Shown here: positions 1 through 64,000 of the stretch, piece by piece
Numbering within the stretch: position 1 is the first letter of the stretch
Layout: each line of letters opens with the position of its first letter
Assembly (NCBI GenBank): GCA_032358255.1
Contig: JAULBX010027274.1
Coordinates: 62,001-126,000 of the forward strand
Source of the DNA: Heterotrichella gracilis
Lineage: Eukaryota; Sar; Xanthophyceae; Tribonematales; Xanthonemataceae
DNA: 64,000 nucleotides
Direction of reading: 5' to 3'
Position numbers and translations under genes: made by a program
Notes under the pieces: model-generated
Told to the model about the DNA's origin: nothing
Databases searched by the model: none
What the model saw: the letters and a program-made list of their open reading frames with translations, nothing else

Positions 1-1511
1 GTGCAAGTGGGGTTGGGCAGCTGGTGAGGTGTGGGGCGCTGCATGGAGTTGGTTGTAGCGGTAGCATGTAGGACAGGGCGGTATCTGGATGTATATCATG
101 GGGGCTTAGAGTAGTTATTTAGTAGTTTATTCTATCTAGTCCCCTGCTTATGTATTACAATCCTGGTTGTGATCATTATGTAGTATGCTTGTACAGATTT
201 CGTAGACCAGTGCGACCAGATTTGGCTAACCAGATGCTTGCACCTTGGCTCACGTGGTTCGGCTGGTAGTGGTGCAGAACTGGTAGCAATCTCAAGACAC
301 GGGAGGTAGTGGTGGCTAATGGCGCATTGGTCAGTTTGCCGCCTTTTGAGGTATGACCAGGGGACAGAGTGTAAGCTGTCGTGTGTAGTAATATTCCCAG
401 TTTTGCAGAAAAGAAAAGAAAAATAGACGCAGAGTGAGAATATGCAGGTAGAGCTAGAAGACTAGCAGCAGGTGGCTGCTATTTTGGAAGATGTTCGACT
501 AGGGTCAGACCATAGACTCTACGGCAGCGGTACAATGTTGTTTTCATCACCGTTTCTTTTGGTCCTGGACAAGACGTGGTGGGATTGATGTACATCTTGT
601 TATGAAGCGTGGGGGGGCTTGGCGCGATGCCAGCCTTGATATTTCCCTTATTTGGTAGTGGATAAGGCCTTGGTTTCTTTGATTCGGAAACTGCTTGTAT
701 GTGAGATGAGAAATTGGTGTGCATGCGCAGGACCCAGGCTAAGCCTGGCAGGCTTGGCCCAATTGCATTGATGGTGTGCAAAATCTGGGCCGCCCAATTT
801 GAAATTTGGATTGGATGGGCAAAACCCCGTCCAAAACCCTAGAGAAGCCTTCGGAAGATTTCAATAATCCCTTCTACTCCCCCTGCTGTGATGGGAACGC
901 ACGTCTCGCGTGACATTTTGGGCCTGTCCAACTGAAACGTATGCATGCTTTGCATAACCCATCGAAACTGGCGTGCAACGACCTCTATCTGTGTCTCCGT
1001 ACAGTGTGCGAGTCTCCCTTGTGTCTGCATGTTAACTGCACGCGTTGTGGGTCGCCCTGGCCCAGAGTCTGGGAACTGTCCAACTGCAGTGCGATCTTTC
1101 GGGATCTAGATCGCGTTGCAAACAAGCCCACGTGTTCCTTGGTATAGTAAGAGCCTCTTTTGTCATTTGGCGTCTGTATTCTTGTTGTCTTAGACCGCTG
1201 CGGGAGCTGGACCCAGTTGGAATTGGGGCACATCCCACATTGTTGTCACGACACACAGTTGACGGGAACTGCCCACTTGGCACCCCTCAGCTTGCTGCAA
1301 ATCAGGCTTTACAAGCAATATCCGCACGTTGGGACACAGTGCTATCGCCACCTTCAGCGTCCACTCCCCTTGAGGATACTGGGAGCTCCAGTCCAATGTG
1401 AAAGCACTTCACCTGCTCCAATAAAAACAGCCTGTGCAACAACAGCAACGACACACACGGGCGTGGTGGGGAAGCCATAGTCCCATGGTATAGCTCCACC
1501 AGCGAAGCACC
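1..1511. other. 5' flank, no gene assigned
   Basis: I find no exon with recognisable protein similarity in this stretch. Open frames between about 840 and 1770 on both strands overlap one another and have no clear family. The last few hundred bases are presumably the promoter and 5' UTR of the PAM gene. An A/G-rich run at 411-433 (AGAAAAGAAAAG) followed by GACGCAGAG resembles the purine-rich end of the dispersed short repeat seen elsewhere in the window. Confidence 0.5.
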
Positions 1512-4500
1512 ATGGTCCGATTGCGCTGCCCAGCATCGATGGCAACCGGGTGGGTTGTGCTGGTGGCAGCCTGGGTGGCCCTCTCCTCCCCCATGGAAAT
1601 CCATGGCAGCACCGAAGGCATTGACGAGCTGGTGACAGTCAACGCCACGATGCCTCCGTTCGTGGTCCCAGGGGCGGAGCCCTACTTGTGCACAGCTGTC
1701 AGCCTGCCAGACGAAACCTTCAAGCTGGTTGGGATCAAGGCCCTTGCAGAGCAGGCGACAGTCCATCACATCCTCCTGTTTGGTAGGTGATTTATGGCCT
1801 TAAGGGTCTCGGTGGAGGTAGGGCAGTGGCTGGGTATTGGTGGGAAGAGGCATTACCTTGACTGCTGCCAGGTATCCAGTAATATGGTTCCATGGCATTG
1901 GGTTACTGCAAGCCATGTGGGGAACCGTCAAGCTGGTGGGTATCAAGGCGATGGTGGAGCAGCCACACTGCATCACTTCCTCTTATTTGGTAAGTGCACA
2001 AGGGTCTCGTTGCTGTCCATAAATCTCTTGGCAGCGCTTGGCATGCCTTGCATGTGCGTGATGGCTCCGCCTGCAACTGCTAGATGCTAATTCGAGGACA
2101 GCTCACAGATCACCATGTGGACTAATGCACAAACATCAATCCTCTCGCCTCCACCCCGGCCCCACATTCCCCGCCACCCCACGCCCCTCGCTCACCCTTT
2201 CCCCCCTTGCAAACCCTCCCCAGGGTGCCTCGAGCCTGCCTCCACCGAGCCCGCCTGGAACTGCATGGAAAAGATGCCGTGCGGGGGCAGCTCCCAGATC
2301 ATCATGTACGGGTGGGGCAAGAATGCTGCACCCATGGCGCTGCCAAAGGGGGTTGGCTTTTCGCTGGGCAAGGGGACAAACATCAAGGTCATCGTGGCGC
2401 AGGTGGGGAGGTTCCGCCATGCCGCATCCATGACATCAAAACCCTGACCGAAACCCTACCGGATGTGCATTATCTCATGTAGCTCTAAGTGTCGAATCCT
2501 CACCAACACTCTAACACGTCCCTACCAAAACCCTAAACCAAAACCCTACTGCAGGTGCATTACCTCACAACGCGGCCCGAGGGTGACGCGTCGGGGGTGC
2601 AGCTTACCCTAACAAGGAGGGCGATACCCTACTCTGCAGGTATGGTGCATGTGTGTCCTGTGGGGCACAAGGCTGGCACAAGGGGTTCATGTGCAGATCT
2701 GGAACACACAAGGGTGCACATCACACGCCACTCCCACCCAGCGCATCCACCATGCATGCACCCGAATGACACCTCATGCATCTTATGATGTCAGCAAATA
2801 TCCTAGAACAGCAATTCTACTTCTAGAAAATTTTCAAAGGTTAACAATAATATAAAAATTTTCAACTCCCCTCCCCTCTGCAGGCATGCTGACTTTCGCC
2901 ACCTGGTTCGACATCCCCCCCCAGCAGCCAAGGGTGCTTGTACCCAACAAGTGCTGCTACAGCGGCTTTGAGCCCCTGCATGCCTTTGCCTTCAGGGTGC
3001 ACACGCACTCGCTGGGCAGGTAAGGGTTAAAAGTAGGGTCTAGGATAGGGTCCGTGGGGCTCAGTAGGGTTTGAGCCTCTTCATGCCCAAAACCCTATGT
3101 AAATCCTATCCAACACTGATTCCCCCTCCTCTGCAGCACCGTGTACATGGACCACCTTGACCGCTCAGACCCCGACACCGCACTGCGTGTAGCTGAAAAC
3201 GACCCGCAGCTGCCACAGGGGTTCTACCCACTCAAGCCAACCACCTTCTACCCAGGTAGGGACAGCCTTTGCCTCCCCGAGCCAACCCACGCTCTGCTTA
3301 TGTAAGGAGTTGGGTGCAGGGTGTAGGGTGTAGGGTTTCCAGCCAATCACAGGGGCAGTCTAGGTCACTGGGCTCCTATTATACTATATTACCGGGCTGC
3401 TACTTTCTTGAGCCAAATGCCAGCCGTTGCGGGGGCTAATCCCGAGGGACAAATATGCACGCATCCCAACCCACTAAAGTTCCCAGTAACCTGCTTGAGG
3501 TGGCCTGTGATTTCAACTCCACCACCCGCCATGAGGTCACCCAAACCGACAAAATGCATCAAATATGCAATACTCTCACATCTGACCCCCTCCTGTGCAG
3601 GAGACCTGCTTGAGGTGACCTGCGAGTTCAACTCCACCACCCGAGACCAGGTCACCCACGCGGGGTCTACCCACTCTGATGAAATGTGCAATATGTACAT
3701 GATGACCTACTCTGAGAGGCCAGTCTTCATGGATTGCATGGGGGAGCAAACCCAGGGGGATTTGACGGGGCCCGGGGGCCTGGGGCAAGGGGCTCAAATG
3801 GTGGAGCTGGAGGGGCAGCTGTGGGCGCCGCCCCCTCCCAGGGGGGAAGGGGGTGTTGGGGAGGGTGGGGAGGTGGCGCTTGGCCAGGTGGCGGGTGTGT
3901 GGCAGGGGGGAGATGGCACCATCTGGCTGTTCCACAGGTGGGTGGGTGTGTGGTTGGGGGGGGGGGGGGAGGGGAGGGGTTTGGTTGGGGGGGGGGTTGG
4001 TTGGCAAAGGGTTGCGCGGTTCAATCATTTTAAATGTGTTTATGGCCACAAAAAATCACATCACCACGCTCTGCACACATAATACAAACCCCTAGCCAAA
4101 CCCTTCTGGAATCCCCACCATCACCTTGCAATCCCCGTGCCCTGCAGGGGTGACCGCATCTGGGATATGTCCACGTTCCCTGGGGATGGCGAAAAAGCTG
4201 CCCTCACTGAGCCGATCCAGGAGGATGTGGTGGTGCAGCTGGATGAAAACACTGGCCAGGTAGGGGATTAGGATTTTGAGTGAGGGTTTGCGATGGCAAA
4301 GAAGGGTTTTGCAATGGCGAACTAAGGGTTCGCGGTCATGCAGCTGGGTGATTGTACCTGACAAGTGGGGATTGGGTGTATGGAGCACCTGTGGGACGAG
4401 CAAGATGAGCCAGAATTCCACTCGCATGAAACCACCAGGACCCTCAGAAAAACCTAAACCAGCTGAAAAAAAGACCCTAAAATAGCTCCCTGCCGACCCT

Positions 4501-6740
4501 GAAACCCTAAACCCCAGCTCCCCGCCCGCAGGTGCTGCGCCGCTGGGGCTCCGGCCTGTTCTACATGCCCCACGGGCTTTATGTAGACCCTAGGGAAGGG
4601 TCTGTGTGGGTCACCGACGTGGCGCTCCAGCAGGCCATCAAGTTCTCCCCCGATGGCACCGAGCTCATGCGCATTGGGGTCAAGCTGGAGCCGGGGCACG
4701 ACGAGGAGCACCTGTGCAAACCCACACAGGTAGGAGTTTTGCTTAGGGTTTGCAAAATAGTGTTTGGGTTAGGGTTGTAGTTGGTGTGCTTCGTGGACAT
4801 CTGGGTGAAGCTGGAGCCGGGGCAGGATGAGGAACAACCATCAAGGGTTTTGTAGAGTCCTGATAGGGTCTGGATTGGGGCTTGCAATTGGGCGCGCAAG
4901 GGTGCGTTACCTGTGCACTGGGGTAAAATTTGGAGCCTGGGCACGATGCGGTGCAAACCCTGAAAATCCCAAATGTGCAGGTGTTGGTGGTGTTTGATGA
5001 CCAAATGGCTGTTATTACTCTAGGGTGCTGCTGGGTCTCGTCAGCCCATTTGGCCCTGGAGCTACCTACCCTCTCTCCTCCCTTGCACCATACCAAACGA
5101 CACCCAGTCTCCGTGCAATATCATGCGTGACTTTTCAAACACCCCAAAGAATTTAACCACAACCTCCCAAATGGGCAGGTGTCGGTGGGGGCCGAGGGCC
5201 AGATCTTCATCTCCGACGGCTACTGCAACTCGCGTGTCCTCCAATACAACTCCACGGGGGGGCACGTCATGACCTATCAATCCAAACCCGACATGACAGT
5301 ACCCCACCACGTGGTTTCCGACGACTGCACCCGCCACATCTTTGTGGCTGATCGGGAGAAGATGCGCGTGCTGGCTTTCCAGATGGAGGATGGGGAGCAG
5401 GATGCCTCCTGGGATTTGCAAAAATATGGGAATCCCTATGGGCTGGCCATGGGTCCCTATGGGTCGATCGTGGTGCTGTGCTGGGACCGCTCGGCGGATG
5501 TGACCACGCTTCTCGTGCTGGACAAGTCTGCAGGTGAAAACCCCAAACCCTGATACTCTATACCCTAATACCCTACATCTTAACACGCATTCCTGGACCC
5601 GACACCCATCCATGCTACTGCTGGGCAAAGTTGCAAATAAGACCCTAGACCATATCCCTATACCCTAAAGGGGACATTGTGGTGCTGTGCTGGGATCCAC
5701 CGGGGGCGTGACCACCCTGCTGGTGCTGGACAAGTCAGCAAGTGAAAAATGTAAACCCTAAACCCTATCTGTAAACCCTAAGCCCATCTCTCAAACCTAC
5801 ACCCATCGTGCTGTGCTGACTCATCTGTAGGGTAAAATCTCCCAATGCCATGTCCACTCCCTCCCCGTTGCACACCCCCCACCCCCCACCCACCCTCCAC
5901 CCCCCCACCCGTAGGCAACGGCATCCTCCACTCCTGGCCCCTGGCGGGGGTGAAGAGCCCCCACCACATGGCTGTGGGTGCAGCCCCCACCCTGCTGACT
6001 GGCACGGGGGAGCGCCACCTGGCGGCCTACGTGGCAGAGACGGCCGAGGCAGGGAGCAGGCTCAGGAAGTTTGTGCTGCTGGGGGCAGGTGAGAGTTGTG
6101 GGGGGTAGGGGGGGATGGCGGGGGAAGGGAGGATTCGTGCTGCAGGTGGCAAGTGACCACAGTGGGAGTGGTGGTGGGTAAGACAATGGCAGGGACGTAG
6201 GGAAGTGGCGGGGCTTTAGGTAAGGTCTTGTCTGAGGATCCATGTTGTGGTCAGAAAACCCTTGCCAGGGTTTCAGATGGTGTAGGGAAATCGAAACCCT
6301 GGCCTCCTCACCATTCCTGTGTACGTGCAGGCGAAACCCTGCCCGACCTCAACACCACCACACCCCCCACACCCGCCGCGGAGGAGCAGGCACAGGTGGA
6401 ACCCCCCACCCTCCAGCCGCAGCCACCCGCCGCCGACCCCACCCCACCACCCCCCACCGACACCACCACCACCACCGCCGCGGCGGTAACCGAACTAGAC
6501 CCCACCGATGAGTCGGGGGTCGAACCCGAGACCTCTGCCGAGAAGTCGGGGGTCAAAGCCGCCACCTCCCCCGCTACCCCACATGCATCCCATGGGCATG
6601 GCAAGGCCAACACCAGCCCAGTGTGGGCACTGATGGGGGTGATGGTGGTGGTGGCGGGGGCGGCTGCGGGTCTGGGGTACCTGCTGTGGTCTAGCCCGGG
6701 GACCAAATACGCGGCGCTGGATATGGAGAGCAGGGATTGA
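1512..6740 (+). CDS. PAM: Bifunctional peptidylglycine alpha-amidating monooxygenase (PHM-PAL)
   Basis: PAM converts C-terminal glycine-extended peptides to peptide amides in the secretory pathway; PHM hydroxylates the glycine with copper and PAL cleaves the product with zinc. Eleven exons: 1512-1782, 2224-2402, 2555-2639, 2884-3019, 3137-3255, 3601-3937, 4148-4259, 4532-4729, 5179-5533, 5915-6088, 6331-6740; 791 aa. A signal peptide opens the protein. PHM copper ligands are visible: TVHHILLFGC and VHY (CuA), HTHSLGR and DEMCN (CuB site His-x-His and Met). PAL has GDRIWD, FYMPHGL, SDGYCNSR, VPHHV and SPHHMAVG, which supply the zinc histidines and catalytic tyrosine. A Pro/Thr-rich linker leads to one transmembrane helix (ALMGVMVVVAGAAAGLGYLLW) and a short tail, so this is the integral-membrane bifunctional form as in animals and Chlamydomonas. 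All junction phases agree. Gene symbol is from the family. Confidence 0.93.
1923..1996 (+). repeat. Decayed copy of PAM exon 1 3' end plus donor
   Basis: Bases 1923-1996 repeat 1717-1790 (the end of exon 1 and its GT donor) with scattered changes; the copy still ends TTTG|GTAAGT. It lies inside intron 1, about 206 bases downstream of the original. Confidence 0.85.
3485..3573 (+). repeat. Decayed copy of PAM exon 6 5' end
   Basis: The segment CCTGCTTGAGGTGGCCTG through ATATGCAAT matches the start of exon 6 (3601-3694). Acceptor-type copy, upstream of the real exon by about 118 bases, inside intron 5. Confidence 0.85.
4799..4965 (+). repeat. Two decayed copies of PAM exon 8 3' end
   Basis: 4799-4845 repeats the exon 8 segment at 4678-4712 (AAGCTGGAGCCGGGGCA...GAGGA). 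A second, weaker copy is at 4929-4965 (GGAGCCTGGGCACGA...GTGCAAACCC). Both lie in intron 8, downstream of the real donor. Confidence 0.75.
5668..5760 (+). repeat. Decayed copy of PAM exon 9 3' end
   Basis: Repeats 5461-5550: GTGGTGCTGTGCTGGGA, then GTGACCAC...CTGGTGCTGGACAAGTC, with the donor changed from GCAGGTGA to GCAAGTGA. It lies inside intron 9, about 210 bases downstream. Confidence 0.85.
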
Positions 6741-7550
6741 GTCCCCGTTGGTGGGGATCCGGAGAGAGGGGGGGGAGGGGGGATTCTAGCTAGGGTTTGG
6801 GTTTGTTGCAGGGTGCATTATCGGGCTTAGCCCACGCAGTTTTTTAGTTCAGTGCATTTTAGGTGCTGGGATGGACCCGTGGGTGATTTTTGCTTGTAAG
6901 CATTGGTTGGGGTGCGCCGCCTGCTACAAACATACTGTGACATTTCGAGGATTTGGGCGACATAATTGTGCTCGTTTGCATTTGGTCATCACTGATCCTG
7001 ACAGGCTGTGCCGCGCACGTGGGCGCTATGCAGCAATAGTTGAGGGTATCACTGGGAAAAGTTGCAACTTGGGGAGCATGCGCTGTCTCCATTTTTAGCG
7101 AAATAATTGCATTTTCTTCAAGCCTTACTAAGCCCTAATAGGGCAGCATGGGGTGGTCTGCAGGCATTGCTGCACAATTTGAAGTACATCAATTGCACAT
7201 AATGGTTACCAAAATCAGGAATATCATCATGCTTGCCAATCAATGTCCCATGAGGCATCAGTTGTTCAAATGCACTTTTGACTTGCAGCCATGCATGGTG
7301 GGTGGAAGTGGTTGGGCATCATGCCCAAGCTGCGCGGTTGAGATACAATGCACGCATATGCCATCCATTTTGGATGAATTCCAAATCCAATTTGCAATCC
7401 AATTTTAGTGAATCATCGCCGATTGTCACAACATAATGTCACATTAGAAGAAAGAAAGGAAGGGAACGCACAGAGGCGTAGTTAACAGATGATATCATAT
7501 GCTTAGTCCAAGTCTTAATCTAAGACCCAATGATTGGAATGTGATTACTT
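6741..7550. other. Convergent intergenic region
   Basis: Lies between the 3' ends of PAM (+) and the DUF3054-like gene (-). A TGTAA at 6895-6899, about 155 bases after the PAM stop, matches the green-algal polyadenylation signal. No coding sequence is evident. A dispersed repeat element is at 7446-7483. Confidence 0.5.
7446..7483 (+). repeat. Dispersed short repeat, (TTTC)n-tailed family, copy 1
   Basis: AGAAGAAAGAAAGG then GGAACGCACAGAGGCGTAG. The same block recurs at 30601-30670 in this orientation and at 26303-26362 inverted. SINE-like in having a simple purine/pyrimidine tail, but the full element length is not clear. Confidence 0.6.
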
Positions 7551-10216
7551 TTAGCAGCGCTCACATTCCATGAGCGGCCGGGCACTCCGGGAGCATCTGA
7601 TGCCACATTTTGAATAAACTGTAACAAACTCGGCGAAAGCTGGGAAGGCGCCACTGTGACTGTCAGGCTGCTGAAACCCCATACAATCCTCAACTTGGGC
7701 CGCTATATGGTGGTAGATCACCATACCCCCTTGCTCATGTGGCCCATTGCCTCGTCCACCATCAGCTGCATGCGCCCCTGACCCACGCTGCTGGAAAGAA
7801 CCTGCGGCAGGGTAAGGAATCGATTGCGAATGCAGAATGCAGAAGGCGGTCGCAGGGAAATTCCCCAATAGGATGAAGCAAATACCTATTATAGCATAGC
7901 AGCCACTTGACAGATCAGAATGCTGCACCCAGCCTCAAACCCTCAACCAATAACACCCCCACCCACCTGCAGCACCAGCCCTCCAGCGCCAATTCGAAAC
8001 CCTACACCCAAACCCTACTACCCAAACCCTCAACCCTAAAACACCCCACGCACCTGCAGCACCACGCAGCCCCCCAGCGCCAGCCCTAGCGCAACCCTTA
8101 GGGCGTCCACAAAGTGGCGCATGTCCCTGGCGCGGTCGATGCGCGAGCCCCCCAGGGTGCGCGCGTTAAAGTAGTCGAGGTAGGCGGTGTAGAAGCAGCG
8201 CCACACTGACATCAGCCCTAGCACTCCAGCTGCGGTCACAAACGGCTCGCCTGGGGAACGTGGGAGGGGTATTGGGGTCGTTGGTAGGGTTTTGCGTAGG
8301 GTACATCGAGAATATCATGCCTTACACAAGGGCTGGCCTGGAGAAAGCGGGAGGGTTATTTAGGTCGTTGGTAGGGTTTTGCATGGAGTTTGTTGAGGGT
8401 ATCACGCATTACAACAGCGCTGCCTGACAGGGGAGAGGGTTTTGGATGGACCACCACCCTAGCAGCGGTCCCCTAGGGTTCGCCTGTGCACGGGGGGTTG
8501 TAGGTAGGGCTGTGCCGGGGGCTGATTGACAACGCAGCTGGGTCCAAAACGCGGACCGGTACCTTTCTCTAGGGTATCATTTTTTGTTTAAACACAGTTC
8601 TTTTAACGTCTGATTCTGAGCAATCCCCCACCTGGCGCCGCGGCGGCCAGCGGCAGCACCAAAGCGAACCCCTCCGCCCCCACCAGCGCCTTGCCTTCAG
8701 CAGCAGTCAGTACCACCGATTCAAAACCACAAACCCTAAACGCCCTCAAGGCGATTCATGCCCACGCCGGTACCCTTACTAAGGTAGCATTTCTTGTTTC
8801 AACACATTTTTCTATCTAGTGCAATCCCCCACCTGGACCTGCGGCGGCCAGCGGCAGCACTGAAGCAAAGCCCTCCGCCCCCACCAGGGACTTGCCCTCT
8901 GCAGCTGTCAGCAACACCAGCTGGGCTGCAGCTACTGGTTGGGAGCACAGCCAGGCGAAACAGGTCCTGCCCAGGGCGGTGGAGAGGTCTGCGGTAGTGG
9001 GGAAAAACCTTGGTTAAGGTTTGCCAGGTTGGGATCACAGCCAGGGCAAAAAACCCTTGGTTAGGGTTTGCCGGGTTGGGAGCACAGCCAGGGAAAAAAA
9101 ACCTTGGTTAGGGTTTGCCGGGTTGGGATCCCAGCCAGGCGAAACAGGTCCTGCCCAGGGGGGTGGACAGGTCTGCGGGAGTGGGGAAAAACCCTAGGTA
9201 AGGGTTTGACTGCATCTGTAAACCCCCAGGGTTTGGCGAGGTGAGAGCAAGCCAGGCAAAGCTGGTCCTTGGCCAAGATTTGGTTGCAAAACACCTGCCG
9301 GAGATTTTGCTTTGTAGTTGCTCACCACTGACAAGACAGCAACCCATATGCCCAGCAGAGTGTAAGAAAAGGATTTCCATTTTCCAGGGATATATTTTGC
9401 ACACGCTCGATTGAATCCCCCATCCAACTTCCCAGAAATGCAAGGGCAAAAGGACCCACATCCCAGTCAAATTTGCACCCACCTGCTGTAGAATTTGTCT
9501 TGTAGTTTCCCACCACTGATGACACAGCCACCCAGGTGCCCAGCAGCGTGAGGGCAAAGGACCCAAATTCCAGGAATCTCAGGGGGTTGAAATGCAGGGG
9601 GGCCGTCCACCCGGGGAAGGAGGGGAGGAAGATGATGGCGGTGATCTGAACACAAGGGGGGTGGATTAAATATGGCAATTGAAATGCAAAACAAAACAGC
9701 TTGAATGCGAATTGCTGGAAGGCTTCTGTCGTAGGTATATGTGTCCCTAGAAACCCTAGGATAGGTACCACTGTTCATTGAAACCCTGCTATCAATAAAC
9801 ACTACATAGGGTAATTACCTCCGGCGCACCTGCTTGTACATGCACAAGCACAGCATGCGCATACAACCTTGAACCCTAAACCCAAAACCCTAACGTAGGG
9901 TTCCCCCACTCCCCAAGCGCACCTGCTTGTACATGCAGAAGCACAGCATGCACAGGCAGTCTCCCACTAGCAGCTCCCTGTTTTCCACCTTGAGGGCACA
10001 GGGGGGAAGAGGGGTGTGGCGGCGGCGCAGGGGAGGGCGGCGGTTGGAGAGTGGTGGGCGGCAGCGCGTGTAGGGGGAGGTAAAATGCAACCTGTGGTTG
10101 CAGGGAAGTGAGCTGGCGTTCTCCAAGGGGGTAATGATGTAACGAAGGTTTACTGACCTCCTGTAGGTTTCACCAGACAGCTGGCGGGGGGCAGTGTAGC
10201 TGTCAGCTGGTGCCAT
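7551..10216 (-). CDS. Multi-pass membrane protein, DUF3054-like, probably plastid
   Basis: Five-exon model on the minus strand: 9923-10216, 9483-9645, 8833-8988, 8054-8250, 7551-7790; 349 aa, phases consistent. The first ~75 residues are basic and Ser/Pro/Arg-rich, like a transit peptide. Then come hydrophobic segments: ELLVGDCLCMLCFCMYKQ, LPSFPGWTAPLHFNPLRF, FGSFALTLLGTWVAVSSVV, RTCFAWLCSQPVAAAQLVLL, and FVTAAGVLGLMSVWRCFY followed by a basic loop and ALRVALGLALGGCVVL. The order and the motifs (LLVGD, PLxFNP, GTWV, AWL...PVAAAQLVL) recall the plant DUF3054 family; this is from memory and not certain. Function is unknown. The terminal exon is the weakest part: another frame after the same acceptor stops early at 7718-7720. 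Start 10216 is the first in-frame ATG. Confidence 0.6.
8621..8710 (-). repeat. Decayed copy of DUF3054-like exon 3 3' end
   Basis: Repeats 8821-8920, including the intron start (CAATCCCCCACCTGG on the plus strand) and about 80 bases of exon encoding the GKxLVGAEGFAxVLPLAAA segment. Donor-type copy in intron 3, about 200 bases downstream in gene direction. Confidence 0.88.
9126..9205 (-). repeat. Decayed copy of DUF3054-like exon 3 5' end
   Basis: Repeats 8941-9016, including acceptor TTCCCCACTCCCGCAG and exon start encoding DLSTPLGRTCFAWL. It sits in intron 2, upstream of the real exon. A shorter related string (GTTGGGA/CACAGCCAGG...AAAACC) recurs between 9020 and 9110. Confidence 0.88.
9289..9380 (-). 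repeat. Decayed copy of DUF3054-like exon 2 3' end
   Basis: Encodes TLLGIWVAVLSVVSNYKAK against TLLGTWVAVSSVVGNYKTN in the real exon at 9483-9560, followed by GTG at the donor. A further partial copy (GPFALAFLGSW) is at 9425-9460. A small copy of the exon 1 end (CTGCTTGTACATGC) is at 9826-9860. Confidence 0.85.
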
Positions 10217-10369
10217 GTGAAGATGATACGTGCACTTTGACTATTGATCGCAAATAACACAAGCTGTTGATCATGCAGGGCAGTACCTGAAAGATGCGTG
10301 TGCAGCAGCCACGTGGATGTGCTGCCACGTGGATGTGCCCTTGCTATACCCTCCCCTACCTGCCGACCA

Positions 10370-10650
10370 CAACACCCTAGCAGGGTTTGTGCAATACTTT
10401 ACCCCCCATCTGGGCAAGCCCATGCTCTCGGAGTGCAGGGTACACTTCCCAAGGGCTTCTGCAAAAGCATGGGCTTGCCCAGTAGGGTATGCACAATACC
10501 CTAGGAGGGTTTGGACATCAGGGTCCCACCCTTGGCAAGCACAATACCCTAAGAGGGTATACACCTGCAGCAGCGCCTGTGCACCCTGGTTGAGGGCAGG
10601 CGATGCCCTACCTGGGTAGGCCCAATGCCCTAGCAGGGTTTGCACATCCC
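10370..10650. repeat. Degenerate tandem repeats with CCCTA-AGGG dyads
   Basis: AATACCCTAGNAGGGTTTGNACA-like strings recur four times (about 10370, 10486, 10540, 10625). Within them a perfect 17-bp inverted pair, CTGGGCAAGCCCATGCT at 10410-10426 and its complement at 10466-10482, flanks a 39-base loop. Confidence 0.75.
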
Positions 10651-11889
10651 CCCTGCCGCCTCCCAGCGCTGCAGCAAAGGGGGTGGAGCGCCACGTGGCG
10701 GCTGCTGCTGCCCCGCAGGTGACCTGGCGGTTGTTGAACGCACGCCGCCATTCCGCCTATGCCATGCCCAGAAACAAGCTGTGTTCAAGCCCGCCTGGTT
10801 GGCGGGGGAAGGTGTTGGGTCTGACTGGTGTGCGCCCTGTGGTAGGTGTGGCTCGCTCTTTTCCACTGAGTGGTATGCGCCTTTGACTGAAATGGGCGCC
10901 TTAAGAGGCATATGCCTTGCACAGTTTGTTGGGCTGTGCCAGTGGATGCCCTGCTAGGGTAGGAGCCCCCTCCTCAGTGCGGGTTATCTGGGATAGCGGG
11001 TGTGTGGTTGGGTTGGAGCGCCTGCTGTACCAGGACACACCTTAATAATGTACCACAGGTTTAAATGATGCTGTGGGCTGTGTGGTGATGCACCAGTGTG
11101 GGGTACAGGGCTGTAGCGTGGTGATGCACCAGTGTGGGTGTAGTGTATAGGGTGGGTGCATACGGGTTGCCTGTTTGAGTGAGCTGTGCCATGCCATACA
11201 GCAGCACGCAGCGGACAGTGTCAATTAAAGTGTCAAGGTTGCTCCCACACACGGAGTAGAGGGTTTTAGTGCCTCTGGCCAGCCAACCCACTCTGCAGGC
11301 CCACTACCGGTACTCTCCAGCTTTATCAGTTTCCAACACGGCTCGCCTTACTAGCACACGTCAGCACCACGCCAGCGTACACTGCTGCAGAATGAGCAGC
11401 CGTGACCAAGTATTCAAAAGCGGCAAGCTTTGGAGCCATTCGCCAGCAACCGGTGTTTGACTGTTTGAGCATGCTCAGGTCGGACTCTCAGAACACCGAG
11501 ACAGAGAGGACGCCTCGGGTAGGTAACGCCAGTGTTTGTGCACAGCGGAGGACGTAACTAACGGTGTTTTGCAAAAGAAACCCAAACTTTGGGCCAAAGT
11601 GATGGTCCCATGACTTGCCCATATCATGGATACATCTGGATAAGGGCTTCTAGAAACCCTACAGGACAGCGAAATCCCTACTAGGGTGACCCCGCCGTTG
11701 AACAAACTTTGAACAAAGGCTTTCAAATGAGTGCGGTGGCACAGCTGGGGGGACGGGGCTAGTAGAAGTGCGGGAGAGTAATGTCAAGCTAGAGGGAAGA
11801 CAATCATTGTCACAATGCAGGCCCTCGCGTGTGCTTTTGTGGCCGGTCCAAATTTTGAAATAGGTAGCCCTAGGATGGGGCGAATTCCA

Positions 11890-12012
11890 CGCAGTATAGC
11901 AGTATAGCCAGGTTAGCAGTCAATCTTACATGTGCTGCGCCGCGCAGCTCTTTCCTGGCACCACCTGCTGATCCTACGCGGCTTCAGGTCCTGCTGGATA
12001 AGGTCAGCCAGG
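11890..12012. repeat. Dispersed repeat family B, copy 1
   Basis: Shares with 63172-63296 the order: CAGTATAGCC / CAGCAGTC..TCTTGCACATG / GCGCCG..CAGCTCT..CCTGG / CAGGTCCTGCTNGANAAGGTCAGCC. A third partial match is at 13811-13860 (CAGTACAGCCAGGTCAGC). No coding capacity or recognisable ends. Confidence 0.65.
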
Positions 12013-12602
12013 CTAGGGCTCACCCTTTTGCCTCGTCTACCCTACCGATAATCATACACACTTTTGGGAACCCGAGCATCTGGTGAACGTCCTGAGTGTC
12101 CCAAACAGTTTGCTTGATGTCCCTAGTTTGCCACTTATGCTTTGTTGCCCACGTTTACGAAGGGATAAGAGATAAGAGGTAGGGGTGTGCGCAAACCTTG
12201 AAACCCCACACAGCACCCTTGAACGATTATTTTGCAAAAAACACTAGATTAAATGTATCAAGTTGAGACTGCCTCATAGCCCAGCTGTCAGCCCACATAA
12301 AAGGGTTAGGAGTAAGCACATGGTGACCACCACCCTGGGGGCTATGGTATATATATGCGATGGCAGGTATGAAGAATATGTAAAAGAATTGCAGAACAGA
12401 TTGCAGAGTGCCGCCTACCCCTCGTGTTTTCCTTGGATTGGAAATCATGAAGGGGCTGTACCTTCCCCAGCTTGCCACACAATTTCTGCCACCTCAGTTG
12501 CGCCTTGAGGCCAGCCCCGGGCCAGCACTGTGCACACCGATGGGGGTGTGAAAAACCACCGATGCGCAGTCCGCAGCCCAGGGATGAAGGTTTTCAGGTT
12601 TA

Positions 12603-12970
12603 CTTCTTCCCAAAACCAGCATGGCCCCGCCTATCAACTCATGCTTTTCTTGTAAGTAGTTAAAGGGCTTGGCCTGCCCTTGCTAACCACCCATTCCTGT
12701 CATCCCAATTGCACATGGGGCCCAGCTGCGGCTAAATGTTGCACAGCTTCAGACGTCTGTAAAAAATCCAATAAAGAATTACCACCCCATAAATGATGAA
12801 GGTGAAGCTTCATTTCCCCGCCAAAACCAGCATAGGCCACCCTATCCGCTCAAGCTCTTCTTGTTAGTAGTTGAAGGGCTTGGCCTGCCCTTGCTTGCGG
12901 CCCAGTTTCTATCATCCCACTTGCATGTCGGGGGCAGCTGGGGCAGCACTGTGCGCAACTTTGGGAGCAA
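12603..12970. repeat. ~150-bp tandem duplication at the SGNH gene 3' end
   Basis: 12603-12745 and 12815-12970 share AAAACCAGCAT, CTTCTTGT, AGTAGTT.AAGGGCTTGGC and CATCCCA.TTGCA. The right copy covers the last codons and stop of the SGNH hydrolase, so the left copy is a decayed repeat of the C-terminal coding end placed beyond the stop. Confidence 0.8.
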
Positions 12971-15900
12971 GCAGTTGAATAGGACCTTCATCCCCGGGGC
13001 TGTGGGGTGCAGGAACCCCAGGTCAAACATCCAGGACCTCTGGTACTGCTGCGGGTTCTGCGGGGGTGGAGGGGGATGCTGTTGGTGAAACAGATAAGGA
13101 ACAGCGGGTGCACTAGCAGTACTGCTGTGTCCATGAAGTATTTCCAAGACCTGTGGACGGGGCCCTGTACAGCCGGAAAGCAGCAAGGGTGATGAGTTAC
13201 TAATACGATTGATTTATTATCTTATTGCTCTTGAGAGCAGGTGACCAAAAGGCAACATTGCATTTTAAGGGGGGGAGATCCAAGCAGAATGAAAACAGAT
13301 GAACCCCAATAAGCAAGCAAGGGTGGTGGAAAAAGAGGAGTTCGTAGGCAAGAGCATAGAGAAAACGGTATGCAGGCGTAGCATTACCATTGCCAGAGTT
13401 TTGCTACAACGCCACGCCCTACGCATCACAAATCCTGCATTCCAAGACTCTCCGCCCTCGACAGGGACTAAGGGTTACAATTTGGGGTTTTCTCACCTTC
13501 CCTCCCTTGGAATACAGGAACTGGTTGTAGCATTCCACCCAGGTGTAGCCGAATCGTGCCGCACCCCCCTTAAGGCGCCGGTTCACCTCCAGGATAGTGG
13601 GGCTGTAGCTGTGGGGCAGAGGGGGTAGGAGGTGACTACTAATTTGATCATGTCAAGGTGCGACATGACTCTGTATTTGTCTGTAATTGTGTGACAAATG
13701 AACTACATTACACCAGGATTACATACTTCTGTTGTGATAACTATTACGTCCCGGCATATTATATAATTATATATATAATATGCCGGTGCCTGGCATGAAA
13801 AATAACATTTGCCCAATCCAGCAGTACAGCCAGGTCAGCAATCAGCCTTGCACAGCTTTGTGAGCCCTCAACTAAGAAACCCTGAAAATATCCCTACAAC
13901 CACGAACCCCAAAACCCTGGAAAAACACCCCAAACGCTGACGTGGCACCCACCTACTGGCAGTTACGTCATTGCTGTATGTCCCCCTGGGAAGCACGCTG
14001 ACCAGGAACACATGGGCGCCCCTTAGGCCAGTAATCACCCTTGCACGGCCTTGCGAACCCTTAACGCGAACTGAACACCCTAGGAGAACCCTCAACCTTA
14101 AAGCCCAAAACACTGTGAACGCCATAACATGGCACCCACCTACTGGCAGTGACATCATTGCTGTATGTCCCCCTGGGCAGCACATTGACCAGGAACACAT
14201 GGGCGCCCCCCGTCTGCACCTTCAGCAGCTCGGTAAGCAGCAGTATATGGTCGGTGAGGGTGGTGTTGAGGCCGGGGAGGGGGCGCTGCGGGTGGGGGGT
14301 GGACACGGGGGTGCGATAATGGGTGTGTTTACGGTATTATGGCTTAGGGTTTTTCAACAAATCATACTGATAACAGTTAAAAAACCCGAGAACGAGAAAA
14401 GAGGTGTTCGGGAGTGGGTGGCGGCGGTGGGTCAATGGTGAGGCTGGGGAGGGGGCGCTGCGGTGGGGGGCTGGAGGTGAGGTCATGTGGGCATTAGGGA
14501 GGGGGTGTGGTGGTGGTACGTATGGCGTAGACAGGGGCAGGCAATCAATACAATAAGGAAAAACAACCAAAGAGCACCATCAGTCAGTGCCATTTTTGAA
14601 TTCTGTTCCCTGGCGCATGCCCCCCCACACACCCATTTGAGCAGGTGCGTGTCTTTGGCCCTTGTAAACCATACCTGTTCCTGGTAAACTTTTGTTCACG
14701 AAAATAGCTTTCAGTAACCCGGGGGGTCCTGCTTTGTACATCAACATCCTTGTAAGATTACTTAGCAGCAGGCCCTAAGCCAATAAGCAACACCAGCCTA
14801 ATACTTGTTATCGCCAGGTTTCATGCCCCAGCCGCGCACCCATTTGAGCAGCTGCATGTCGTTGGCACCGATCAGCATGACCGCAGCCTTAAGCTTCATC
14901 TTGGGCGTGATCTCACCATGCAGCAGCCGCCAGGCAAGGTTGGCAGTGGTGTCGCCTGAGCCAAGGGTTCAGATAGTGGGGAAGGTGGGTGGGGAGGGGG
15001 GGGATGCATATTTCGTGATTTTTGCGCCGCCTTCTGGGGGGATGCAAAGGGGCCGGTTAGGGCAAACTTGTTGGCATGAAACAAGTCCCGGCCACCACCT
15101 GTCCACTACGCTGACGCACACCCTTCGCCGCCCACTCGGGTAGCGTAGGTTACAAATGTGATGTATTTTCTTATTAATATGTAATCATGGGTAATTAAAG
15201 ATGTAATACAATACTGTATTCATTGTTTCACCCTCACCATCCTCCCCCACCTCCAAAGACCCCGCTGCTACACCACAGCCACCCCACCAACCCCCCCATA
15301 TCCCCACCAACCCACCCACCTCCTACGCCAAACACATCCGTCCTGGGCACGTGCGCCTTGATGCACTGCTGGTACACCTGCGCATTGTCAAGCATGCCCC
15401 AGTACATGGCACCCACTTGCCCCACATTGGTACCCCGCATGACCTCGAAGATGGAGTCCCCGAAAAATACCAGATCCAGCGGCTGCAGGCATGGGCAAAT
15501 GGTTAAGGGGGCGTAAAAAATACACCAAATTCAGGGGCTGCTGGCAAGGGCACAAACGGTAAGGAGGCCAAAAATTTGCACCATATTTTAAGGGCTGCAG
15601 GCAACGGTGAGAATAGTAAGGGGGCCTTAAAAAACAGAAGATTCAGGTACTCACGCCAACACCTCAAACCCTACTCTGCGCACTGCATTTTTCTAAAGAG
15701 CCTACCTTGCGCAGCGCGTTTGAGTCCGCCACGCTCTTCTTATATTTGGCATGCAGCCCCTGCCACCACAGCTGAGGTTTGCTCACAGCCCACCGAAAGT
15801 CCCACACAAGGGGGCGAACCGCGGGTGGGGGTGGGCGCTTTACCAGCCTCGGAGGGGGGGACTTGGGTGCTGGTTTTGCCTTGGGGGGTGGCCCGCGGCG

Positions 15901-16176
15901 TGGGGGTGGGCGACGTATGGGGGTGGGTCTTGCCTTGGGCGGTGGTGCGGTGCGTGTGGGCGGGCGGCGCGTGGGGATGGGTTTGGGGTTGAAGGGGGCG
16001 ATGGCGGCTGGTTTGGGAGGTGGGGGAGGGCGCTTGGTGGGGGGTGGGAGGTGGATGGTGGGGCTTTGGTGGGGGGTGGGGGATGTGGCGCTGAGGTGGA
16101 GGGTGGAGCACAGGAGGAGGATTTGGAATAGAAGTGCGCGAGGGGGTAACACCCGCTGATTGAAGTGGCCCGCCAT
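12842..16176 (-). CDS. Secreted proline-rich SGNH (GDSL-type) hydrolase
   Basis: Six exons on the minus strand: 15706-16176, 15320-15482, 14840-14955, 14140-14285, 13497-13608, 12842-13057; 407 aa, all phases consistent. Residues 1-31 are a signal peptide (RALLFQILLLCSTLHLSA). Residues ~35-115 are a Pro/Lys/Arg-rich domain with PPP and SPP runs, like hydroxyproline-rich algal wall glycoproteins. The catalytic domain carries block I DLVFFGDSIFE (nucleophile Ser), a glycine in GDTTANL, block III GANDM (Asn), LPRG, and block V DLGFLHPTAPGMK (Asp and His). This set is typical of PAF-acetylhydrolase-like esterases or carbohydrate deacetylases. The substrate is unknown; a role on cell-wall or extracellular-matrix acyl groups is only an inference from the wall-type domain. 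Start is the only ATG that gives a signal peptide. Confidence 0.88.
13751..13786. repeat. AT-rich palindrome in SGNH intron
   Basis: CCGGCATATTATATA and its complement flank a 6-base centre, giving a 36-bp near-perfect palindrome. It lies in intron 4 of the SGNH gene. Possibly a miniature element or extruding AT palindrome; no clear target duplication. Confidence 0.7.
13846..14210 (-). repeat. ~175-bp tandem duplication across SGNH exon 4 end
   Basis: 13846-14022 and 14038-14210 are two copies in direct order. Each holds about 110 bases of intron and 65-70 bases of exon 4 (GAHVFLVxVLPRGTYSNDVTAS). Only the higher-coordinate copy is joined to a complete exon; the other is intronic and keeps the AGTAG|GTGGGT donor. 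Confidence 0.92.
14620..14665 (-). repeat. Decayed copy of SGNH exon 3 3' end
   Basis: On the plus strand CCATTTGAGCAGGTGCGTGTC matches CCATTTGAGCAGCTGCATGTC at 14840-14860, next to the donor. It lies in intron 3. The copy supports the chosen donor (TGG|GTGCGC). Confidence 0.75.
15470..15640 (-). repeat. Three tandem ~55-bp repeats at SGNH exon 2 acceptor
   Basis: Three units read GGCTGCAGGCANGGGCANANGGTAAGGGGGCNTAAAAAAT.. at about 15480, 15535 and 15593. The first contains the real acceptor, the other two are intronic. Confidence 0.8.
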
Positions 16177-18384
16177 GTTGCCAGCTAAGCTTGTAATCAA
16201 TTGAAGCTGAAATTGAAGGCTTAGAGCTGGCTGTGGACACCCTGGAAGGTCCTGTTGAACCCTATGAAACCCTACTCCATTCTTGGCGTAGGGCTTTGGT
16301 GTGCGGCCATGGGTGGCCACCCAAGGGCGCGGCAGCCAAGCCCTAAACCCTACGCCCTGCCAGGCTTGCGGCTGCCGTGGCTGCCTGGCTGGTGGGTGGC
16401 CTTGCTGGTGTGGGTTGGTGCGCTGTGGCGGAAGGCGTGGTGGAGTGTGTGGCGGAAGGTGTGCTGCGCTGCCCTTTTACGTGGTGCAGCCCTTGAGGGC
16501 CTTTCCACTGGTGGCTGTGTGTGCTGCTGGCTGCTGCCCTGTCCCTAAGGCCCTACATAAGGGTTTTGAGGGTTGAGCTTGTAAGGGTTGAGCCCTCATC
16601 GACAGCCTGTGACTGGGCTGCTGCGTCCCTGCTGCGTCCCTCGTATGGGGTTTCAAGGGTCGATCAGTGGACAACCCTTGGTTACCCTACAAGGGTTTGA
16701 GCGGGCTGCTGCGTCAGGCTGAGAGGTTCCATGCTGCAGCTATTAGTGAGGCCTGTACAGCAAGCGTTGGTGCGTGAGAAGAGGAGGACGATTTACGCAC
16801 CTAGGCTGGAGGCATATATGACTAAGCACCTTCAATTTAAAGGAGTATTCACATGACTAAACTACTGTTTGGCCAACAGCTGAGTGCGCTACTGCGGTGG
16901 CTGGCTGTTGTAACAGCTGTCAGCACGGAAAGGCTGCTATCTACAGCCCTTACCCCACCGCAGCCCAGTGCGTTGCTCTTCCCTGGCGGGTGGACAGCGA
17001 TTTGGTATGTGTGTGTCTACACAGGTGGCACACATGTACGCACCCACAATACAAACACAAGCCCCTCCGCATGACCGCCATAGGCGTTTGTGGGCAAGCG
17101 ATAAGCAACAACGCCGCGAGGCAGGATCGCGGCAAGCGTAGCGAATAGCCCAGTACGTCGCGTGCAAGCGTGGGTGTGCAAGTGCGAGGCAAAGCATGGG
17201 GGTTGCCAGCCGGAACCACAACTGTGCCCTATTGCGACATGGCCAGGACTGCGCGGCTCCTCGAGGTCTATATGCTATGTTCTACCTCGCATGAAGTACT
17301 AACCCCGTGCATTTCGGACTTGGGTTGCACTGGCCCCTCACCCCCCCAGGTTTGTAACGCACTGCTCCACATATACATGCATACTGCACCGGTTTTACCA
17401 AAGAAAGCAGATCTGCACACCTCACCTCGCAGCCATTTTTGATGGGGACCTACAACATAACCAGCTCGTGCGTTCCATTGACATTGGCAGGGGCCAAAAG
17501 GCAAGGTTGTGGTTCGTACCCCCTCTGAAAGTGCAGCGTTCCCCCTCCAATGCGCCAACGTGGGAGCCAACTGACCGGCCTCGACGCTACGGCTTCAGCC
17601 GCGACTGTTTCGTCAAACTGATATTAAAAGTTTCGGTGCTCAAGGCCATGATATTTGGGCGCGCTGTATATATCCTGGGGGCGTTCACAGTCCGACTTTG
17701 AAAAGTTGCACCGCCACTCGAGCGCCTGCTGCTGTTGGGGACAGCAGACAGTGCCAGCTGGAATGTTGTCCTCCCCGTACTATATAGTGTATACATATGT
17801 ATCCATACTATACGCTCCCAGAAAGAAGAAAGAAAGAAACAAAACGCCCCCACACACGAAAGGATTACATATAGTGGTGCAGTGAGTGGTGATCACCAGT
17901 ATATCCCCACCCCCCATTCTGCCCCAGATGCCATGGTGTGCATGCCTCACCGCACTGTGGGACACCTTGGGCGGCTGTACAACACTGGGCCCAAGCGTAC
18001 TACGTTAGGCGGTGCACTGCACCCTGCGAGCGCTTGCGGAGGCTTGGCATGGTTGACATTGTCCCACACGCACCTTCTCCCACACACCGAGCCAACGGCA
18101 AGAAAGAAGGAAAAAACAACAATGAAAGCACTTGAAAGCCAACGTAGTTTGGGTGGAACCACAGCAGGGCAGCCCCTCATGTATCACTTCAGAGTGACAG
18201 TTTAGCGGTGAAATCCGCTGCATGTCGCTGCATGTCCTGCCAGGATGAAATGCCCCCAGGCCCACCACACCACACAAGTCCTCTCCTCCCAAACACGCCC
18301 ACCCCTACCCCCCTACCCCTCCCCCAGCCTCCAGGCTGGACTCTCTAGGGTTTAGGGTTTATCCCCCTGCCCAGCCACCTCCCT
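16177..18384. other. Intergenic, no gene assigned
   Basis: 2.2 kb between the SGNH gene start and the XAP5 stop, both on the minus strand. Open frames on either strand have no recognisable family. It includes an (AGAA)n run with adjacent CAAAACGCCCCC at 17821-17852, which matches the inverted string at 40564-40602, and another purine run at 18100-18120. Confidence 0.45.
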
Positions 18385-21300
18385 CTACGCCTGCATGAGC
18401 CCCTGGGGATCAAACGCCTCCCAGCGCGACGCCGGGAAGATGTGCTTGTTGCGGTCGTACCAGTGGCGCTGCACCACCTTGCCAGCATGGGAGTCGGCGG
18501 TTGCTCGCCGCGCATCTCCCTCCAGTCGCACGTCATCATGTACGTCGAACTGGAACAGGGGCCCCGACTTGCCCTTCACCTGCAGGGGGTGGGGGGTGGG
18601 GGCAAAAATGTTGATATTTGATACAGATTTTTTTTGTTAAAACTTTAGAGGTGTAAAATGATTTATTAATAAAATCTACGGTTAGTTATTTTATCATATG
18701 GGGTGATGTGGGGTGGAGGGCGCCGGTGTGTGCAACATTGTGGGGCGTGCAGTTGGTTACATGGGTTCCATGCATGGGGTGCGGGGGGCAAAATTAGTAT
18801 GTACCGGTGTGGAAATGACAACCAGTGGCTAGGTGGGGGGTCCACCAGAGGGGGAGGAGGGGTGCGGGTGGAATTGTGAAGGTGCGGTGCAGAGCTCCGC
18901 ATCAAACAGTGCGCCGGGAATACATACGGCACAGCCTGGCATACAGCAGCAGCAACAGACACTGCAGTCGATTTAAATGGTTTAAGCAGGAGATTGTTGA
19001 CAGGCCACACGTGTGTGATTGTGTGTGTTACGCCCCACCTTATTTACAATGAGGTCGTAGAATGAAATGCCATGTGGCAACACAAGGTCCTCCTTGATGT
19101 AAGGGTTTGAGTAGGGGTACTTAAAAGCAGGGTTTGTTCCTGCGGGTGGCAGGGCGACTGTGGGGCGCGCCTTGTTCACGATGAGGTCGTAGAATGAGAT
19201 GCCATGTGGCAGCACAAGGTCCTCCTTGATTAAGGGTTTTGAGTAGGGATTTCAAAATTTACGGGTGGCAGGGCAACTGTGGGGCGTACCTTGTTCACGA
19301 TGAGGTCGTAGAATGATATGCCATGTGGCAGCATGAGGTCCTCCTTGATGTAGATGAGGTTGCCCACAGAGGTGTTCCTGCGCCAGGCCGCGGAAAAGGC
19401 TACATTGGTGGGGAACAAAGTTGTGCCAGAAAGCGCATTTGCGAGCAGCGCAGGTTTTTCAAGCTCATGCATCCACGTAGACGAGGTTGCACACAGGGGT
19501 GTGCCGCACATGACCAAATTCCATGAGCCTTTTCCATAGATTTCCATCATAACCAGGCTCCCAACCTGAGACCCCGAACTCCGGCGCCAGGGCCTAGCAC
19601 TATTGAAACATGTGCCATTTCCCAAATGCCAACAACTTACATAAAATTTCACCCAGGGCAGGGCCCCCCTAAGCTCCCTGAACTCCAGCGCAGGGCCTTA
19701 TATATTTCCGAAAATTTGCCAATTCTTAAATGCCAATGTTTTACACATTAATTTATTATTTCACCCAAGGTCCCCACCTGAGCTCCCTAAATTCCGGTGT
19801 CAGCTGCTCCCTGACCGCCTTGAGGAAGTCCCCTATCGTGTCCCCCTTGCGCACCGTCACCTGGCGCCGGTTGCCGATGCCGTTCCAGTAGCTGTAGGTG
19901 ATGGCAAGGGGCTCGTTCTTGATGGCCTGAATGTACAGATTGTCTCTGAGACACGTAAGGTGGGGAGCCTGGTAATGATGGAAATCCATGGAAACAGCTC
20001 ATGGAATTTGGTAAGAAAGATGGTGATCAGAAACACTCTTGACATTCTTGACATTCAGGCCATCATAGAGTGTTTCTGAGAGGTTTTCGATCACCATCTT
20101 TCTTGTAACAAAGGTCTGCTGTTTGTCATCGTTGACCAAAAATCTTCCAGTGTCTGTGGGGGGCTTGACCAGGGGCTCATTCAACATCACTGCAAACCCT
20201 AATCAAGCCTTACCAGGTCAACTGCAAACCCTAGACCCAAACCCTGCCAGCCGCCTCAGCTCCCACTCCTCCTTCAGCTGCTGGCGCATGTCCTCGACCT
20301 CGCGCTCACAATCAACAAACCCTACCCCCAAGCTCTACCACTGGCGCAGCTCCCACCATTTCTTCCGCGTATACCCCAGGCACAACCCTACCGGCTGCAT
20401 TTCGGACACCCCACACAGCAAACCCTAGACCCAAACCCTACCAGCTGCCGCAGCTCCCACTCCTTCTTCAGCTGTTGCCGCATGTCCTCGGTTTGGCGCT
20501 CCCGATCGGCATCGGGCAGAAAATCCGTGTCCACGGTGGGGTCCTTCCCCAGTTTACCGAGCTTGTTGTCGTTCCCTGGGGACAGCAGGGGGCAGGTGTT
20601 TAGGGCTTCTAGGGTCAAGTGCTTATGGAGTCCAGTGGCATCTGGGGATTGCAGGGAGCGTGCACACATTGAATGGGCACACTGGCTGGCATGTATTTAG
20701 GGCTCAGATTCATTGCAAGCCGGTGGCACAGCGGGGGTCTTCCCCGATTTCTCATGCATGCTGTTGACCCTTGAGGACATGCAGGGTGGTGTGTGTGAAT
20801 GGGTGCACTGGCTATATGTGGCTGGATGCGTCCCCCCGGCTGGTGTGTGCCCAACCCCAAAGTCCATGCTGACAAAGTAACATGTTTGCAAGCCCTTGAA
20901 CCCTAAGCTAAGGTGTGCACCTACGTATGTCCACCCCCACCCCCACTTGCATGCGCACCATTTTTCGACGTGCTGGGCTGTGGCGCCGTCCCCTCCCCCT
21001 CCCCTTCCCCCTCGCCCTCCTCCTCCCCCCCGTCGTCCTCCACAAATGACAGCTTGGCCTTGAGGGCTGCGGCCTTGGCCTTGCGGGCCTTCTTCGCATC
21101 CCGCTCCTGCATACCGGGTGCCCAGGCTTTTTAGAAAAAACCTTTCAACCACATAAAGTTGCCGTTGTGCATCCTCAGATACATGCGCGCCAACTAGACT
21201 GCTGCCTCCCATTGGTACACACGTGGCGCATCTTCTCCTCCTCTACCCTATCCTATATCATTGCCTTTTCCCACATTAACCCTAACACAAAACCCTAGGC

Positions 21301-22332
21301 TCCACGCACCGACTTGGCTGCTGCCTCCGCCTCCCCCTTGTGGCGCAGTTTCTCCTCCTCTGTCCAATACTATATCTTGCCTCAACCTCTCGAAAAACCC
21401 TAGGCCGCCACACACCGACTTGGCTGCTGCCTCCGCCTCCCGCTTGTAAACATTCGCCGCAGCTTCTCCTCCTCTAGATCCTTCCAATCTATATTTTTAC
21501 CATGCTCCTCGATAAACCCTGATGCAAAAACCTAGCACGCAATACCCTAGGCCGGCACGCACCGACTTGGCTGCTGCCTCCGCCTCCCGCTTGTGCCGTA
21601 GTTTCTCCTCCTCTATTCGGTCCTGTATCGTTGCCTTCTTTTCAACAAACTCTGCCCGGGTGACCAGCCCCACTGTCTCGATCTTGAACGCATTCTCAAG
21701 AACCTAGGGTGGGCAGGGATTAGGGTTTGGGGTGTGGAGTGTGGGCTTTAGGGTTGCGCCTTGAGGACTTGGACACCGGGTGACGTGATGGACTTAGGGG
21801 TAGAGTATGGCACTGCAGGAATAGTACGAGTCGTGCGTAGGAAGGGCTGGAAGGTGCCAACCTGTGCAAGGGTGACCGCCAGTCTGGCAGCAACAGCGGA
21901 ATGCATGTGATGCGACACTTGGCCAGGTAAGGATCTTCGCAGGGCTAGTACAAAATAACATGCAGGGTGTGTAGAAGGTAGATTGGTGGTGATGTTGGTG
22001 GTGTCTTGCGTATGGGATGTTGGGTGGTGCCATATGCATACAATGCCATATGCATACATTGCCATATGCATGCATATGCGGCTGCCTAATAGGGACACCG
22101 CAACCCGTCGTAAACTTGTCGTAAGGGGTGTAATGTCTCCCAAACAATATGCATGTGAGCGACTTGCCTCGCTCGAGCCCGCCCCAAACTGGCGCAGCCC
22201 TGCAGCGTTCACGTTCGCTTCTGATTGCTTCTTGAACTCCTCAAACTTCCTCTTCTCCTCTGCTCGCTCCTTCTCCTGCCGTGCTATCCGCCGCTTGTCG
22301 TCGTTGTTCCCCACATACCCTTGCAACCCCAT
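18385..22332 (-). CDS. XCT: XAP5 domain protein (XCT / FAM50A homologue)
   Basis: Seven exons on the minus strand: 22168-22332, 21563-21703, 20959-21106, 20442-20575, 19778-19926, 19290-19377, 18385-18579; 339 aa, close to Arabidopsis XCT (about 337). The N-terminal half is a charged coiled-coil ([20 protein letters not shown]) with a basic run and an acidic [12 protein letters not shown] stretch. The C-terminal XAP5 domain is well conserved: [76 protein letters not shown] and DESHAGKVVxRHWY-like [23 protein letters not shown]. Family members are nuclear and associate with the spliceosome; XCT affects light and clock responses and small RNA production in plants. Intron 1 uses a GC-AG splice pair (GAG|GCAAGT). 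Divergently arranged with the importin/patatin gene. Confidence 0.94.
19030..19240 (-). repeat. Two decayed copies of XAP5 exon 6 3' end
   Basis: Segments at about 19030-19105 and 19155-19235 repeat 19278-19355: GTTCACGATGAGGTCGTAGAATG, CCATGTGGCA and AGGTCCTCCTTGAT on the plus strand. Each keeps the donor context. Period about 120-125 bases; both in intron 6. Confidence 0.92.
20011..20107. repeat. Imperfect inverted repeat in XAP5 intron 4
   Basis: Left arm 20011-20039 and right arm about 20068-20107 are complementary (AAGAAAGATGGTGATC and AGAAACACTCT blocks), the right arm having an 11-base insertion between blocks. It could form a ~30-bp hairpin. Possibly a decayed miniature inverted-repeat element. 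Confidence 0.75.
20205..20375 (-). repeat. Two decayed copies of XAP5 exon 4 3' end
   Basis: 20230-20310 repeats 20424-20505 (CAAACCCTAGACCCAAACCCT, GCCGCAGCTCCCACTCCT-like, TTCAGCTG.TG.CGCATGTCCTCG). A shorter copy is at 20335-20375. Both lie in intron 4. Confidence 0.88.
21225..21505 (-). repeat. Three decayed copies of XAP5 exon 2 3' end
   Basis: Copies at about 21225-21283, 21307-21385 and 21412-21500, with the real exon end at 21555-21650. Shared plus-strand blocks: ACCGACTTGGCTGCTGCCTC, CGCCTCC.CTTGT, TTTCTCCTCCTCT and CCT.TAT. The four units make a short ladder with a spacing near 105-140 bases, all but one intronic. Confidence 0.93.
22020..22080. repeat. GCCATATGCATAC tandem repeat
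   Basis: Three to four near-identical units of about 16 bases (CCATATGCATACAATG) in intron 1 of XAP5, ending in an alternating ATGCATGCATATGC run. Confidence 0.8.
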
Positions 22333-23065
22333 GGTGGTGTATTCAACTCAAGCAAAATGCTGTTGAGTTGCGGTCTGCCCAGAGGGTTGATAGTGCACCC
22401 GATGCGTGGTATAGTGAGGCAACAGTGTCGATGGTATTACATCGAGTAACCGGGCCACTGGCAAGCTGCAACTGGGTTGACTGCCGCTCAGACTCAGTGG
22501 AGAGGTGAAAGCCAGTCCACTTGTACTGAGAATCCTAGGTGTCAATTTCTACTTTTCCTGGGCAATGCAACGTTTGCTGGACACGCTGATTGATAAACTC
22601 CTTTGTTGCTTCTTCAAAACTGGAATTGTATATTTAACCCGTTGGTTCCTCTGTCCTCAGTCAAATAACTAAACCCTGTGGGACCCAAGATACGTGCCAC
22701 TTCCACGCAGCGCTAGTCTTGCATATATTGACGACTGCCTTTACGTACCCTTTTCCACGCAGCCGATGCGTCTAGAGATACAACCACTCAAGAAGCAAAC
22801 CTTGCGGTGCTCAACGTTATTGTGCCAAGCACCTTTTGTGCACTATTAATCTTTTGCACCATTTTGGAACACACTTTTTAAGAGACCCCCGACGGTCCAT
22901 ATCAGGCAGTCTTGTATCTGATACAGCAGGAAGGGCATACCCCAACGATTGTAACGCCCTGTTCTTGCCCTGAGCAAGAACTGTGCTGGGCTGATAGCAC
23001 AGGGGCATCATCTGAACTGCTGTTGATACAATTCTGGTGAGGCCCACAAAAAAAGTGGGCCAAGG
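22333..23065. promoter_or_regulatory. Divergent XAP5 / importin-patatin spacer
   Basis: 733 bases between two divergent start codons; it must hold both promoters and 5' UTRs. I recognise no TATA or known box with confidence. Confidence 0.5.
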
Positions 23066-25364
23066 ATGGAGAAAAGTATCGCCGAGTGCTTTGTCCGACT
23101 GACCCGCAACGGCGAGGTATGAGACGATGCTCTTTCTGCTGGGCTAAACTGGGAGGAGAACGTGCTTCTCAAGCTTACTTACGATCTGCCATGTCGCAGG
23201 GCGCTGTTCAGTCATGTGAAGCTGACTTGAACTCCCTCCGACAACGAGACGGCTACGGCGTTGCCGTGTTGCAGGTACCTCGCCACAGTGGCATCTCCGC
23301 AGTTTTCCTTGTGGAGTTTGTGCCACAACCCGCCCTGCACTGTTTCTTGCAAACCTCGGGATGATCTCACCATCTCAATACCAGCTCACCACCTCACCTT
23401 GCAGGTGGTGGACAAGGCCAGCTTGCCCGTCAGCGCACGCCAGGCGGCAGCGATGCACTTTGTGGACTACGTAGAAAGCAACTGGGTACGTGGGTTGCTT
23501 ATCATAAAAACACACGCCTCTTTGCCAGCTACCTGGTAATGGCATCTGCGATGTCACGATGTATCCACCATTGTCAACTCTCACCATCTATCTCTGCAGG
23601 ACCAGCCTGGAGCAGCCACCTCCACAGCCAACGGCAGTATTGCTGAAAAGTATAAGGCAAGTGTTTGCGTTACCCACTGGTCCTGTCACTCCATATACCA
23701 CCAGCACATGCACCTTGCCATGTCACCTAATACCCTGGGACCACGAAACACCCAGCCGCACCCACACAGCGCTCCACCCACTGTCCATTTAAGAACAGAC
23801 TCCCACTGCCTTGACCCTACGCGGTAGAATTATCCACTGTCACCCTGGACTACCGTTATCACTCCGTGGTGGGTGAGCGCCCTCTGCAGCTGGGTCACCA
23901 GCGGAGAGCACCCCTTGGCCAAGGATGCGCACTCCATTTGTAACTTAACAGCTATTTATCTGGTTACCATGGCTCTGACCAACAAGTCCACATCTCCCCC
24001 ACACATCTCCCCACTCGTACCCGAGACGCTAACATCCGCCACCCTAGACCCTAGACGACCCTACCATACCCCACCTTCTCATCCTCACGGTCACCATCAG
24101 TGGTCAGCACTCACCAATGACGACCGCACCATACCCATCTTCCATTCAATTTGCATCGCCATTATCAGTGGTCACCGTGCACCGACCAACGGGGTCCACC
24201 ACTCTGCGCAGGCGCGCATCCGCACGCACCTCATAGACGCCCTCTTCCGCGCACCCGGCCCCATCCAGCCCCACCTGGGCCATGCCGTGCTGGCCATCGC
24301 CGCGCACGACTACCCACACCAGTGGCCCAGCCTGCTGCACAGCCTGCTGCACCGCTTCAAGGGGTCCAGCCCGCAGGGGGTGGCCACCGCGCTGACGCTC
24401 ACCGCAGGCTTGCTGCAGAGCTCAGGTGCGGTGCAATGACAGTCAACTGGCAAGGCGTTCTTGTATTGGAAAATATGCATTTAGTATAAATTCATAGATG
24501 TACTGAAACGATTACTGTGTTCAAGAACTGCTGGTTGCACTGGTGAACTTGTGATTACCCACAACACCGCTACACAGTGGCCCGTCACCCCCCTCCTTCT
24601 TACAGCCCTTCTCCTCTCCTCTCTGAATCCCCAAACCAACCTCACCCACCTATGCAGGGCATCCACCTCTCTCCGACGAAACCGCCAAGCAGCTCTCCAC
24701 CCGTCTGCTGGACGCATGCCGCCGATGCCTGGCACAGGCGGTGTCCGCACGGGGCCAGCAACACAGCACAGCCCTGGCGGAGGCACTGGCGGCGGGGTGC
24801 CGGCTGTGGCACGTGGCGAATGGGCAGGAGGTGGAGAAGGTGGGTGGGGTGGGAAACTGGGTGAAGGGTGGGTGGGTGGGTGGGGTGTGGCACATGGTGC
24901 GTGAGGATTGTGGTGTATGAGGTAGGTGTTGGCGGTGTGGCACGTGGTGCTTGGGCTGAGGTGGAGGTGGGTGGGTGAGATGCGGGGGGTGTTGCATGGA
25001 CATGAGGTGGTGGAGGTGGTTTGGGGGTGGGGGTATGTGTTGCTTGGGCATGGTGTCAGAGGGTGTGGGGGTGTCAGGTTGAATTGAGCTGGAGGAGGTG
25101 GGAGGTGGCACAACTCCCCCCACATACACCCCCAAATGCGCACTCCATGTTCTCACCCCCTTTGTCTCCTCCCCTCTGCAGCATTTCCTCCGCCATCTGG
25201 ACGCATGGGTGCGCATCTTCGATACAGCCGAGTCTTTCCCGGTGCCCCAGGCTGCGGATGCCACTGCGGAAGTTGAGGGCAAGTGGGCGGTGGCGGCCTT
25301 GCGAGAGGCCGCGCATGCCAACCTGACCGCCCTCAGGGCGCAGCTGCAGGAGGCACCTGAGAGG
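23066..25364 (+). CDS. Importin-beta-like N-terminal region (IPO7/8 type), no C-terminal half
   Basis: Seven exons: 23066-23116, 23200-23274, 23405-23485, 23600-23656, 24212-24425, 24658-24839, 25182-25364; 281 codons without a stop. It reads like the start of an importin-7/8-class nuclear import receptor: SIAECFVRLTRNGE, VVDKASLPVSARQAAAMHFVDYVESNW, IRTHLIDALFRAP, HLGHAVLAIAAHDYPHQWPSLL, and a segment ending KWAVAALREAAHANLTALRAQL that aligns by eye with the WWKCKKWALHILARLF region. These are the first HEAT repeats, including Ran-binding ones. The remaining ~700 residues of an importin are absent. The last exon ends in phase 0 at a GTATGG donor, and the next usable acceptor with coding sequence opens the patatin domain in phase 0. 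Unspliced, the frame stops at 25466. Intron 4 has a GC donor (AAG|GCAAGT). Confidence 0.75.
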
Positions 25365-25497
25365 GTATGGGATCGGTGGGAGTTGCAGGCGGCCTTTTGT
25401 GAATTTACAATTAGAAGAAATCGCTGGTCACGTTGTGCTGGAAAAGGATTTTGGTGGAGTCACTAGTGACAAGTATGGGATTGGATTGAATAGCCTG

Positions 25498-25545
25498 CAT
25501 GACTGCCCTCAGGGCGCAGCTGCAGGAGGTACCTGAGAGGGTGTC
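25498..25545 (+). repeat. Decayed copy of importin exon 7 3' end
   Basis: GCATGACTGCCCTCAGGGCGCAGCTGCAGGAGGTACCTGAGAGGGT-like, matching 25316-25366, including the donor. About 180 bases downstream, in the intron between importin and patatin modules. Confidence 0.88.
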
Positions 25546-25670
25546 TGTTGAATTGATGTTGAATTCCTTGATTGTACTATGTCTAAGCACCGCATGCTTG
25601 CATCCAATTCCTTCCTAAACCTAAACCTTCAGAACCTAAGCCCAGATGATCAACGGGGTTTAAAAGTTGG

Positions 25671-25831
25671 GTCAATTACAGGACTGCAAGATGCGCATCA
25701 GTTGTCTGGGCCTCTCCTGCACTCCATATCTAACGAGTGCCACAGAGAGCACACACCTGTGACACCGTGTAGTTGTGCAGCGCTGGGGAAGCGCCGACTA
25801 CCGATGCGCATCTTGCAGTCCTGTAATTGAC
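25671..25831. mobile_element. 161-bp MITE-like inverted-repeat element
   Basis: Terminal 36-bp inverted arms at 25671-25706 and 25796-25831 differ at two positions; they begin GTCAATTACAGGACTGCAAG. The 89-base interior has no coding capacity. No clear target-site duplication. It sits in the intron between the importin and patatin modules. Immediately downstream, 25840-25882 is another small hairpin (CAGGGGGACTAGA...TCTAGTCCCCCTG). Confidence 0.7.
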
Positions 25832-25953
25832 TACAGTAGTCAGGGGGACTAGAACAGGACTGATCTAGTCCCCCTGCAGTTGTCAGGGACTTTCCCCCAT
25901 ACATCTCCCCCATGCATCTTCCTTAACACCCCCCCTGCTCCCCCCACCCGCAG

Positions 25954-28900
25954 CTCCAACCCCACCTCTCCCCCCCCACCGCCGCCACACTGGCGCAGCG
26001 CCCCGCCGCGTCCACCCCGCCCCCCCCGCTGTCCATCCCAAAGCAGGTGTTCACCTTCAGCAGTGCGGGGTGGCTCTTTGTGTACTTCTTCGGGGTAATA
26101 AAGTGCCTCAAAAAGTTCAACGCGCACAGGTGGGGTCGAGTCTGACTGGATGTTGATTGCCCACTTTGTTTTCAGTGGTGATCATCCACTGGGTTAGAAT
26201 GCATGCCAGCATTAACTCTTACATGACATAGCTACGTGATCAAATTTCCAAATAGTAAAATGTCTCATTTGCCTCAATCATTATTCGTTTCAATTATAAA
26301 TAAGCCAGTGGCCCCCCAACTACGCCTCTGTGCGTTCCTTTTCTTTCTTTCTTTCTTCTTATAAAACCTTTCTTACTAGATTTACAAGATTTTACTCTCT
26401 TCCCACTCCACAGGAACGCGTATGTCATTGGCTCCAGCGGGGGCGCCTGCGCGGGTGCCTTCCTGTTTTTGGACGCCGACATAGATGGCACGGTGGAACA
26501 CATCATGCACTGCGTGGACCAGGCGCGGGCCAGCTGGTGGGGCAGGTTCAGGATACGCGAGTTTGTGGAGGGGGCGGTGGCGCGGTTCACCCGCCCTGGA
26601 CTGCGTACGTGTGCACAAACCCTAAACCCTATACCCTAGACATGGGCACTAGAGTGGAAGGCCTCGACCATGCACAGATGTCTTTGGAGGCGCCGCTTGC
26701 ATGATCGCCGTTTATGGAATAATAGAGTAGCAGAATAATGATGAATGCTCGCCGCAATGCTTACGCGTCATTAGGCAACTCCTGGCCGGATACTTTTGGT
26801 CATGTCTACATTTAGTGTCGCCTGACTCTTCCCCCACACACTTGCAACCCCTCGGCCCATCCCTCGCCACCCTCTCCCACACCACCACCACCACCACCGC
26901 CCCTCACCCTCTCACCCTCACCTACCCACCTGCAGACACCGCCCTCCAGGGCAACTACGAGGTCTCAGTGACGCGCCTCCCCTGGATGACCAACGTGAGG
27001 GTCAGGGATTTCCCGTCGGAGGAGGCGGTGGGTGAGGCCATCGTGGCCTCGTCCTGCGCGGTGCCGTTTGCAGGGCTCCCGCTCTACTCCAAGGCCCTGG
27101 GGTGGGTGATGGACGGCGTGTTCTCGGACATGCAGATCATCAAGGTGCGCGGGCAGTGGAAATCCTTGGGTGTGCGGGGGGGAGCGGGTGCATGGGAGTT
27201 TTTCATCTGTTTGTCAAACACAGTGAAGGTTTTCCACGGCGTTGTGCAATCCTGGCACGTATCATTATGCTAGCTGCTTCATCATCGAAATCCATTCCGC
27301 CGCTCTCGCGCGCACCAAATTCTGAACAAATTCCTGACAAAACCCCAAACAACCACCCTGCAACCCACCCCACAGGGCATGCTGTCTGGCAGCTCCTTCA
27401 TCAAGTTCCACACCGAGGACGCCACCGCTCTCGCGCGCACCAAAACCCTAACCAAGCCCTGACAAAACCCTAACAACCACCCTGTGCTCCCCTCCCGCAG
27501 GGCATGCTGTCTGGCCGCTCCTTCATCAAGTTCCACACTGAGGACGCCACCACTCTCGCGCGCACCAAAATCCTAATGACCACCCTGTGCTCCCCTCCCG
27601 CAGGGCATGCTGTTTGGCCGCTCTTTCATCAAGTTCCACACCGAGGACGCCATCAGCGTGTGCCCCTTCTACCTGTCAAGGGCAGACATCAAGCCAAGCG
27701 AGTACGTGCCAATATGGTGGTCATTCGCACCACCAGAGGCGCACAAGCTGAGGAGGCTGTACGACCTGGGGTACAAGGACGCGCACAGGTGGGGTTTTGG
27801 GTAGAGTGTGGCAACAAGGATGCGGCCATGTAGGGTTTTGGGTAGGGCTTTGAGGCGCACAAGCTCAGGAGGCTGTACGACCTGGGGTACAAGGACGCGC
27901 ACAGGTGGGGTTTCGGAGCAGAGTGTGCGGCAGGTTTTGGGATAGGGTTTTGTTGTTGTTGTGTAGGTTGGGGTGGCGTTTGGGACAGGGTGGTAGCTGA
28001 GCTGAGCTCCTTTGATGCACACTTGATTCAAGATAGTACCATGTGTATTTGCAGTACTCCATCTATTGCCCCTGTAACACTCTTGGATTAATTTATCCGA
28101 TGCACCTTGTAATGCCCTCTGCAATGCCCTTGGGCAGGTGGCTGGTTGAGAACGCCGACAAGCACCTGGGGATCCAGCCAGTCACCCCCGCATCCCCAGC
28201 AGCGGACGGGGACCGGCCCCTGTGGCGCTCCGTGTTTGGAGAATCCACCCAATCGGCAGCCACCATGCTCGCTGGCGGCGCTGAGTCAGCGCGCCAGCTG
28301 TTCGAGGGTGGCGCTGAGTCAGCGCGTCAGCTGTTTGGCGAATCCACCCACTCAGCTGCCAGCATGCTTGCGGGGGGTGCTGAGTCAGCACGCCAGCTGT
28401 TTGAAGGGGGCGCTGAGTCAGCGCGGCAGCTGTTTGAGGGTGGCGCTGAGTCAGCGCGCAGCATGTGGAGCGGTGGTGCTGAGTCTGTGCAGGCGCTGTG
28501 GGAGAAGGGGGGTGGCATGGAGGAGATGGAGGAGGAGATGAAGGAGGTGCTGAGAGGTGAGGGGCAAGTGTAATTAAATCGAAATGTTTAATCATTCAAA
28601 TCCATTATATGTCTTTTGAGGGGAAATGAAGGAGGTGCTGAGAGGTATGGTTCAAGTAGTTTGGGGCAGAAGCTGGCCATTTGTGGGACCTAGGGTCTAG
28701 GGTTCGAAAGTGGCGCTGAGTCGGCTCAGAAGCATGGGGACGGGAGGCTGCAAGAGGGGGAAGGGGAGTGAACGAAGGGGGGAGTATGGCGCCGGGTGCA
28801 CATGGCGAACCTGGTTTTAAAATCTTGAATGGCGGGCTGCGGCCCGTGATAGTGATGGAGCCTTTAATGCAATGCACATCGCGCTAAACCCTAACCACCC

Positions 28901-29502
28901 ACCCGCAGGCTTCCGCGCGCTGCTGCGCTCCTTCCTGCGCTCCATCCTGTGGCTGCTCATAGTCATCGAGCTGGTGCTGCAGAGCAGCGCGTCAGCCACA
29001 GTGGCCGCGCTGTCCCCCCTGCTGCCCATTGCCAGTGACAAGGCCTGGCACAGGTTCAGGACGTATACCAAGCAGGCGGCGTCGCCACAGGTGGGGGGAT
29101 TGGGGTGGATCGTGCATGGGGGCGCTTGTTGGGTGGGGTGTAAAGAAATTGGTTGATCGCACAGGGTGTGGGATAGGTGGCACATGGATCTTGGCAACTG
29201 CAGCAGCTCTGTGCATTTGCGCTGTGTGTAGGTCACAGTTGCAATCACAATGTAGGCATCCTACTGGCTGATGCGTATAGTATATCCGTGTGGGTTATGG
29301 TGTGTCCCATGAAGCACCTGTCCAGGGGTATATGGTGAGACTGGCACACAACACAACGCACTGACACTTCCCTCCCCTGCAGATCTTCCTGCGCGTCATC
29401 CCCCCTATCGGCGACTGGCTGACTGACCACGTGGACCCTGCAACCCTGGGCAGGCTGAGGCAGCTGTCGTTTGTGTACAGGCTGTTCCAGCACGCGTTGT
29501 GA
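25954..29502 (+). CDS. Patatin-like phospholipase with repeat region and membrane segment
   Basis: Seven exons: 25954-26129, 26414-26604, 26936-27144, 27604-27788, 28138-28556, 28909-29090, 29383-29502; 494 codons, phases consistent. Patatin-fold features: FTFSSAGWLFVYFFGVI leading strand, nucleophile motif VIGSSGGACAGA (GxSxG), and catalytic Asp in GWVMDGVFSD, so a Ser-Asp dyad acyl hydrolase acting on phospho- or galactolipids. ALPLYSKAL-like substrate loop and YVPIWWSFAPP follow. Exon 5 encodes about seven 11-residue repeats (GGAESARQLFE), amphipathic and Ala/Ser/Arg-rich. SFLRSILWLLIVIELVLQ is a likely membrane segment near the C-terminus. No ATG opens the first exon; it joins in phase 0 to the importin module, or has an unseen short first exon. 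Confidence 0.85.
26303..26362 (-). repeat. Dispersed short repeat, (TTTC)n-tailed family, copy 2
   Basis: Plus strand: AGCCAGTGGCCCCCCAACTAC, GCCTCTGTGCGTTCC then (TTTC)4. This is the reverse complement of the block at 30601-30670 and 7446-7483. It lies in the first patatin intron. Confidence 0.7.
27285..27565 (+). repeat. Two to three copies of patatin exon 4 5' end
   Basis: Copies at 27365-27440 and 27488-27565, with the real exon at 27604 on; a fragment begins at 27300. Each copy has CCC.CAG|GGCATGCTGT.TGGC.GCTC, TTCATCAAGTTCCACAC.GA and GAGGACGCCA, then GCTCTCGCGCGCACC. Period about 110-125 bases. The acceptors in the copies look intact, but no good donor follows the exon fragment. Confidence 0.93.
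27850..27915 (+). repeat. Copy of patatin exon 4 3' end
   Basis: GAGGCGCACAAGCT.AGGAGG, CTGTACGACCTGGGGTACAA and GGACGCGCACAG|GTGGGGTTT repeat 27738-27800 almost exactly, donor included. One of the youngest-looking copies in the window. Confidence 0.93.
28240..28500 (+). repeat. 33-bp coding repeats in patatin exon 5
   Basis: The unit GGCGCTGAGTCAGCGCGNCAG recurs about seven times within the exon, encoding GGAESARQLF[EG]. Further non-coding remnants are at 28617-28650 (copy of the exon end, GAAATGAAGGAGGTGCTGAG) and 28703-28740 (GTGGCGCTGAGTCGGC) in intron 5. Confidence 0.9.
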
Positions 29503-31256
29503 GGCCCAGGGCAGCAGCGCATGAGGGGTGATGGGAAGGTGTAGTCTGTGTGTGTGGGGAGGGGGGTGGGCGGCATAACATAGCATATTGCTATGGTGGG
29601 ACCCTATCACAATGCTAGGCATGAGCTCGTATGACTATGTAGCCAGTCTTGTGGATTGTACTTGTAGGGGTGAATGTTGGACAGGTGTGGTTGCTGCGGG
29701 TGCCATTTTAATACTTGGAACGGCTGTTATGGGATTTTTTGTGCAGCTGGATGGGAAGCTGGCCATGCCCATATTGGGACATGGCTGGATATCAATGGCA
29801 GGGGGTGTGCCAGGGTAGTTGCATTTTGACTGGATTGAATTTAAGGATCGTCGCAGGCTGTGACTGCAGCTTTGATGGATATCTTCGCAGCTTGCTTGGG
29901 GATGTCCTGCAAAGTGTGGGGAAGCGCTGCACATGCCTCCTGCGCAAGATCCTGGTATCATTGCTTTACTGCAAGCATAGGCCTTGCAAATGAATGGCGC
30001 TGAATGCATGCATGCCCTGGCAGCTTTTACTAAGGGGTCACCCACTTGAGCAGTGGGTGGGCAATGGATGTCAATATTGGTCGCCGCAGTGTTTGTGTTT
30101 TGAACTAGGTTTGATGGTCACTGATAATGGCATTTATAGTTCTGATCACTTTGTATTTGGCAATGATTTTAGAATCAACTGATGACGGTTGACGAGGTCC
30201 TGGATCCACTGGGACAGTGTTTGTTGCATGCAGTTCTTACAAGATATGTCGCAGCCTTTGCCAATAATATTGTTGTGCTTGCAATCAATTAGCAGTTATT
30301 ATTCCTAATTGCTTATTGTATTTTAAAATGATTATATGTGGGCTTGAATGATTAATAATAATATGTGTATTTTGTTCGGCAGCCGCTGCACATTGCTAGC
30401 ATGATGCAGCAGCTTAAATTAGACCACATGGCAATTCGTAGCAAGTTGCCGGCACCGATATCGATGTGTGATACATTGTCGAAACAGGTGGCGAAGGCTG
30501 CACTGCATATCATTGATTCTTCTGATGCTGTACCTTCATACAATACTATTAGCTTACATTGCAGTGCCCGGCAAAGCGGCGCTGAGCCACCGATTCATTG
30601 GAAGAAGTAGGAGAAAGAAAGAAAGCCCTTAGGGGACGCACAAAGGCGTAGTTGAGGGGCCACTGGCTCGCACCAGGGCACCGACCAGAGTGATAGGATA
30701 GGATGGTGTACAGTTATTGTAGTTGTAGTACAGTGCAATGCTGCCAGCAATCCGCGGTGGAATTGCTGGAGAAAATCTGACGCATTGTCGTCTAATGCAT
30801 TGTGCAGACACAAATGTTGTGCAACTTCCCTGTCACCCTACCTAGGCTACTCCGGTACCCTTGAAGTTCACGCCCAACCCTCCGAGGCTCGCCAAATTTA
30901 CTCAAACTGGCAACGATTATCCTCCTCAATGATCACTGTAATTTAGGATTTGATGTTCCCCAGAGACCCTAAACCCTCCCCCAATCGCTGCAGTGTCAAT
31001 GGCCCCAAACCCCACACCGCCTCGCGGCCAGGAGCGAGGAACCCTAAGCCCTTACCCCAATCCCAATTTGGCCCCTAGCCACCAGGCAGGGGAAACCCAA
31101 TCCCCAGACCCTAAACAATAAACCCTCCTCAGTGGCGACTTTCACACAAGCATCTCGTGCGCACATGCCATCGCCAGAATAGGCCGAACCCTAAACCCTA
31201 AACTGGCTCCCCGGGCCAGACAAGGAAAACCCTGAACCCCAAAGTTTATGTAAACC
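29503..31256. other. Convergent intergenic region
   Basis: 1.75 kb between the patatin stop and the SHMT stop. No gene recognised. It contains one dispersed short repeat at 30601-30670. Confidence 0.5.
30601..30670 (+). repeat. Dispersed short repeat, (TTTC)n-tailed family, copy 3
   Basis: GAAGAAGTAGGAGAAAGAAA, then GGGGACGCACAAAGGCGTAG, TTGAGGGGCCACTGGCTCGC. Same block as 7446-7483 and, inverted, 26303-26362. This is the longest match to the inverted copy. Confidence 0.7.
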
Positions 31257-34200
31257 CTACACTGGCTCCTGTCCTGGCATGGGGAAGGCTGTTGCAAACT
31301 CCTCCACCTCGCTCCGGAGGGCGATAATGTCTGGCCAGGAGGCCCCCTCCGCTTGCACAAATGCGTCAAATGCGCGCAGCTTGCCATCCCCTGGGGATTG
31401 GGCCTTGATGTCCAGAGCGATCTTGACGGCCCTGGGATGGCACACGGGGATGGGTGAGCATTCAACTTGAGCCACCGGAACACAGCACGTGCAAACCCCA
31501 AGGAGTGACCTCACAACGGCGCACCCTAGGCGAGACTTATGCACGTGCATTGCGCTGTACTCTATGGTTAACACCCGGAGCAGGCGTGTTCACTCTCCTG
31601 CAAACCCTGCCCCCAAACCCCAGGGTAGCTACAACTCCTTACGTTTCAATCAGAGAAGGGAGTGTGTTGCATTCCTCACACCCCATTCAGTCAACAATTA
31701 GAAAGATATCATGTACGGTATGTATTACCTGTCAATCAGGTCCGCCACCCTCTCAAAGTCCTCCTCCTTGAACCCCCTGGTGGTCAGGGCGGGGGTGCCG
31801 ATGCGGATCCCCCCGGGGACCACAGCGCTCTTGTCGCCGGGGACAGAGTTCTTGTTCAGCGTGATGGACACCGCGTCCAGCACAGCCTCGAAGGGGGGAT
31901 GGGCGTGGTGGTTGAGAATTCATGTTCAAGGGGTTGAGGTTTTTGTAGAGTGTGGTCGACACCGCGTTCAGCACAGCCAGTAGGGGGGAGGGTGAGGGTG
32001 TGGCGGGTGTGGGGAGGTGTGTTTTGGGTAAAGGTGGCGGCGCGGACATACCAAGGAGCCGAGGAGGCTGGTGGTGGTGAGTGCATGGAACCCATGCAGC
32101 ATACTCATCTGGTGGAGGGTGTGGTACATACACCCCTACAACCCTTACCTGCACGCGCGCCCCATCAATCCCCGACGGCTTCAGATCCACCAGCACCAGG
32201 TGGTTGTCGGTACCCCCAGACACCAGCGTGTAGCCCAGGGACAGCAACCTGCACGGCAGGGATTGGAAATGAGGGGTGGGTACGGGATCAGGGAATGGGG
32301 ATTCAAAAGCACACGCACTGAGCCACTGACAAGGTTGGTGTCATTCTTCTCACCCACTTGAGTGAACTTCCTCGAGCGCCTTCCTGGCATGAAAACCCCA
32401 AGGGTTGCTGCAGGGCTTTGCTAAGGGTTCACTATGGCTTTGCTGGCATTCTCACCAGGGTTCTCCATCGAGGGTTTCCCTCTACCCACCGCTGTGCGAG
32501 TGTCTGCCAATGATTTCCACACAGGTTCCACCAGGATTTCCACTATGACTAGGGTTTCACCGGCCCCTTTCCCCTCCCACGCACCGCTGCGCCATTGCCT
32601 GGCAGTTAGCCACCACCTGGCGCTGGTACCCCCTGAACTCCTCAGTGGCCGCCATCTTGAGGGCCACCGCCAGTCCCGCGATGGTGTGGTTGTGAGGACC
32701 GCCTTGCAGCCCCGGGAACACAGCCTGGTTGATCTCAGCCTCAAGGTGCTTGCGGTAGAAGATGAGGCCTGCGGGGCGGGATGTTTTACATTATTATTTC
32801 ATGAATTAGATAAAATGGGCATTTATTACAAGTAATACCAGGCGGGATCTCAACCTCAAGGTGCTTGCGGTGAAGGTGAGGTCTGCGGAATGGGGATGGG
32901 AATATTTCATTCACTAAGTATGAGATGATGCGCACTGCCATGGTTTTTCCAAAGCCGGCGGGTACCCTTCCTTCTTCTTATCATTATTATGCGTAAACCC
33001 CTGATGGTGTGCATTGCCATTACAACCAATCCTACAGACTGACCAAATCTCAGCTCCCCCCTTGCACCGCATCATGCACCCCCCGTCCTCCACCCCCCTG
33101 CTCCACCTCCCACCCCCCCCTCACCTCCCCTGGGGCCCCTCAGCGACTTGTGCGTGGTGGTGGTGACCACATCCGAGTATGCAAAGGGCGAGGCCACCAC
33201 CCCTGCAGCCACCAGCCCCGATATGTGCGCCATGTCTGACATGAGGTAGGCACCCACGCTGTCCGCGATCGCGCGCATGCGGGGGTAGTCGAAATCCCGG
33301 GCGTAGGCGGAGGCGCCTGCGGGGATTGAAGTTTATAGATATAACGTGGTTTGTTTCAGGGCATGTGTCATTACACTGCACAGTGTATGTACTGTACCAT
33401 ATATTGCGTGTGTCCAGTCTAGTCCAGTGCAGGGGTTTACAAAATGGCGTAATCAATGTAGGGATTACCCACGTGTGCCTAGTACAGGTTTATTTAGGGG
33501 AAGTGATGGGGGTAATCCTAAGCGCAGGATGAGTCCCTGCAGGGATAGTTCGCCACAGCGTGTTGAAGGGTTTGTGCAAAAGGGGCGCACGCTGGTGATT
33601 GAGGCGATATGAACATGCACACACATATGGTCTTCGCTTGTGTCTGCCCTCCCTAGTATATGCACTCTTCACCACCAGTGCATGTGCGATCCAGCACGCC
33701 CGCCTGCGATGGTGCCCTTTGGAACAGCAGCATATTGGGCGCCAGGGTATCGTAATCAACCTGGTTGGTAACCTCAACCAGGCAATAGGGCATGGACTCG
33801 AAACCACGTCCACATACCCATACCTGTATGCCGTACACTACCCAGCATGCCACTAACCAGACAGGCACTAACCGTGCCATGCATTACGATAATAAAGTCT
33901 TCCCCCCACCTGCGATGATGAGCTTTGGTCGGAACAGCAGGGCATTTGCCGCCAGGGTGTCATAGTCCACCTGGCCTGTGGCCTCATCCAGGCGGTAGGG
34001 CATGGACTCAAAGTAGACCGAGGTGGCGCTCACGCGGCGCTTGGGGGTCATGAAGCCGTGGGTGAGGTGGCCGCCTGTGGGTAGGGTTTTGAGTTCAGTG
34101 GTGGGTGGGTGGTGGGAGGTTGAAAATATGTCGTCGCTGTAGTCGTGAATGTGCTTGGTGCTTTTTCTCTTGCGGCTGGGAAACGAGCCTGATATGGCCT

Positions 34201-36821
34201 GCTGTTAGACATGCTCACTTCACACCCTTCCCTAGGATTTAGGTGTAGGGTTTCCGCACACGCACCGTGTGGCAGGTCCAGACCCCATGCAACCAAGGTG
34301 CAGTCACATGGGGCAGGGAAAAGAGTTTCCGCACTCACAGTTTTGCAAGTACAGCTCAGGGTCCTGTCATGTAAATGCAGCAGTGCAGCATGCACAACAG
34401 AATTGTGCCCCCTGCCAGCCGTTCCCTCCCACGGTTTGAGCACTAGTGTCCGGCCATGAAAGTTTTAGGGTTAAAGGGTTTCCTCGCACGCACCGTGTGG
34501 CAGGTACAGCCCCATGATCCTGTCGTGCGGCTGCAGCAGCACGGTGCACACAGCAAACTACCCGCCATGCCAAACAAACCCTCCCTTAGGGTTTCCAACC
34601 CCGCATCACACCAGGGCGGCAAGGCAGCCCCTAATGCACTGAAATGGCTCAGGGTTTAGGGTTTCCACGCACTCACCGTGTGGCAGGTCGAGCCCCATGA
34701 TCCTGTCGTGTGGCTGCAGCAGTGCGGTGTACACAGCAAAGTTGGCGGGTGAGCCCGACAGCGCCTGCACGTTCACGCCCCACTCGGCTGGGTCTAGGCC
34801 AAACACCTCCAGGGCGCGCTTCTGTGGAGGGGAGAAAGGGGCGGCGTGAGAGAATAGGGATAATCGCACTTTCACGCCCCACTCAACAGGGTCCAGGGCG
34901 CGCACTGACGGGGGAATTGGGGGGGGGGGTGCACGGGGAAGGCACGAGTGGAGTGGGGGTGGGATGGGGTAATGGGCGTGGTGGGATGGATGTTATCGCG
35001 CCTATTCCAGAGGGCGCCGGTTGTGTACAGAGGAAGAACCAATGTGTGTGCCGGCACAGGGCGCGGTGCCCCACACCATACCCCATACCCCACGCCGGGG
35101 GTTCCCGTCGCATGTCCGAATACCCTAACTTGGGGTTGATTCCCACCTGGCACAGCTCCTCGCACTCATCCAGCCCACTGACTGGTTGATTCTTTTCACC
35201 AGTACCCTAGCGCAGGATTTCTTGTCCTGCCTTCCAAACACCCACCTGGCACAGCTTCTCGCACTGGTCGATGTACTCGTTTCCTCCGTAATACCGCGCC
35301 CCTGGCAGGCCCTCGGAGTACTTGTTGGTCATGCAGGACCCAACAGCCTGGTTCACCTGGAGAGGGGAAGCCACAAGGGGGTAAAGAAATAAGACACCAA
35401 AGTACCCTTAGGGTTTCGTGCTTTATGTTACTCTCAGAGTATTCGTTGGTCATTCAAGACCCCACCACCTGGTTCACCTCGGGGGAGGGAAGCCCCAAGG
35501 GGAGCGCAAATAAGACACCAATGTACCCTTAGGGTTCGAGTGCTTGCATGGAGGGCGGCCGCATGTATGCACGCATTCCAACCCTAAACCCTAAGGGGTG
35601 TTGGTTACCACAGGGGCACAGCATATGCATGCATATGGCAAGTGCCACCATCCACACTCACGCGGCTTAGCAAGTATCCTCAACTAAGAGTTATACAATG
35701 CAGTTGCGGCTGTTTGGCGCTGTGCAAGCAGGGCGTGGCGGTAGAAGCAAGGGGTGGTAACCACGTACCGCACGGGAGGTGAAGTTCTCGGAAGCAATAA
35801 GCTCCAGGCCCCGAACCTGCAGCAAGCCACACGTTGTGAAAGGTTGAAACACGGCTGTGAGTTAGGAACGGTGGGGTACCAGCGGGTCAGCGCAGGCATT
35901 GAGCAACCCGGTAGCACCACCAATTTGCATGTGCACGAGAGTAGAGATGCGGAAGGGATGACACGGACATGCTTTCTCGCGCAAGCTTTGACGGGTATAT
36001 GAAACAAAGAATAGGCCCTCTTTGCGCAGAGTATGGCTGCTGGACAGAGCAAGAGCAGGCACCGCGAATGCTTCCACGGCGTATGAAAACGTGGGTTCAA
36101 ACGTGCACTTGACTGCGCGAAACCCGCAAGTGCTTGAGTCCCAACCATCTCACACTTAGTGGTCGCCAGGCCAGCAGCATCTGTGCAGCAACCGAAACGC
36201 CAAGCGCGGCACAACCATGCGCAGCCATCGGGCTTGCACCCCCCACACCCCCACTGCACGTGCTGCAAAACTGCCCACGTCCTCCTCCACCCATCCACAC
36301 CCGGCAACCAACCCACCTGCCGCTTCTTCTCGTTGCGGATGATGTTTGCGATATCGGGGTCCACCTCGTCCAGCGGGCCGTCGTGTTGAAAGAGCTTCTT
36401 GTCTGCAGGGGGCAGCGAGAGCCAAGCAGTTCAGTCAGCTGTCGGCGGCAGGGCATGTGGCTCCCACCACACATATATACAAATGCAAAGCACACGGGCC
36501 TTGCCGCATATATGCGAGCCAAAGTAAACAGTGTGGAAGAAGATGCGTTCGGTGGGTTACAGCAACTTGGAGTGGCGTGCTGGTGGGGGGTGGTTATGGT
36601 GTGGGGGGCTGAGCAACATCGTTTGATTCCAAGCTGGGCAAAGCTTCGATTGTACCTTCGCGGACTGGAGCCATCGTGGCCCTGCAGTGCATCCGGCGGC
36701 TCACGAGGCACCGGCGCTGGCCTGCGGTGAACCGGCAGGGCAGCTGGCGTGGTGTGAAGGCAGAACGCGACCCCGGGGCAGCCTGCATGGTGCAGGGAGC
36801 CAGCAGCGCCTGCGTCGCCAT
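31257..36821 (-). CDS. SHMT: Serine hydroxymethyltransferase, probably plastid-targeted
   Basis: PLP enzyme that interconverts serine plus tetrahydrofolate with glycine plus 5,10-methylene-THF. Eleven exons on the minus strand: 36656-36821, 36317-36402, 35769-35816, 35246-35356, 34677-34821, 33910-34074, 33125-33316, 32585-32768, 32149-32248, 31729-31886, 31257-31431; 509 aa, all phases agree. Motifs in order: [106 protein letters not shown], the PLP-binding lysine in [43 protein letters not shown] and [16 protein letters not shown]. The first ~50 residues ([20 protein letters not shown]) are basic and Ser/Ala-rich like a transit peptide; an in-frame ATG 51 bases upstream (36872) is an alternative start. 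Confidence 0.95.
31935..31990 (-). repeat. Copy of SHMT exon 10 5' end
   Basis: GTGGTCGACACCGCGTTCAG, CACAGCC repeats 31862-31888 (GTGATGGACACCGCGTCCAG). Acceptor-side copy in intron 9. Confidence 0.75.
32835..32890 (-). repeat. Copy of SHMT exon 8 5' end
   Basis: GATCTCAACCTCAAGGTGCT, TGCGGT.AAG.TGAGG.CTGCGG repeats 32733-32775. Acceptor-side copy in intron 7, about 110 bases away. Confidence 0.88.
33700..33815 (-). repeat. Copy of SHMT exon 6 3' half
   Basis: A ~105-bp segment resembling 33908-34012: GGAACAGCAG, GCCAGGGT.TC.TA.TC.ACCTGG and GGGCATGGACTC. Donor-side copy in intron 6, about 200 bases downstream in gene direction. Confidence 0.88.
34245..34565 (-). repeat. Two copies of SHMT exon 5 3' end
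   Basis: Nearest copy 34480-34560 repeats 34664-34745 (GCAC.CACCGTGTGGCAGGT.., CCCCATGATCCTGTCGTG, GGCTGCAGCAG.). A more decayed copy spans about 34248-34400, split by other sequence. A fragment of the same exon (CACGCCCCACTC..C.GGGTC) is at 34873-34900. Confidence 0.9.
35138..35175 (-). repeat. Copy of SHMT exon 4 3' end
   Basis: CCCACCTGGCACAGCT.CTCG repeats 35241-35262, donor included. A separate copy of the exon 4 start (GTATTCGTTGGTCAT, ACC.CCTGGTTCACCT) lies at 35438-35500 in intron 3. Confidence 0.85.
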
Positions 36822-37435
36822 TGTGTCGCAGCAGGGGTTTTGGGAGGGGTAGGCAAGTGTGCGGAGTGCCAAAGAGGGAGGTATAGCAGTGGGGTGCGTG
36901 CAAACGCTGTGCTTGCTCTGGTGTGCAGGCGTTCAAAATAGGCAGTGCTTGCTCTTCTTCTGCGTTGGGAAATGCCCACGACTTTCAAATTTTGTATTGC
37001 ATTTACCGTAATTTGTTTGTTTTTGGAAAGGGCTAGGTTTAGGCGCAGGTCAAGGCGTAGTGATAAGCCTTCCGGGCTATCACGCACAGAGATCGGACGT
37101 GCGCAGGGTTGGAAGCAGTTTGGTGATCGTTCGTTAATGCGACTACGCGTCGTATCTGCCTGTTGCTGTGCATGCACCGCTAGTTGACAATGCATGCATG
37201 CAGCCCTTGCAGGCACAATTCCGCTGCCCGCTCCTCAATGCAACCGACACATAGGGTTTTGTTGATAGCTTGTGGTTGCTAGTCAACAACGGTGACGGAC
37301 AGCGGTCCAGTGGAGCCGATCACAACATCGAATTGCAGCATGGACGCATGACACCCACCACTTGATCACGTAGCTTTGGGCCGCTCAGCGCGTTGCTTTG
37401 GGAACCGGTTTGGCCGGCACCGGTTTCCCACCTCC
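36822..37435. promoter_or_regulatory. Divergent SHMT / metallophosphoesterase spacer
   Basis: 614 bases between two divergent starts, so both promoters lie here. Nothing specific recognised. Confidence 0.5.
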
Positions 37436-40400
37436 ATGCGGCGGCGACGTGGCTTCAGCCAGCGCCATCCCAGTGCTTTCTGCGTGCTGGCAATCGCTCT
37501 TCTGCCCATCGCTTGGTCAACCTCCCTCCTCCCAGTGACAGCCTCCGCTTTACAAACACTCCCCACAAGCCTCACCCCTAGGCGCTTCACCACTGAAGCA
37601 ACAGCAGAGGAGGTTCAAACCGCCCCCATAATTGACGTATCAGAGGGGAACGCAGCCGGTGACACCACCCCCGCCACATATCCAGCAGAGGCAGCGAGAG
37701 CCGCAGCCAGGGCAGCGGCGAGGGATGCCACCAAGGCCGCAATAGCCGCCAGCCGAGCGGCAGCAGCGGCAGCAGCAGATGCATCCGACCCCACCGGTCC
37801 CGCATCCACCGCCGCCAAAGAGGCAGCCAGGGTTGCAGCAGTCGCAGCGAGGGCAGCGGCTACTGCTGCCAAGGCCACGGTGGCACAAACGGCAGACCCT
37901 GCTGATGAGAGCGCGGCAAGGGCGGCAGAAAAGGCGGCGGTGAAAGCAGAAACTGCCGCGGCCAGGGCAGGGGCTCCTACCACACAGGCAGCAGGCCCTG
38001 CGGATGCCACCTCAGCGAGCGAGGCAGCAACAACCGCACCTGACACAGATGCAACAACAGCCGCACAAACTGCGGCTGGAACCGCAGCTGATGCAGCGAA
38101 AACTGCAGCAACGGCTGCCCAAACTGCAGATGCAACCGCAGCGACCCAGGCAGCGGGAGCAACCGCAGCTGACGCGGCGGCAGCTGCTGCAATGGCCGCC
38201 CAACCTGCGGATGCAGCAGATGACCTAGCTGCTGCAATGGCAGCAACAGTGGCAGGGGCGGCGGTAGCGGACGCAACCGCCGCACAAACTGCAAATGACC
38301 TAGCTGCGACCAAGGCAGCGGCAGCAGCAGAGGAAACAAGGGCGGCCGCTGCGGCTGCAGCCGCAGAAACCAGGGCTGCAGAAGCAGTAGCGGCAGCGGC
38401 TGTGGAACTTAGGGCAGCAGCAGCAGCAGAGAAAGCAGCTGCGGATGTAAGGGCAGCAGCAGCAGCAGAAAAAACTGCAGCGGATGAAATGGCAGCAGCA
38501 GCAGCAGCAACCGCCGCCGTCAAACCCTTGTCCTTGCGCGTGGTTTGCCTTAGCGACCTGCATGGGATGCACACAATGGGGGACCTGGTCAAGGTGCCCG
38601 ACGGTGAGACAACAATACCCTGCACTAGGGTTTTGTACAAACCTGTTTAGACCCTTGGGTGTGGTTTGCCTGAGCGACCTGCACGGGTTGCACACATGAG
38701 GGAACCTGGTCAAGGTGCCCGATGGTGAGACATACGACACAAAACCCTGTGCAGTGTGTTGCTCATGCCAGGCTGGGGACCGTAAAATCCTAAACCCTCA
38801 ACCTTTGCATCCCCTAAACTAATGACAGGTTGGTTGAGACGCGAAACCCTGCACAAGGGTTTTGCACAGCTGACCCGGCTGATTTGTCCACTGTCTCAGC
38901 TCTTGCTGGCAACTGTATGTTGGTGAAGCTGCATTGTGCACTGAGCTGGTTTAGGGTTTAGGGTACTTTGTGTTGGTGAATGTGCATTATGCAGGCAGCT
39001 GCTCTAGGGTTTATGTTTTATAGTTTAGAGTACTCAGTGTTTATGAAGCTGCACTGTCGCCCTCAGCTGGTTCCCCACTCCACCGCAGGCGATGTGCTCA
39101 TCATTGCTGGGGACATTGGGGTAACCTCCATGTTCTGCAGGGTTCACCTTGCAGCCCTAAACCCGAAACCCTGGGTCTAACCTGGCACTCAGCTGCTTCC
39201 CCATTCACCGCAGGCGATGTGCTCATTATCGCTGGGGACATCGGCCTGACTTCAAGGGAGCAGGTGGCGCCCTTCAATGACTGGCTGGCGAAGCTTCCGC
39301 ACCACATCAAGATACTTACCTTTGGGTGGGTGCGGTGGGGAAAGGGGTTTAGGGTTTAGAGTGCACGTAAGGGATTAGGGTCAAGGAGGTGCCGCACCGC
39401 ATCCAAAATAATGATGTTTAGGTGGGTGCAGGAGGGGGAGTAGGATGTAGGTTGCAGGGTGCGCGGAGAGGGTTTAGGGTTGTTAAGCTGTCGCACTGAG
39501 TCAAGTTGGTAACCTGGTTCCTTCCGCTTCTTGCTGCCTCGTATAATATCCATAGTAGATAGTGCTGCATCATATGTTCTCCCTGTCGTGCCACACCTCG
39601 CCCCCTTGACACAACCCCTGTTTTACTCCCCCTGCAGGAACGCCGACACGTGGGCAACAACACTCGCACGCCCCTCCCGGGCTCTGGTGCGTGCTATTAG
39701 GGTCAAGGGTATAGGGTTTAGGGCTTCTCTGGTGGGTGGCATCCCAATTCCTGACATCACCACGAGCTGCTTAGATAGAATGGCATGGCCACCTTTGCTT
39801 TGATCGCTGATCACGATAACGCTAGTGCATTTGATGCAATTTCTTGGCCATCAGTGCCTTTCATGCAGCGCACTGATCATGGCCTTTGATGCAATGCACT
39901 AATCGTGACCTTTGATGCAAAACGCACTGATCATGACCTTTGATGCAAAACGCACTGATCATGGCCTTTAATAAGCAGTGCACTCAAGACACCTGTTTAG
40001 GGTTAGAGTTTAGAGTTTGCCATTTCACAAGTAGCGCATACGGTGCCTCAACCCAGCCACTCTAATATATTAAGGTTGAAGATCATTGGCACATTTCCTG
40101 CTGTTTGACCGATTTGGCCAATTCCGACAAGAGGGTAATAGGGGCAAACGTTTCAGCGTGTAATTAGCATGCCAAGGTGTTGCTGGTGCCCCATTAATCT
40201 GCCCTTATGCACATTGCAGGATGCGGCCACGTACGTGCTGGTGAACCGGGTGGTCAACATTACAACCCCTCTGGGCCTCCAATGGGTGTTTGCCAGCCCA
40301 AATGCACCGGCAGCGGGGGGCGTGTTCCAGGTACTATTCCCACCTCCGACTGGCTCCTTTTTTGCATTTTGGCGATCCCACTTGTTTTGCACGTGTGGCG

Positions 40401-41701
40401 CCTCATTGGTCATATCGCCTGTGACTTGCCCACATCACCACCCTAGCCCTTGCCTCCTGACCCTTTATGGGCATGTGTCGCCTGTATCTGTCTCGCCCAT
40501 CCACACTGTCTCGCCTACCTACACTGTCTAGCCTATCCACACCGTCCCGCCATGGCATTGTCGGGGGGCATTTTGTTTCTTTCTTTCTTCTGTCGGGTCT
40601 GTATCTGTCCGCCTATCCACACTGTCTCGCCTGGCCCTCTACATCTGTCTGTCCAGCGCCCCTCCCCGTCTACATCTGTTACCTCCCCGCCTGCATCCAT
40701 TTCCTCCCCTTGCCTTGCAGCTCCACAACAACACACAGGCAAGGAGGCACTGGCGGCGCTTCCTACCCATAGACCATGGGCGAGAAATCCTGGTGACGCA
40801 TGGGCCCCCATTTGGTGCGCCACCCCCCCCCCTCCCCACCCACCCTCAAAGTTTGCATAGCCCGCTCATCACAACGCTTGGCAATCCAAGGTTTACCTGT
40901 GCACAGCCTAAGTGGCTGCCAGCTGGCAGTGGAGTTCTCAAATCTTGTTCTCGCTAGCGTATGTGCAACACTCCCCTTGTAATGTGTGAAAAGCCCATGT
41001 GACCCCCGCATGTGTGTGCCCCGTGGCAGGCTATGGCGACATGTCCCGAGACCGACACGTGGGGGACCCAGCCCTGTTGATGGCGGTGCAGGCGCTACAA
41101 CACCCCCCCTGGCTGTGGATCGTGGGGCACAGGCACCAAGGGTGAGCTGTTTAGGGTTTAGGGTTCTCATGTTAGGGTGCAGGCGCTGAAACACCCCCCC
41201 TGGCTGTGGTTAGTGGGCCACAGGCACCAGAGGTGCGCTGCCTTTGGAGAGAAATTGACATTTTAGGTAGTTACCCAAGATGTAACTTCCATCGTACTTA
41301 CATACATTACGCCTGCTATATGGGGAAATTATACAATTTTGGCACCAGAGACAAAAGCTGAACTTGAGCAACCTGAAATTCTCCAATATAACCCAACTTA
41401 TTCCAATATATTTTAATAAGACACCCCTCTTCCCGCAGCCACGGCGCCTATCTTGTCCCCCTCTATTAGTCCAATATTGTAATTCAATATCATTGGATGA
41501 CATGCTCCCTCTTTGTGCAGCCACGGCGCCTACCTTGTCCCACACCTGGCCACTGGCAAGCGCATCCTGCTCATCAACGCAGCGGTGGACCACATACTGT
41601 CGGGAAACATGGGAGCGCAGCCCTTTGTGGTGGAACGGGATGTGCAGGGGGGGGTCAGGGTGTGGAGGAACGGGGAGGAAGTGAAGCCATACAGCGGGTG
41701 A
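37436..41701 (+). CDS. MPPED-like metallophosphoesterase 1, long Ala-rich stalk
   Basis: Seven exons: 37436-38603, 39214-39325, 39638-39686, 40220-40330, 40721-40814, 41030-41141, 41521-41701; 608 aa, phases exact. Signal peptide (FCVLAIALLPIAWSTSLLPV), then about 300 residues that are mostly Ala with Thr/Glu/Asp/Lys, likely a helical stalk. The C-terminal 240 residues are a calcineurin-like phosphoesterase of the MPPED/UPF0046 group: VVCLSDLHG, LIIAGDIG, FNDWLAKLPH, LVTHGPPFG and VGHRHQG. The usual GNH[E/D] is here GNAD, so the metal- and phosphate-contacting His is missing. NLVLxN..ASPNAP region is typical. Likely secreted or lumenal, substrate unknown. First of three tandem paralogues with identical intron positions. 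Start is the first in-frame ATG. Confidence 0.87.
37610..38520 (+). repeat. Low-complexity alanine-codon (GCN) tract
   Basis: About 900 bases of GCA/GCC/GCG codons in exon 1 of the first metallophosphoesterase. Strong composition bias creates a long but meaningless open frame on the complement. Confidence 0.9.
38640..38736 (+). repeat. Copy of exon 1 3' end (metallophosphoesterase 1)
   Basis: TGTGGTTTGCCTGAGCGACC, TGCACGGGTTGCACACA and TGGTCAAGGTGCCCGATGGTGAG repeat 38540-38608. Equivalent copies follow exon 1 in paralogues 2 and 3. Confidence 0.93.
39085..39150 (+). repeat. Copies of exon 2 edges (metallophosphoesterase 1)
   Basis: 39085-39130 repeats the exon 2 start at 39206-39250 (CACCGCAGGCGATGTGCTCA). 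A copy of the exon 2 end (CCGCACC.CATC.A) is at 39388-39424. Confidence 0.88.
39843..39975 (+). repeat. ~28-bp minisatellite
   Basis: About four units of GCACTGATCATGACCTTTGA plus TGCAAAAC, in intron 3 of metallophosphoesterase 1. The central two units are nearly identical. Confidence 0.88.
40455..40700 (+). repeat. Degenerate CTGTCTCGCCTATCCACA repeats with a (TTTC)n insertion
   Basis: Irregular repeats of a ~20-base unit in intron 4, interrupted at 40564-40602 by GGGGGGCATTTTGTTTCTTT..TTTCTTC. That string matches the inverted 17821-17852, suggesting an inserted dispersed short repeat. Confidence 0.65.
41165..41460 (+). repeat. Copies of exon 6 end and exon 7 start (metallophosphoesterase 1)
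   Basis: 41171-41235 repeats the exon 6 end (CACCCCCCCTGGCTGTGG, GGCACAGGCACCA.AGG). 41434-41455 repeats the exon 7 acceptor and start (GCAGCCACGGCGCCTATCTT). Both in intron 6. Confidence 0.9.
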
Positions 41702-43170
41702 TTGTGCACGCCACATGGGGCCAAAACCCTAGGGGGACCCTAATGGCAACCCTACCCAGGGTGATCACTTTGAGGGTGGTTTGGTAGGTATGGAAGTCAT
41801 GTGGATGCATGTCACATGCAGTTCAAGGCCTGTTTGGCACAGTCAAAAAAGAAATGCAGTACGTCCTTTACGTCTTTAACAGTGGCATGATATATTTATT
41901 GAAAAGGGAGGGATTGGGTCGGACCCAAATTGAATGCTCTCGTGGTATTTCAGGGGACGTCACACAGCCTACAGCAGGACATTTTGATTTTAGTAGGATT
42001 CATTTTGATTTTAGTAGGATATATTTATTCCGGCATTGCTATGCAGCTGGGCCAGTATCAAGATTGTCTAGGGACTTCAAGTTTTCTGTAGGAAGGGCTT
42101 TGTAGAAAGGTGGGAGTTTTGTTGTCCTGGCGGCGACCTTGGGCAGTCAAATACGTTCGTGCATGTCAGGAATCCCACCTCACTCACAGGTACCCGGCCT
42201 CTCTTTCCCCACCGCTGTGCACCAATTTCATTGTGGGCGGTTCCTTTCTTCCTTCCTTTTTTTTAGATGGTTAGTTATTTTCAATTGTAGTGGCCCTCCT
42301 GCCAGTCTCCCCACAAGTTGAAGTTCAAGGCTTTTTCACACACCAACCTCACAAGTGGGTGTGGCAACATGGAGTTCAAACTCACAAGTGGACTGACCAC
42401 ACTCCTGGTTGAACATAGGCCAGCTGTTGGACTCACTTTCAAGACCTTTCAAGCACACCAGTGAGCAAACCCCAAGGGGAGGGTTATAGACAAGGATGAC
42501 CCTCTATGAGGCAACATTGCATTTGAAAGGCAAAGGCACAACGCCGATGACGCCAGTCGATGACGGCTGGCGAACGCCTTTTTGTTTGTTTGTCTGCAAC
42601 TTATAAGGAACTTAGAAGGGCAGCTGCACGATAAATAGTGCTACTCCGCACAAAACAACGTCCGCCGTGGTACATGCGTCGAGATAGGGTCCAGTTATTG
42701 AATTGGTGACTACACGTGGAGCCCATGTTGCCGGCTCATGCATGCATGCATCTTGCCCGCCTTTTTGAACACCAGCTCCCCAACGCCAGCCAACACACTC
42801 GAAGATGTGGGTTCCCCGTAAGCATGGTCACAACCGTTTCCCGCACCACTCTATGGCAGCGGTATTGAGGACACTGATGAGATAGTCTTGGCAGCACGTT
42901 ATGTAGCGCCAACCCAGCACAGCACACGCACCGTTTCTCCTCTTCTATGGCTCCAGGACGAACCAATTAGCTTTAAAGCATAAGGAGCGCCGCTTTCCAA
43001 CCTCCCATGCGGCAGTTTAGTGCATCCCTTTACAGGAAGCTTCCCACGCAGCCATTCCCACATCACCACCAGCCCAACACCAGCAGCCCACTCGCCTTGT
43101 ATGCCATGATCTCACAAGGACGACCCTAGCTAGCTAGCTATAGGGCACAGGGCGCGCCTTGCACCCTCCC
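41702..43170. other. Intergenic between metallophosphoesterases 1 and 2
   Basis: No gene recognised. Contains a direct repeat of CATTTTGATTTTAGTAGGAT at 41979-42021 and a pyrimidine run (CTTTCTTCCTTCC) at 42245-42260. Confidence 0.5.
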
Positions 43171-46100
43171 ATGCGGCAGCATGGCGCCTCACAACTGCGC
43201 AGCAGTGCGTACATACTTGCAGCCCCCACCTACACCTACCTACTGGCACTCACCTTGCTGCCGCTCATCGCCATCCCCTTCACCAGCACCGCCACAAAGC
43301 TGCCACCACGGCCACCATGGCTCACGAATACAAGCGCACCAGTGAAACAGGGAGGTACAGGGGGCTGCGTGAGGTTTGGGGAGGGGGGGTCGCTCCCCTG
43401 CCCTACCCGACAGGCCCCAAAACCCTTGCGCGTGGTTTGCCTGAGCGACCTGCACGGCCTGCACACAATGGGGGACCTGGTCAAGGTGCCGGACGGTGAG
43501 AAAAGAAACCCTGCACTAGGCTTTTGCACAAACCTGGATAAACCCTGGGTTGTGGTTTGCCTGAGTGGCCTTCACAGGCTGCAAGGATGGGGGGAACCTG
43601 GTCCAGGTGCTGTTGGGCAAGGCGACAAAACCCTGCACTAGGGTTTTGCACCAGTCACACCAGTGTAGCACTTGGAAAATACAGTTCCTCCATGTCTCAA
43701 CCCATCCTGGCAACTGCGTCTTGACGAGGTCTTAACGTACACTCAGCTGGTTAAGGGTTTAGGGTTTAAGGTTCAGGGTACTGGTGTTGACGATGCAGCA
43801 TTGTGCACTGATCAAGCTGTTTTACCCCACTGCCTGCAGGCGATTTGCTGATCGTTGCTGGGGACATTGGCCTGGCTTCCCGCAGTGACGTGCCCCCCTT
43901 CAATGCCTGGCTACGAGAGCTTCCGCACCCCGCCAAACTGGTGACATTCGGGTGGGTGGGGTGGGAAGGGGTGTAGGGTTTAGGGTCTGGGGTGCGCGTA
44001 AGGGTTTAGGGTTGAGAACCTGCCGCACCCCACCAAGCTGGTCACATTCGGGTGGGTTATAGGGCGCAGATTTAAGGGTTTAGGGTGCACGTAAGGGTTT
44101 AAGGTTGAGAAGCTGGCGCACCCAGCCAAGCTGGTGACGTTCGGGTGGGTGCTCATGGTACTTGTACTGTTGATGTTACAGTGGTGGTGGCATTGGTGTT
44201 GCACATGCAGTGATGCAAATGGGAAGTGTACCATGTTATAGACATGATTGAATAGATGATGGGCATCCCCTGCCTTGAAGTCTCGTAGCACGTCATTAAT
44301 ACGTAAACACGTCACCCCGTGGGGAGCATGCTAGTACCCATGCTGGTACGGCAAGCGGTACAACTGGTTGGCCACCATCTGCCAATCTGGAAACAGTGTC
44401 AGTCAAGCCTCGGCTCTTGGACTGGGGTGAGGCATACCCAGGCATGCTAATCCGACCTCCATGCTGGAAGCCAGATACTTACTTGCTTCATCACTTCACC
44501 CCTTGACTGTGCCCCCCTTGCAGTGATGCCGACAAATGGACGAAGTCGAGGAACTACTCCAAGGCAGCGCTGGTGGGTGCAACTGGTTTAGGGTTTAGGG
44601 TTTAGCCTCTAGGGTTCAGGGTTTAGGGTTTTGTGCTACTCTGTGACATCGCTGGTGGCTGTAGAATGTTTAGGGTTTAGGGCTACCGTATTCAATGCAG
44701 GCTGCAGTAGCGCGGGATGGTAGTGCAATGCTTTTAGGACTAGTTTTGGATAAGGCTGGTGGGTGGGAAGGCATCAAGCAGCATCACAACCCCTCCGTCC
44801 GCATCTGCCTGTCAGTAATGTGGTGCATTGCACCAGGGGTGTTAATATATAAACCAGGAAATTTTGGTTCCTGGTTTATATATTAACACCCCTGATTGCA
44901 CTGAATCATGGCTGCCAGTGCACCCTGATGCATCGACGTGGCCACACATCCTGATGCGCCCAAACCCTATCCCTAAACCCTAGAACCCTAAATGGCCCAC
45001 ACGCACCGCAGGCGTCCGACGTGTTGGTCAACAGCGGCATGCGGCTACCCACCCGCAACGGCGTGCTGCAGATCATTGCAAGCCCAAATGCACCCAGCAA
45101 GGGGGGCCTTTACCAGGTACACGGTGTACCATACACTTCCCCAAAAAAAATAGAATAAAGAAATAGAAACAAAAGCAAAGGGGGCCTTTACCAGGTACAC
45201 GGGGTTCATTGTAGAATATGGATTGTATTCTAATATCTGTTTTTGTTTCTAAACTAAATTAGGGTTAAAATTTAGTTAACTCTAAAACAGTTAAATAGAT
45301 ATAATTTTTACGGTGTACCATACACTTCTTCAAAAGAAATGTAATAAAGAAACAAAAAACAAAAACAAATAATAGATTAAAATCCATCAGGTTTTGGCCA
45401 GCCTGAATGCGCGGGGTGATGTTATCAGGAACTTGTCCAAGAAAGAAAAATTATAGGCAGCGGCGGGTTCTTGCCAGTCCAAATGCACCGAGCACTGGGG
45501 GCCTTTACCGGGTACATTTCCCAGAATGAAATAAAACAACGATCTATTTATTAAATGCTTGTTGCCTTCCCAAAAGTTTTGCACCCAAATTGGACCCCAG
45601 GCGAGGGTTTCCTTGCTCCCACCCATGCGAGCCCAAGAAAGACACTGGAGTTGGGGTGCGTACCATACTGCATACCCGCCTTGCAATGGATTTGCCCAGG
45701 ATGCCACCACCTTTCTCATCCTAAGCATTGTGATGCGCAAACATGTGTAATAAATAATAATAATAAACATGTGTGGCCCCCAAGCGGGCTTTTCACCAAG
45801 GTAACGATGGGAATAGCCTTACATGGAGTTGCTGACTCGCCCCAACACTCAGTTGCAAAAGCGAGGGTACCCCAATTTGGGTAATGAGATACTAAGGGGG
45901 ACTGCAATCTGGCTGTATCGTTGGAACGCATGTGAGTAAGTAGGTGAGTGGGCAAAACATTGTCTTAATGCCCTTGTCCCTTGACTTACCCTCCCACCCC
46001 CCTCCCCATTGCCTCAGCTCTCCACTATCGATCGGGCGGTGGACCACTGGGGTCGAATTTTGCGCCCCAACTACCGATGCGACATTTTGGTGACGCATGG

Positions 46101-47295
46101 ACCCCCCTTCGGTGCGCATGCCCTCCCCCCTTGCATGCCCATGTGATGTGTGGGACAGCCCCATGTGATACGTGAAACAGCCCCGTGTTGTTAGGGTATG
46201 CTAACTATACTACCATTAGTGTAGTCAGTTTCCCCCTGGTGCCGTCTGTGTGCCATGTGAAGCAGCCCCCCCTGTGACCCCCGCCCGTCTGTGTGTGCCA
46301 CCTGTCAGGCTATGACACTAGGTGAAACAGGCCCATTTGGATATGTAAATAGGTGAAACAGGCCCATGTTTAACAACCACATGCCGTATATGAAACAGCC
46401 CCATGTGGATATGGGAACAGCCCCATGCAATGTGTGAAACAGCCCCATGTTAAAATTCCCACGTGACCCCCCCTGTGTGCCACGTGTCAGGCTATGGCGA
46501 CATGTCCCGGGACAGCCATGTGGGGGACAAGGTGCTGCTGATGGCGGTGCAGGGGATGAAACACCCCCCCTGGCTGTGGATCGTGGGGCACAGGCACCAG
46601 AGGTGAGATGCCTAGGGTTTAGGGTTCAAGGGTCAGGGTTTTATGGGTAAGGTGCATGCGCAGTGGTGAGCTGAGGGCCCGAGAGGGGAGGGGCCCCGGC
46701 AATTTCTATCAACCTACTAGTTCACCAATTTGTACCGGAATCCTTTTCTTTTATCATTCACTAGTACTAGTACTAGTCAACATTTCTTTTTAGTTGGGTG
46801 GTGACTCGCTGGATTCGTAGGTCGCAGTTTTCAATCTAACCAGAATCCAAGATTACCCAGTATGAGTCATATGATACCTCCCCTCTTCTTGCAGCCACGG
46901 TGCCTACCTTGTCCCCCACCTGGCCACCGGCAATCCAATATATTAATCCAATATTATTATTTTATCCAATATATATTCCAATAATACGTCCCCACTTCTT
47001 GCAGCCACGGCGCCTACCTTGTCCCCCACCTGGCCACAGGCAATTCAATATATTAATCCAATATCATTATTTTATCCAGTATGTATTCCATTAATACCTC
47101 CCCTCTTCTTGCAGCCACGGCGCCTACCTTGTCCCCCACCTGGCCACTGGCAAGCGCATCCTGCTCATCAACGCAGCGGTGGACCACATACTGTCGGGAA
47201 ACATGGCGGCGCAGCCTTTTGTGGTGGAGCGGGATATGCAGGGGGAGGTCAGGGTGTGGAGGAACGGGGAGGAGGTTCGCCCTTATAGCGGGTGA
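43171..47295 (+). CDS. MPPED-like metallophosphoesterase 2
   Basis: Seven exons: 43171-43495, 43840-43951, 44524-44572, 45012-45116, 46018-46111, 46491-46602, 47115-47295; 325 aa. Exons 2 and 6 are 112 bases in all three paralogues, and intron phases match. N-terminal hydrophobic segment (YLLALTLLPLIAIPFTSTA) is a signal peptide or anchor. Catalytic motifs: VVCLSDLHG, LIVAGDIG, LVTHGPPFG, VGHRHQ. The GNH[E/D] position reads GDAD, changing both the Asn and His. No Ala-rich stalk: only ~50 residues link the signal segment to the domain. Secreted or membrane-bound; the activity is uncertain given the motif change. Confidence 0.87.
43540..43625 (+). repeat. Copy of exon 1 3' end (metallophosphoesterase 2)
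   Basis: GTGGTTTGCCTGAGTGGCCT, GCTGCA and ACCTGGTCCAGGTG; strongly diverged copy of 43427-43500 in intron 1, at the same place as in paralogues 1 and 3. Confidence 0.85.
44010..44160 (+). repeat. Two copies of exon 2 3' end (metallophosphoesterase 2)
   Basis: CTGCCGCACCCCACCAAGCT, GGTCACATTCGGGTGGGT at 44018-44058, and CTGGCGCACCCAGCCAAGCT, GGTGACGTTCGGGTGGGT at 44112-44152. The real exon end is 43917-43957. Donors intact. Confidence 0.93.
44834..44894. mobile_element. 61-bp hairpin element with 7-bp target duplication
   Basis: Perfect 27-bp inverted arms (starting CAGGGGTGTTAATATATAAA) around a 7-base loop ATTTTGG. Flanked by the direct repeat ATTGCAC at 44827-44833 and 44895-44901, read as a target-site duplication. 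Non-autonomous miniature element with almost no interior; in intron 3 of metallophosphoesterase 2. Perfect arms suggest recent insertion. Confidence 0.88.
45175..45515 (+). repeat. Copies of exon 4 3' end (metallophosphoesterase 2)
   Basis: GGGGGCCTTTACCAGGTACA at 45180-45199, and CCAGTCCAAATGCACCGAGC, A.TGGGGGCCTTTACCGGGTACA at 45474-45515, repeat the exon end at 45086-45121. The spacer sequence with AATAAAGAAA..AAAACAAA also recurs twice. Confidence 0.88.
46300..46450 (+). repeat. GTGAAACAGCCCCATG repeats and exon 6 acceptor copy
   Basis: In intron 5 a ~16-40 base unit (GAAACAG.CCCATGT) recurs six times. 46297-46320 (CCACCTGTCAGGCTATG) copies the acceptor and start of exon 6 at 46480-46496. 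Confidence 0.85.
46885..47060 (+). repeat. Two copies of exon 7 5' end (metallophosphoesterase 2)
   Basis: 46888-46935 and 46998-47045 repeat 47108-47153: CTTCTTGCAGCCACGG, GCCTACCTTGTCCCCCACCT, GGCCAC.GGCAA. The period is about 110 bases, with AT-rich TCCAATATATTAATCCAATA spacers between. All acceptors look functional. Confidence 0.94.
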
Positions 47296-48743
47296 CTGTG
47301 CGCGAATTGCAAACCCCTGGATGCACCCGTATGTGGGGGTGAGGGAAGGGGGCGGGTGCGCCCCAGGCTTTTTTATGGGTATGCAGTGCCGTTTGGCTTA
47401 TTACAGGAATTACGGGAATTTTGAGACAGTTCCGGGGCTCACTAGACTGTTGAAGGCGTTGCTGCAAAAATTTACCTCGCTACTAAAGCAACAATGAATT
47501 TGTGAGGCCAAAAGGGCTCCGATATTGCTACTTATTTATTGTTTTTTTCTGATATTTGGGTGGTGCGTTTGTGTGAGTCAACTGGAAGGACCAGTTTCAC
47601 CCGCGGGGCAAGCCATTAGGGTTTAGGGTTGATCGGAACACCCTGGGTCAATATTGCATTGGACCCTCTGGCATTCTACCTATCTTGCCAGGCAGTAACT
47701 GCTGTTTTTTCCTCCCTCAAGGACTTCCAATCGCTTTCTATTTTTGCTTGTCGTTGAGTTCCCCAGGTGTTACACTCTTCCTTTGGTGTATTGGTTGTGT
47801 GTAGGACGCTCGGCAGCACCCACTTTAGAGGGGACCAATAATCGCCATAGCTAGAAACAAGGGGGGAAAGAACGTGCTCGTGTGAGCGTAGCCCTCTCCC
47901 ATTGAGCATTATGCCTTGGACGATGGCACTTCAATAGGGCCTGGGCCGTAGGCTAGGGCCCAGGCCCAGGTGGGCAGACAATACTCGATACTTTGCAGAG
48001 CGGTGGCAGATTTCAACCTCTGTAAAGAAGAGAGACTTTCTCGGCTGGAGAGGGTCACGGCACCATCATCCTGCAACTACTGCACTTAAGTGGTTGGAAC
48101 CCATCACATTCCGCACCTCCAGGGGTGGTATGTTAGGGCTGCACTGCACTAACTTGAAAACTTTAGTTGGACCCATTGAGTGATCGACAGAGTGAATCTC
48201 TCCAGCTGAGGGGTCTCTAACAGGACCAAAAAAAAGTTTGTCGTAAGGGCATCGAGGCGTTGCGACCTGGGTGGCCAACTATTAGTAACATGCATGCATG
48301 TGGGACTCCTCTTTTCAAGCAGCAGCTAGCCTGTGCCCTGCCAGACCCTGAATAGGCCTTTCAACCCAGAAGCCACATCCAGCACGAAGTCCACTCGCAC
48401 AAGGAGAACTCAACCCACGACCTGCATAAGGAGCAAAAGTCCTTCCTATTACCCACACCCGCATGAAGTCCTTCCCATTACCCACACCCGCAAAAGTCCT
48501 TCCTATTACCCATACCCGCATGAAGTGACACCACCCATGTGATCCGTCCCCAACACTGCCTTGGCCACACCCCGGGACAGCAAGCTTGAGAGAACAGCCT
48601 GCCCTAATCCTCCGTGCTGCAGCACACATCATGACAGCGCAGTGAAAGGTCCGACGATGGGCAATTTGGTCGTTCCTCCGTACACTTACAGTGTACTTCT
48701 GTCCCTCGTTTTGGCGTTTGCTTCTGAAACTTACTGAAGCACC
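47296..48743. other. Intergenic between metallophosphoesterases 2 and 3
   Basis: No gene recognised. Contains a ~29-bp minisatellite at 48434-48530 and a self-complementary GGCCTGGGC/GCCCAGGCC patch at 47939-47971. Confidence 0.5.
48434..48530 (+). repeat. ~29-bp minisatellite
   Basis: Three units of AAGTCCTTCCTATTACCCAC then ACCCGCATG, two substitutions among them. Upstream of metallophosphoesterase 3. Confidence 0.92.
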
Positions 48744-51700
48744 ATGCCAAGGGCCAGCTCCTACCTAGCACCTACCCTCCTTACAATTATGTTGGTCCCC
48801 CTCGTCTGTCACCCCTCCCCCACCGCCGCCACCACCGCTGCCACCTCCACCGCCGCCACAGAAACAAGACAAGCACAGCAGGGCACCACCACCACACAAC
48901 CGGACCCCTTCAAAACAGACTGCAGCTCCCATAGAGGCCAGCACCAAGCAGGGTCCGCAGCAAAAACCCTACAGCTAGGGTCAGCAGCAACCCTACAGCA
49001 GCAGCAGCACCGGTGCCTGCCTGAGCACACACCCCCAAAACCCTTGCGCGTGGTTTGCCTGAGCGACCTGCACGGCCTGCACACAAGACAGGGTCTGGTC
49101 AAGGTGCCCGACGGTGAGAAAAGAAACCCTGCACTAGGGTTTTTGCACAAACTTGGCTAGACCCTTGCGTGTGGTTTGCCTGAGCGACCTGCACGGGTTG
49201 CACACAAGGGGAGACCTGGTCAAGGTGCCCGACGGTGAGCCAACAAAAACCCTGCACTAGGGTATGTGCGTCAGCTGACCGGTGTACCCTCAACCCTGAA
49301 CCGTAAACCCTAAACAGTACACCCAGCTCAGCACTCATCATTTAAGCAGGGGTTGCACCATGCAGGTCCTGCATCCTAAACACTAAACCTTGGGTTTTGA
49401 CCTGGCACTAATCTGCTTTCATGCTTGGCCGCAGGCGATGTGCTGATCGTTGCTGGGGACGTCGGCCTCACCTCCGCACGTGACGTGCCCCCCTTCAATG
49501 ACTGGCTGGGAGAGCTGTCCCATGCCATCAAGCTGGTCACGTTCGGGTGGGTGCGCCGGGAAAGTGGGTTAGGGTTAGGGTGCAGGTAAGGGTTTAGGGT
49601 TGAGAAGCTGCCCCACCCAATCAAGCTGGTCACGTGCGTGTGGGTGCAGTGGGAAAGGGGTTTAGGGTTAGGGTGCAGGTAAGGGTTCAGGGTTAGGGAG
49701 CTGCCCCACCCCATCAAGCTGCCCTACCCTAGGAAAGAGAGGGGGTTCGGTTGCAAGGGGTGATAGCTTGGGGGTGCGCCTGGAAGGGGAGGGTGACTAC
49801 TGGGCTTGTGTTGGTCCATGTCATACGTCATATGCGGCATACGGGTACCTTGTGCAGCAAAATGGTTGTTTTCCAAATAGTACGGTAGCACCACCGTCAC
49901 AATGCATACGTGAATGCTCTTTGTCACCTGCCTATTGCCGTGTGACCCTATGGGGTGGGAGGTGCCCCGGTAATGGCTATGGTGCTGCCGCCGTGGTAAA
50001 TTTCATGTTCGCATTCATGTATGGGTGAACACTTGCCATGCTTCCTGCAGCAACATGGACTTCTGGGCAGACTCGGATGCCTACTCAGCAGCCGCACTGG
50101 TAGGTGCCCTCACATCACCAATTACATGATTATAGCCTATATACGTGTTGTAAATGGGGGGTGGGTGGGCGGTATCGAGCAGATGTCATTGCTAGCTGAT
50201 GCGGATGTTGTCGCTCTGTCCCATAGGCCGGTCTGCCTTGTGTGTATGGTACAGGATGCTGCTAGCCCTTGGATCCAGTGTGGTCCATGCATCAATTTGA
50301 TCCATCCTCATGCTGATGTTGTTGTGGTCCAACACATTGAGGTGCCCCCCTTCCTGGATGGTGCAGGATGCTGCTAGCCACGTGGTGGTCAACCAAGCGG
50401 TCCGGTTGACCACCCCACAGGGCGTGCTGCGGGTTACCGCCAGTCCAGACACTCCGGCGTTTGGGGGCAAATTCCAGGTAGGTGGGGATTTTAGGTTGAC
50501 AGTTGGTGCAAAAATAAATGGCAGGGCAGGTCACAAGCGACCTTGAGATAAGACATGTTTTTCTATTGCTACTGTACCAGGCACTACCAGGTAATTGAAT
50601 TTTCAGGATGACCCGGTTTATTCTCTAAAGCTCCTTGTGGGTACTGGGGACAGAATGAACTTTGGACTGCCCCTTTCAGAGTAGGAATTCAATGTTGCCT
50701 GCCCCATTCTGTAGCAGGAATTTTGACCTACCTTTTCCCTCCCCGTCTCTGTAGCTTCACGGCATCTCCCAGGCAAGGGACCACTGGAGGCGCCTCCTGC
50801 CCCCCACCCACATGTGCAACATCTTGGTGACGCATGGACCCCCTTTCGGTGCGCCCACCCACCCATTGCATGCCACGTGGCATCCTGTTGTGTACCCCAT
50901 GTGATCTTCTGCAGTTGCCATGTGCGCCCCCCCATTATTGCTTTGTATAAGTACAATTGTGAGGTCAAGTGCCTTTGCCACAGTAACGTCTTTGGCTGCC
51001 TCACTGCTGTATACGGTATTGAGGCAGCAACGTTATGCGACCTCACGGGGGCAGCTACATGGGCTCCCTAGCCGCAATGCATCCACCATGTGGGCTGCTG
51101 TACGCCCCATGTGAACCAGCCCTACGTGATTTGTGGAACAGCCCCTGTGAATAACGTGTACGTACCACGTGTGTGATACGTGAAACATCCCATGTGACGC
51201 ATGCATCAGCCCTGCAGTTCGTGATGCAGCCCCATGCGTGCCACCTGGCAGGCTATGGCACCAGGTGAAACAGCCTGATGGTTAACAGCCCCCATATGAT
51301 TCCCCCCGTTGTGTGTGCCACGTGGCAGGCTATGGCACTAGGTGAAACAGCCCCATGGTTAACAGCCCCCATATGATCCCCCCCCTTGTGTGTGCCACCT
51401 GTCAGGCTATGGCGATGTGTCCCGGGGCCGCCATGTGGGGGACCGGGCCCTGCTGGCGGCTGTGCAGGCACTGGAGGAGCCGCCCTGGCTGTGGGTGGTG
51501 GGGCACATACACCAGAGGTGAGCCATGGCATAGATTCCCTTGCCAAGAACGTATGCAATTGGGGCAATTGGGTTGCACGCGTCATGTACTACACCGTCTG
51601 CAGTGCAGTGCGGTGGTACAGTGAATACCACGTATATGTCATCTCTCAGAGAAAGGAGAGGAGTGCACTGCAGGGGTGGAGCATTAGGATTAAAGCAATC

Positions 51701-52045
51701 TTTAATACTAATGCTCTACCCCTGCAGTGCAGCCACGGCGCCTACCGGGTACCCCACCACGCCACCGGCGCTCCATTATAAATCAACATTGTAATTCAGT
51801 ATTGCTCAATGTGGAATTTATCAATCTGTCCTCTTGTGTGCAGCCATGGCGCCTACTGGGTACCCCACCACGCCACTGACACCCGCATACTCATGGTCAA
51901 CGCGGGGGTGGACTACCTGAGGTCAGGGGACAGCAGTGCACAGCCCTTTGTGGTGGAGCGGGTGCAAGGAGGGAGCAGCAGGGTGTGGAGGAACGGGGAG
52001 GAGGTGCAGCCGCAAGTGCTGGGAGGGATGACAACCCCGGGATGA
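48744..52045 (+). CDS. MPPED-like metallophosphoesterase 3
   Basis: Seven exons: 48744-49113, 49435-49546, 50051-50099, 50367-50477, 50755-50848, 51406-51517, 51844-52045; 349 aa. Signal peptide (YLAPTLLTIMLVPLVCHPSP), then a Thr/Ala/Gln-rich linker of ~75 residues. Domain motifs: VVCLSDLHG, LIVAGDVG, FNDWLGELSH, LVTHGPPFG, VGHIHQ. GNH[E/D] is GNMD. The C-terminal tail (QPQVLGGMTTPG) is longer than in paralogues 1 and 2. Same exon phases as the other two, so it arose by tandem duplication. Confidence 0.87.
49150..49240 (+). repeat. Copy of exon 1 3' end (metallophosphoesterase 3)
   Basis: CCCTTGCGTGTGGTTTGCCT, GAGCGACCTGCACGGGTTGC, ACCTGGTCAAGGTGCCCGAC, GGTGAG: an almost intact copy of 49038-49118 with a good donor. 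It shares CACGGGTTGCACACA with the copy in paralogue 1, against CACGGCCTGCACACA in the exons of paralogues 2 and 3. Confidence 0.93.
49595..49730 (+). repeat. Two copies of exon 2 3' end (metallophosphoesterase 3)
   Basis: GAGAAGCTGCCCCACCCAAT, CAAGCTGGTCACGT at 49600-49642, and GAGCTGCCCCACCCCATCAA at 49698-49722; the real end is 49511-49552. Confidence 0.88.
51240..51405 (+). repeat. Two copies of exon 6 acceptor and start (metallophosphoesterase 3)
   Basis: GTGCCAC.TGGCAGGCTATGG at 51238-51258 and 51316-51337, with the real acceptor at 51394-51412. The ~78-base unit includes GTGAAACAGCC, GGTTAACAGCCCCCATATGA and TCCCCCC. Confidence 0.92.
51665..51730. repeat. 66-bp hairpin abutting a duplicated splice acceptor
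   Basis: 31-bp inverted arms (GCACTGCAGGGGTGGAGCAT.. ) at 51665-51695 and 51700-51730, two mismatches, 4-base loop. The right arm ends CTGCAGTGC and runs into AGCCACGGCGCCTAC, the copy of the exon 7 start, so the arm supplies the copied acceptor's TGCAG. Confidence 0.85.
51727..51775 (+). repeat. Copy of exon 7 5' end (metallophosphoesterase 3)
   Basis: GCAGCCACGGCGCCTACCGG, GTACCCCACCACGCCAC repeats 51840-51886. Located in intron 6. Confidence 0.93.
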
Positions 52046-53479
52046 CAGACTGTGAGCATCACACTAACACACTGCCACTATGATAGAACTATGTTTTGTT
52101 TCGGCCCGATGAAGTGGGTCATAATTTTTAGTAAACTGTATTGGGTGGCATGGTCTGCACCTTTTTGGAGGCGATGTGTGGTTAATTAAATTCACAACGT
52201 CTTTTTTCAGACTCCTAAATACATTTTTTTTTGCTTAATTCTAGTTATCATTTGAGCCAAATTGACAACTAGAATTCATGGTCAGCTTTCGTCTAATGCT
52301 TTGGCGTTGTATTCTTTTCTCATTTATATTGAAATAAGTTATTTCAGAAGCCCGAGCTCCAGCACCACTGTAACTTCAGTACTATGTCTTGCTATGGAAG
52401 TCCTCCTGCTGACCTCACTGAAACGGCTCGCAACATTTAAATAGAAACTCCCTTGTGGACTAGCCCCAGCAGCCACTGGCAGTGCACTCTCCTTCCATCA
52501 GTGTTCAAGTCGCCTCCCCCCACACAGTTCCAGCAGTCAGTGTGTGCACACGTTAAGCAGTGAACACACCTTTGCACAGAGACATTGAGCGTGTAAAACA
52601 CAAGCAGGAAAGGATGCCAACCCTGCTACAGTGGACCCTGCGGAAGCACTGGTTGTTGACTGGCCATGGGCTAGGACACTGCTTTAAAGAACACAGTAGT
52701 GTCGAGTGTAAACGGGCATGCCCGGGCATGCCCAGCTAGATCATGCAAGTATTGCTCCACTGCCTCACAACCGCTGACAATGGCGCGCTGGCGAGGATAC
52801 CTGCACGTTGCACCTCAGCCTATCCTCGGCCACATGCATGCATGCATTGCGTTGCCAATCATTCATAGGTTGCATTGAATACATTATGAACGCCAGCGTC
52901 ACGTTGTGGGCACCTTGATGACCGAGTGGGCAAACATGTGATAGCTGGCCTCAGCTGGTGGTCGCTGAGAGGGTAGCAAAAACCATGCCAGCTATGAGCC
53001 AAGGTTCGTCTTCCATACCCGCCAATCTGTTTTGCTTTTTTTGCTTTTGCTCCAGGCTGATCAGGCCTTGCAGGGAAGTTTGGTTGGGAGGGACAATGCT
53101 CAACTTTGCACTTTTGTCAGACAAGAATGAATCTTGAGTTCAAGAGAACAAGAGGGTTCAACCGTTGCTGAAAAGCTGAGCCTTGCTGCTTACTTGCACA
53201 GCGCACTGTTTACCGGAATATTGAAGTCCAGGATGTTTCAAACTGCTCAATAAAGTTAAATTAACAGTCAATTGGCCGCGCTTAATCATGATAAGCCATG
53301 ACGTCCATTCCAACACGTGGTAGCATGACAATAACCGTTGTAAAAAACCAGCTTGATATTCTCAAAAAAAAGACGCGGAGAGTAATTACAGGTACTCTCA
53401 AACTCTCCCACCTCCCACTCCCCAATTCCCACTCCCACCCCCCACTCCCCTCCCCTCCTCCCCTCCCCTCCCCCTTCCC
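52046..53479. other. Convergent intergenic region
   Basis: Between metallophosphoesterase 3 (+) and GT61 (-) stops. No gene recognised. A 10-bp inverted pair AATTCTAGTT / AACTAGAATT lies at about 52238-52277. TTACA at 53386-53390, the complement of TGTAA, is 90 bases beyond the GT61 stop and may be its polyadenylation signal. Confidence 0.5.
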
Positions 53480-56400
53480 CTATATCGCCAGCCCCGGCAC
53501 GTCCTCCCCTGCCCCCTCCCCCCCCTTCACCCGCGCCAGCTGCTGCAACAAGGGACCCAGCTGGCGCCTGAACACAGGCCAGGAGATGGAATAGGACACC
53601 TGTCGGGGCCACCAAATGTCGCACATCTGGGGGTCCACGTGGGGCGGGCACTCCCCCTTTTCCACCACTGCGAGCTTGTTCTCTGGGGATTGCGCGCGCC
53701 ACTCGGGGAAGCCCCATAGTGCCTGTGGGGAGAGGGAGAGGGGGGTTGTGCAGGGGATGATGGGGGTAACACAGGGGGTGTCAGGTGCATGAAGTTTCTA
53801 CCCTTTTTTACTGACATGCAGAATCTCAAGCTCAGATGCAGGGTGGTGGACCTTGAAACTCTGCATGTTGGTCAACAAGGCGTAGCAACTTCATGCAGGC
53901 ATACAAACATGCAGGGCATTTTGCACAAGGATGCCCCCAAGGGTTTTCCGGCGCCCACACAAGGGTTATCTGCGCTCACGTCTGTGTTGTACATCAGGTT
54001 GTACCGCTGGTGGTTGTGCAGGTAGGTCAGCGACGCGTTGAACCCAAACTGGTGACGCAACGCCTGCACCATCCCATGCACCCGGGGTTGCTGGCGGCCT
54101 GGCCAGGGGATCAGCTCCATCCCCACCGATCCCTGAAGAAATGAACGCGAGAGGGGAGGGCAATGTGAGAAGGGGTCAGGGTGGGCCGCTGAACAGAGCC
54201 AAGGCAGGGTTTGTACGGAGGGCAATTCTCTAGACCCCAGTCCACAGGGTTGGGTGCAGGATGTGAGCATGTTTGCTAGGTCTAGGATTGAAAAGCATAT
54301 AGATCAGGGTGTCCTTGTGCGTACCTGTGGCATGAAGATGGTGTGCGCCATGGTGGCCCCATGGGTCCACACCAGCAGGCTGCTGGTTAGGGTTTAGGGT
54401 TCAGAACTTCTAGGGTTTAGGGTGTCCCTGTGCGCACCTGTGGCATGAAGATGGTGTGCGCCATGGTGGCCCCATGGGTCCATACCAGCAGGCTGCTGTT
54501 CCAAAACACAGCTGCTTGCCGCCTGCAAGGGGAGGGGTTGCGCAGTGAGCACAGGAGCAATGGGGATTGGGCGAGGGGCTAGAGCGGCCCTCTCCTGCTT
54601 CCATGCGCGCTTCCCCACCCGTAGGAAGACAACAAAAGACAACAATAACTTATATAGGTAAATAGTATAAAATAATAAAACATATTCTGATTAAATAGTG
54701 ATCATATAAGAACACAACAAAAGGGAGAAAAACATGATGAAAAGCATTTTACCTCAGGCTCCACGTGTCGTCCATGTACACTATCCGCACCGCCAGCTGG
54801 CGGCCCAGGGCACGCGCCAGCTCATCCCTCGTGCGCCCCGCCAGCTGAGCCACAGTCAGCAGTGCGCGCCCCTCATCGTGGTGCCGGTTGACAAAGGTGG
54901 CCACCGTGGGGGCGAAGGGGGCCTGAAAGGGGGGGGGGGGGTCTGACCCAGGGATTTGGCGATTTTTGGGGGCGGGGGGACCGTGCACGCATGGCACTGG
55001 GGGTTGTATTCTGCAGGTTTATCTTTAGGGTTTTGGGTTTAGAGACAGAGCGCTACAGCCAGGAGTGCGCGGCCCTCACTAAGGTGCCGGTTGACAATGG
55101 TGGGTGAGTAGGGAGCTTGGTTAAGAATAGTGAAAGGGTAAAATAAGGTAAATTCATATATATATTTGGGGCCTGCTGGAATGTATGCTGGCGCAATGTG
55201 CAAACCCCTGCATACCTTTTTGGTGATGAAGTCCTCCCCTATGCAGTCCGCCAGTACCCGCCGCCATCGCTGCGTCTCTGCCACAGGGGGCTCACGATAC
55301 TCGCGCTCCTTGAACCTGTAAGGAGGGAATGTGCGTCATGCACTGCGCCAGATTCTTAACCATATGCTTCAGGGCATACACCTTGGTGCATGGGCTGCGC
55401 TGGCGCAGGCAAGGCTGCCACTGGCTGCCACCACCAACCATGTGTTGACAACCATTTACCATGCACAGGCCTGCCGCAGCCGAACAGCAACACCACCAGC
55501 AAAACCAACGATGATCAACCCACCACAAGATGCACTTCCTTTCGACTTTTTAGCAATTAGCAATCCAAAACCCATCTGACAAGCGGCCGCTAGTAAGCAC
55601 CACCACAATCCAAACAATTTCAAAAATCACGCGGCCACATGCATCCCCGTACACCCTCCACCCCGCCACCGACCTGTATCTAAACCCTAACCCTTTACCG
55701 GCCTCACCTGCGCTCCCAGTTATGGAACACCCGCACCTCCTGGCCTGTACCTACGAGGGCATGGTGCAGCACTACTGCCTGCATGCGGGTGGGTTGTCAG
55801 TGGTTGCAACTCTATAGAAATTGAACTGTAGTTGTATATTGGGTAATTTCATGCAAGTCTTTATGATTATGATTTGAATTCTTGTCACGTGTGGTCCATG
55901 TCGCGCCAGTTAAGCATGTACCACATTTTTAAATCTGTTTTTTAAAAAGATGTGCCAACCATGCCCTTATGACGTTGCCTTGCAATCTTGCCAAACGAAT
56001 AATTGTCACCATGTTGTTATCACTTTCAGCAGCGCACCTTGTTTTCCAGGGAGGCATCCCCGATGTGCACAAACGGGTGGGGCGTCAGGCACGCGAGGGC
56101 GTCCCGCACCGCAGGCAGCAGCCCATACTGCGGCACAGTCGGCGGCAGCTGCTGGACGAAAAATGCGCGCAATTCCGAGCCGGGGTCGTAATTGCACAGC
56201 CCCAAATGCCGGCACAGCAGCAGGTGGAATGTGGGGAGTGCCTCGGAGAACATGTGGTAGAAGTTGGTGTAGTGCTGCTGGTGGAAGAGGGCTGCCAGGG
56301 GCACCTCGTGCACCTCTGCCACCTGGTTGGTGTCTTGCCAGTCAAAGGGCAGCTCTGATTGGTCCACCACCTCCAGCTGTGTGCGTAGGGGGGGTACAAT

Positions 56401-57926
56401 CACAATTTGACAGCGCGGGGTGGTATAATTACATTTACAAGATCTCACAAGATTTATTTGACAGTCACATTCAGGGAGCTAACCCAGGCTCACAAGACTG
56501 GTACATTAGAAGACGAAAGAGAGTACAGGAATAAAACAACGGCTACTGATAGATCAGATTGGTCCACCACTTTTCAAGTGTGCAGCAAGAGGGGGGGTTA
56601 TGAATGTCGGGGAGGATAAAATCGTGGGAGAGGTGCTAATGCCATTGGCCAGTCTCAATATTATCTGTGTTCTATCCTACGACAGGATGATGGCGATTAA
56701 TGCAGAATGATGTCGATTAAATGCAGTTGCCATGTGCATGTTAATGTGGGGCTGTACGTTGCGCCCTTCTGCTGCAGATGTGCACGTGCAAGTGGAAGTC
56801 TACCCTACTATGCTGCATGTACATGTGCATATGTATGTGCCCGCGGGCCATGAATCTGCGCCCAATTTGCTGCAAAGGCACATGCGCCCTGGCGGCTTTA
56901 CTGTGCATTCCTACCTGCAGCAAATTGTCCCCTGCAAATTTCTTCATCCAGGAGATCTCGATGTTGGGGGGCGCCTGCTTGCCCGGGCCCTTAATGTAGT
57001 ACAGAGCACCATCCCAAATCACCACATTTGTGAGGTTGCACACCCGCTGCTCAGGTAAGCTCCCCGCCCTCACACACTGCACAGGCATGGAGGTGGGGTT
57101 TAGCATTTATGTCTCCTAAACCCTATATGAGGTGTTGAGGGTTTAGGAGTTGCGCACCCGCCCTCAGGCAAGCTGCCCCCGCCCTCACACACTGCACAGG
57201 CATGGGTGCGGGCTTTAGGGTGTAAGTGTTGGGATTAGGGTTTGATGGTGTTTGGGGTTGCATACACACAGGCTTCTCGGGCATTTTGTGGGCAAAGTTA
57301 GATGGGAATAGCGTTTATTGTATGGTTTAGGGTTTTCATCTGGGGTAGGCAGTCCAGTGAGGTAGAGCTGAGGTGCTTGCTCATAGATCCACTCAGTGAA
57401 GCAGTCACTCTCAACCCCTAGGGTTTCATGGATTGGGGTTCCATTCCGGCACCCTCCATGCATGAAGGCATCCAGCACGTGCATAGTGGCATGTGTAGGG
57501 ATCCATGCACAACTGCGCGCCAGCCAGCCAAGCCTCACCGAATAGCTGGAGGTGAGGCCCTTGTACCCCTCCCGCTGTGGCTTGCTTCCCCCTTGCCCAT
57601 CCCCTTGTGCTGGGGCCTGTAACAGAGCGAGCAAGACATTTGACAGCACACTAAGATAAAACTATAGTGCTGACCATATGGATTGGGGAGGTTGTCAATG
57701 GGAGTGCAGTGTGTGGGACTGGCTGGGTATGCAGTGCCGCGTCAATGGGGTGACAAGGGAGGACAGGAGCCTCATCAGAACTAGTGAGGTGGGTGTAGGG
57801 GATATTGCAATATCAATGGTAGAACCAACAGGCACTGGGTACCTGTATTGGTGTGTGCGCTAAGAGAAGCACGGCTGCCAGCCATGCTGCAGCTAGATGC
57901 TTGCCCCTGGTCCGCATGCCTGGCAT
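53480..57926 (-). CDS. GT61 (DUF563) family glycosyltransferase, type II membrane protein
   Basis: Ten exons on the minus strand: 57843-57926, 57539-57616, 56915-57076, 56038-56376, 55708-55778, 55216-55315, 54753-54922, 54438-54522, 53980-54132, 53480-53722; 494 aa, phases exact. The first exon encodes a basic tail and one hydrophobic anchor (LAAAWLAAVLLLAHTPIQ), giving Golgi type II topology. GT61 features: NFYHMFSEALPTFHLLLCRH, a NxxxE-like DELARALGRQLAVRIVYMDD segment, LLVWTHGATMAHTIFMPQGS and VGMELIPW, the last two matching the family's GVHGAGLTN..FLPPGA..VEL signature. GT61 enzymes include beta-1,2-xylosyl- and arabinosyltransferases of N-glycans and wall polymers; donor and acceptor cannot be told from sequence. 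C-terminal ~80 residues are unlike the land-plant members I know. Confidence 0.9.
54312..54387 (-). repeat. Copy of GT61 exon 8 3' end
   Basis: GTGTCC.TGTGCG.ACCTGTGG, CATGAAGATGGTGTGCGCCA, TGGTGGCCCCATGGGTCCA.ACCAGCAGGCTGCTG repeats 54421-54498 with only a few changes. Period about 110 bases; donor intact. Confidence 0.95.
55055..55105 (-). repeat. Copy of GT61 exon 7 5' part
   Basis: CACAGTCAG-like CAGCCAGGAGTGCGCGGCCCTCA, AGGTGCCGGTTGACAA.GGT repeats 54850-54900. It lies in intron 6. Confidence 0.85.
56555..56590 (-). repeat. Copy of GT61 exon 4 5' end
   Basis: GATTGGTCCACCAC.T, AGTGTGC repeats 56357-56384 at the exon 4 acceptor. In intron 3. Confidence 0.7.
57145..57205 (-). repeat. Copy of GT61 exon 3 5' end
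   Basis: GTTGCGCACCCGCC.TCAGG, AAGCT.CCCCGCCCTCACAC, ACTGCACAGGCATG repeats 57034-57090, acceptor included. In intron 2. Confidence 0.9.
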
Positions 57927-59073
57927 GGATCCACCTGTTGAGAGGGCAACTGGTTACTGTGCGAGCCAGGAATCTAACAAATCCACACTGCAGACTATTG
58001 GGCGGGTAAATTACCTCCTCTGGCGTCAGATCATGTCGAGGCCGGTGCTACACTGCATGCATACAGATGCCGAGTTGCAAGAAAGGCTCCCCTTCAGATG
58101 TTGCAGGCTGTGGGTAGATTAGGCATTGCTGTTTTAGCTACCGTGCTCCTATGAAGAAGGTTTTGCCCGTGTATAGGCTAGAGTATGTGCACGTTCAAGC
58201 ACGGTATCTAGTGCGAGCACCAGTAGCACTGGTTCAAACAACCCTAGAACCCTCGAGCAGACGTGGGCAACAGCTTAACAGGTTTTATGTACGTACATCA
58301 ATTATTTCTACACCACAGTCTTCGTTGCTTAAGACGTTATCGAATTCGTTTCAGGCCGCCGACGCCCTCTCTTTTGCCGTCCATTGCCGCCGTCCAAGAC
58401 CTTGGTCGTTTTTCAAGTTTATTGGCTAGAAGGTGCACGTCGCCCATGCTTTTCGTTGGACGTTACACGTTTTGGACACCGTCTTACCCAACATCACAGG
58501 CTTTTATGTGCTTCTCGCTGCAGCAACCTGCATACGCCGCTTTTCAGGAGAGAATCGTAATCTCCATCGCTGCCTGAGCCCAACTCAACCTTATCCACTC
58601 TTGGGGTTTAGCCTGGGTCCACCAATGCCCGCCACTAGTGGTGTTAGATTAACCCTTCAGCGGCTTGAATGGCTGGGAACTGCTGACCGCAACCAACGGT
58701 GTTAACAACTGCGTGAGGGGCGCCTTACGGTATGCTCGGGGATGCCTGGGATGCATGCATGCAGCCTTTTCCTTGGACCGCCCACCCCTCACAGCGCACT
58801 TCCGGAACGCCTTCTTCACTTTTTGTGAACTCTGTCCTTTGACCAACCCCACCAGCCTCTCACTACCAGCTGACACCACTGTTGTCTCGACACAATTTTG
58901 ACAAGATCTTCTGCAACGTCAATCGTCATGCCACGCGACATGTGTGCCGTCTCCAACCCGTTAGTCACCCTATCGGTAGCAACCTGGTAGCAACCTGTTG
59001 TCGCTTGCTTCCCCGCAGGCACGCAACCACACACACCCTTTCCCTCGTTCCCGTGACACCCCCCTCCCCAACC
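57927..59073. promoter_or_regulatory. Divergent GT61 / CAO spacer
   Basis: 1.15 kb between two divergent starts, holding both promoters. Open frames here (for example 58151-58577) have no recognisable family. No specific elements recognised. Confidence 0.45.
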
Positions 59074-62000
59074 ATGCTTCCCCTGCACCTCCCCGCCTCC
59101 ACCTCCACCCGCCCCCTCCCCCCCGGCCCCTTGGCCACCCTCCGACCAGCCTCACGCCGCCATGCCCCCACCCACCTCACCCACAGCACCCCCCGGGACA
59201 CCCCCAGCAGCAGCAGTAATACCAGCCCCCAGGAACCGGAGGACCAGCTGAACACCCTAGGAGACCCGGAGGCGTCCCTGCGCCGCTATGGGCCCTGGTT
59301 CGGCAAGAATTTCGTCATGCGGCTGGATAACGTCATGCCTGGGGTTCCCATGGTGAGCGCAATGAACCCAGAATTTGATACAGTTTTCCTAAAACCCTAA
59401 ACCTGAAACCCTGGACAATAATCGTAAACCCTAACAGTACACCCCGAGGCATCCCTGCGCCGCTATTGGTCATGCGTCAAATGGATGCTGTCATGCCTGG
59501 GGTTCCCATGGCGAGCGCTTCCACTTCCAACGCACCCTAGCAACTCCATTGCCCCCGGCTTGCGAACAATCACCTTGCCCAACACAGATTCTGTAAAAAC
59601 GTCCTGATCGGATCAGATGGGTCACCATGCCTTGCCAGCCATGACAGGCACATTCCACATGCATGCAATGCCTCCACATCCTCCACTGCACCTCTTAAAA
59701 CCCCTCCCACAACTCGTTGACCACCCGCTGCCAGCACCTCCCAGTGGATGAAAGCTTCCACCTCGCTGCATCCCCTTGCCATGCATAGCTTGAACTCCAC
59801 CATGCACCCACACCCTCATATCCTCGTCATGCTATAAGAATGATGGCATTGTGTTCTACCCTCCTCTTCCCAACCACCACCAGGTGCGTGTGCGGCGCGC
59901 GCCCGACCAATTTGGCGAGCTGCCGGACAGCCTTTCTACTTGCATCTATATGCCTACTCCACCCAACCCCCGGATCCCCAACATTACCCTGGGCATCCCG
60001 GCCCCTGCCAGGGTCACGCATCTACACACTCCACCACAGCTTCACCCTCCCCATCTCAATTAAACCCTAATCTCAAACCCTCCTCCCATGCCAGGTGCGT
60101 GTACGGCGCGCGTCGGACCGCCAGCGAGACCAGCTTGCTGAGCTGGCGGTGGTGAATGAGCGGTTGGCGGGGAACGAATCCACTGACATACGTGCCAAGG
60201 TGGGTGGGCTGGGTACATGCATTTATGGTTCAGGCATTTAGGGGCTTAGTTGAGCAGCTTTATTTCAGGGGAGGGTTGGTTGGGTACTGTAGTTGAGACA
60301 GCCAGGGGAGGAATTCATGGCCATATGGTCACTGGGTGCATGGGTTCCAATAATACATAGCTTGCTGAGCTGGCGGTGGTGGAATAGGGACAGATGGAGA
60401 ACGAGTCGACTGAATACGTGCAACGGTGGGTTGGCTGGGTACCTGCATCCACACTTCAGGGCTTGAAAATGGGCATTTTATACTGGTTGGTTAAAATGGC
60501 ATCATTCATGCCATCCTTCATACTACAGTTGATTGGGTGGCAGGGAATTGCGGTAGCAGCCTGACTGGTTAGCCCCATGGTTAGGGTTTAGGGTGCCTGG
60601 ATTCACCAGCACGGCCAGATTGAGCACTCACATGCCTGCCATTGTGTATTGCCTTGAGTAGGGCCCAAGCACATGCACACTTATGGGTTCTGGCGGCCAA
60701 TGGCATGGCGGGTGTACTACCCGTCAGGAATGGTCTTCTGGCTGATGGAGTTGGCCCTTTTCTACAATGAAACCCTGCCACTCCCTGCTGCCATTAGCAT
60801 GCTCTGTGGGCGGGGGATGGCAGTGACTGGCAGGGCTTCTTGGTTTAGGGTTTAGGGTTTAGGGTTTAGGGTGTTTAGGGTTTAGGATGGCAGTGACTGG
60901 CAGGGCTTCCTGGTTGAAAAGACCCACATTGCGTCAGCCATAGGGGGATTTCTGGCAGTGGCGGCACTTGACAGGCCATTGGCTTGCAGATCCTGTGTGG
61001 TGGTTCCCTACCTTTAGGTGGTTGCATGACATTTCATGGGGGGGGAGCGTGGTCATTGTGCTGAGCTGGTGGTGGTCAAGGAGCGGGTAGTGAGTTAGTG
61101 GACATGCGTGCCAAGGGGTGTTGGGTATCTGGGTGTGGGTCATAGGACTCAGGGTTCAGAATTCAGGTCTTTAGTGTATGGTCCCTGCATTCCAGCAGTC
61201 CGGCCAGAGTGAGCACTTGCATGCCTGGCCACCCTGCATTGCTTTAACCAATGTACACATGGTCAGGCTGTTGACGGCCTGGCGGGTGTAGCACCTGCCA
61301 GAAAGGATCTTCTGGATTGTGAAGTCGTGTCTTCCAAGCGGAGGACATCCTGCAGTCCCTGCCATGAGCATGCTCTGTGGGCAGGGAATGGCAGTGACTG
61401 TGAGGCCTTCTTTGCTTAGAAGGGCCAACTTCATCAGCCATAAGAACCATTTCTGGGGTATTGTACACCCGCGATGTCAATAGCATGCAGACCCTGAGTG
61501 CATGGGCCAAGCTATTGTCCGCAGCCCAACCTTCCCACCCTCCCCTCCTGCAACCGTGCAAACAGCCATGGCCAAGGCTGGTGGTGAAGCAAGTGGTTTA
61601 CAAGGGGTTTGTAGATTTGTTGGTGTCAAAGAACAGAATCGTATTGTACCCCACCCCCTTATTCACCTGTGCCCAAGTAAAATACCTAAGCGCAAGAGGA
61701 TGCAGTAGGAGAAATGTTCAAATAAAAGTATAGGATATTGTTAATAATATCGTTTCCCCCCAGGTGGAGTACCTGCAGCGCAAGCGGCGGCAGTGTGAGG
61801 AATGATCCAATTAATTTGTGTGATATTTTTTAATCACGTTTGTATGTTTGCAGGTGGAGTACTTGAAGCGCAAGCGGCGGCAGTGGGAGATGATCTACCA
61901 GTACGTGACCAGCCAGGACGCAGCTGCCACGCTGGCTCTAATAGAGGAGGCAAACAAGCAGGTGCGCACAGAAGCCCTAGGGTATATTACTGAGGGTTTA

Positions 62001-63719
62001 GGGTTGAGTGACCAACCAGGATGCAGCTGCCACGCTGGCACTCATAGAGGAGGCAAACATGCAGGTGCGCTGACAATCCCTAGGGTACATTATGCAGGGT
62101 TTAGGGGCTCAGATTCCCTAGGGGACAACAATGTGGTGCAGGGTTGAGGAGGCAAATAAACTGATGCGCTCACAGCCCCAGGGCAGGGTCTGCGTGTGCG
62201 ATGAATTCACGCAGGCGTTTGGGCTTGACATAAGTAATAAACCCTGATTTGTGTCCCCACAGGTTAAGCGGGCCCTGAGCGAGGTGTTCCGCAAGGAAAA
62301 CAGTGTGGGTGCCCTAAAGCGCCTCTAAACCCTAGTACCCTTGTGCCCCCCGGTTGAACTGGCATTGCTTGCGTTAACTGCCCCTAAAATACCCACTTTT
62401 CAAAATGCCAAATTGAAACATTGATTACACACCTTTGTCGCCACAGGTTGAGCTGGCGCTGAGTGAGGAATCCCGCGAGAAGACCAGCGTGGGTGCCCTC
62501 AAGCGCCGCCTGACCGAGCTGCGGGACGACGTGAGCGGTGCGCACCAGCAGCTGCATGTCACCCAGCAGCGGGTGGACTGGAACCTGAGGAGGATAGAGG
62601 AGCTGAGGGCGCAGGCGGTGCGTGTGTAATATAGTGGGAACACCTTGGCAAAACCCTAAACCCTTGGCAAACCCTTGGCTGTCAACGTGTGGTGGAATCT
62701 AGTGGTAGCTGTGGCAGACCCTTGGCAAGTGCTTGGGAATCGATGTTGCAACCCAGTCGGGGAATGGTGCAAGGTACACAGTGGGAGCCCTAGTGGAACC
62801 CTTCTAAACGCCTTAGTAGAACCCCAGTGGAAGCCCGTCCATTTGATGGTTTACTGACTGTGCTTCCACAACCCTTCCCAGGAGCGCTTGGAGCGCGTGC
62901 GCACACAAACCGCTACCACCTCTGCCGTCGCCGCCGCCACCACCACCACTGCCACCTCCTCTGTTGAGGCGCAGCTGGCAGCCATGGACCTGGGGGATGC
63001 CGTGGAAACCCTGGACGGGTTTGGGGCAAATCCTAGCACCAGCGGGCGCCAGCGCCGGGGGCTGCAGAGCAGCTTGAATTTCGAGGACAAGCTGAAGCAG
63101 TTTTGGTACCCAGTTGCCTTTGCAGCGGTACGTACCCTTTGGGCGAGGGCTAGGGTTTTGTTAGTTGCATCCCAACAATACAGCCGAATGAGCAGTCTGT
63201 CTTGCACATGCGGCGCCAAGCAGTTCTGCCCTGGTGCTATTTATATCACCTTTTGATCCTGAGCTACCTGAGGTCCTGCTAGACAAGGTCAGCCCATGTG
63301 GCCCTTGTTTACCTACCCCCTTACCTCCGGTGCTCATCACTACGCCAGCACCAATCCTCCCCCTCACATCCTCCTAAACCCTAACCCACCCATAAAAACC
63401 CTCGACCTCAGTACCGCCCAATACCGAATTTTGTTTCCCCCGCCATTACAGAAGGTGGGCACCGACACCATGGTCCCCTTTGACCTCTTCAACGAGCCAT
63501 GGGTGCTGTTTCGAGATGAGGCGGGGGAGGTGGGGTGCGTGCGGGACGAGTGCGCGCATCGAGCCTGCCCGCTGTCCCTCGGTAGGGTTGTGGAGGGCAC
63601 CATCGAGTGCCCCTACCATGGCTGGCGGTTCAACCCCCACGGCGAGTGCACCAGGATGCCCTCCACCGCTTTCTGCAAGGGGGTGGCTGTGTCTGCGCTG
63701 CCATGCTTTGAACAAGATG
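59074..63719 (+). CDS. CAO: Chlorophyllide a oxygenase, 5' part (runs off the window)
   Basis: CAO makes chlorophyll b by two oxygenations of the chlorophyllide a 7-methyl group in the plastid. Exons seen: 59074-59352, 60095-60199, 61854-61961, 62447-62617, 62882-63127, 63452-63719; the last ends in phase 1 at a GTGGGT donor and the mononuclear-iron domain lies beyond the window. The first ~60 residues ([20 protein letters not shown]) form a transit peptide. An A-domain follows ([18 protein letters not shown].., [22 protein letters not shown]), which controls protein stability by chlorophyll b in plants, then a Ser/Thr/Ala linker. The Rieske domain has [32 protein letters not shown] and the 2Fe-2S ligands CAHRACPL...CPYHGW. 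Start is the first in-frame ATG of an open frame that extends upstream. Confidence 0.95.
59445..59520 (+). repeat. Copy of CAO exon 1 3' end
   Basis: GAGGC.TCCCTGCGCCGCTAT, TGGATG.TGTCATGCCTGGGG, TTCCCATGG.GAGCGC repeats 59269-59360 with a small deletion. In intron 1. Confidence 0.9.
59880..59935 (+). repeat. Copy of CAO exon 2 5' end
   Basis: CCAGGTGCGTGTGCGGCGCG, CG.CCGACC repeats 60090-60120 including the acceptor. In intron 1. Confidence 0.88.
60358..61135 (+). repeat. Two copies of CAO exon 2 3' end
   Basis: 60360-60440 (CTTGCTGAGCTGGCGGTGGT, ACGAGTC.ACTGA.TACGTGC) and 61056-61125 (GCTGAGCTGGTGGTGGTCAA, GACATGCGTGCCAAGG) repeat 60132-60215. The flanking intron is repeated too: TACTGT..TTG, TTCACCAGCACGGCCAGA.T GAGCAC and GGTGTA.TACC.G.CAG recur at 60590-60740 and 61190-61300, so two ~600-700 bp units are present. 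Confidence 0.85.
60843..60890 (+). repeat. TTTAGGG heptamer array in CAO intron 2
   Basis: Six TTTAGGG units in tandem with one interruption. This is the plant-type telomere heptamer at an interstitial site; short strings of it (TTTAGGGTTTAGGGTT or the complement) are common in introns across the window. Confidence 0.93.
61755..61800 (+). repeat. Copy of CAO exon 3 5' end
   Basis: CAGGTGGAGTACCTGCAGCG, CAAGCGGCGGCAGTG repeats 61851-61885, acceptor included. In intron 2, about 89 bases upstream. Confidence 0.94.
62005..62172 (+). repeat. Two copies of CAO exon 3 3' end
   Basis: GTGACCA.CCAGGA.GCAGCTG, CCACGCTGGC.CT.ATAGAGG, AGGCAAACA.GCAGGTGCGC at 62010-62070 is almost intact; 62143-62172 (GAGGAGGCAAATAAACTGAT) is a fragment. 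The original is 61906-61967. Confidence 0.93.
62256..62330 (+). repeat. Copy of CAO exon 4 5' end
   Basis: CCACAGGTTAAGCGGGCCCT, GAGCGAGGTGTTCCGC.AG, GTGGGTGCCCTAAAGCGCCT repeats 62441-62508, acceptor included. In intron 3, about 185 bases upstream. Confidence 0.93.
63172..63296. repeat. Dispersed repeat family B, copy 2
   Basis: Matches 11890-12012 over about 120 bases with moderate divergence; see that entry. In CAO intron 5. Confidence 0.65.
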
Positions 63720-64000
63720 GTGGGTGATGGTGGGGTGGGTGGGGGTGGGAATGGCTTGGCCTGTGTATTGAGGATGGGTGGTGGGGGTGGTGCCTGCCAA
63801 AAACATGCATAGATGGTGGCAATATATGGTATGTCGCTTAATCCACTTTATTGTACTGCAACAGCAGATGGCGTGACCGCATCATATGAGTGCAGCCCAT
63901 ATACGACGACATACTCATCCTCTTGGTTTACATTTACATTTACAATTACATAGGAATTTCCAAGGCAGAAATGGCAGTAATGTGGCAGTTTAGTGGCAGT
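63720..64000. other. CAO intron, cut by window end
   Basis: Follows the GTGGGT donor of the first Rieske exon. No exon seen in the remaining 281 bases. Confidence 0.6.

Follow-up and report, generated by a model that had tools for sequence, protein, structure and literature searches.

Direct tandem copies of exon edges in the introns of a 64-kb window of Heterotrichella gracilis DNA

In the window, the whole stretch of 64,000 nucleotides of Heterotrichella gracilis DNA analysed here, introns carry copies of the edges of their own flanking exons, and a recognisable copy is present in 41 of the 69 introns considered. These copies are real and the signal is stronger than first noted; they are in direct orientation and adjacent, and are head-to-tail tandem duplications. 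We consider it probable that these introns were built by recurrent head-to-tail duplications of about 80-130 bp, among which the mRNA-neutral ones were fixed, with an added preference for exon borders. The origin and the lengthening of introns are old questions, and here part of the growth can be read directly, revealing a little-noticed route by which introns grow and gather spare splice sites.

The edge set comprises 138 splice edges from the 69 introns of 11 curated genes in the window. Gene models were obtained with a gene finder (Python) followed by hand curation, so that exon borders are predicted, some of them curated with the duplicates in view. Pfam matches were obtained for 5 of the 10 window stretches submitted (mostly open reading frames, from 101 listed), one of the five being below the cut-off. 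The genes are as follows:

1539-6740, plus strand: G0, NHL-repeat gene, 11 exons with an open frame and GT-AG sites, Pfam NHL match for the ORF at 5131-5553; by sequence, presumably PHM-like
12842-15482, minus strand: G1, 5 curated exons whose uncertain 3' end could be a stop (12842) or a donor site (12921); assumed to be GDSL-like
18385-22332, minus strand: G2, XAP5 gene, 7 exons in a single open frame, first donor taken as GC, Pfam XAP5 (E 5e-20)
23066-25364, plus strand: G3a, exportin-like, 5 exons, Pfam Xpo1 match below the cut-off
25954-29502, plus strand: G3b, 7 exons, start uncertain; which we take to be patatin-like
31257-36809, minus strand: G4, serine hydroxymethyltransferase (SHMT), 11 exons, start uncertain, Pfam SHMT
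37430-41701, 43203-47295 and 48741-52045, plus strand: M1, M2 and M3, tandem paralogues with shared intron positions and hand-set starts; presumably metallophosphatase-like
53480-57046, minus strand: G6, 8 curated exons; assumed to be glycosyltransferase 61-like
59074-64000, plus strand: G7, Rieske protein running off the end of the window, with 5 exons curated from 60095 onwards, Pfam Rieske; which we take to be chlorophyllide a oxygenase-like

ARAGORN reported a tRNA in the window without a named anticodon, and an Rfam search of the window gave no match. Before counting, the gene-finder exons taken as copies or noise were left out: zero-length exons; the minus-strand exons at 37.4-38.6 kb; in gene 1 everything below 12.4 kb, the first two exons and the small exon 15238-15264; the outer exons of genes 6 and 7; and small exons in genes 3 and 5. 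Borders at 22168, 20437, 34677, 39325 and 54438, and the starts of M1 and M3, were shifted by hand. The 138 edges exclude those of the first and last curated exons, and three edges outside the set (25364, 59352 and 57046) proved to have copies on a later test.

Each donor edge (60 exon and 25 intron bases) was compared with the remainder of its own intron. Copies that beat all 100 dinucleotide shuffles were found for 31/69 donor edges and, in the equivalent comparison, for 25/69 acceptor edges, whereas six controls with 69 edges each gave 1 to 4: on the wrong side, 1 donor edge matched the upstream intron and 4 acceptor edges the downstream intron; a randomly chosen intron of another gene matched 1 donor and 2 acceptors; and the reverse-complement controls gave 2 and 1. 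The middle of an exon matched the following intron in 1 of 11 cases. The earlier note had placed donor copies 3' and acceptor copies 5' of the true exon, and this direction holds, with 5 contrary cases among 138 in the wrong-side control; it is what an mRNA-neutral tandem duplication must yield. An alignment across the splice site was obtained for 51 of the 57 edges followed up, the other 6 giving none, and among BLAST self-hits of the window near repeats (offset up to 700) were direct in 85 cases vs 6 inverted.

A second, alignment-based pipeline used a score threshold of 18, attained by 1/69 shuffled introns. Our counts rest on it, because BLAST self-hits miss one or more evident duplications, among them that in M1 intron 0. 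It returned 90 self-hits: 34 across a donor border, 19 across an acceptor border, 25 intron-only, 10 covering only an exon part and 2 of other kinds. The border self-hits occupy 28 donor and 18 acceptor edges, i.e. 46/138, or 51/138 when the hits covering only an exon part are added. The previous tally of about 35 copies was thus right about their existence and too low in number, and the statement that each copy includes the splice site fails for some, since the 10 exon-part-only rows stop short of it. In control DNA (100 kb of a 260-kb sample, contigs C1 and C331, 35% GC, probably bacterial contigs in a mixed assembly) there were 7 near direct hits, whereas 60 kb of the window yielded 110. 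At two other algal loci (L009 and L037), all 6 near repeats with an offset of at least 70 cross predicted exon edges; such repeats are absent from L002, L008 and L010, three of the five other loci examined.

The intronic copies and the edges that they repeat are listed below:

1923-1996, plus: copy of donor edge 1715-1789 (G0 intron 0), offset 208
5663-5781, plus: copy of donor edge 5455-5568, offset 208, weak match also at offset 103
13832-14022, minus: copy of donor edge 14025-14209, unit 187, gap 2
14436-14475, minus: copy of acceptor edge 14264-14303, by alignment
19082-19213, minus: copy of donor edge 19214-19332, unit 119, gap 0; another copy at 19037-19101
20221-20313, minus: copy of donor edge 20415-20507, offset 194, with an intermediate copy near 91
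21190-21382, minus: array copying donor edge 21415-21636, offsets about 119, 252 and 370
27463-27552, plus: copy of acceptor edge 27566-27655, unit 103, array beginning at 27272
27852-27927, plus: copy of donor edge 27736-27810, offset 116, 96% identical
32846-32888, minus: copy of acceptor edge 32731-32774, by alignment
33699-33802, minus: copy of donor edge 33905-34012, offset 210
34242-34557, minus: three copies of donor edge 34640-34740 (34457-34557, 34299-34405, 34242-34289), by alignment
35433-35545, minus: copy of acceptor edge 35312-35423, unit 122
38653-38761, plus: M1 intron 0, copy of donor edge 38532-38635, unit 121, present in M2 and M3 too
39059-39128, plus: M1 intron 0, copy of acceptor edge 39185-39253, by alignment
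41176-41240, plus: M1 intron 5, copy of donor edge 41085-41149, by alignment
43540-43651, plus: M2 intron 0, copy of donor edge 43420-43529, unit 120
44020-44151, plus: M2 intron 1, copies of donor edge 43920-44018, units about 100 and 93
46929-47037, plus: M2 intron 5, copy of acceptor edge 47039-47147, unit 110, 94% identical, gap 1, array from 46853
49161-49269, plus: M3 intron 0, copy of donor edge 49040-49146, unit 121
49620-49711, plus: M3 intron 1, copy of donor edge 49527-49618, unit 93, gap 1
51260-51336, plus: M3 intron 4, copy of acceptor edge 51337-51413, unit 77, gap 0
51727-51765, plus: M3 intron 5, copy of acceptor edge 51838-51876, by alignment
54279-54385, minus: copy of donor edge 54391-54498, unit 113
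60359-60460, plus: copy of donor edge 60132-60234, offset 227
62008-62106, plus: copy of donor edge 61905-62003, unit 103, gap 4
62252-62323, plus: copy of acceptor edge 62436-62507, offset 184

Repeated short tandem duplication across exon/intron borders, as proposed before, agrees with the spacing of these copies. The smallest offset per edge (51 edges) is 81-132 at 32 edges and 154-252 at 17, with 366 and 395 once each, and the gap at the junction is 0-5 bp in 11 of the 51 aligned pairs. At 18 of the 46 border edges the alignment covers at least 75% of the unit, and in 15 of these 18 well-aligned copies the unit is 81-122 bp long. Spacings near 200 bp often conceal a decayed middle copy: in a half-offset test that excludes known copies, a degraded one (P < 0.05) was found at 8 of the 16 edges with an offset of 172-252 (combined P 2e-8). 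The expected lengthening is also seen, the 41 introns with a copy having a median of 424 bp vs 290 bp for the 28 without (P = 4e-4). Duplication of a whole intron, which would give an equal offset at both edges, was considered for SHMT intron 3 (offsets 99 and 98) and rejected, given that the copies lie far apart, at 79-104 and 288-380.

At codon positions 1, 2 and 3 the copies differ from the exon in 87/698, 91/692 and 154/689 bases (0.125, 0.132 and 0.224), vs 0.308, 0.185 and 0.409 between real paralogous exons, and the aligned intron part differs in 334/1673. With positions 1 and 2 equally diverged, the copies look free of coding constraint and apparently dead, and the excess at position 3 would be accounted for by synonymous changes within the true exon. 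Exon-edge copies are a trap for gene prediction, and the gene finder called several of them exons, with good splice sites; there is nevertheless hardly any chance that they are genuine alternative or repeated exons, given the absence of a codon-position constraint and the fact that the SHMT protein spliced without the decoys is collinear with a solved homologue (query 13-454 to chain 7-454). As far as the letters go, decoy splice sites do appear to be seeded, as had been suggested: GT is intact in 51/55 aligned bases and AG in 30/36, figures that are biased upwards by the way alignments end. This intactness, together with the tendency of the splice site to lie toward mid-unit (SD 0.157 vs 0.219 expected, P = 0.019), could mean that border duplications are retained by selection, for instance because a second donor or acceptor aids splicing or expression. 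We regard such retention as unlikely, since the copies decay equally at positions 1 and 2, and the mid-unit test is inflated by paralogous events. The many decoys offer a natural test of how the spliceosome chooses among near-identical sites.

The seven most enriched 7-mers of the window (at least 25 occurrences) are the seven rotations of TTTAGGG, and DNA resembling this motif accounts for 6.8% of the bases in introns and 1.0% of those in exons. One could imagine an insertion of telomere-like DNA at breaks, with duplication of the flanking sequence around it, given that 8 of 18 junctions hold some and that one gene appeared to have telomeric filler between copies. This is very improbable, because its fraction at junctions is 12.4% vs 9.2% expected (P = 0.19, 18 events), an enrichment that is not significant, for which telomeric filler was rejected as a junction mark, and because 11/51 pairs are separated by 5 bp or less.

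A more serious alternative is that tandem duplications arise uniformly, that exon-internal ones are purged, and that old border ones stay visible through their conserved exon side. This purely neutral process, which calls for no border bias, would explain the direction, the decay and the lack of constraint; the viable start positions are about equal (13.0 kb border vs 11.8 kb intron-only), border copies are visible longer (0.29 vs 0.23), and alignment quality allows a fair comparison for only the 18 of 46 border edges mentioned above. Among events aligned over the unit there were 18 border-spanning and 6 intron-only in the 69 introns, all 6 joined to border arrays; in the 68 simulated introns (the 1654-bp intron was excluded from the simulations and from one of the two observed rows) the observed numbers in this class were 17 and 6. 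With a geometric share of intronic events of 0.418, the ratio 18:6 gives P 0.07 and is only suggestive, and 15:6 gives P 0.16, the 18 border events not being all independent (about 15) as the paralogues M1-M3 share events; without the 6 intronic pairs on border arrays the test is strong (18:0, P 6e-5; 15:0, P 3e-4).

Forward simulations of the neutral process yielded more intronic than border well-aligned events, at 1.3-1.6 intronic per border event. In an initial version introns reached a median of 680-980 bp; simulations matched roughly for length took its place and gave means of 20.5-30.3 border vs 32.0-46.5 intron-only. Since these left an excess of well-aligned border events, a further series including older events was run, giving 13.5-28.3 vs 19.2-38.5, and their minimum over 24 sets was 17 intron-only and 12 independent events, vs 6 and 0 observed. 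Intron-only hits independent of border copies numbered 4, vs at least 25 in every one of 48 simulated sets. The simulated median intron length was 345-464 bp vs 364 observed, and the fit was imperfect in that 48-73% of simulated border edges were well aligned vs 39% observed (17/44). Border-spanning duplications are therefore apparently in excess of the neutral expectation over wholly intronic ones. The neutral reading offered in the earlier note accounts for the direction and the near absence of exon-internal events but overpredicts wholly intronic duplications, and as a full explanation it seems doubtful to us. That the border pattern is special stands, for one window and predicted exons: after correction, duplications do not reach the same frequency elsewhere as at splice sites. 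Exon edges are not the only sites of duplication, as tandem arrays occur in about 6 places within the 22 kb outside the curated genes. A test of 14 edges at stop or start codons gave 2 that scored above every one of 200 shuffles and 1 that attains the score of 18, a result compatible with either an exon-wide or a splice-border bias.

We favour a course in which recurrent head-to-tail duplication of about 80-130 bp enlarges introns, as is seen in the window. A duplication from exon into intron would keep the mRNA unchanged as long as the first donor or the last acceptor remains in use, and could be fixed for that reason, exon-internal ones presumably being purged by selection. The spare edge would turn into intron and decay without coding constraint, in keeping with the divergence pattern, and further rounds would produce the arrays and the offsets of about 200 bp. 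Because border-spanning events exceed what this filter predicts, the initiating events appear to be biased towards exon DNA or towards the splice border itself; possible causes are breaks tied to splicing, to exon nucleosomes or to GC-rich exons. A likely step, judging from published repair work, is a staggered break, with opposite-strand nicks about 100 bases apart, whose two ends are filled in. The wider proposal, that duplications of about 100 bp begin preferentially at splice borders or in exon DNA, so that exon edges feed introns and largely set their length, is put forward tentatively. If the border bias is true genome-wide, it would point to mutation by a process able to recognise exons or splice sites.

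Several known systems are comparable. Introner elements add sequence to introns; unlike them, the copies described here match their own exon edge and are not dispersed among genes, a random intron of another gene matching 1/69 donors and 2/69 acceptors. In the Rogers model of intron gain, as outlined in PMC4974935 and PMC2891723, an exon segment containing AGGT is duplicated; tandem duplication around splice motifs with a preserved mRNA is common to both, but here existing introns were enlarged, and the copies hold a real splice site and intron sequence. No new exon-only intron was found: the copies have exon and intron parts, and M1-M3 share intron positions. In the potato RdRp gene, a tandem genomic duplication crosses an intron-exon boundary (PMC4974935); this is described there as a single case that produced a new intron and an inserted exon piece, in contrast to the 46/138 edges observed here, with the modelled reading frame and intron positions unchanged. 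Repair of breaks with protruding ends leads to tandem (direct) duplications, at times in several rounds (PMC5730883, citing Messer and Arndt 2007, Vaughn and Bennetzen 2014, and Schiml 2016). The copies in the window are likewise direct and sometimes multi-round, but they appear border-biased, with units mostly of 81-132 bp, and the parts of PMC5730883 available to us state no exon-border preference. Judged by titles and the beginnings of abstracts, searches of the open-licence PMC literature brought up no report of exon-edge copies throughout introns. The type of event is known; its extent and its border bias are new.

Gene models came from a small gene finder for which conserved exons served as the training set; it predicted 8 genes in the window and 13 over all the sequences used, and its output was curated to 11 genes with 69 introns, each gene with one open frame. 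All splice sites in these models are GT-AG except for one donor that was read as GC, and the GC content is 63.5% in exons and 52.1% in introns (54.8% for the window). Pfam matches were found for XAP5, SHMT, NHL and Rieske domains, the last of these in an open reading frame at the right end of the window. This frame resembles chlorophyllide a oxygenase, and the labels of the other genes (e.g. GDSL, GT61-like) are putative. When the SHMT gene is spliced without the suspected copies, its product (query 13-454) is collinear with a homologue of solved structure (chain 7-454), and the internal gaps are all small.

Each donor and acceptor edge was compared with the remainder of its own intron and considered positive if it beat all of 100 shuffles. 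Donors were positive in 31/69 cases and acceptors in 25/69. The controls gave 1/69 for donors against the upstream intron, 4/69 for acceptors against the downstream intron, 1/69 and 2/69 against the intron of another gene, 2/69 and 1/69 against the reverse complement, and 1/11 for exon middles. A second pipeline, in which every intron, extended into each adjoining exon by as much as 100 bp, was exhaustively compared with itself, yielded 90 matches that involve 28 donor edges and 18 acceptor edges; counting also the matches to the exon part only, 51 of 138 edges and 41 of 69 introns carry copies. The median intron length is 424 bp with copies versus 290 bp without them (P 4e-4).

In 51 of the 57 edges examined further, the alignment runs across the splice site. 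The aligned pairs are tandem to the base, or almost (gap of 0-5 bp), in 11 of these 51, located in:

XAP5 gene, introns 4 and 5
GDSL gene, intron 2
M1, intron 1 (M1, M2 and M3 are tandem paralogues, 37430-52045, + strand)
M2, introns 1 and 5
M3, introns 1 and 4
G0 (NHL-repeat gene), intron 9
GT61-like gene
Rieske gene

In the remaining pairs the unaligned gap can be the decayed intron part of the unit. In 18 cases the alignment covers at least 75% of the unit; 15 of these have units of 81-122 bp, and the other three of 178, 187 and 252 bp. The smallest offset per edge is 81-132 in 32/51 and 154-252 in 17/51 (one below 172), with two further values of 366 and 395. A search strictly between known copies at the 16 edges with an offset of 172-252 revealed a degraded middle copy in 8 of them (P<0.05; combined P 2e-8). 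From the unit sizes, the offset classes and these hidden middle copies we conclude that the basic duplication step is about 100 bp, and that it is repeated.

The direction of the copies is a matter of geometry: if the mRNA is to be kept, a duplication spanning a donor leaves the spare edge downstream, and one spanning an acceptor leaves it upstream. The relative frequency of border events, which span a splice site, and of events wholly inside an intron was estimated from the observed units, after the detected insertions had been subtracted from the introns. Intronic events could start viably over 11.8 kb and border events over 13.0 kb, and in simulation they stay visible for 0.23 and 0.29 substitutions per site, respectively; therefore, about 1.4 border events per intronic event are expected for single events. 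For a fair comparison, only events whose alignment still covers at least 75% of the unit were counted: 18 border edges versus 6 intronic pairs, all 6 of which overlap copies of border arrays. Against the single-event intronic share of 0.418, the ratio 18:6 gives P 0.07 and 18:0 gives P 6e-5; with about 15 independent border events, 15:6 gives P 0.16 and 15:0 gives P 3e-4.

Repeated events were followed in forward simulations with purging of those that change the mRNA, substitutions, indels and growing introns, assuming uniform starts, border-derived unit sizes, our exon borders and no large deletions. In 24 sets of 68 introns, run under four settings, the mean numbers of well-aligned events were 20.5-30.3 for border, 32.0-46.5 for intronic and 21.3-30.5 for independent intronic ones, versus 17, 6 and 0 observed in those 68 introns; border-independent intron-only matches of any coverage were always at least 25, versus 4 observed. 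In these settings 70-73% of border edges stay well aligned versus 39% observed (17/44), which points to real events of greater age or faster decay. In four further settings (24 sets) the most recent period was made quiet, and 48-69% of border edges were well aligned; even so, no set had fewer than 17 intronic and 12 independent intronic events among the well-aligned ones, nor fewer than 26 independent matches. The simulated final intron medians, 345-464 bp versus 364 bp observed, favour intronic events somewhat in most settings. We regard an excess of border over intronic duplications as likely for this window, though unproven genome-wide.

Exon and copy differ by 12.5% at the first codon position, 13.2% at the second and 22.4% at the third, and by 20.0% in the aligned intron part, versus 30.8%, 18.5% and 40.9% at the three positions in real paralogous exons. 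A neutrally decaying copy would be expected to diverge equally at the first two positions, as seen here, and the third-position excess would be compatible with synonymous change in the real exon. Decoy splice bases are intact in 51/55 GT and 30/36 AG. For flanking intron sequence the corresponding values are 77.5% and 77.9%, but the decoy counts are biased upwards by the way local alignments end.

The paralogues M1, M2 and M3 have intron positions in common. All three carry the intron 0 duplication, with units of 121, 120 and 121 bp and exon parts of 72, 76 and 74 bp; given this shared unit and near-equal exon part, the duplication probably predates the gene duplications. The real edges of intron 0 are 86-92% alike and the copies 71-82%. 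In M3 intron 1 the copies are 88% alike among themselves versus 72-81% to those of M2, so arrays may be renewed or homogenised. The other duplications differ between the paralogues, which offer a possible dating system for edge duplications.

Among the 14 start- and stop-codon edges, too few to separate an exon-wide from a splice-site bias, two stop edges beat all of 200 shuffles (GDSL, score 55; SHMT, score 17), and GDSL alone scored at least 18; its copy may instead belong to a donor at 12921. Five other algal loci (18.2 kb; uncurated gene models) contain 9 near direct matches and no inverted ones. Six have offsets of at least 70, in L009 and L037, and all six span predicted exon edges; L010 has a single, short-period match. 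L002 and L008, with predicted introns mostly of 70-180 bp, have no near direct matches.

Outside the curated genes the window contains more tandem arrays in about six places, some near possible exons:

8.5-9.2 kb, tandem array
9.3-9.6 kb, tandem array
10.4 kb, tandem array
12.4-12.9 kb, tandem array
15.8-16.1 kb, tandem array
42.9-43.2 kb, tandem array

Several arrays occur at 7700-12400, where there is no convincing gene model. Other repeats are an array of a 22-bp unit in an M2 intron (46138-46451) and longer direct repeats with offsets of 588 and 501 within a Rieske-gene intron of 1654 bp (60586-61500). Coding repeats within exons, with in-frame 33/99-bp units and an alanine-rich stretch, were observed at 28233-28501 and 37680-38520, the sole exon-internal entries in the near-repeat list of the window.

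The seven most enriched 7-mers of the window are rotations of TTTAGGG, and telomere-like DNA covers 6.8% of intron, 1.0% of exon and 4.4% of other bases. Contigs C70 and C140 begin with arrays of this motif, which suggests that it is the telomere repeat; exact 28-mers of TTTAGGG gave 209 partly overlapping matches genome-wide, and the majority of the first 100 listed are internal. The assembly (68.5 Mb in 903 contigs) has 43 light-harvesting Chloroa_b-bind matches, which together with the Rieske frame at the right end of the window indicate a green alga. Contigs C1 and C331, in the parts that were sampled (L011-L036), have 35% GC and few short tandem repeats, so the assembly seems to be a mixture of alga and bacterial contigs.

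Tandem duplication through the repair of breaks with protruding ends has been shown in mouse embryonic stem cells, in a report that also cites plant and human work on such duplications (PMC5730883). Units of the observed size would result from a pair of nicks separated by about 100 bases. The place of the splice site within the unit is less spread than expected (P 0.019, shared paralogue events included), which hints at a centring of units on the splice site. The open-licence papers searched yielded no account of a genome in which a third of splice edges have exon-edge copies. Among the routes proposed for intron gain in Drosophila is the tandem duplication of coding sequence (PMC2891723), and in potato one boundary-crossing tandem duplication created a new intron (PMC4974935). 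The potato case is a single duplication that made a new intron, whereas here copies lie at a third of the splice edges.
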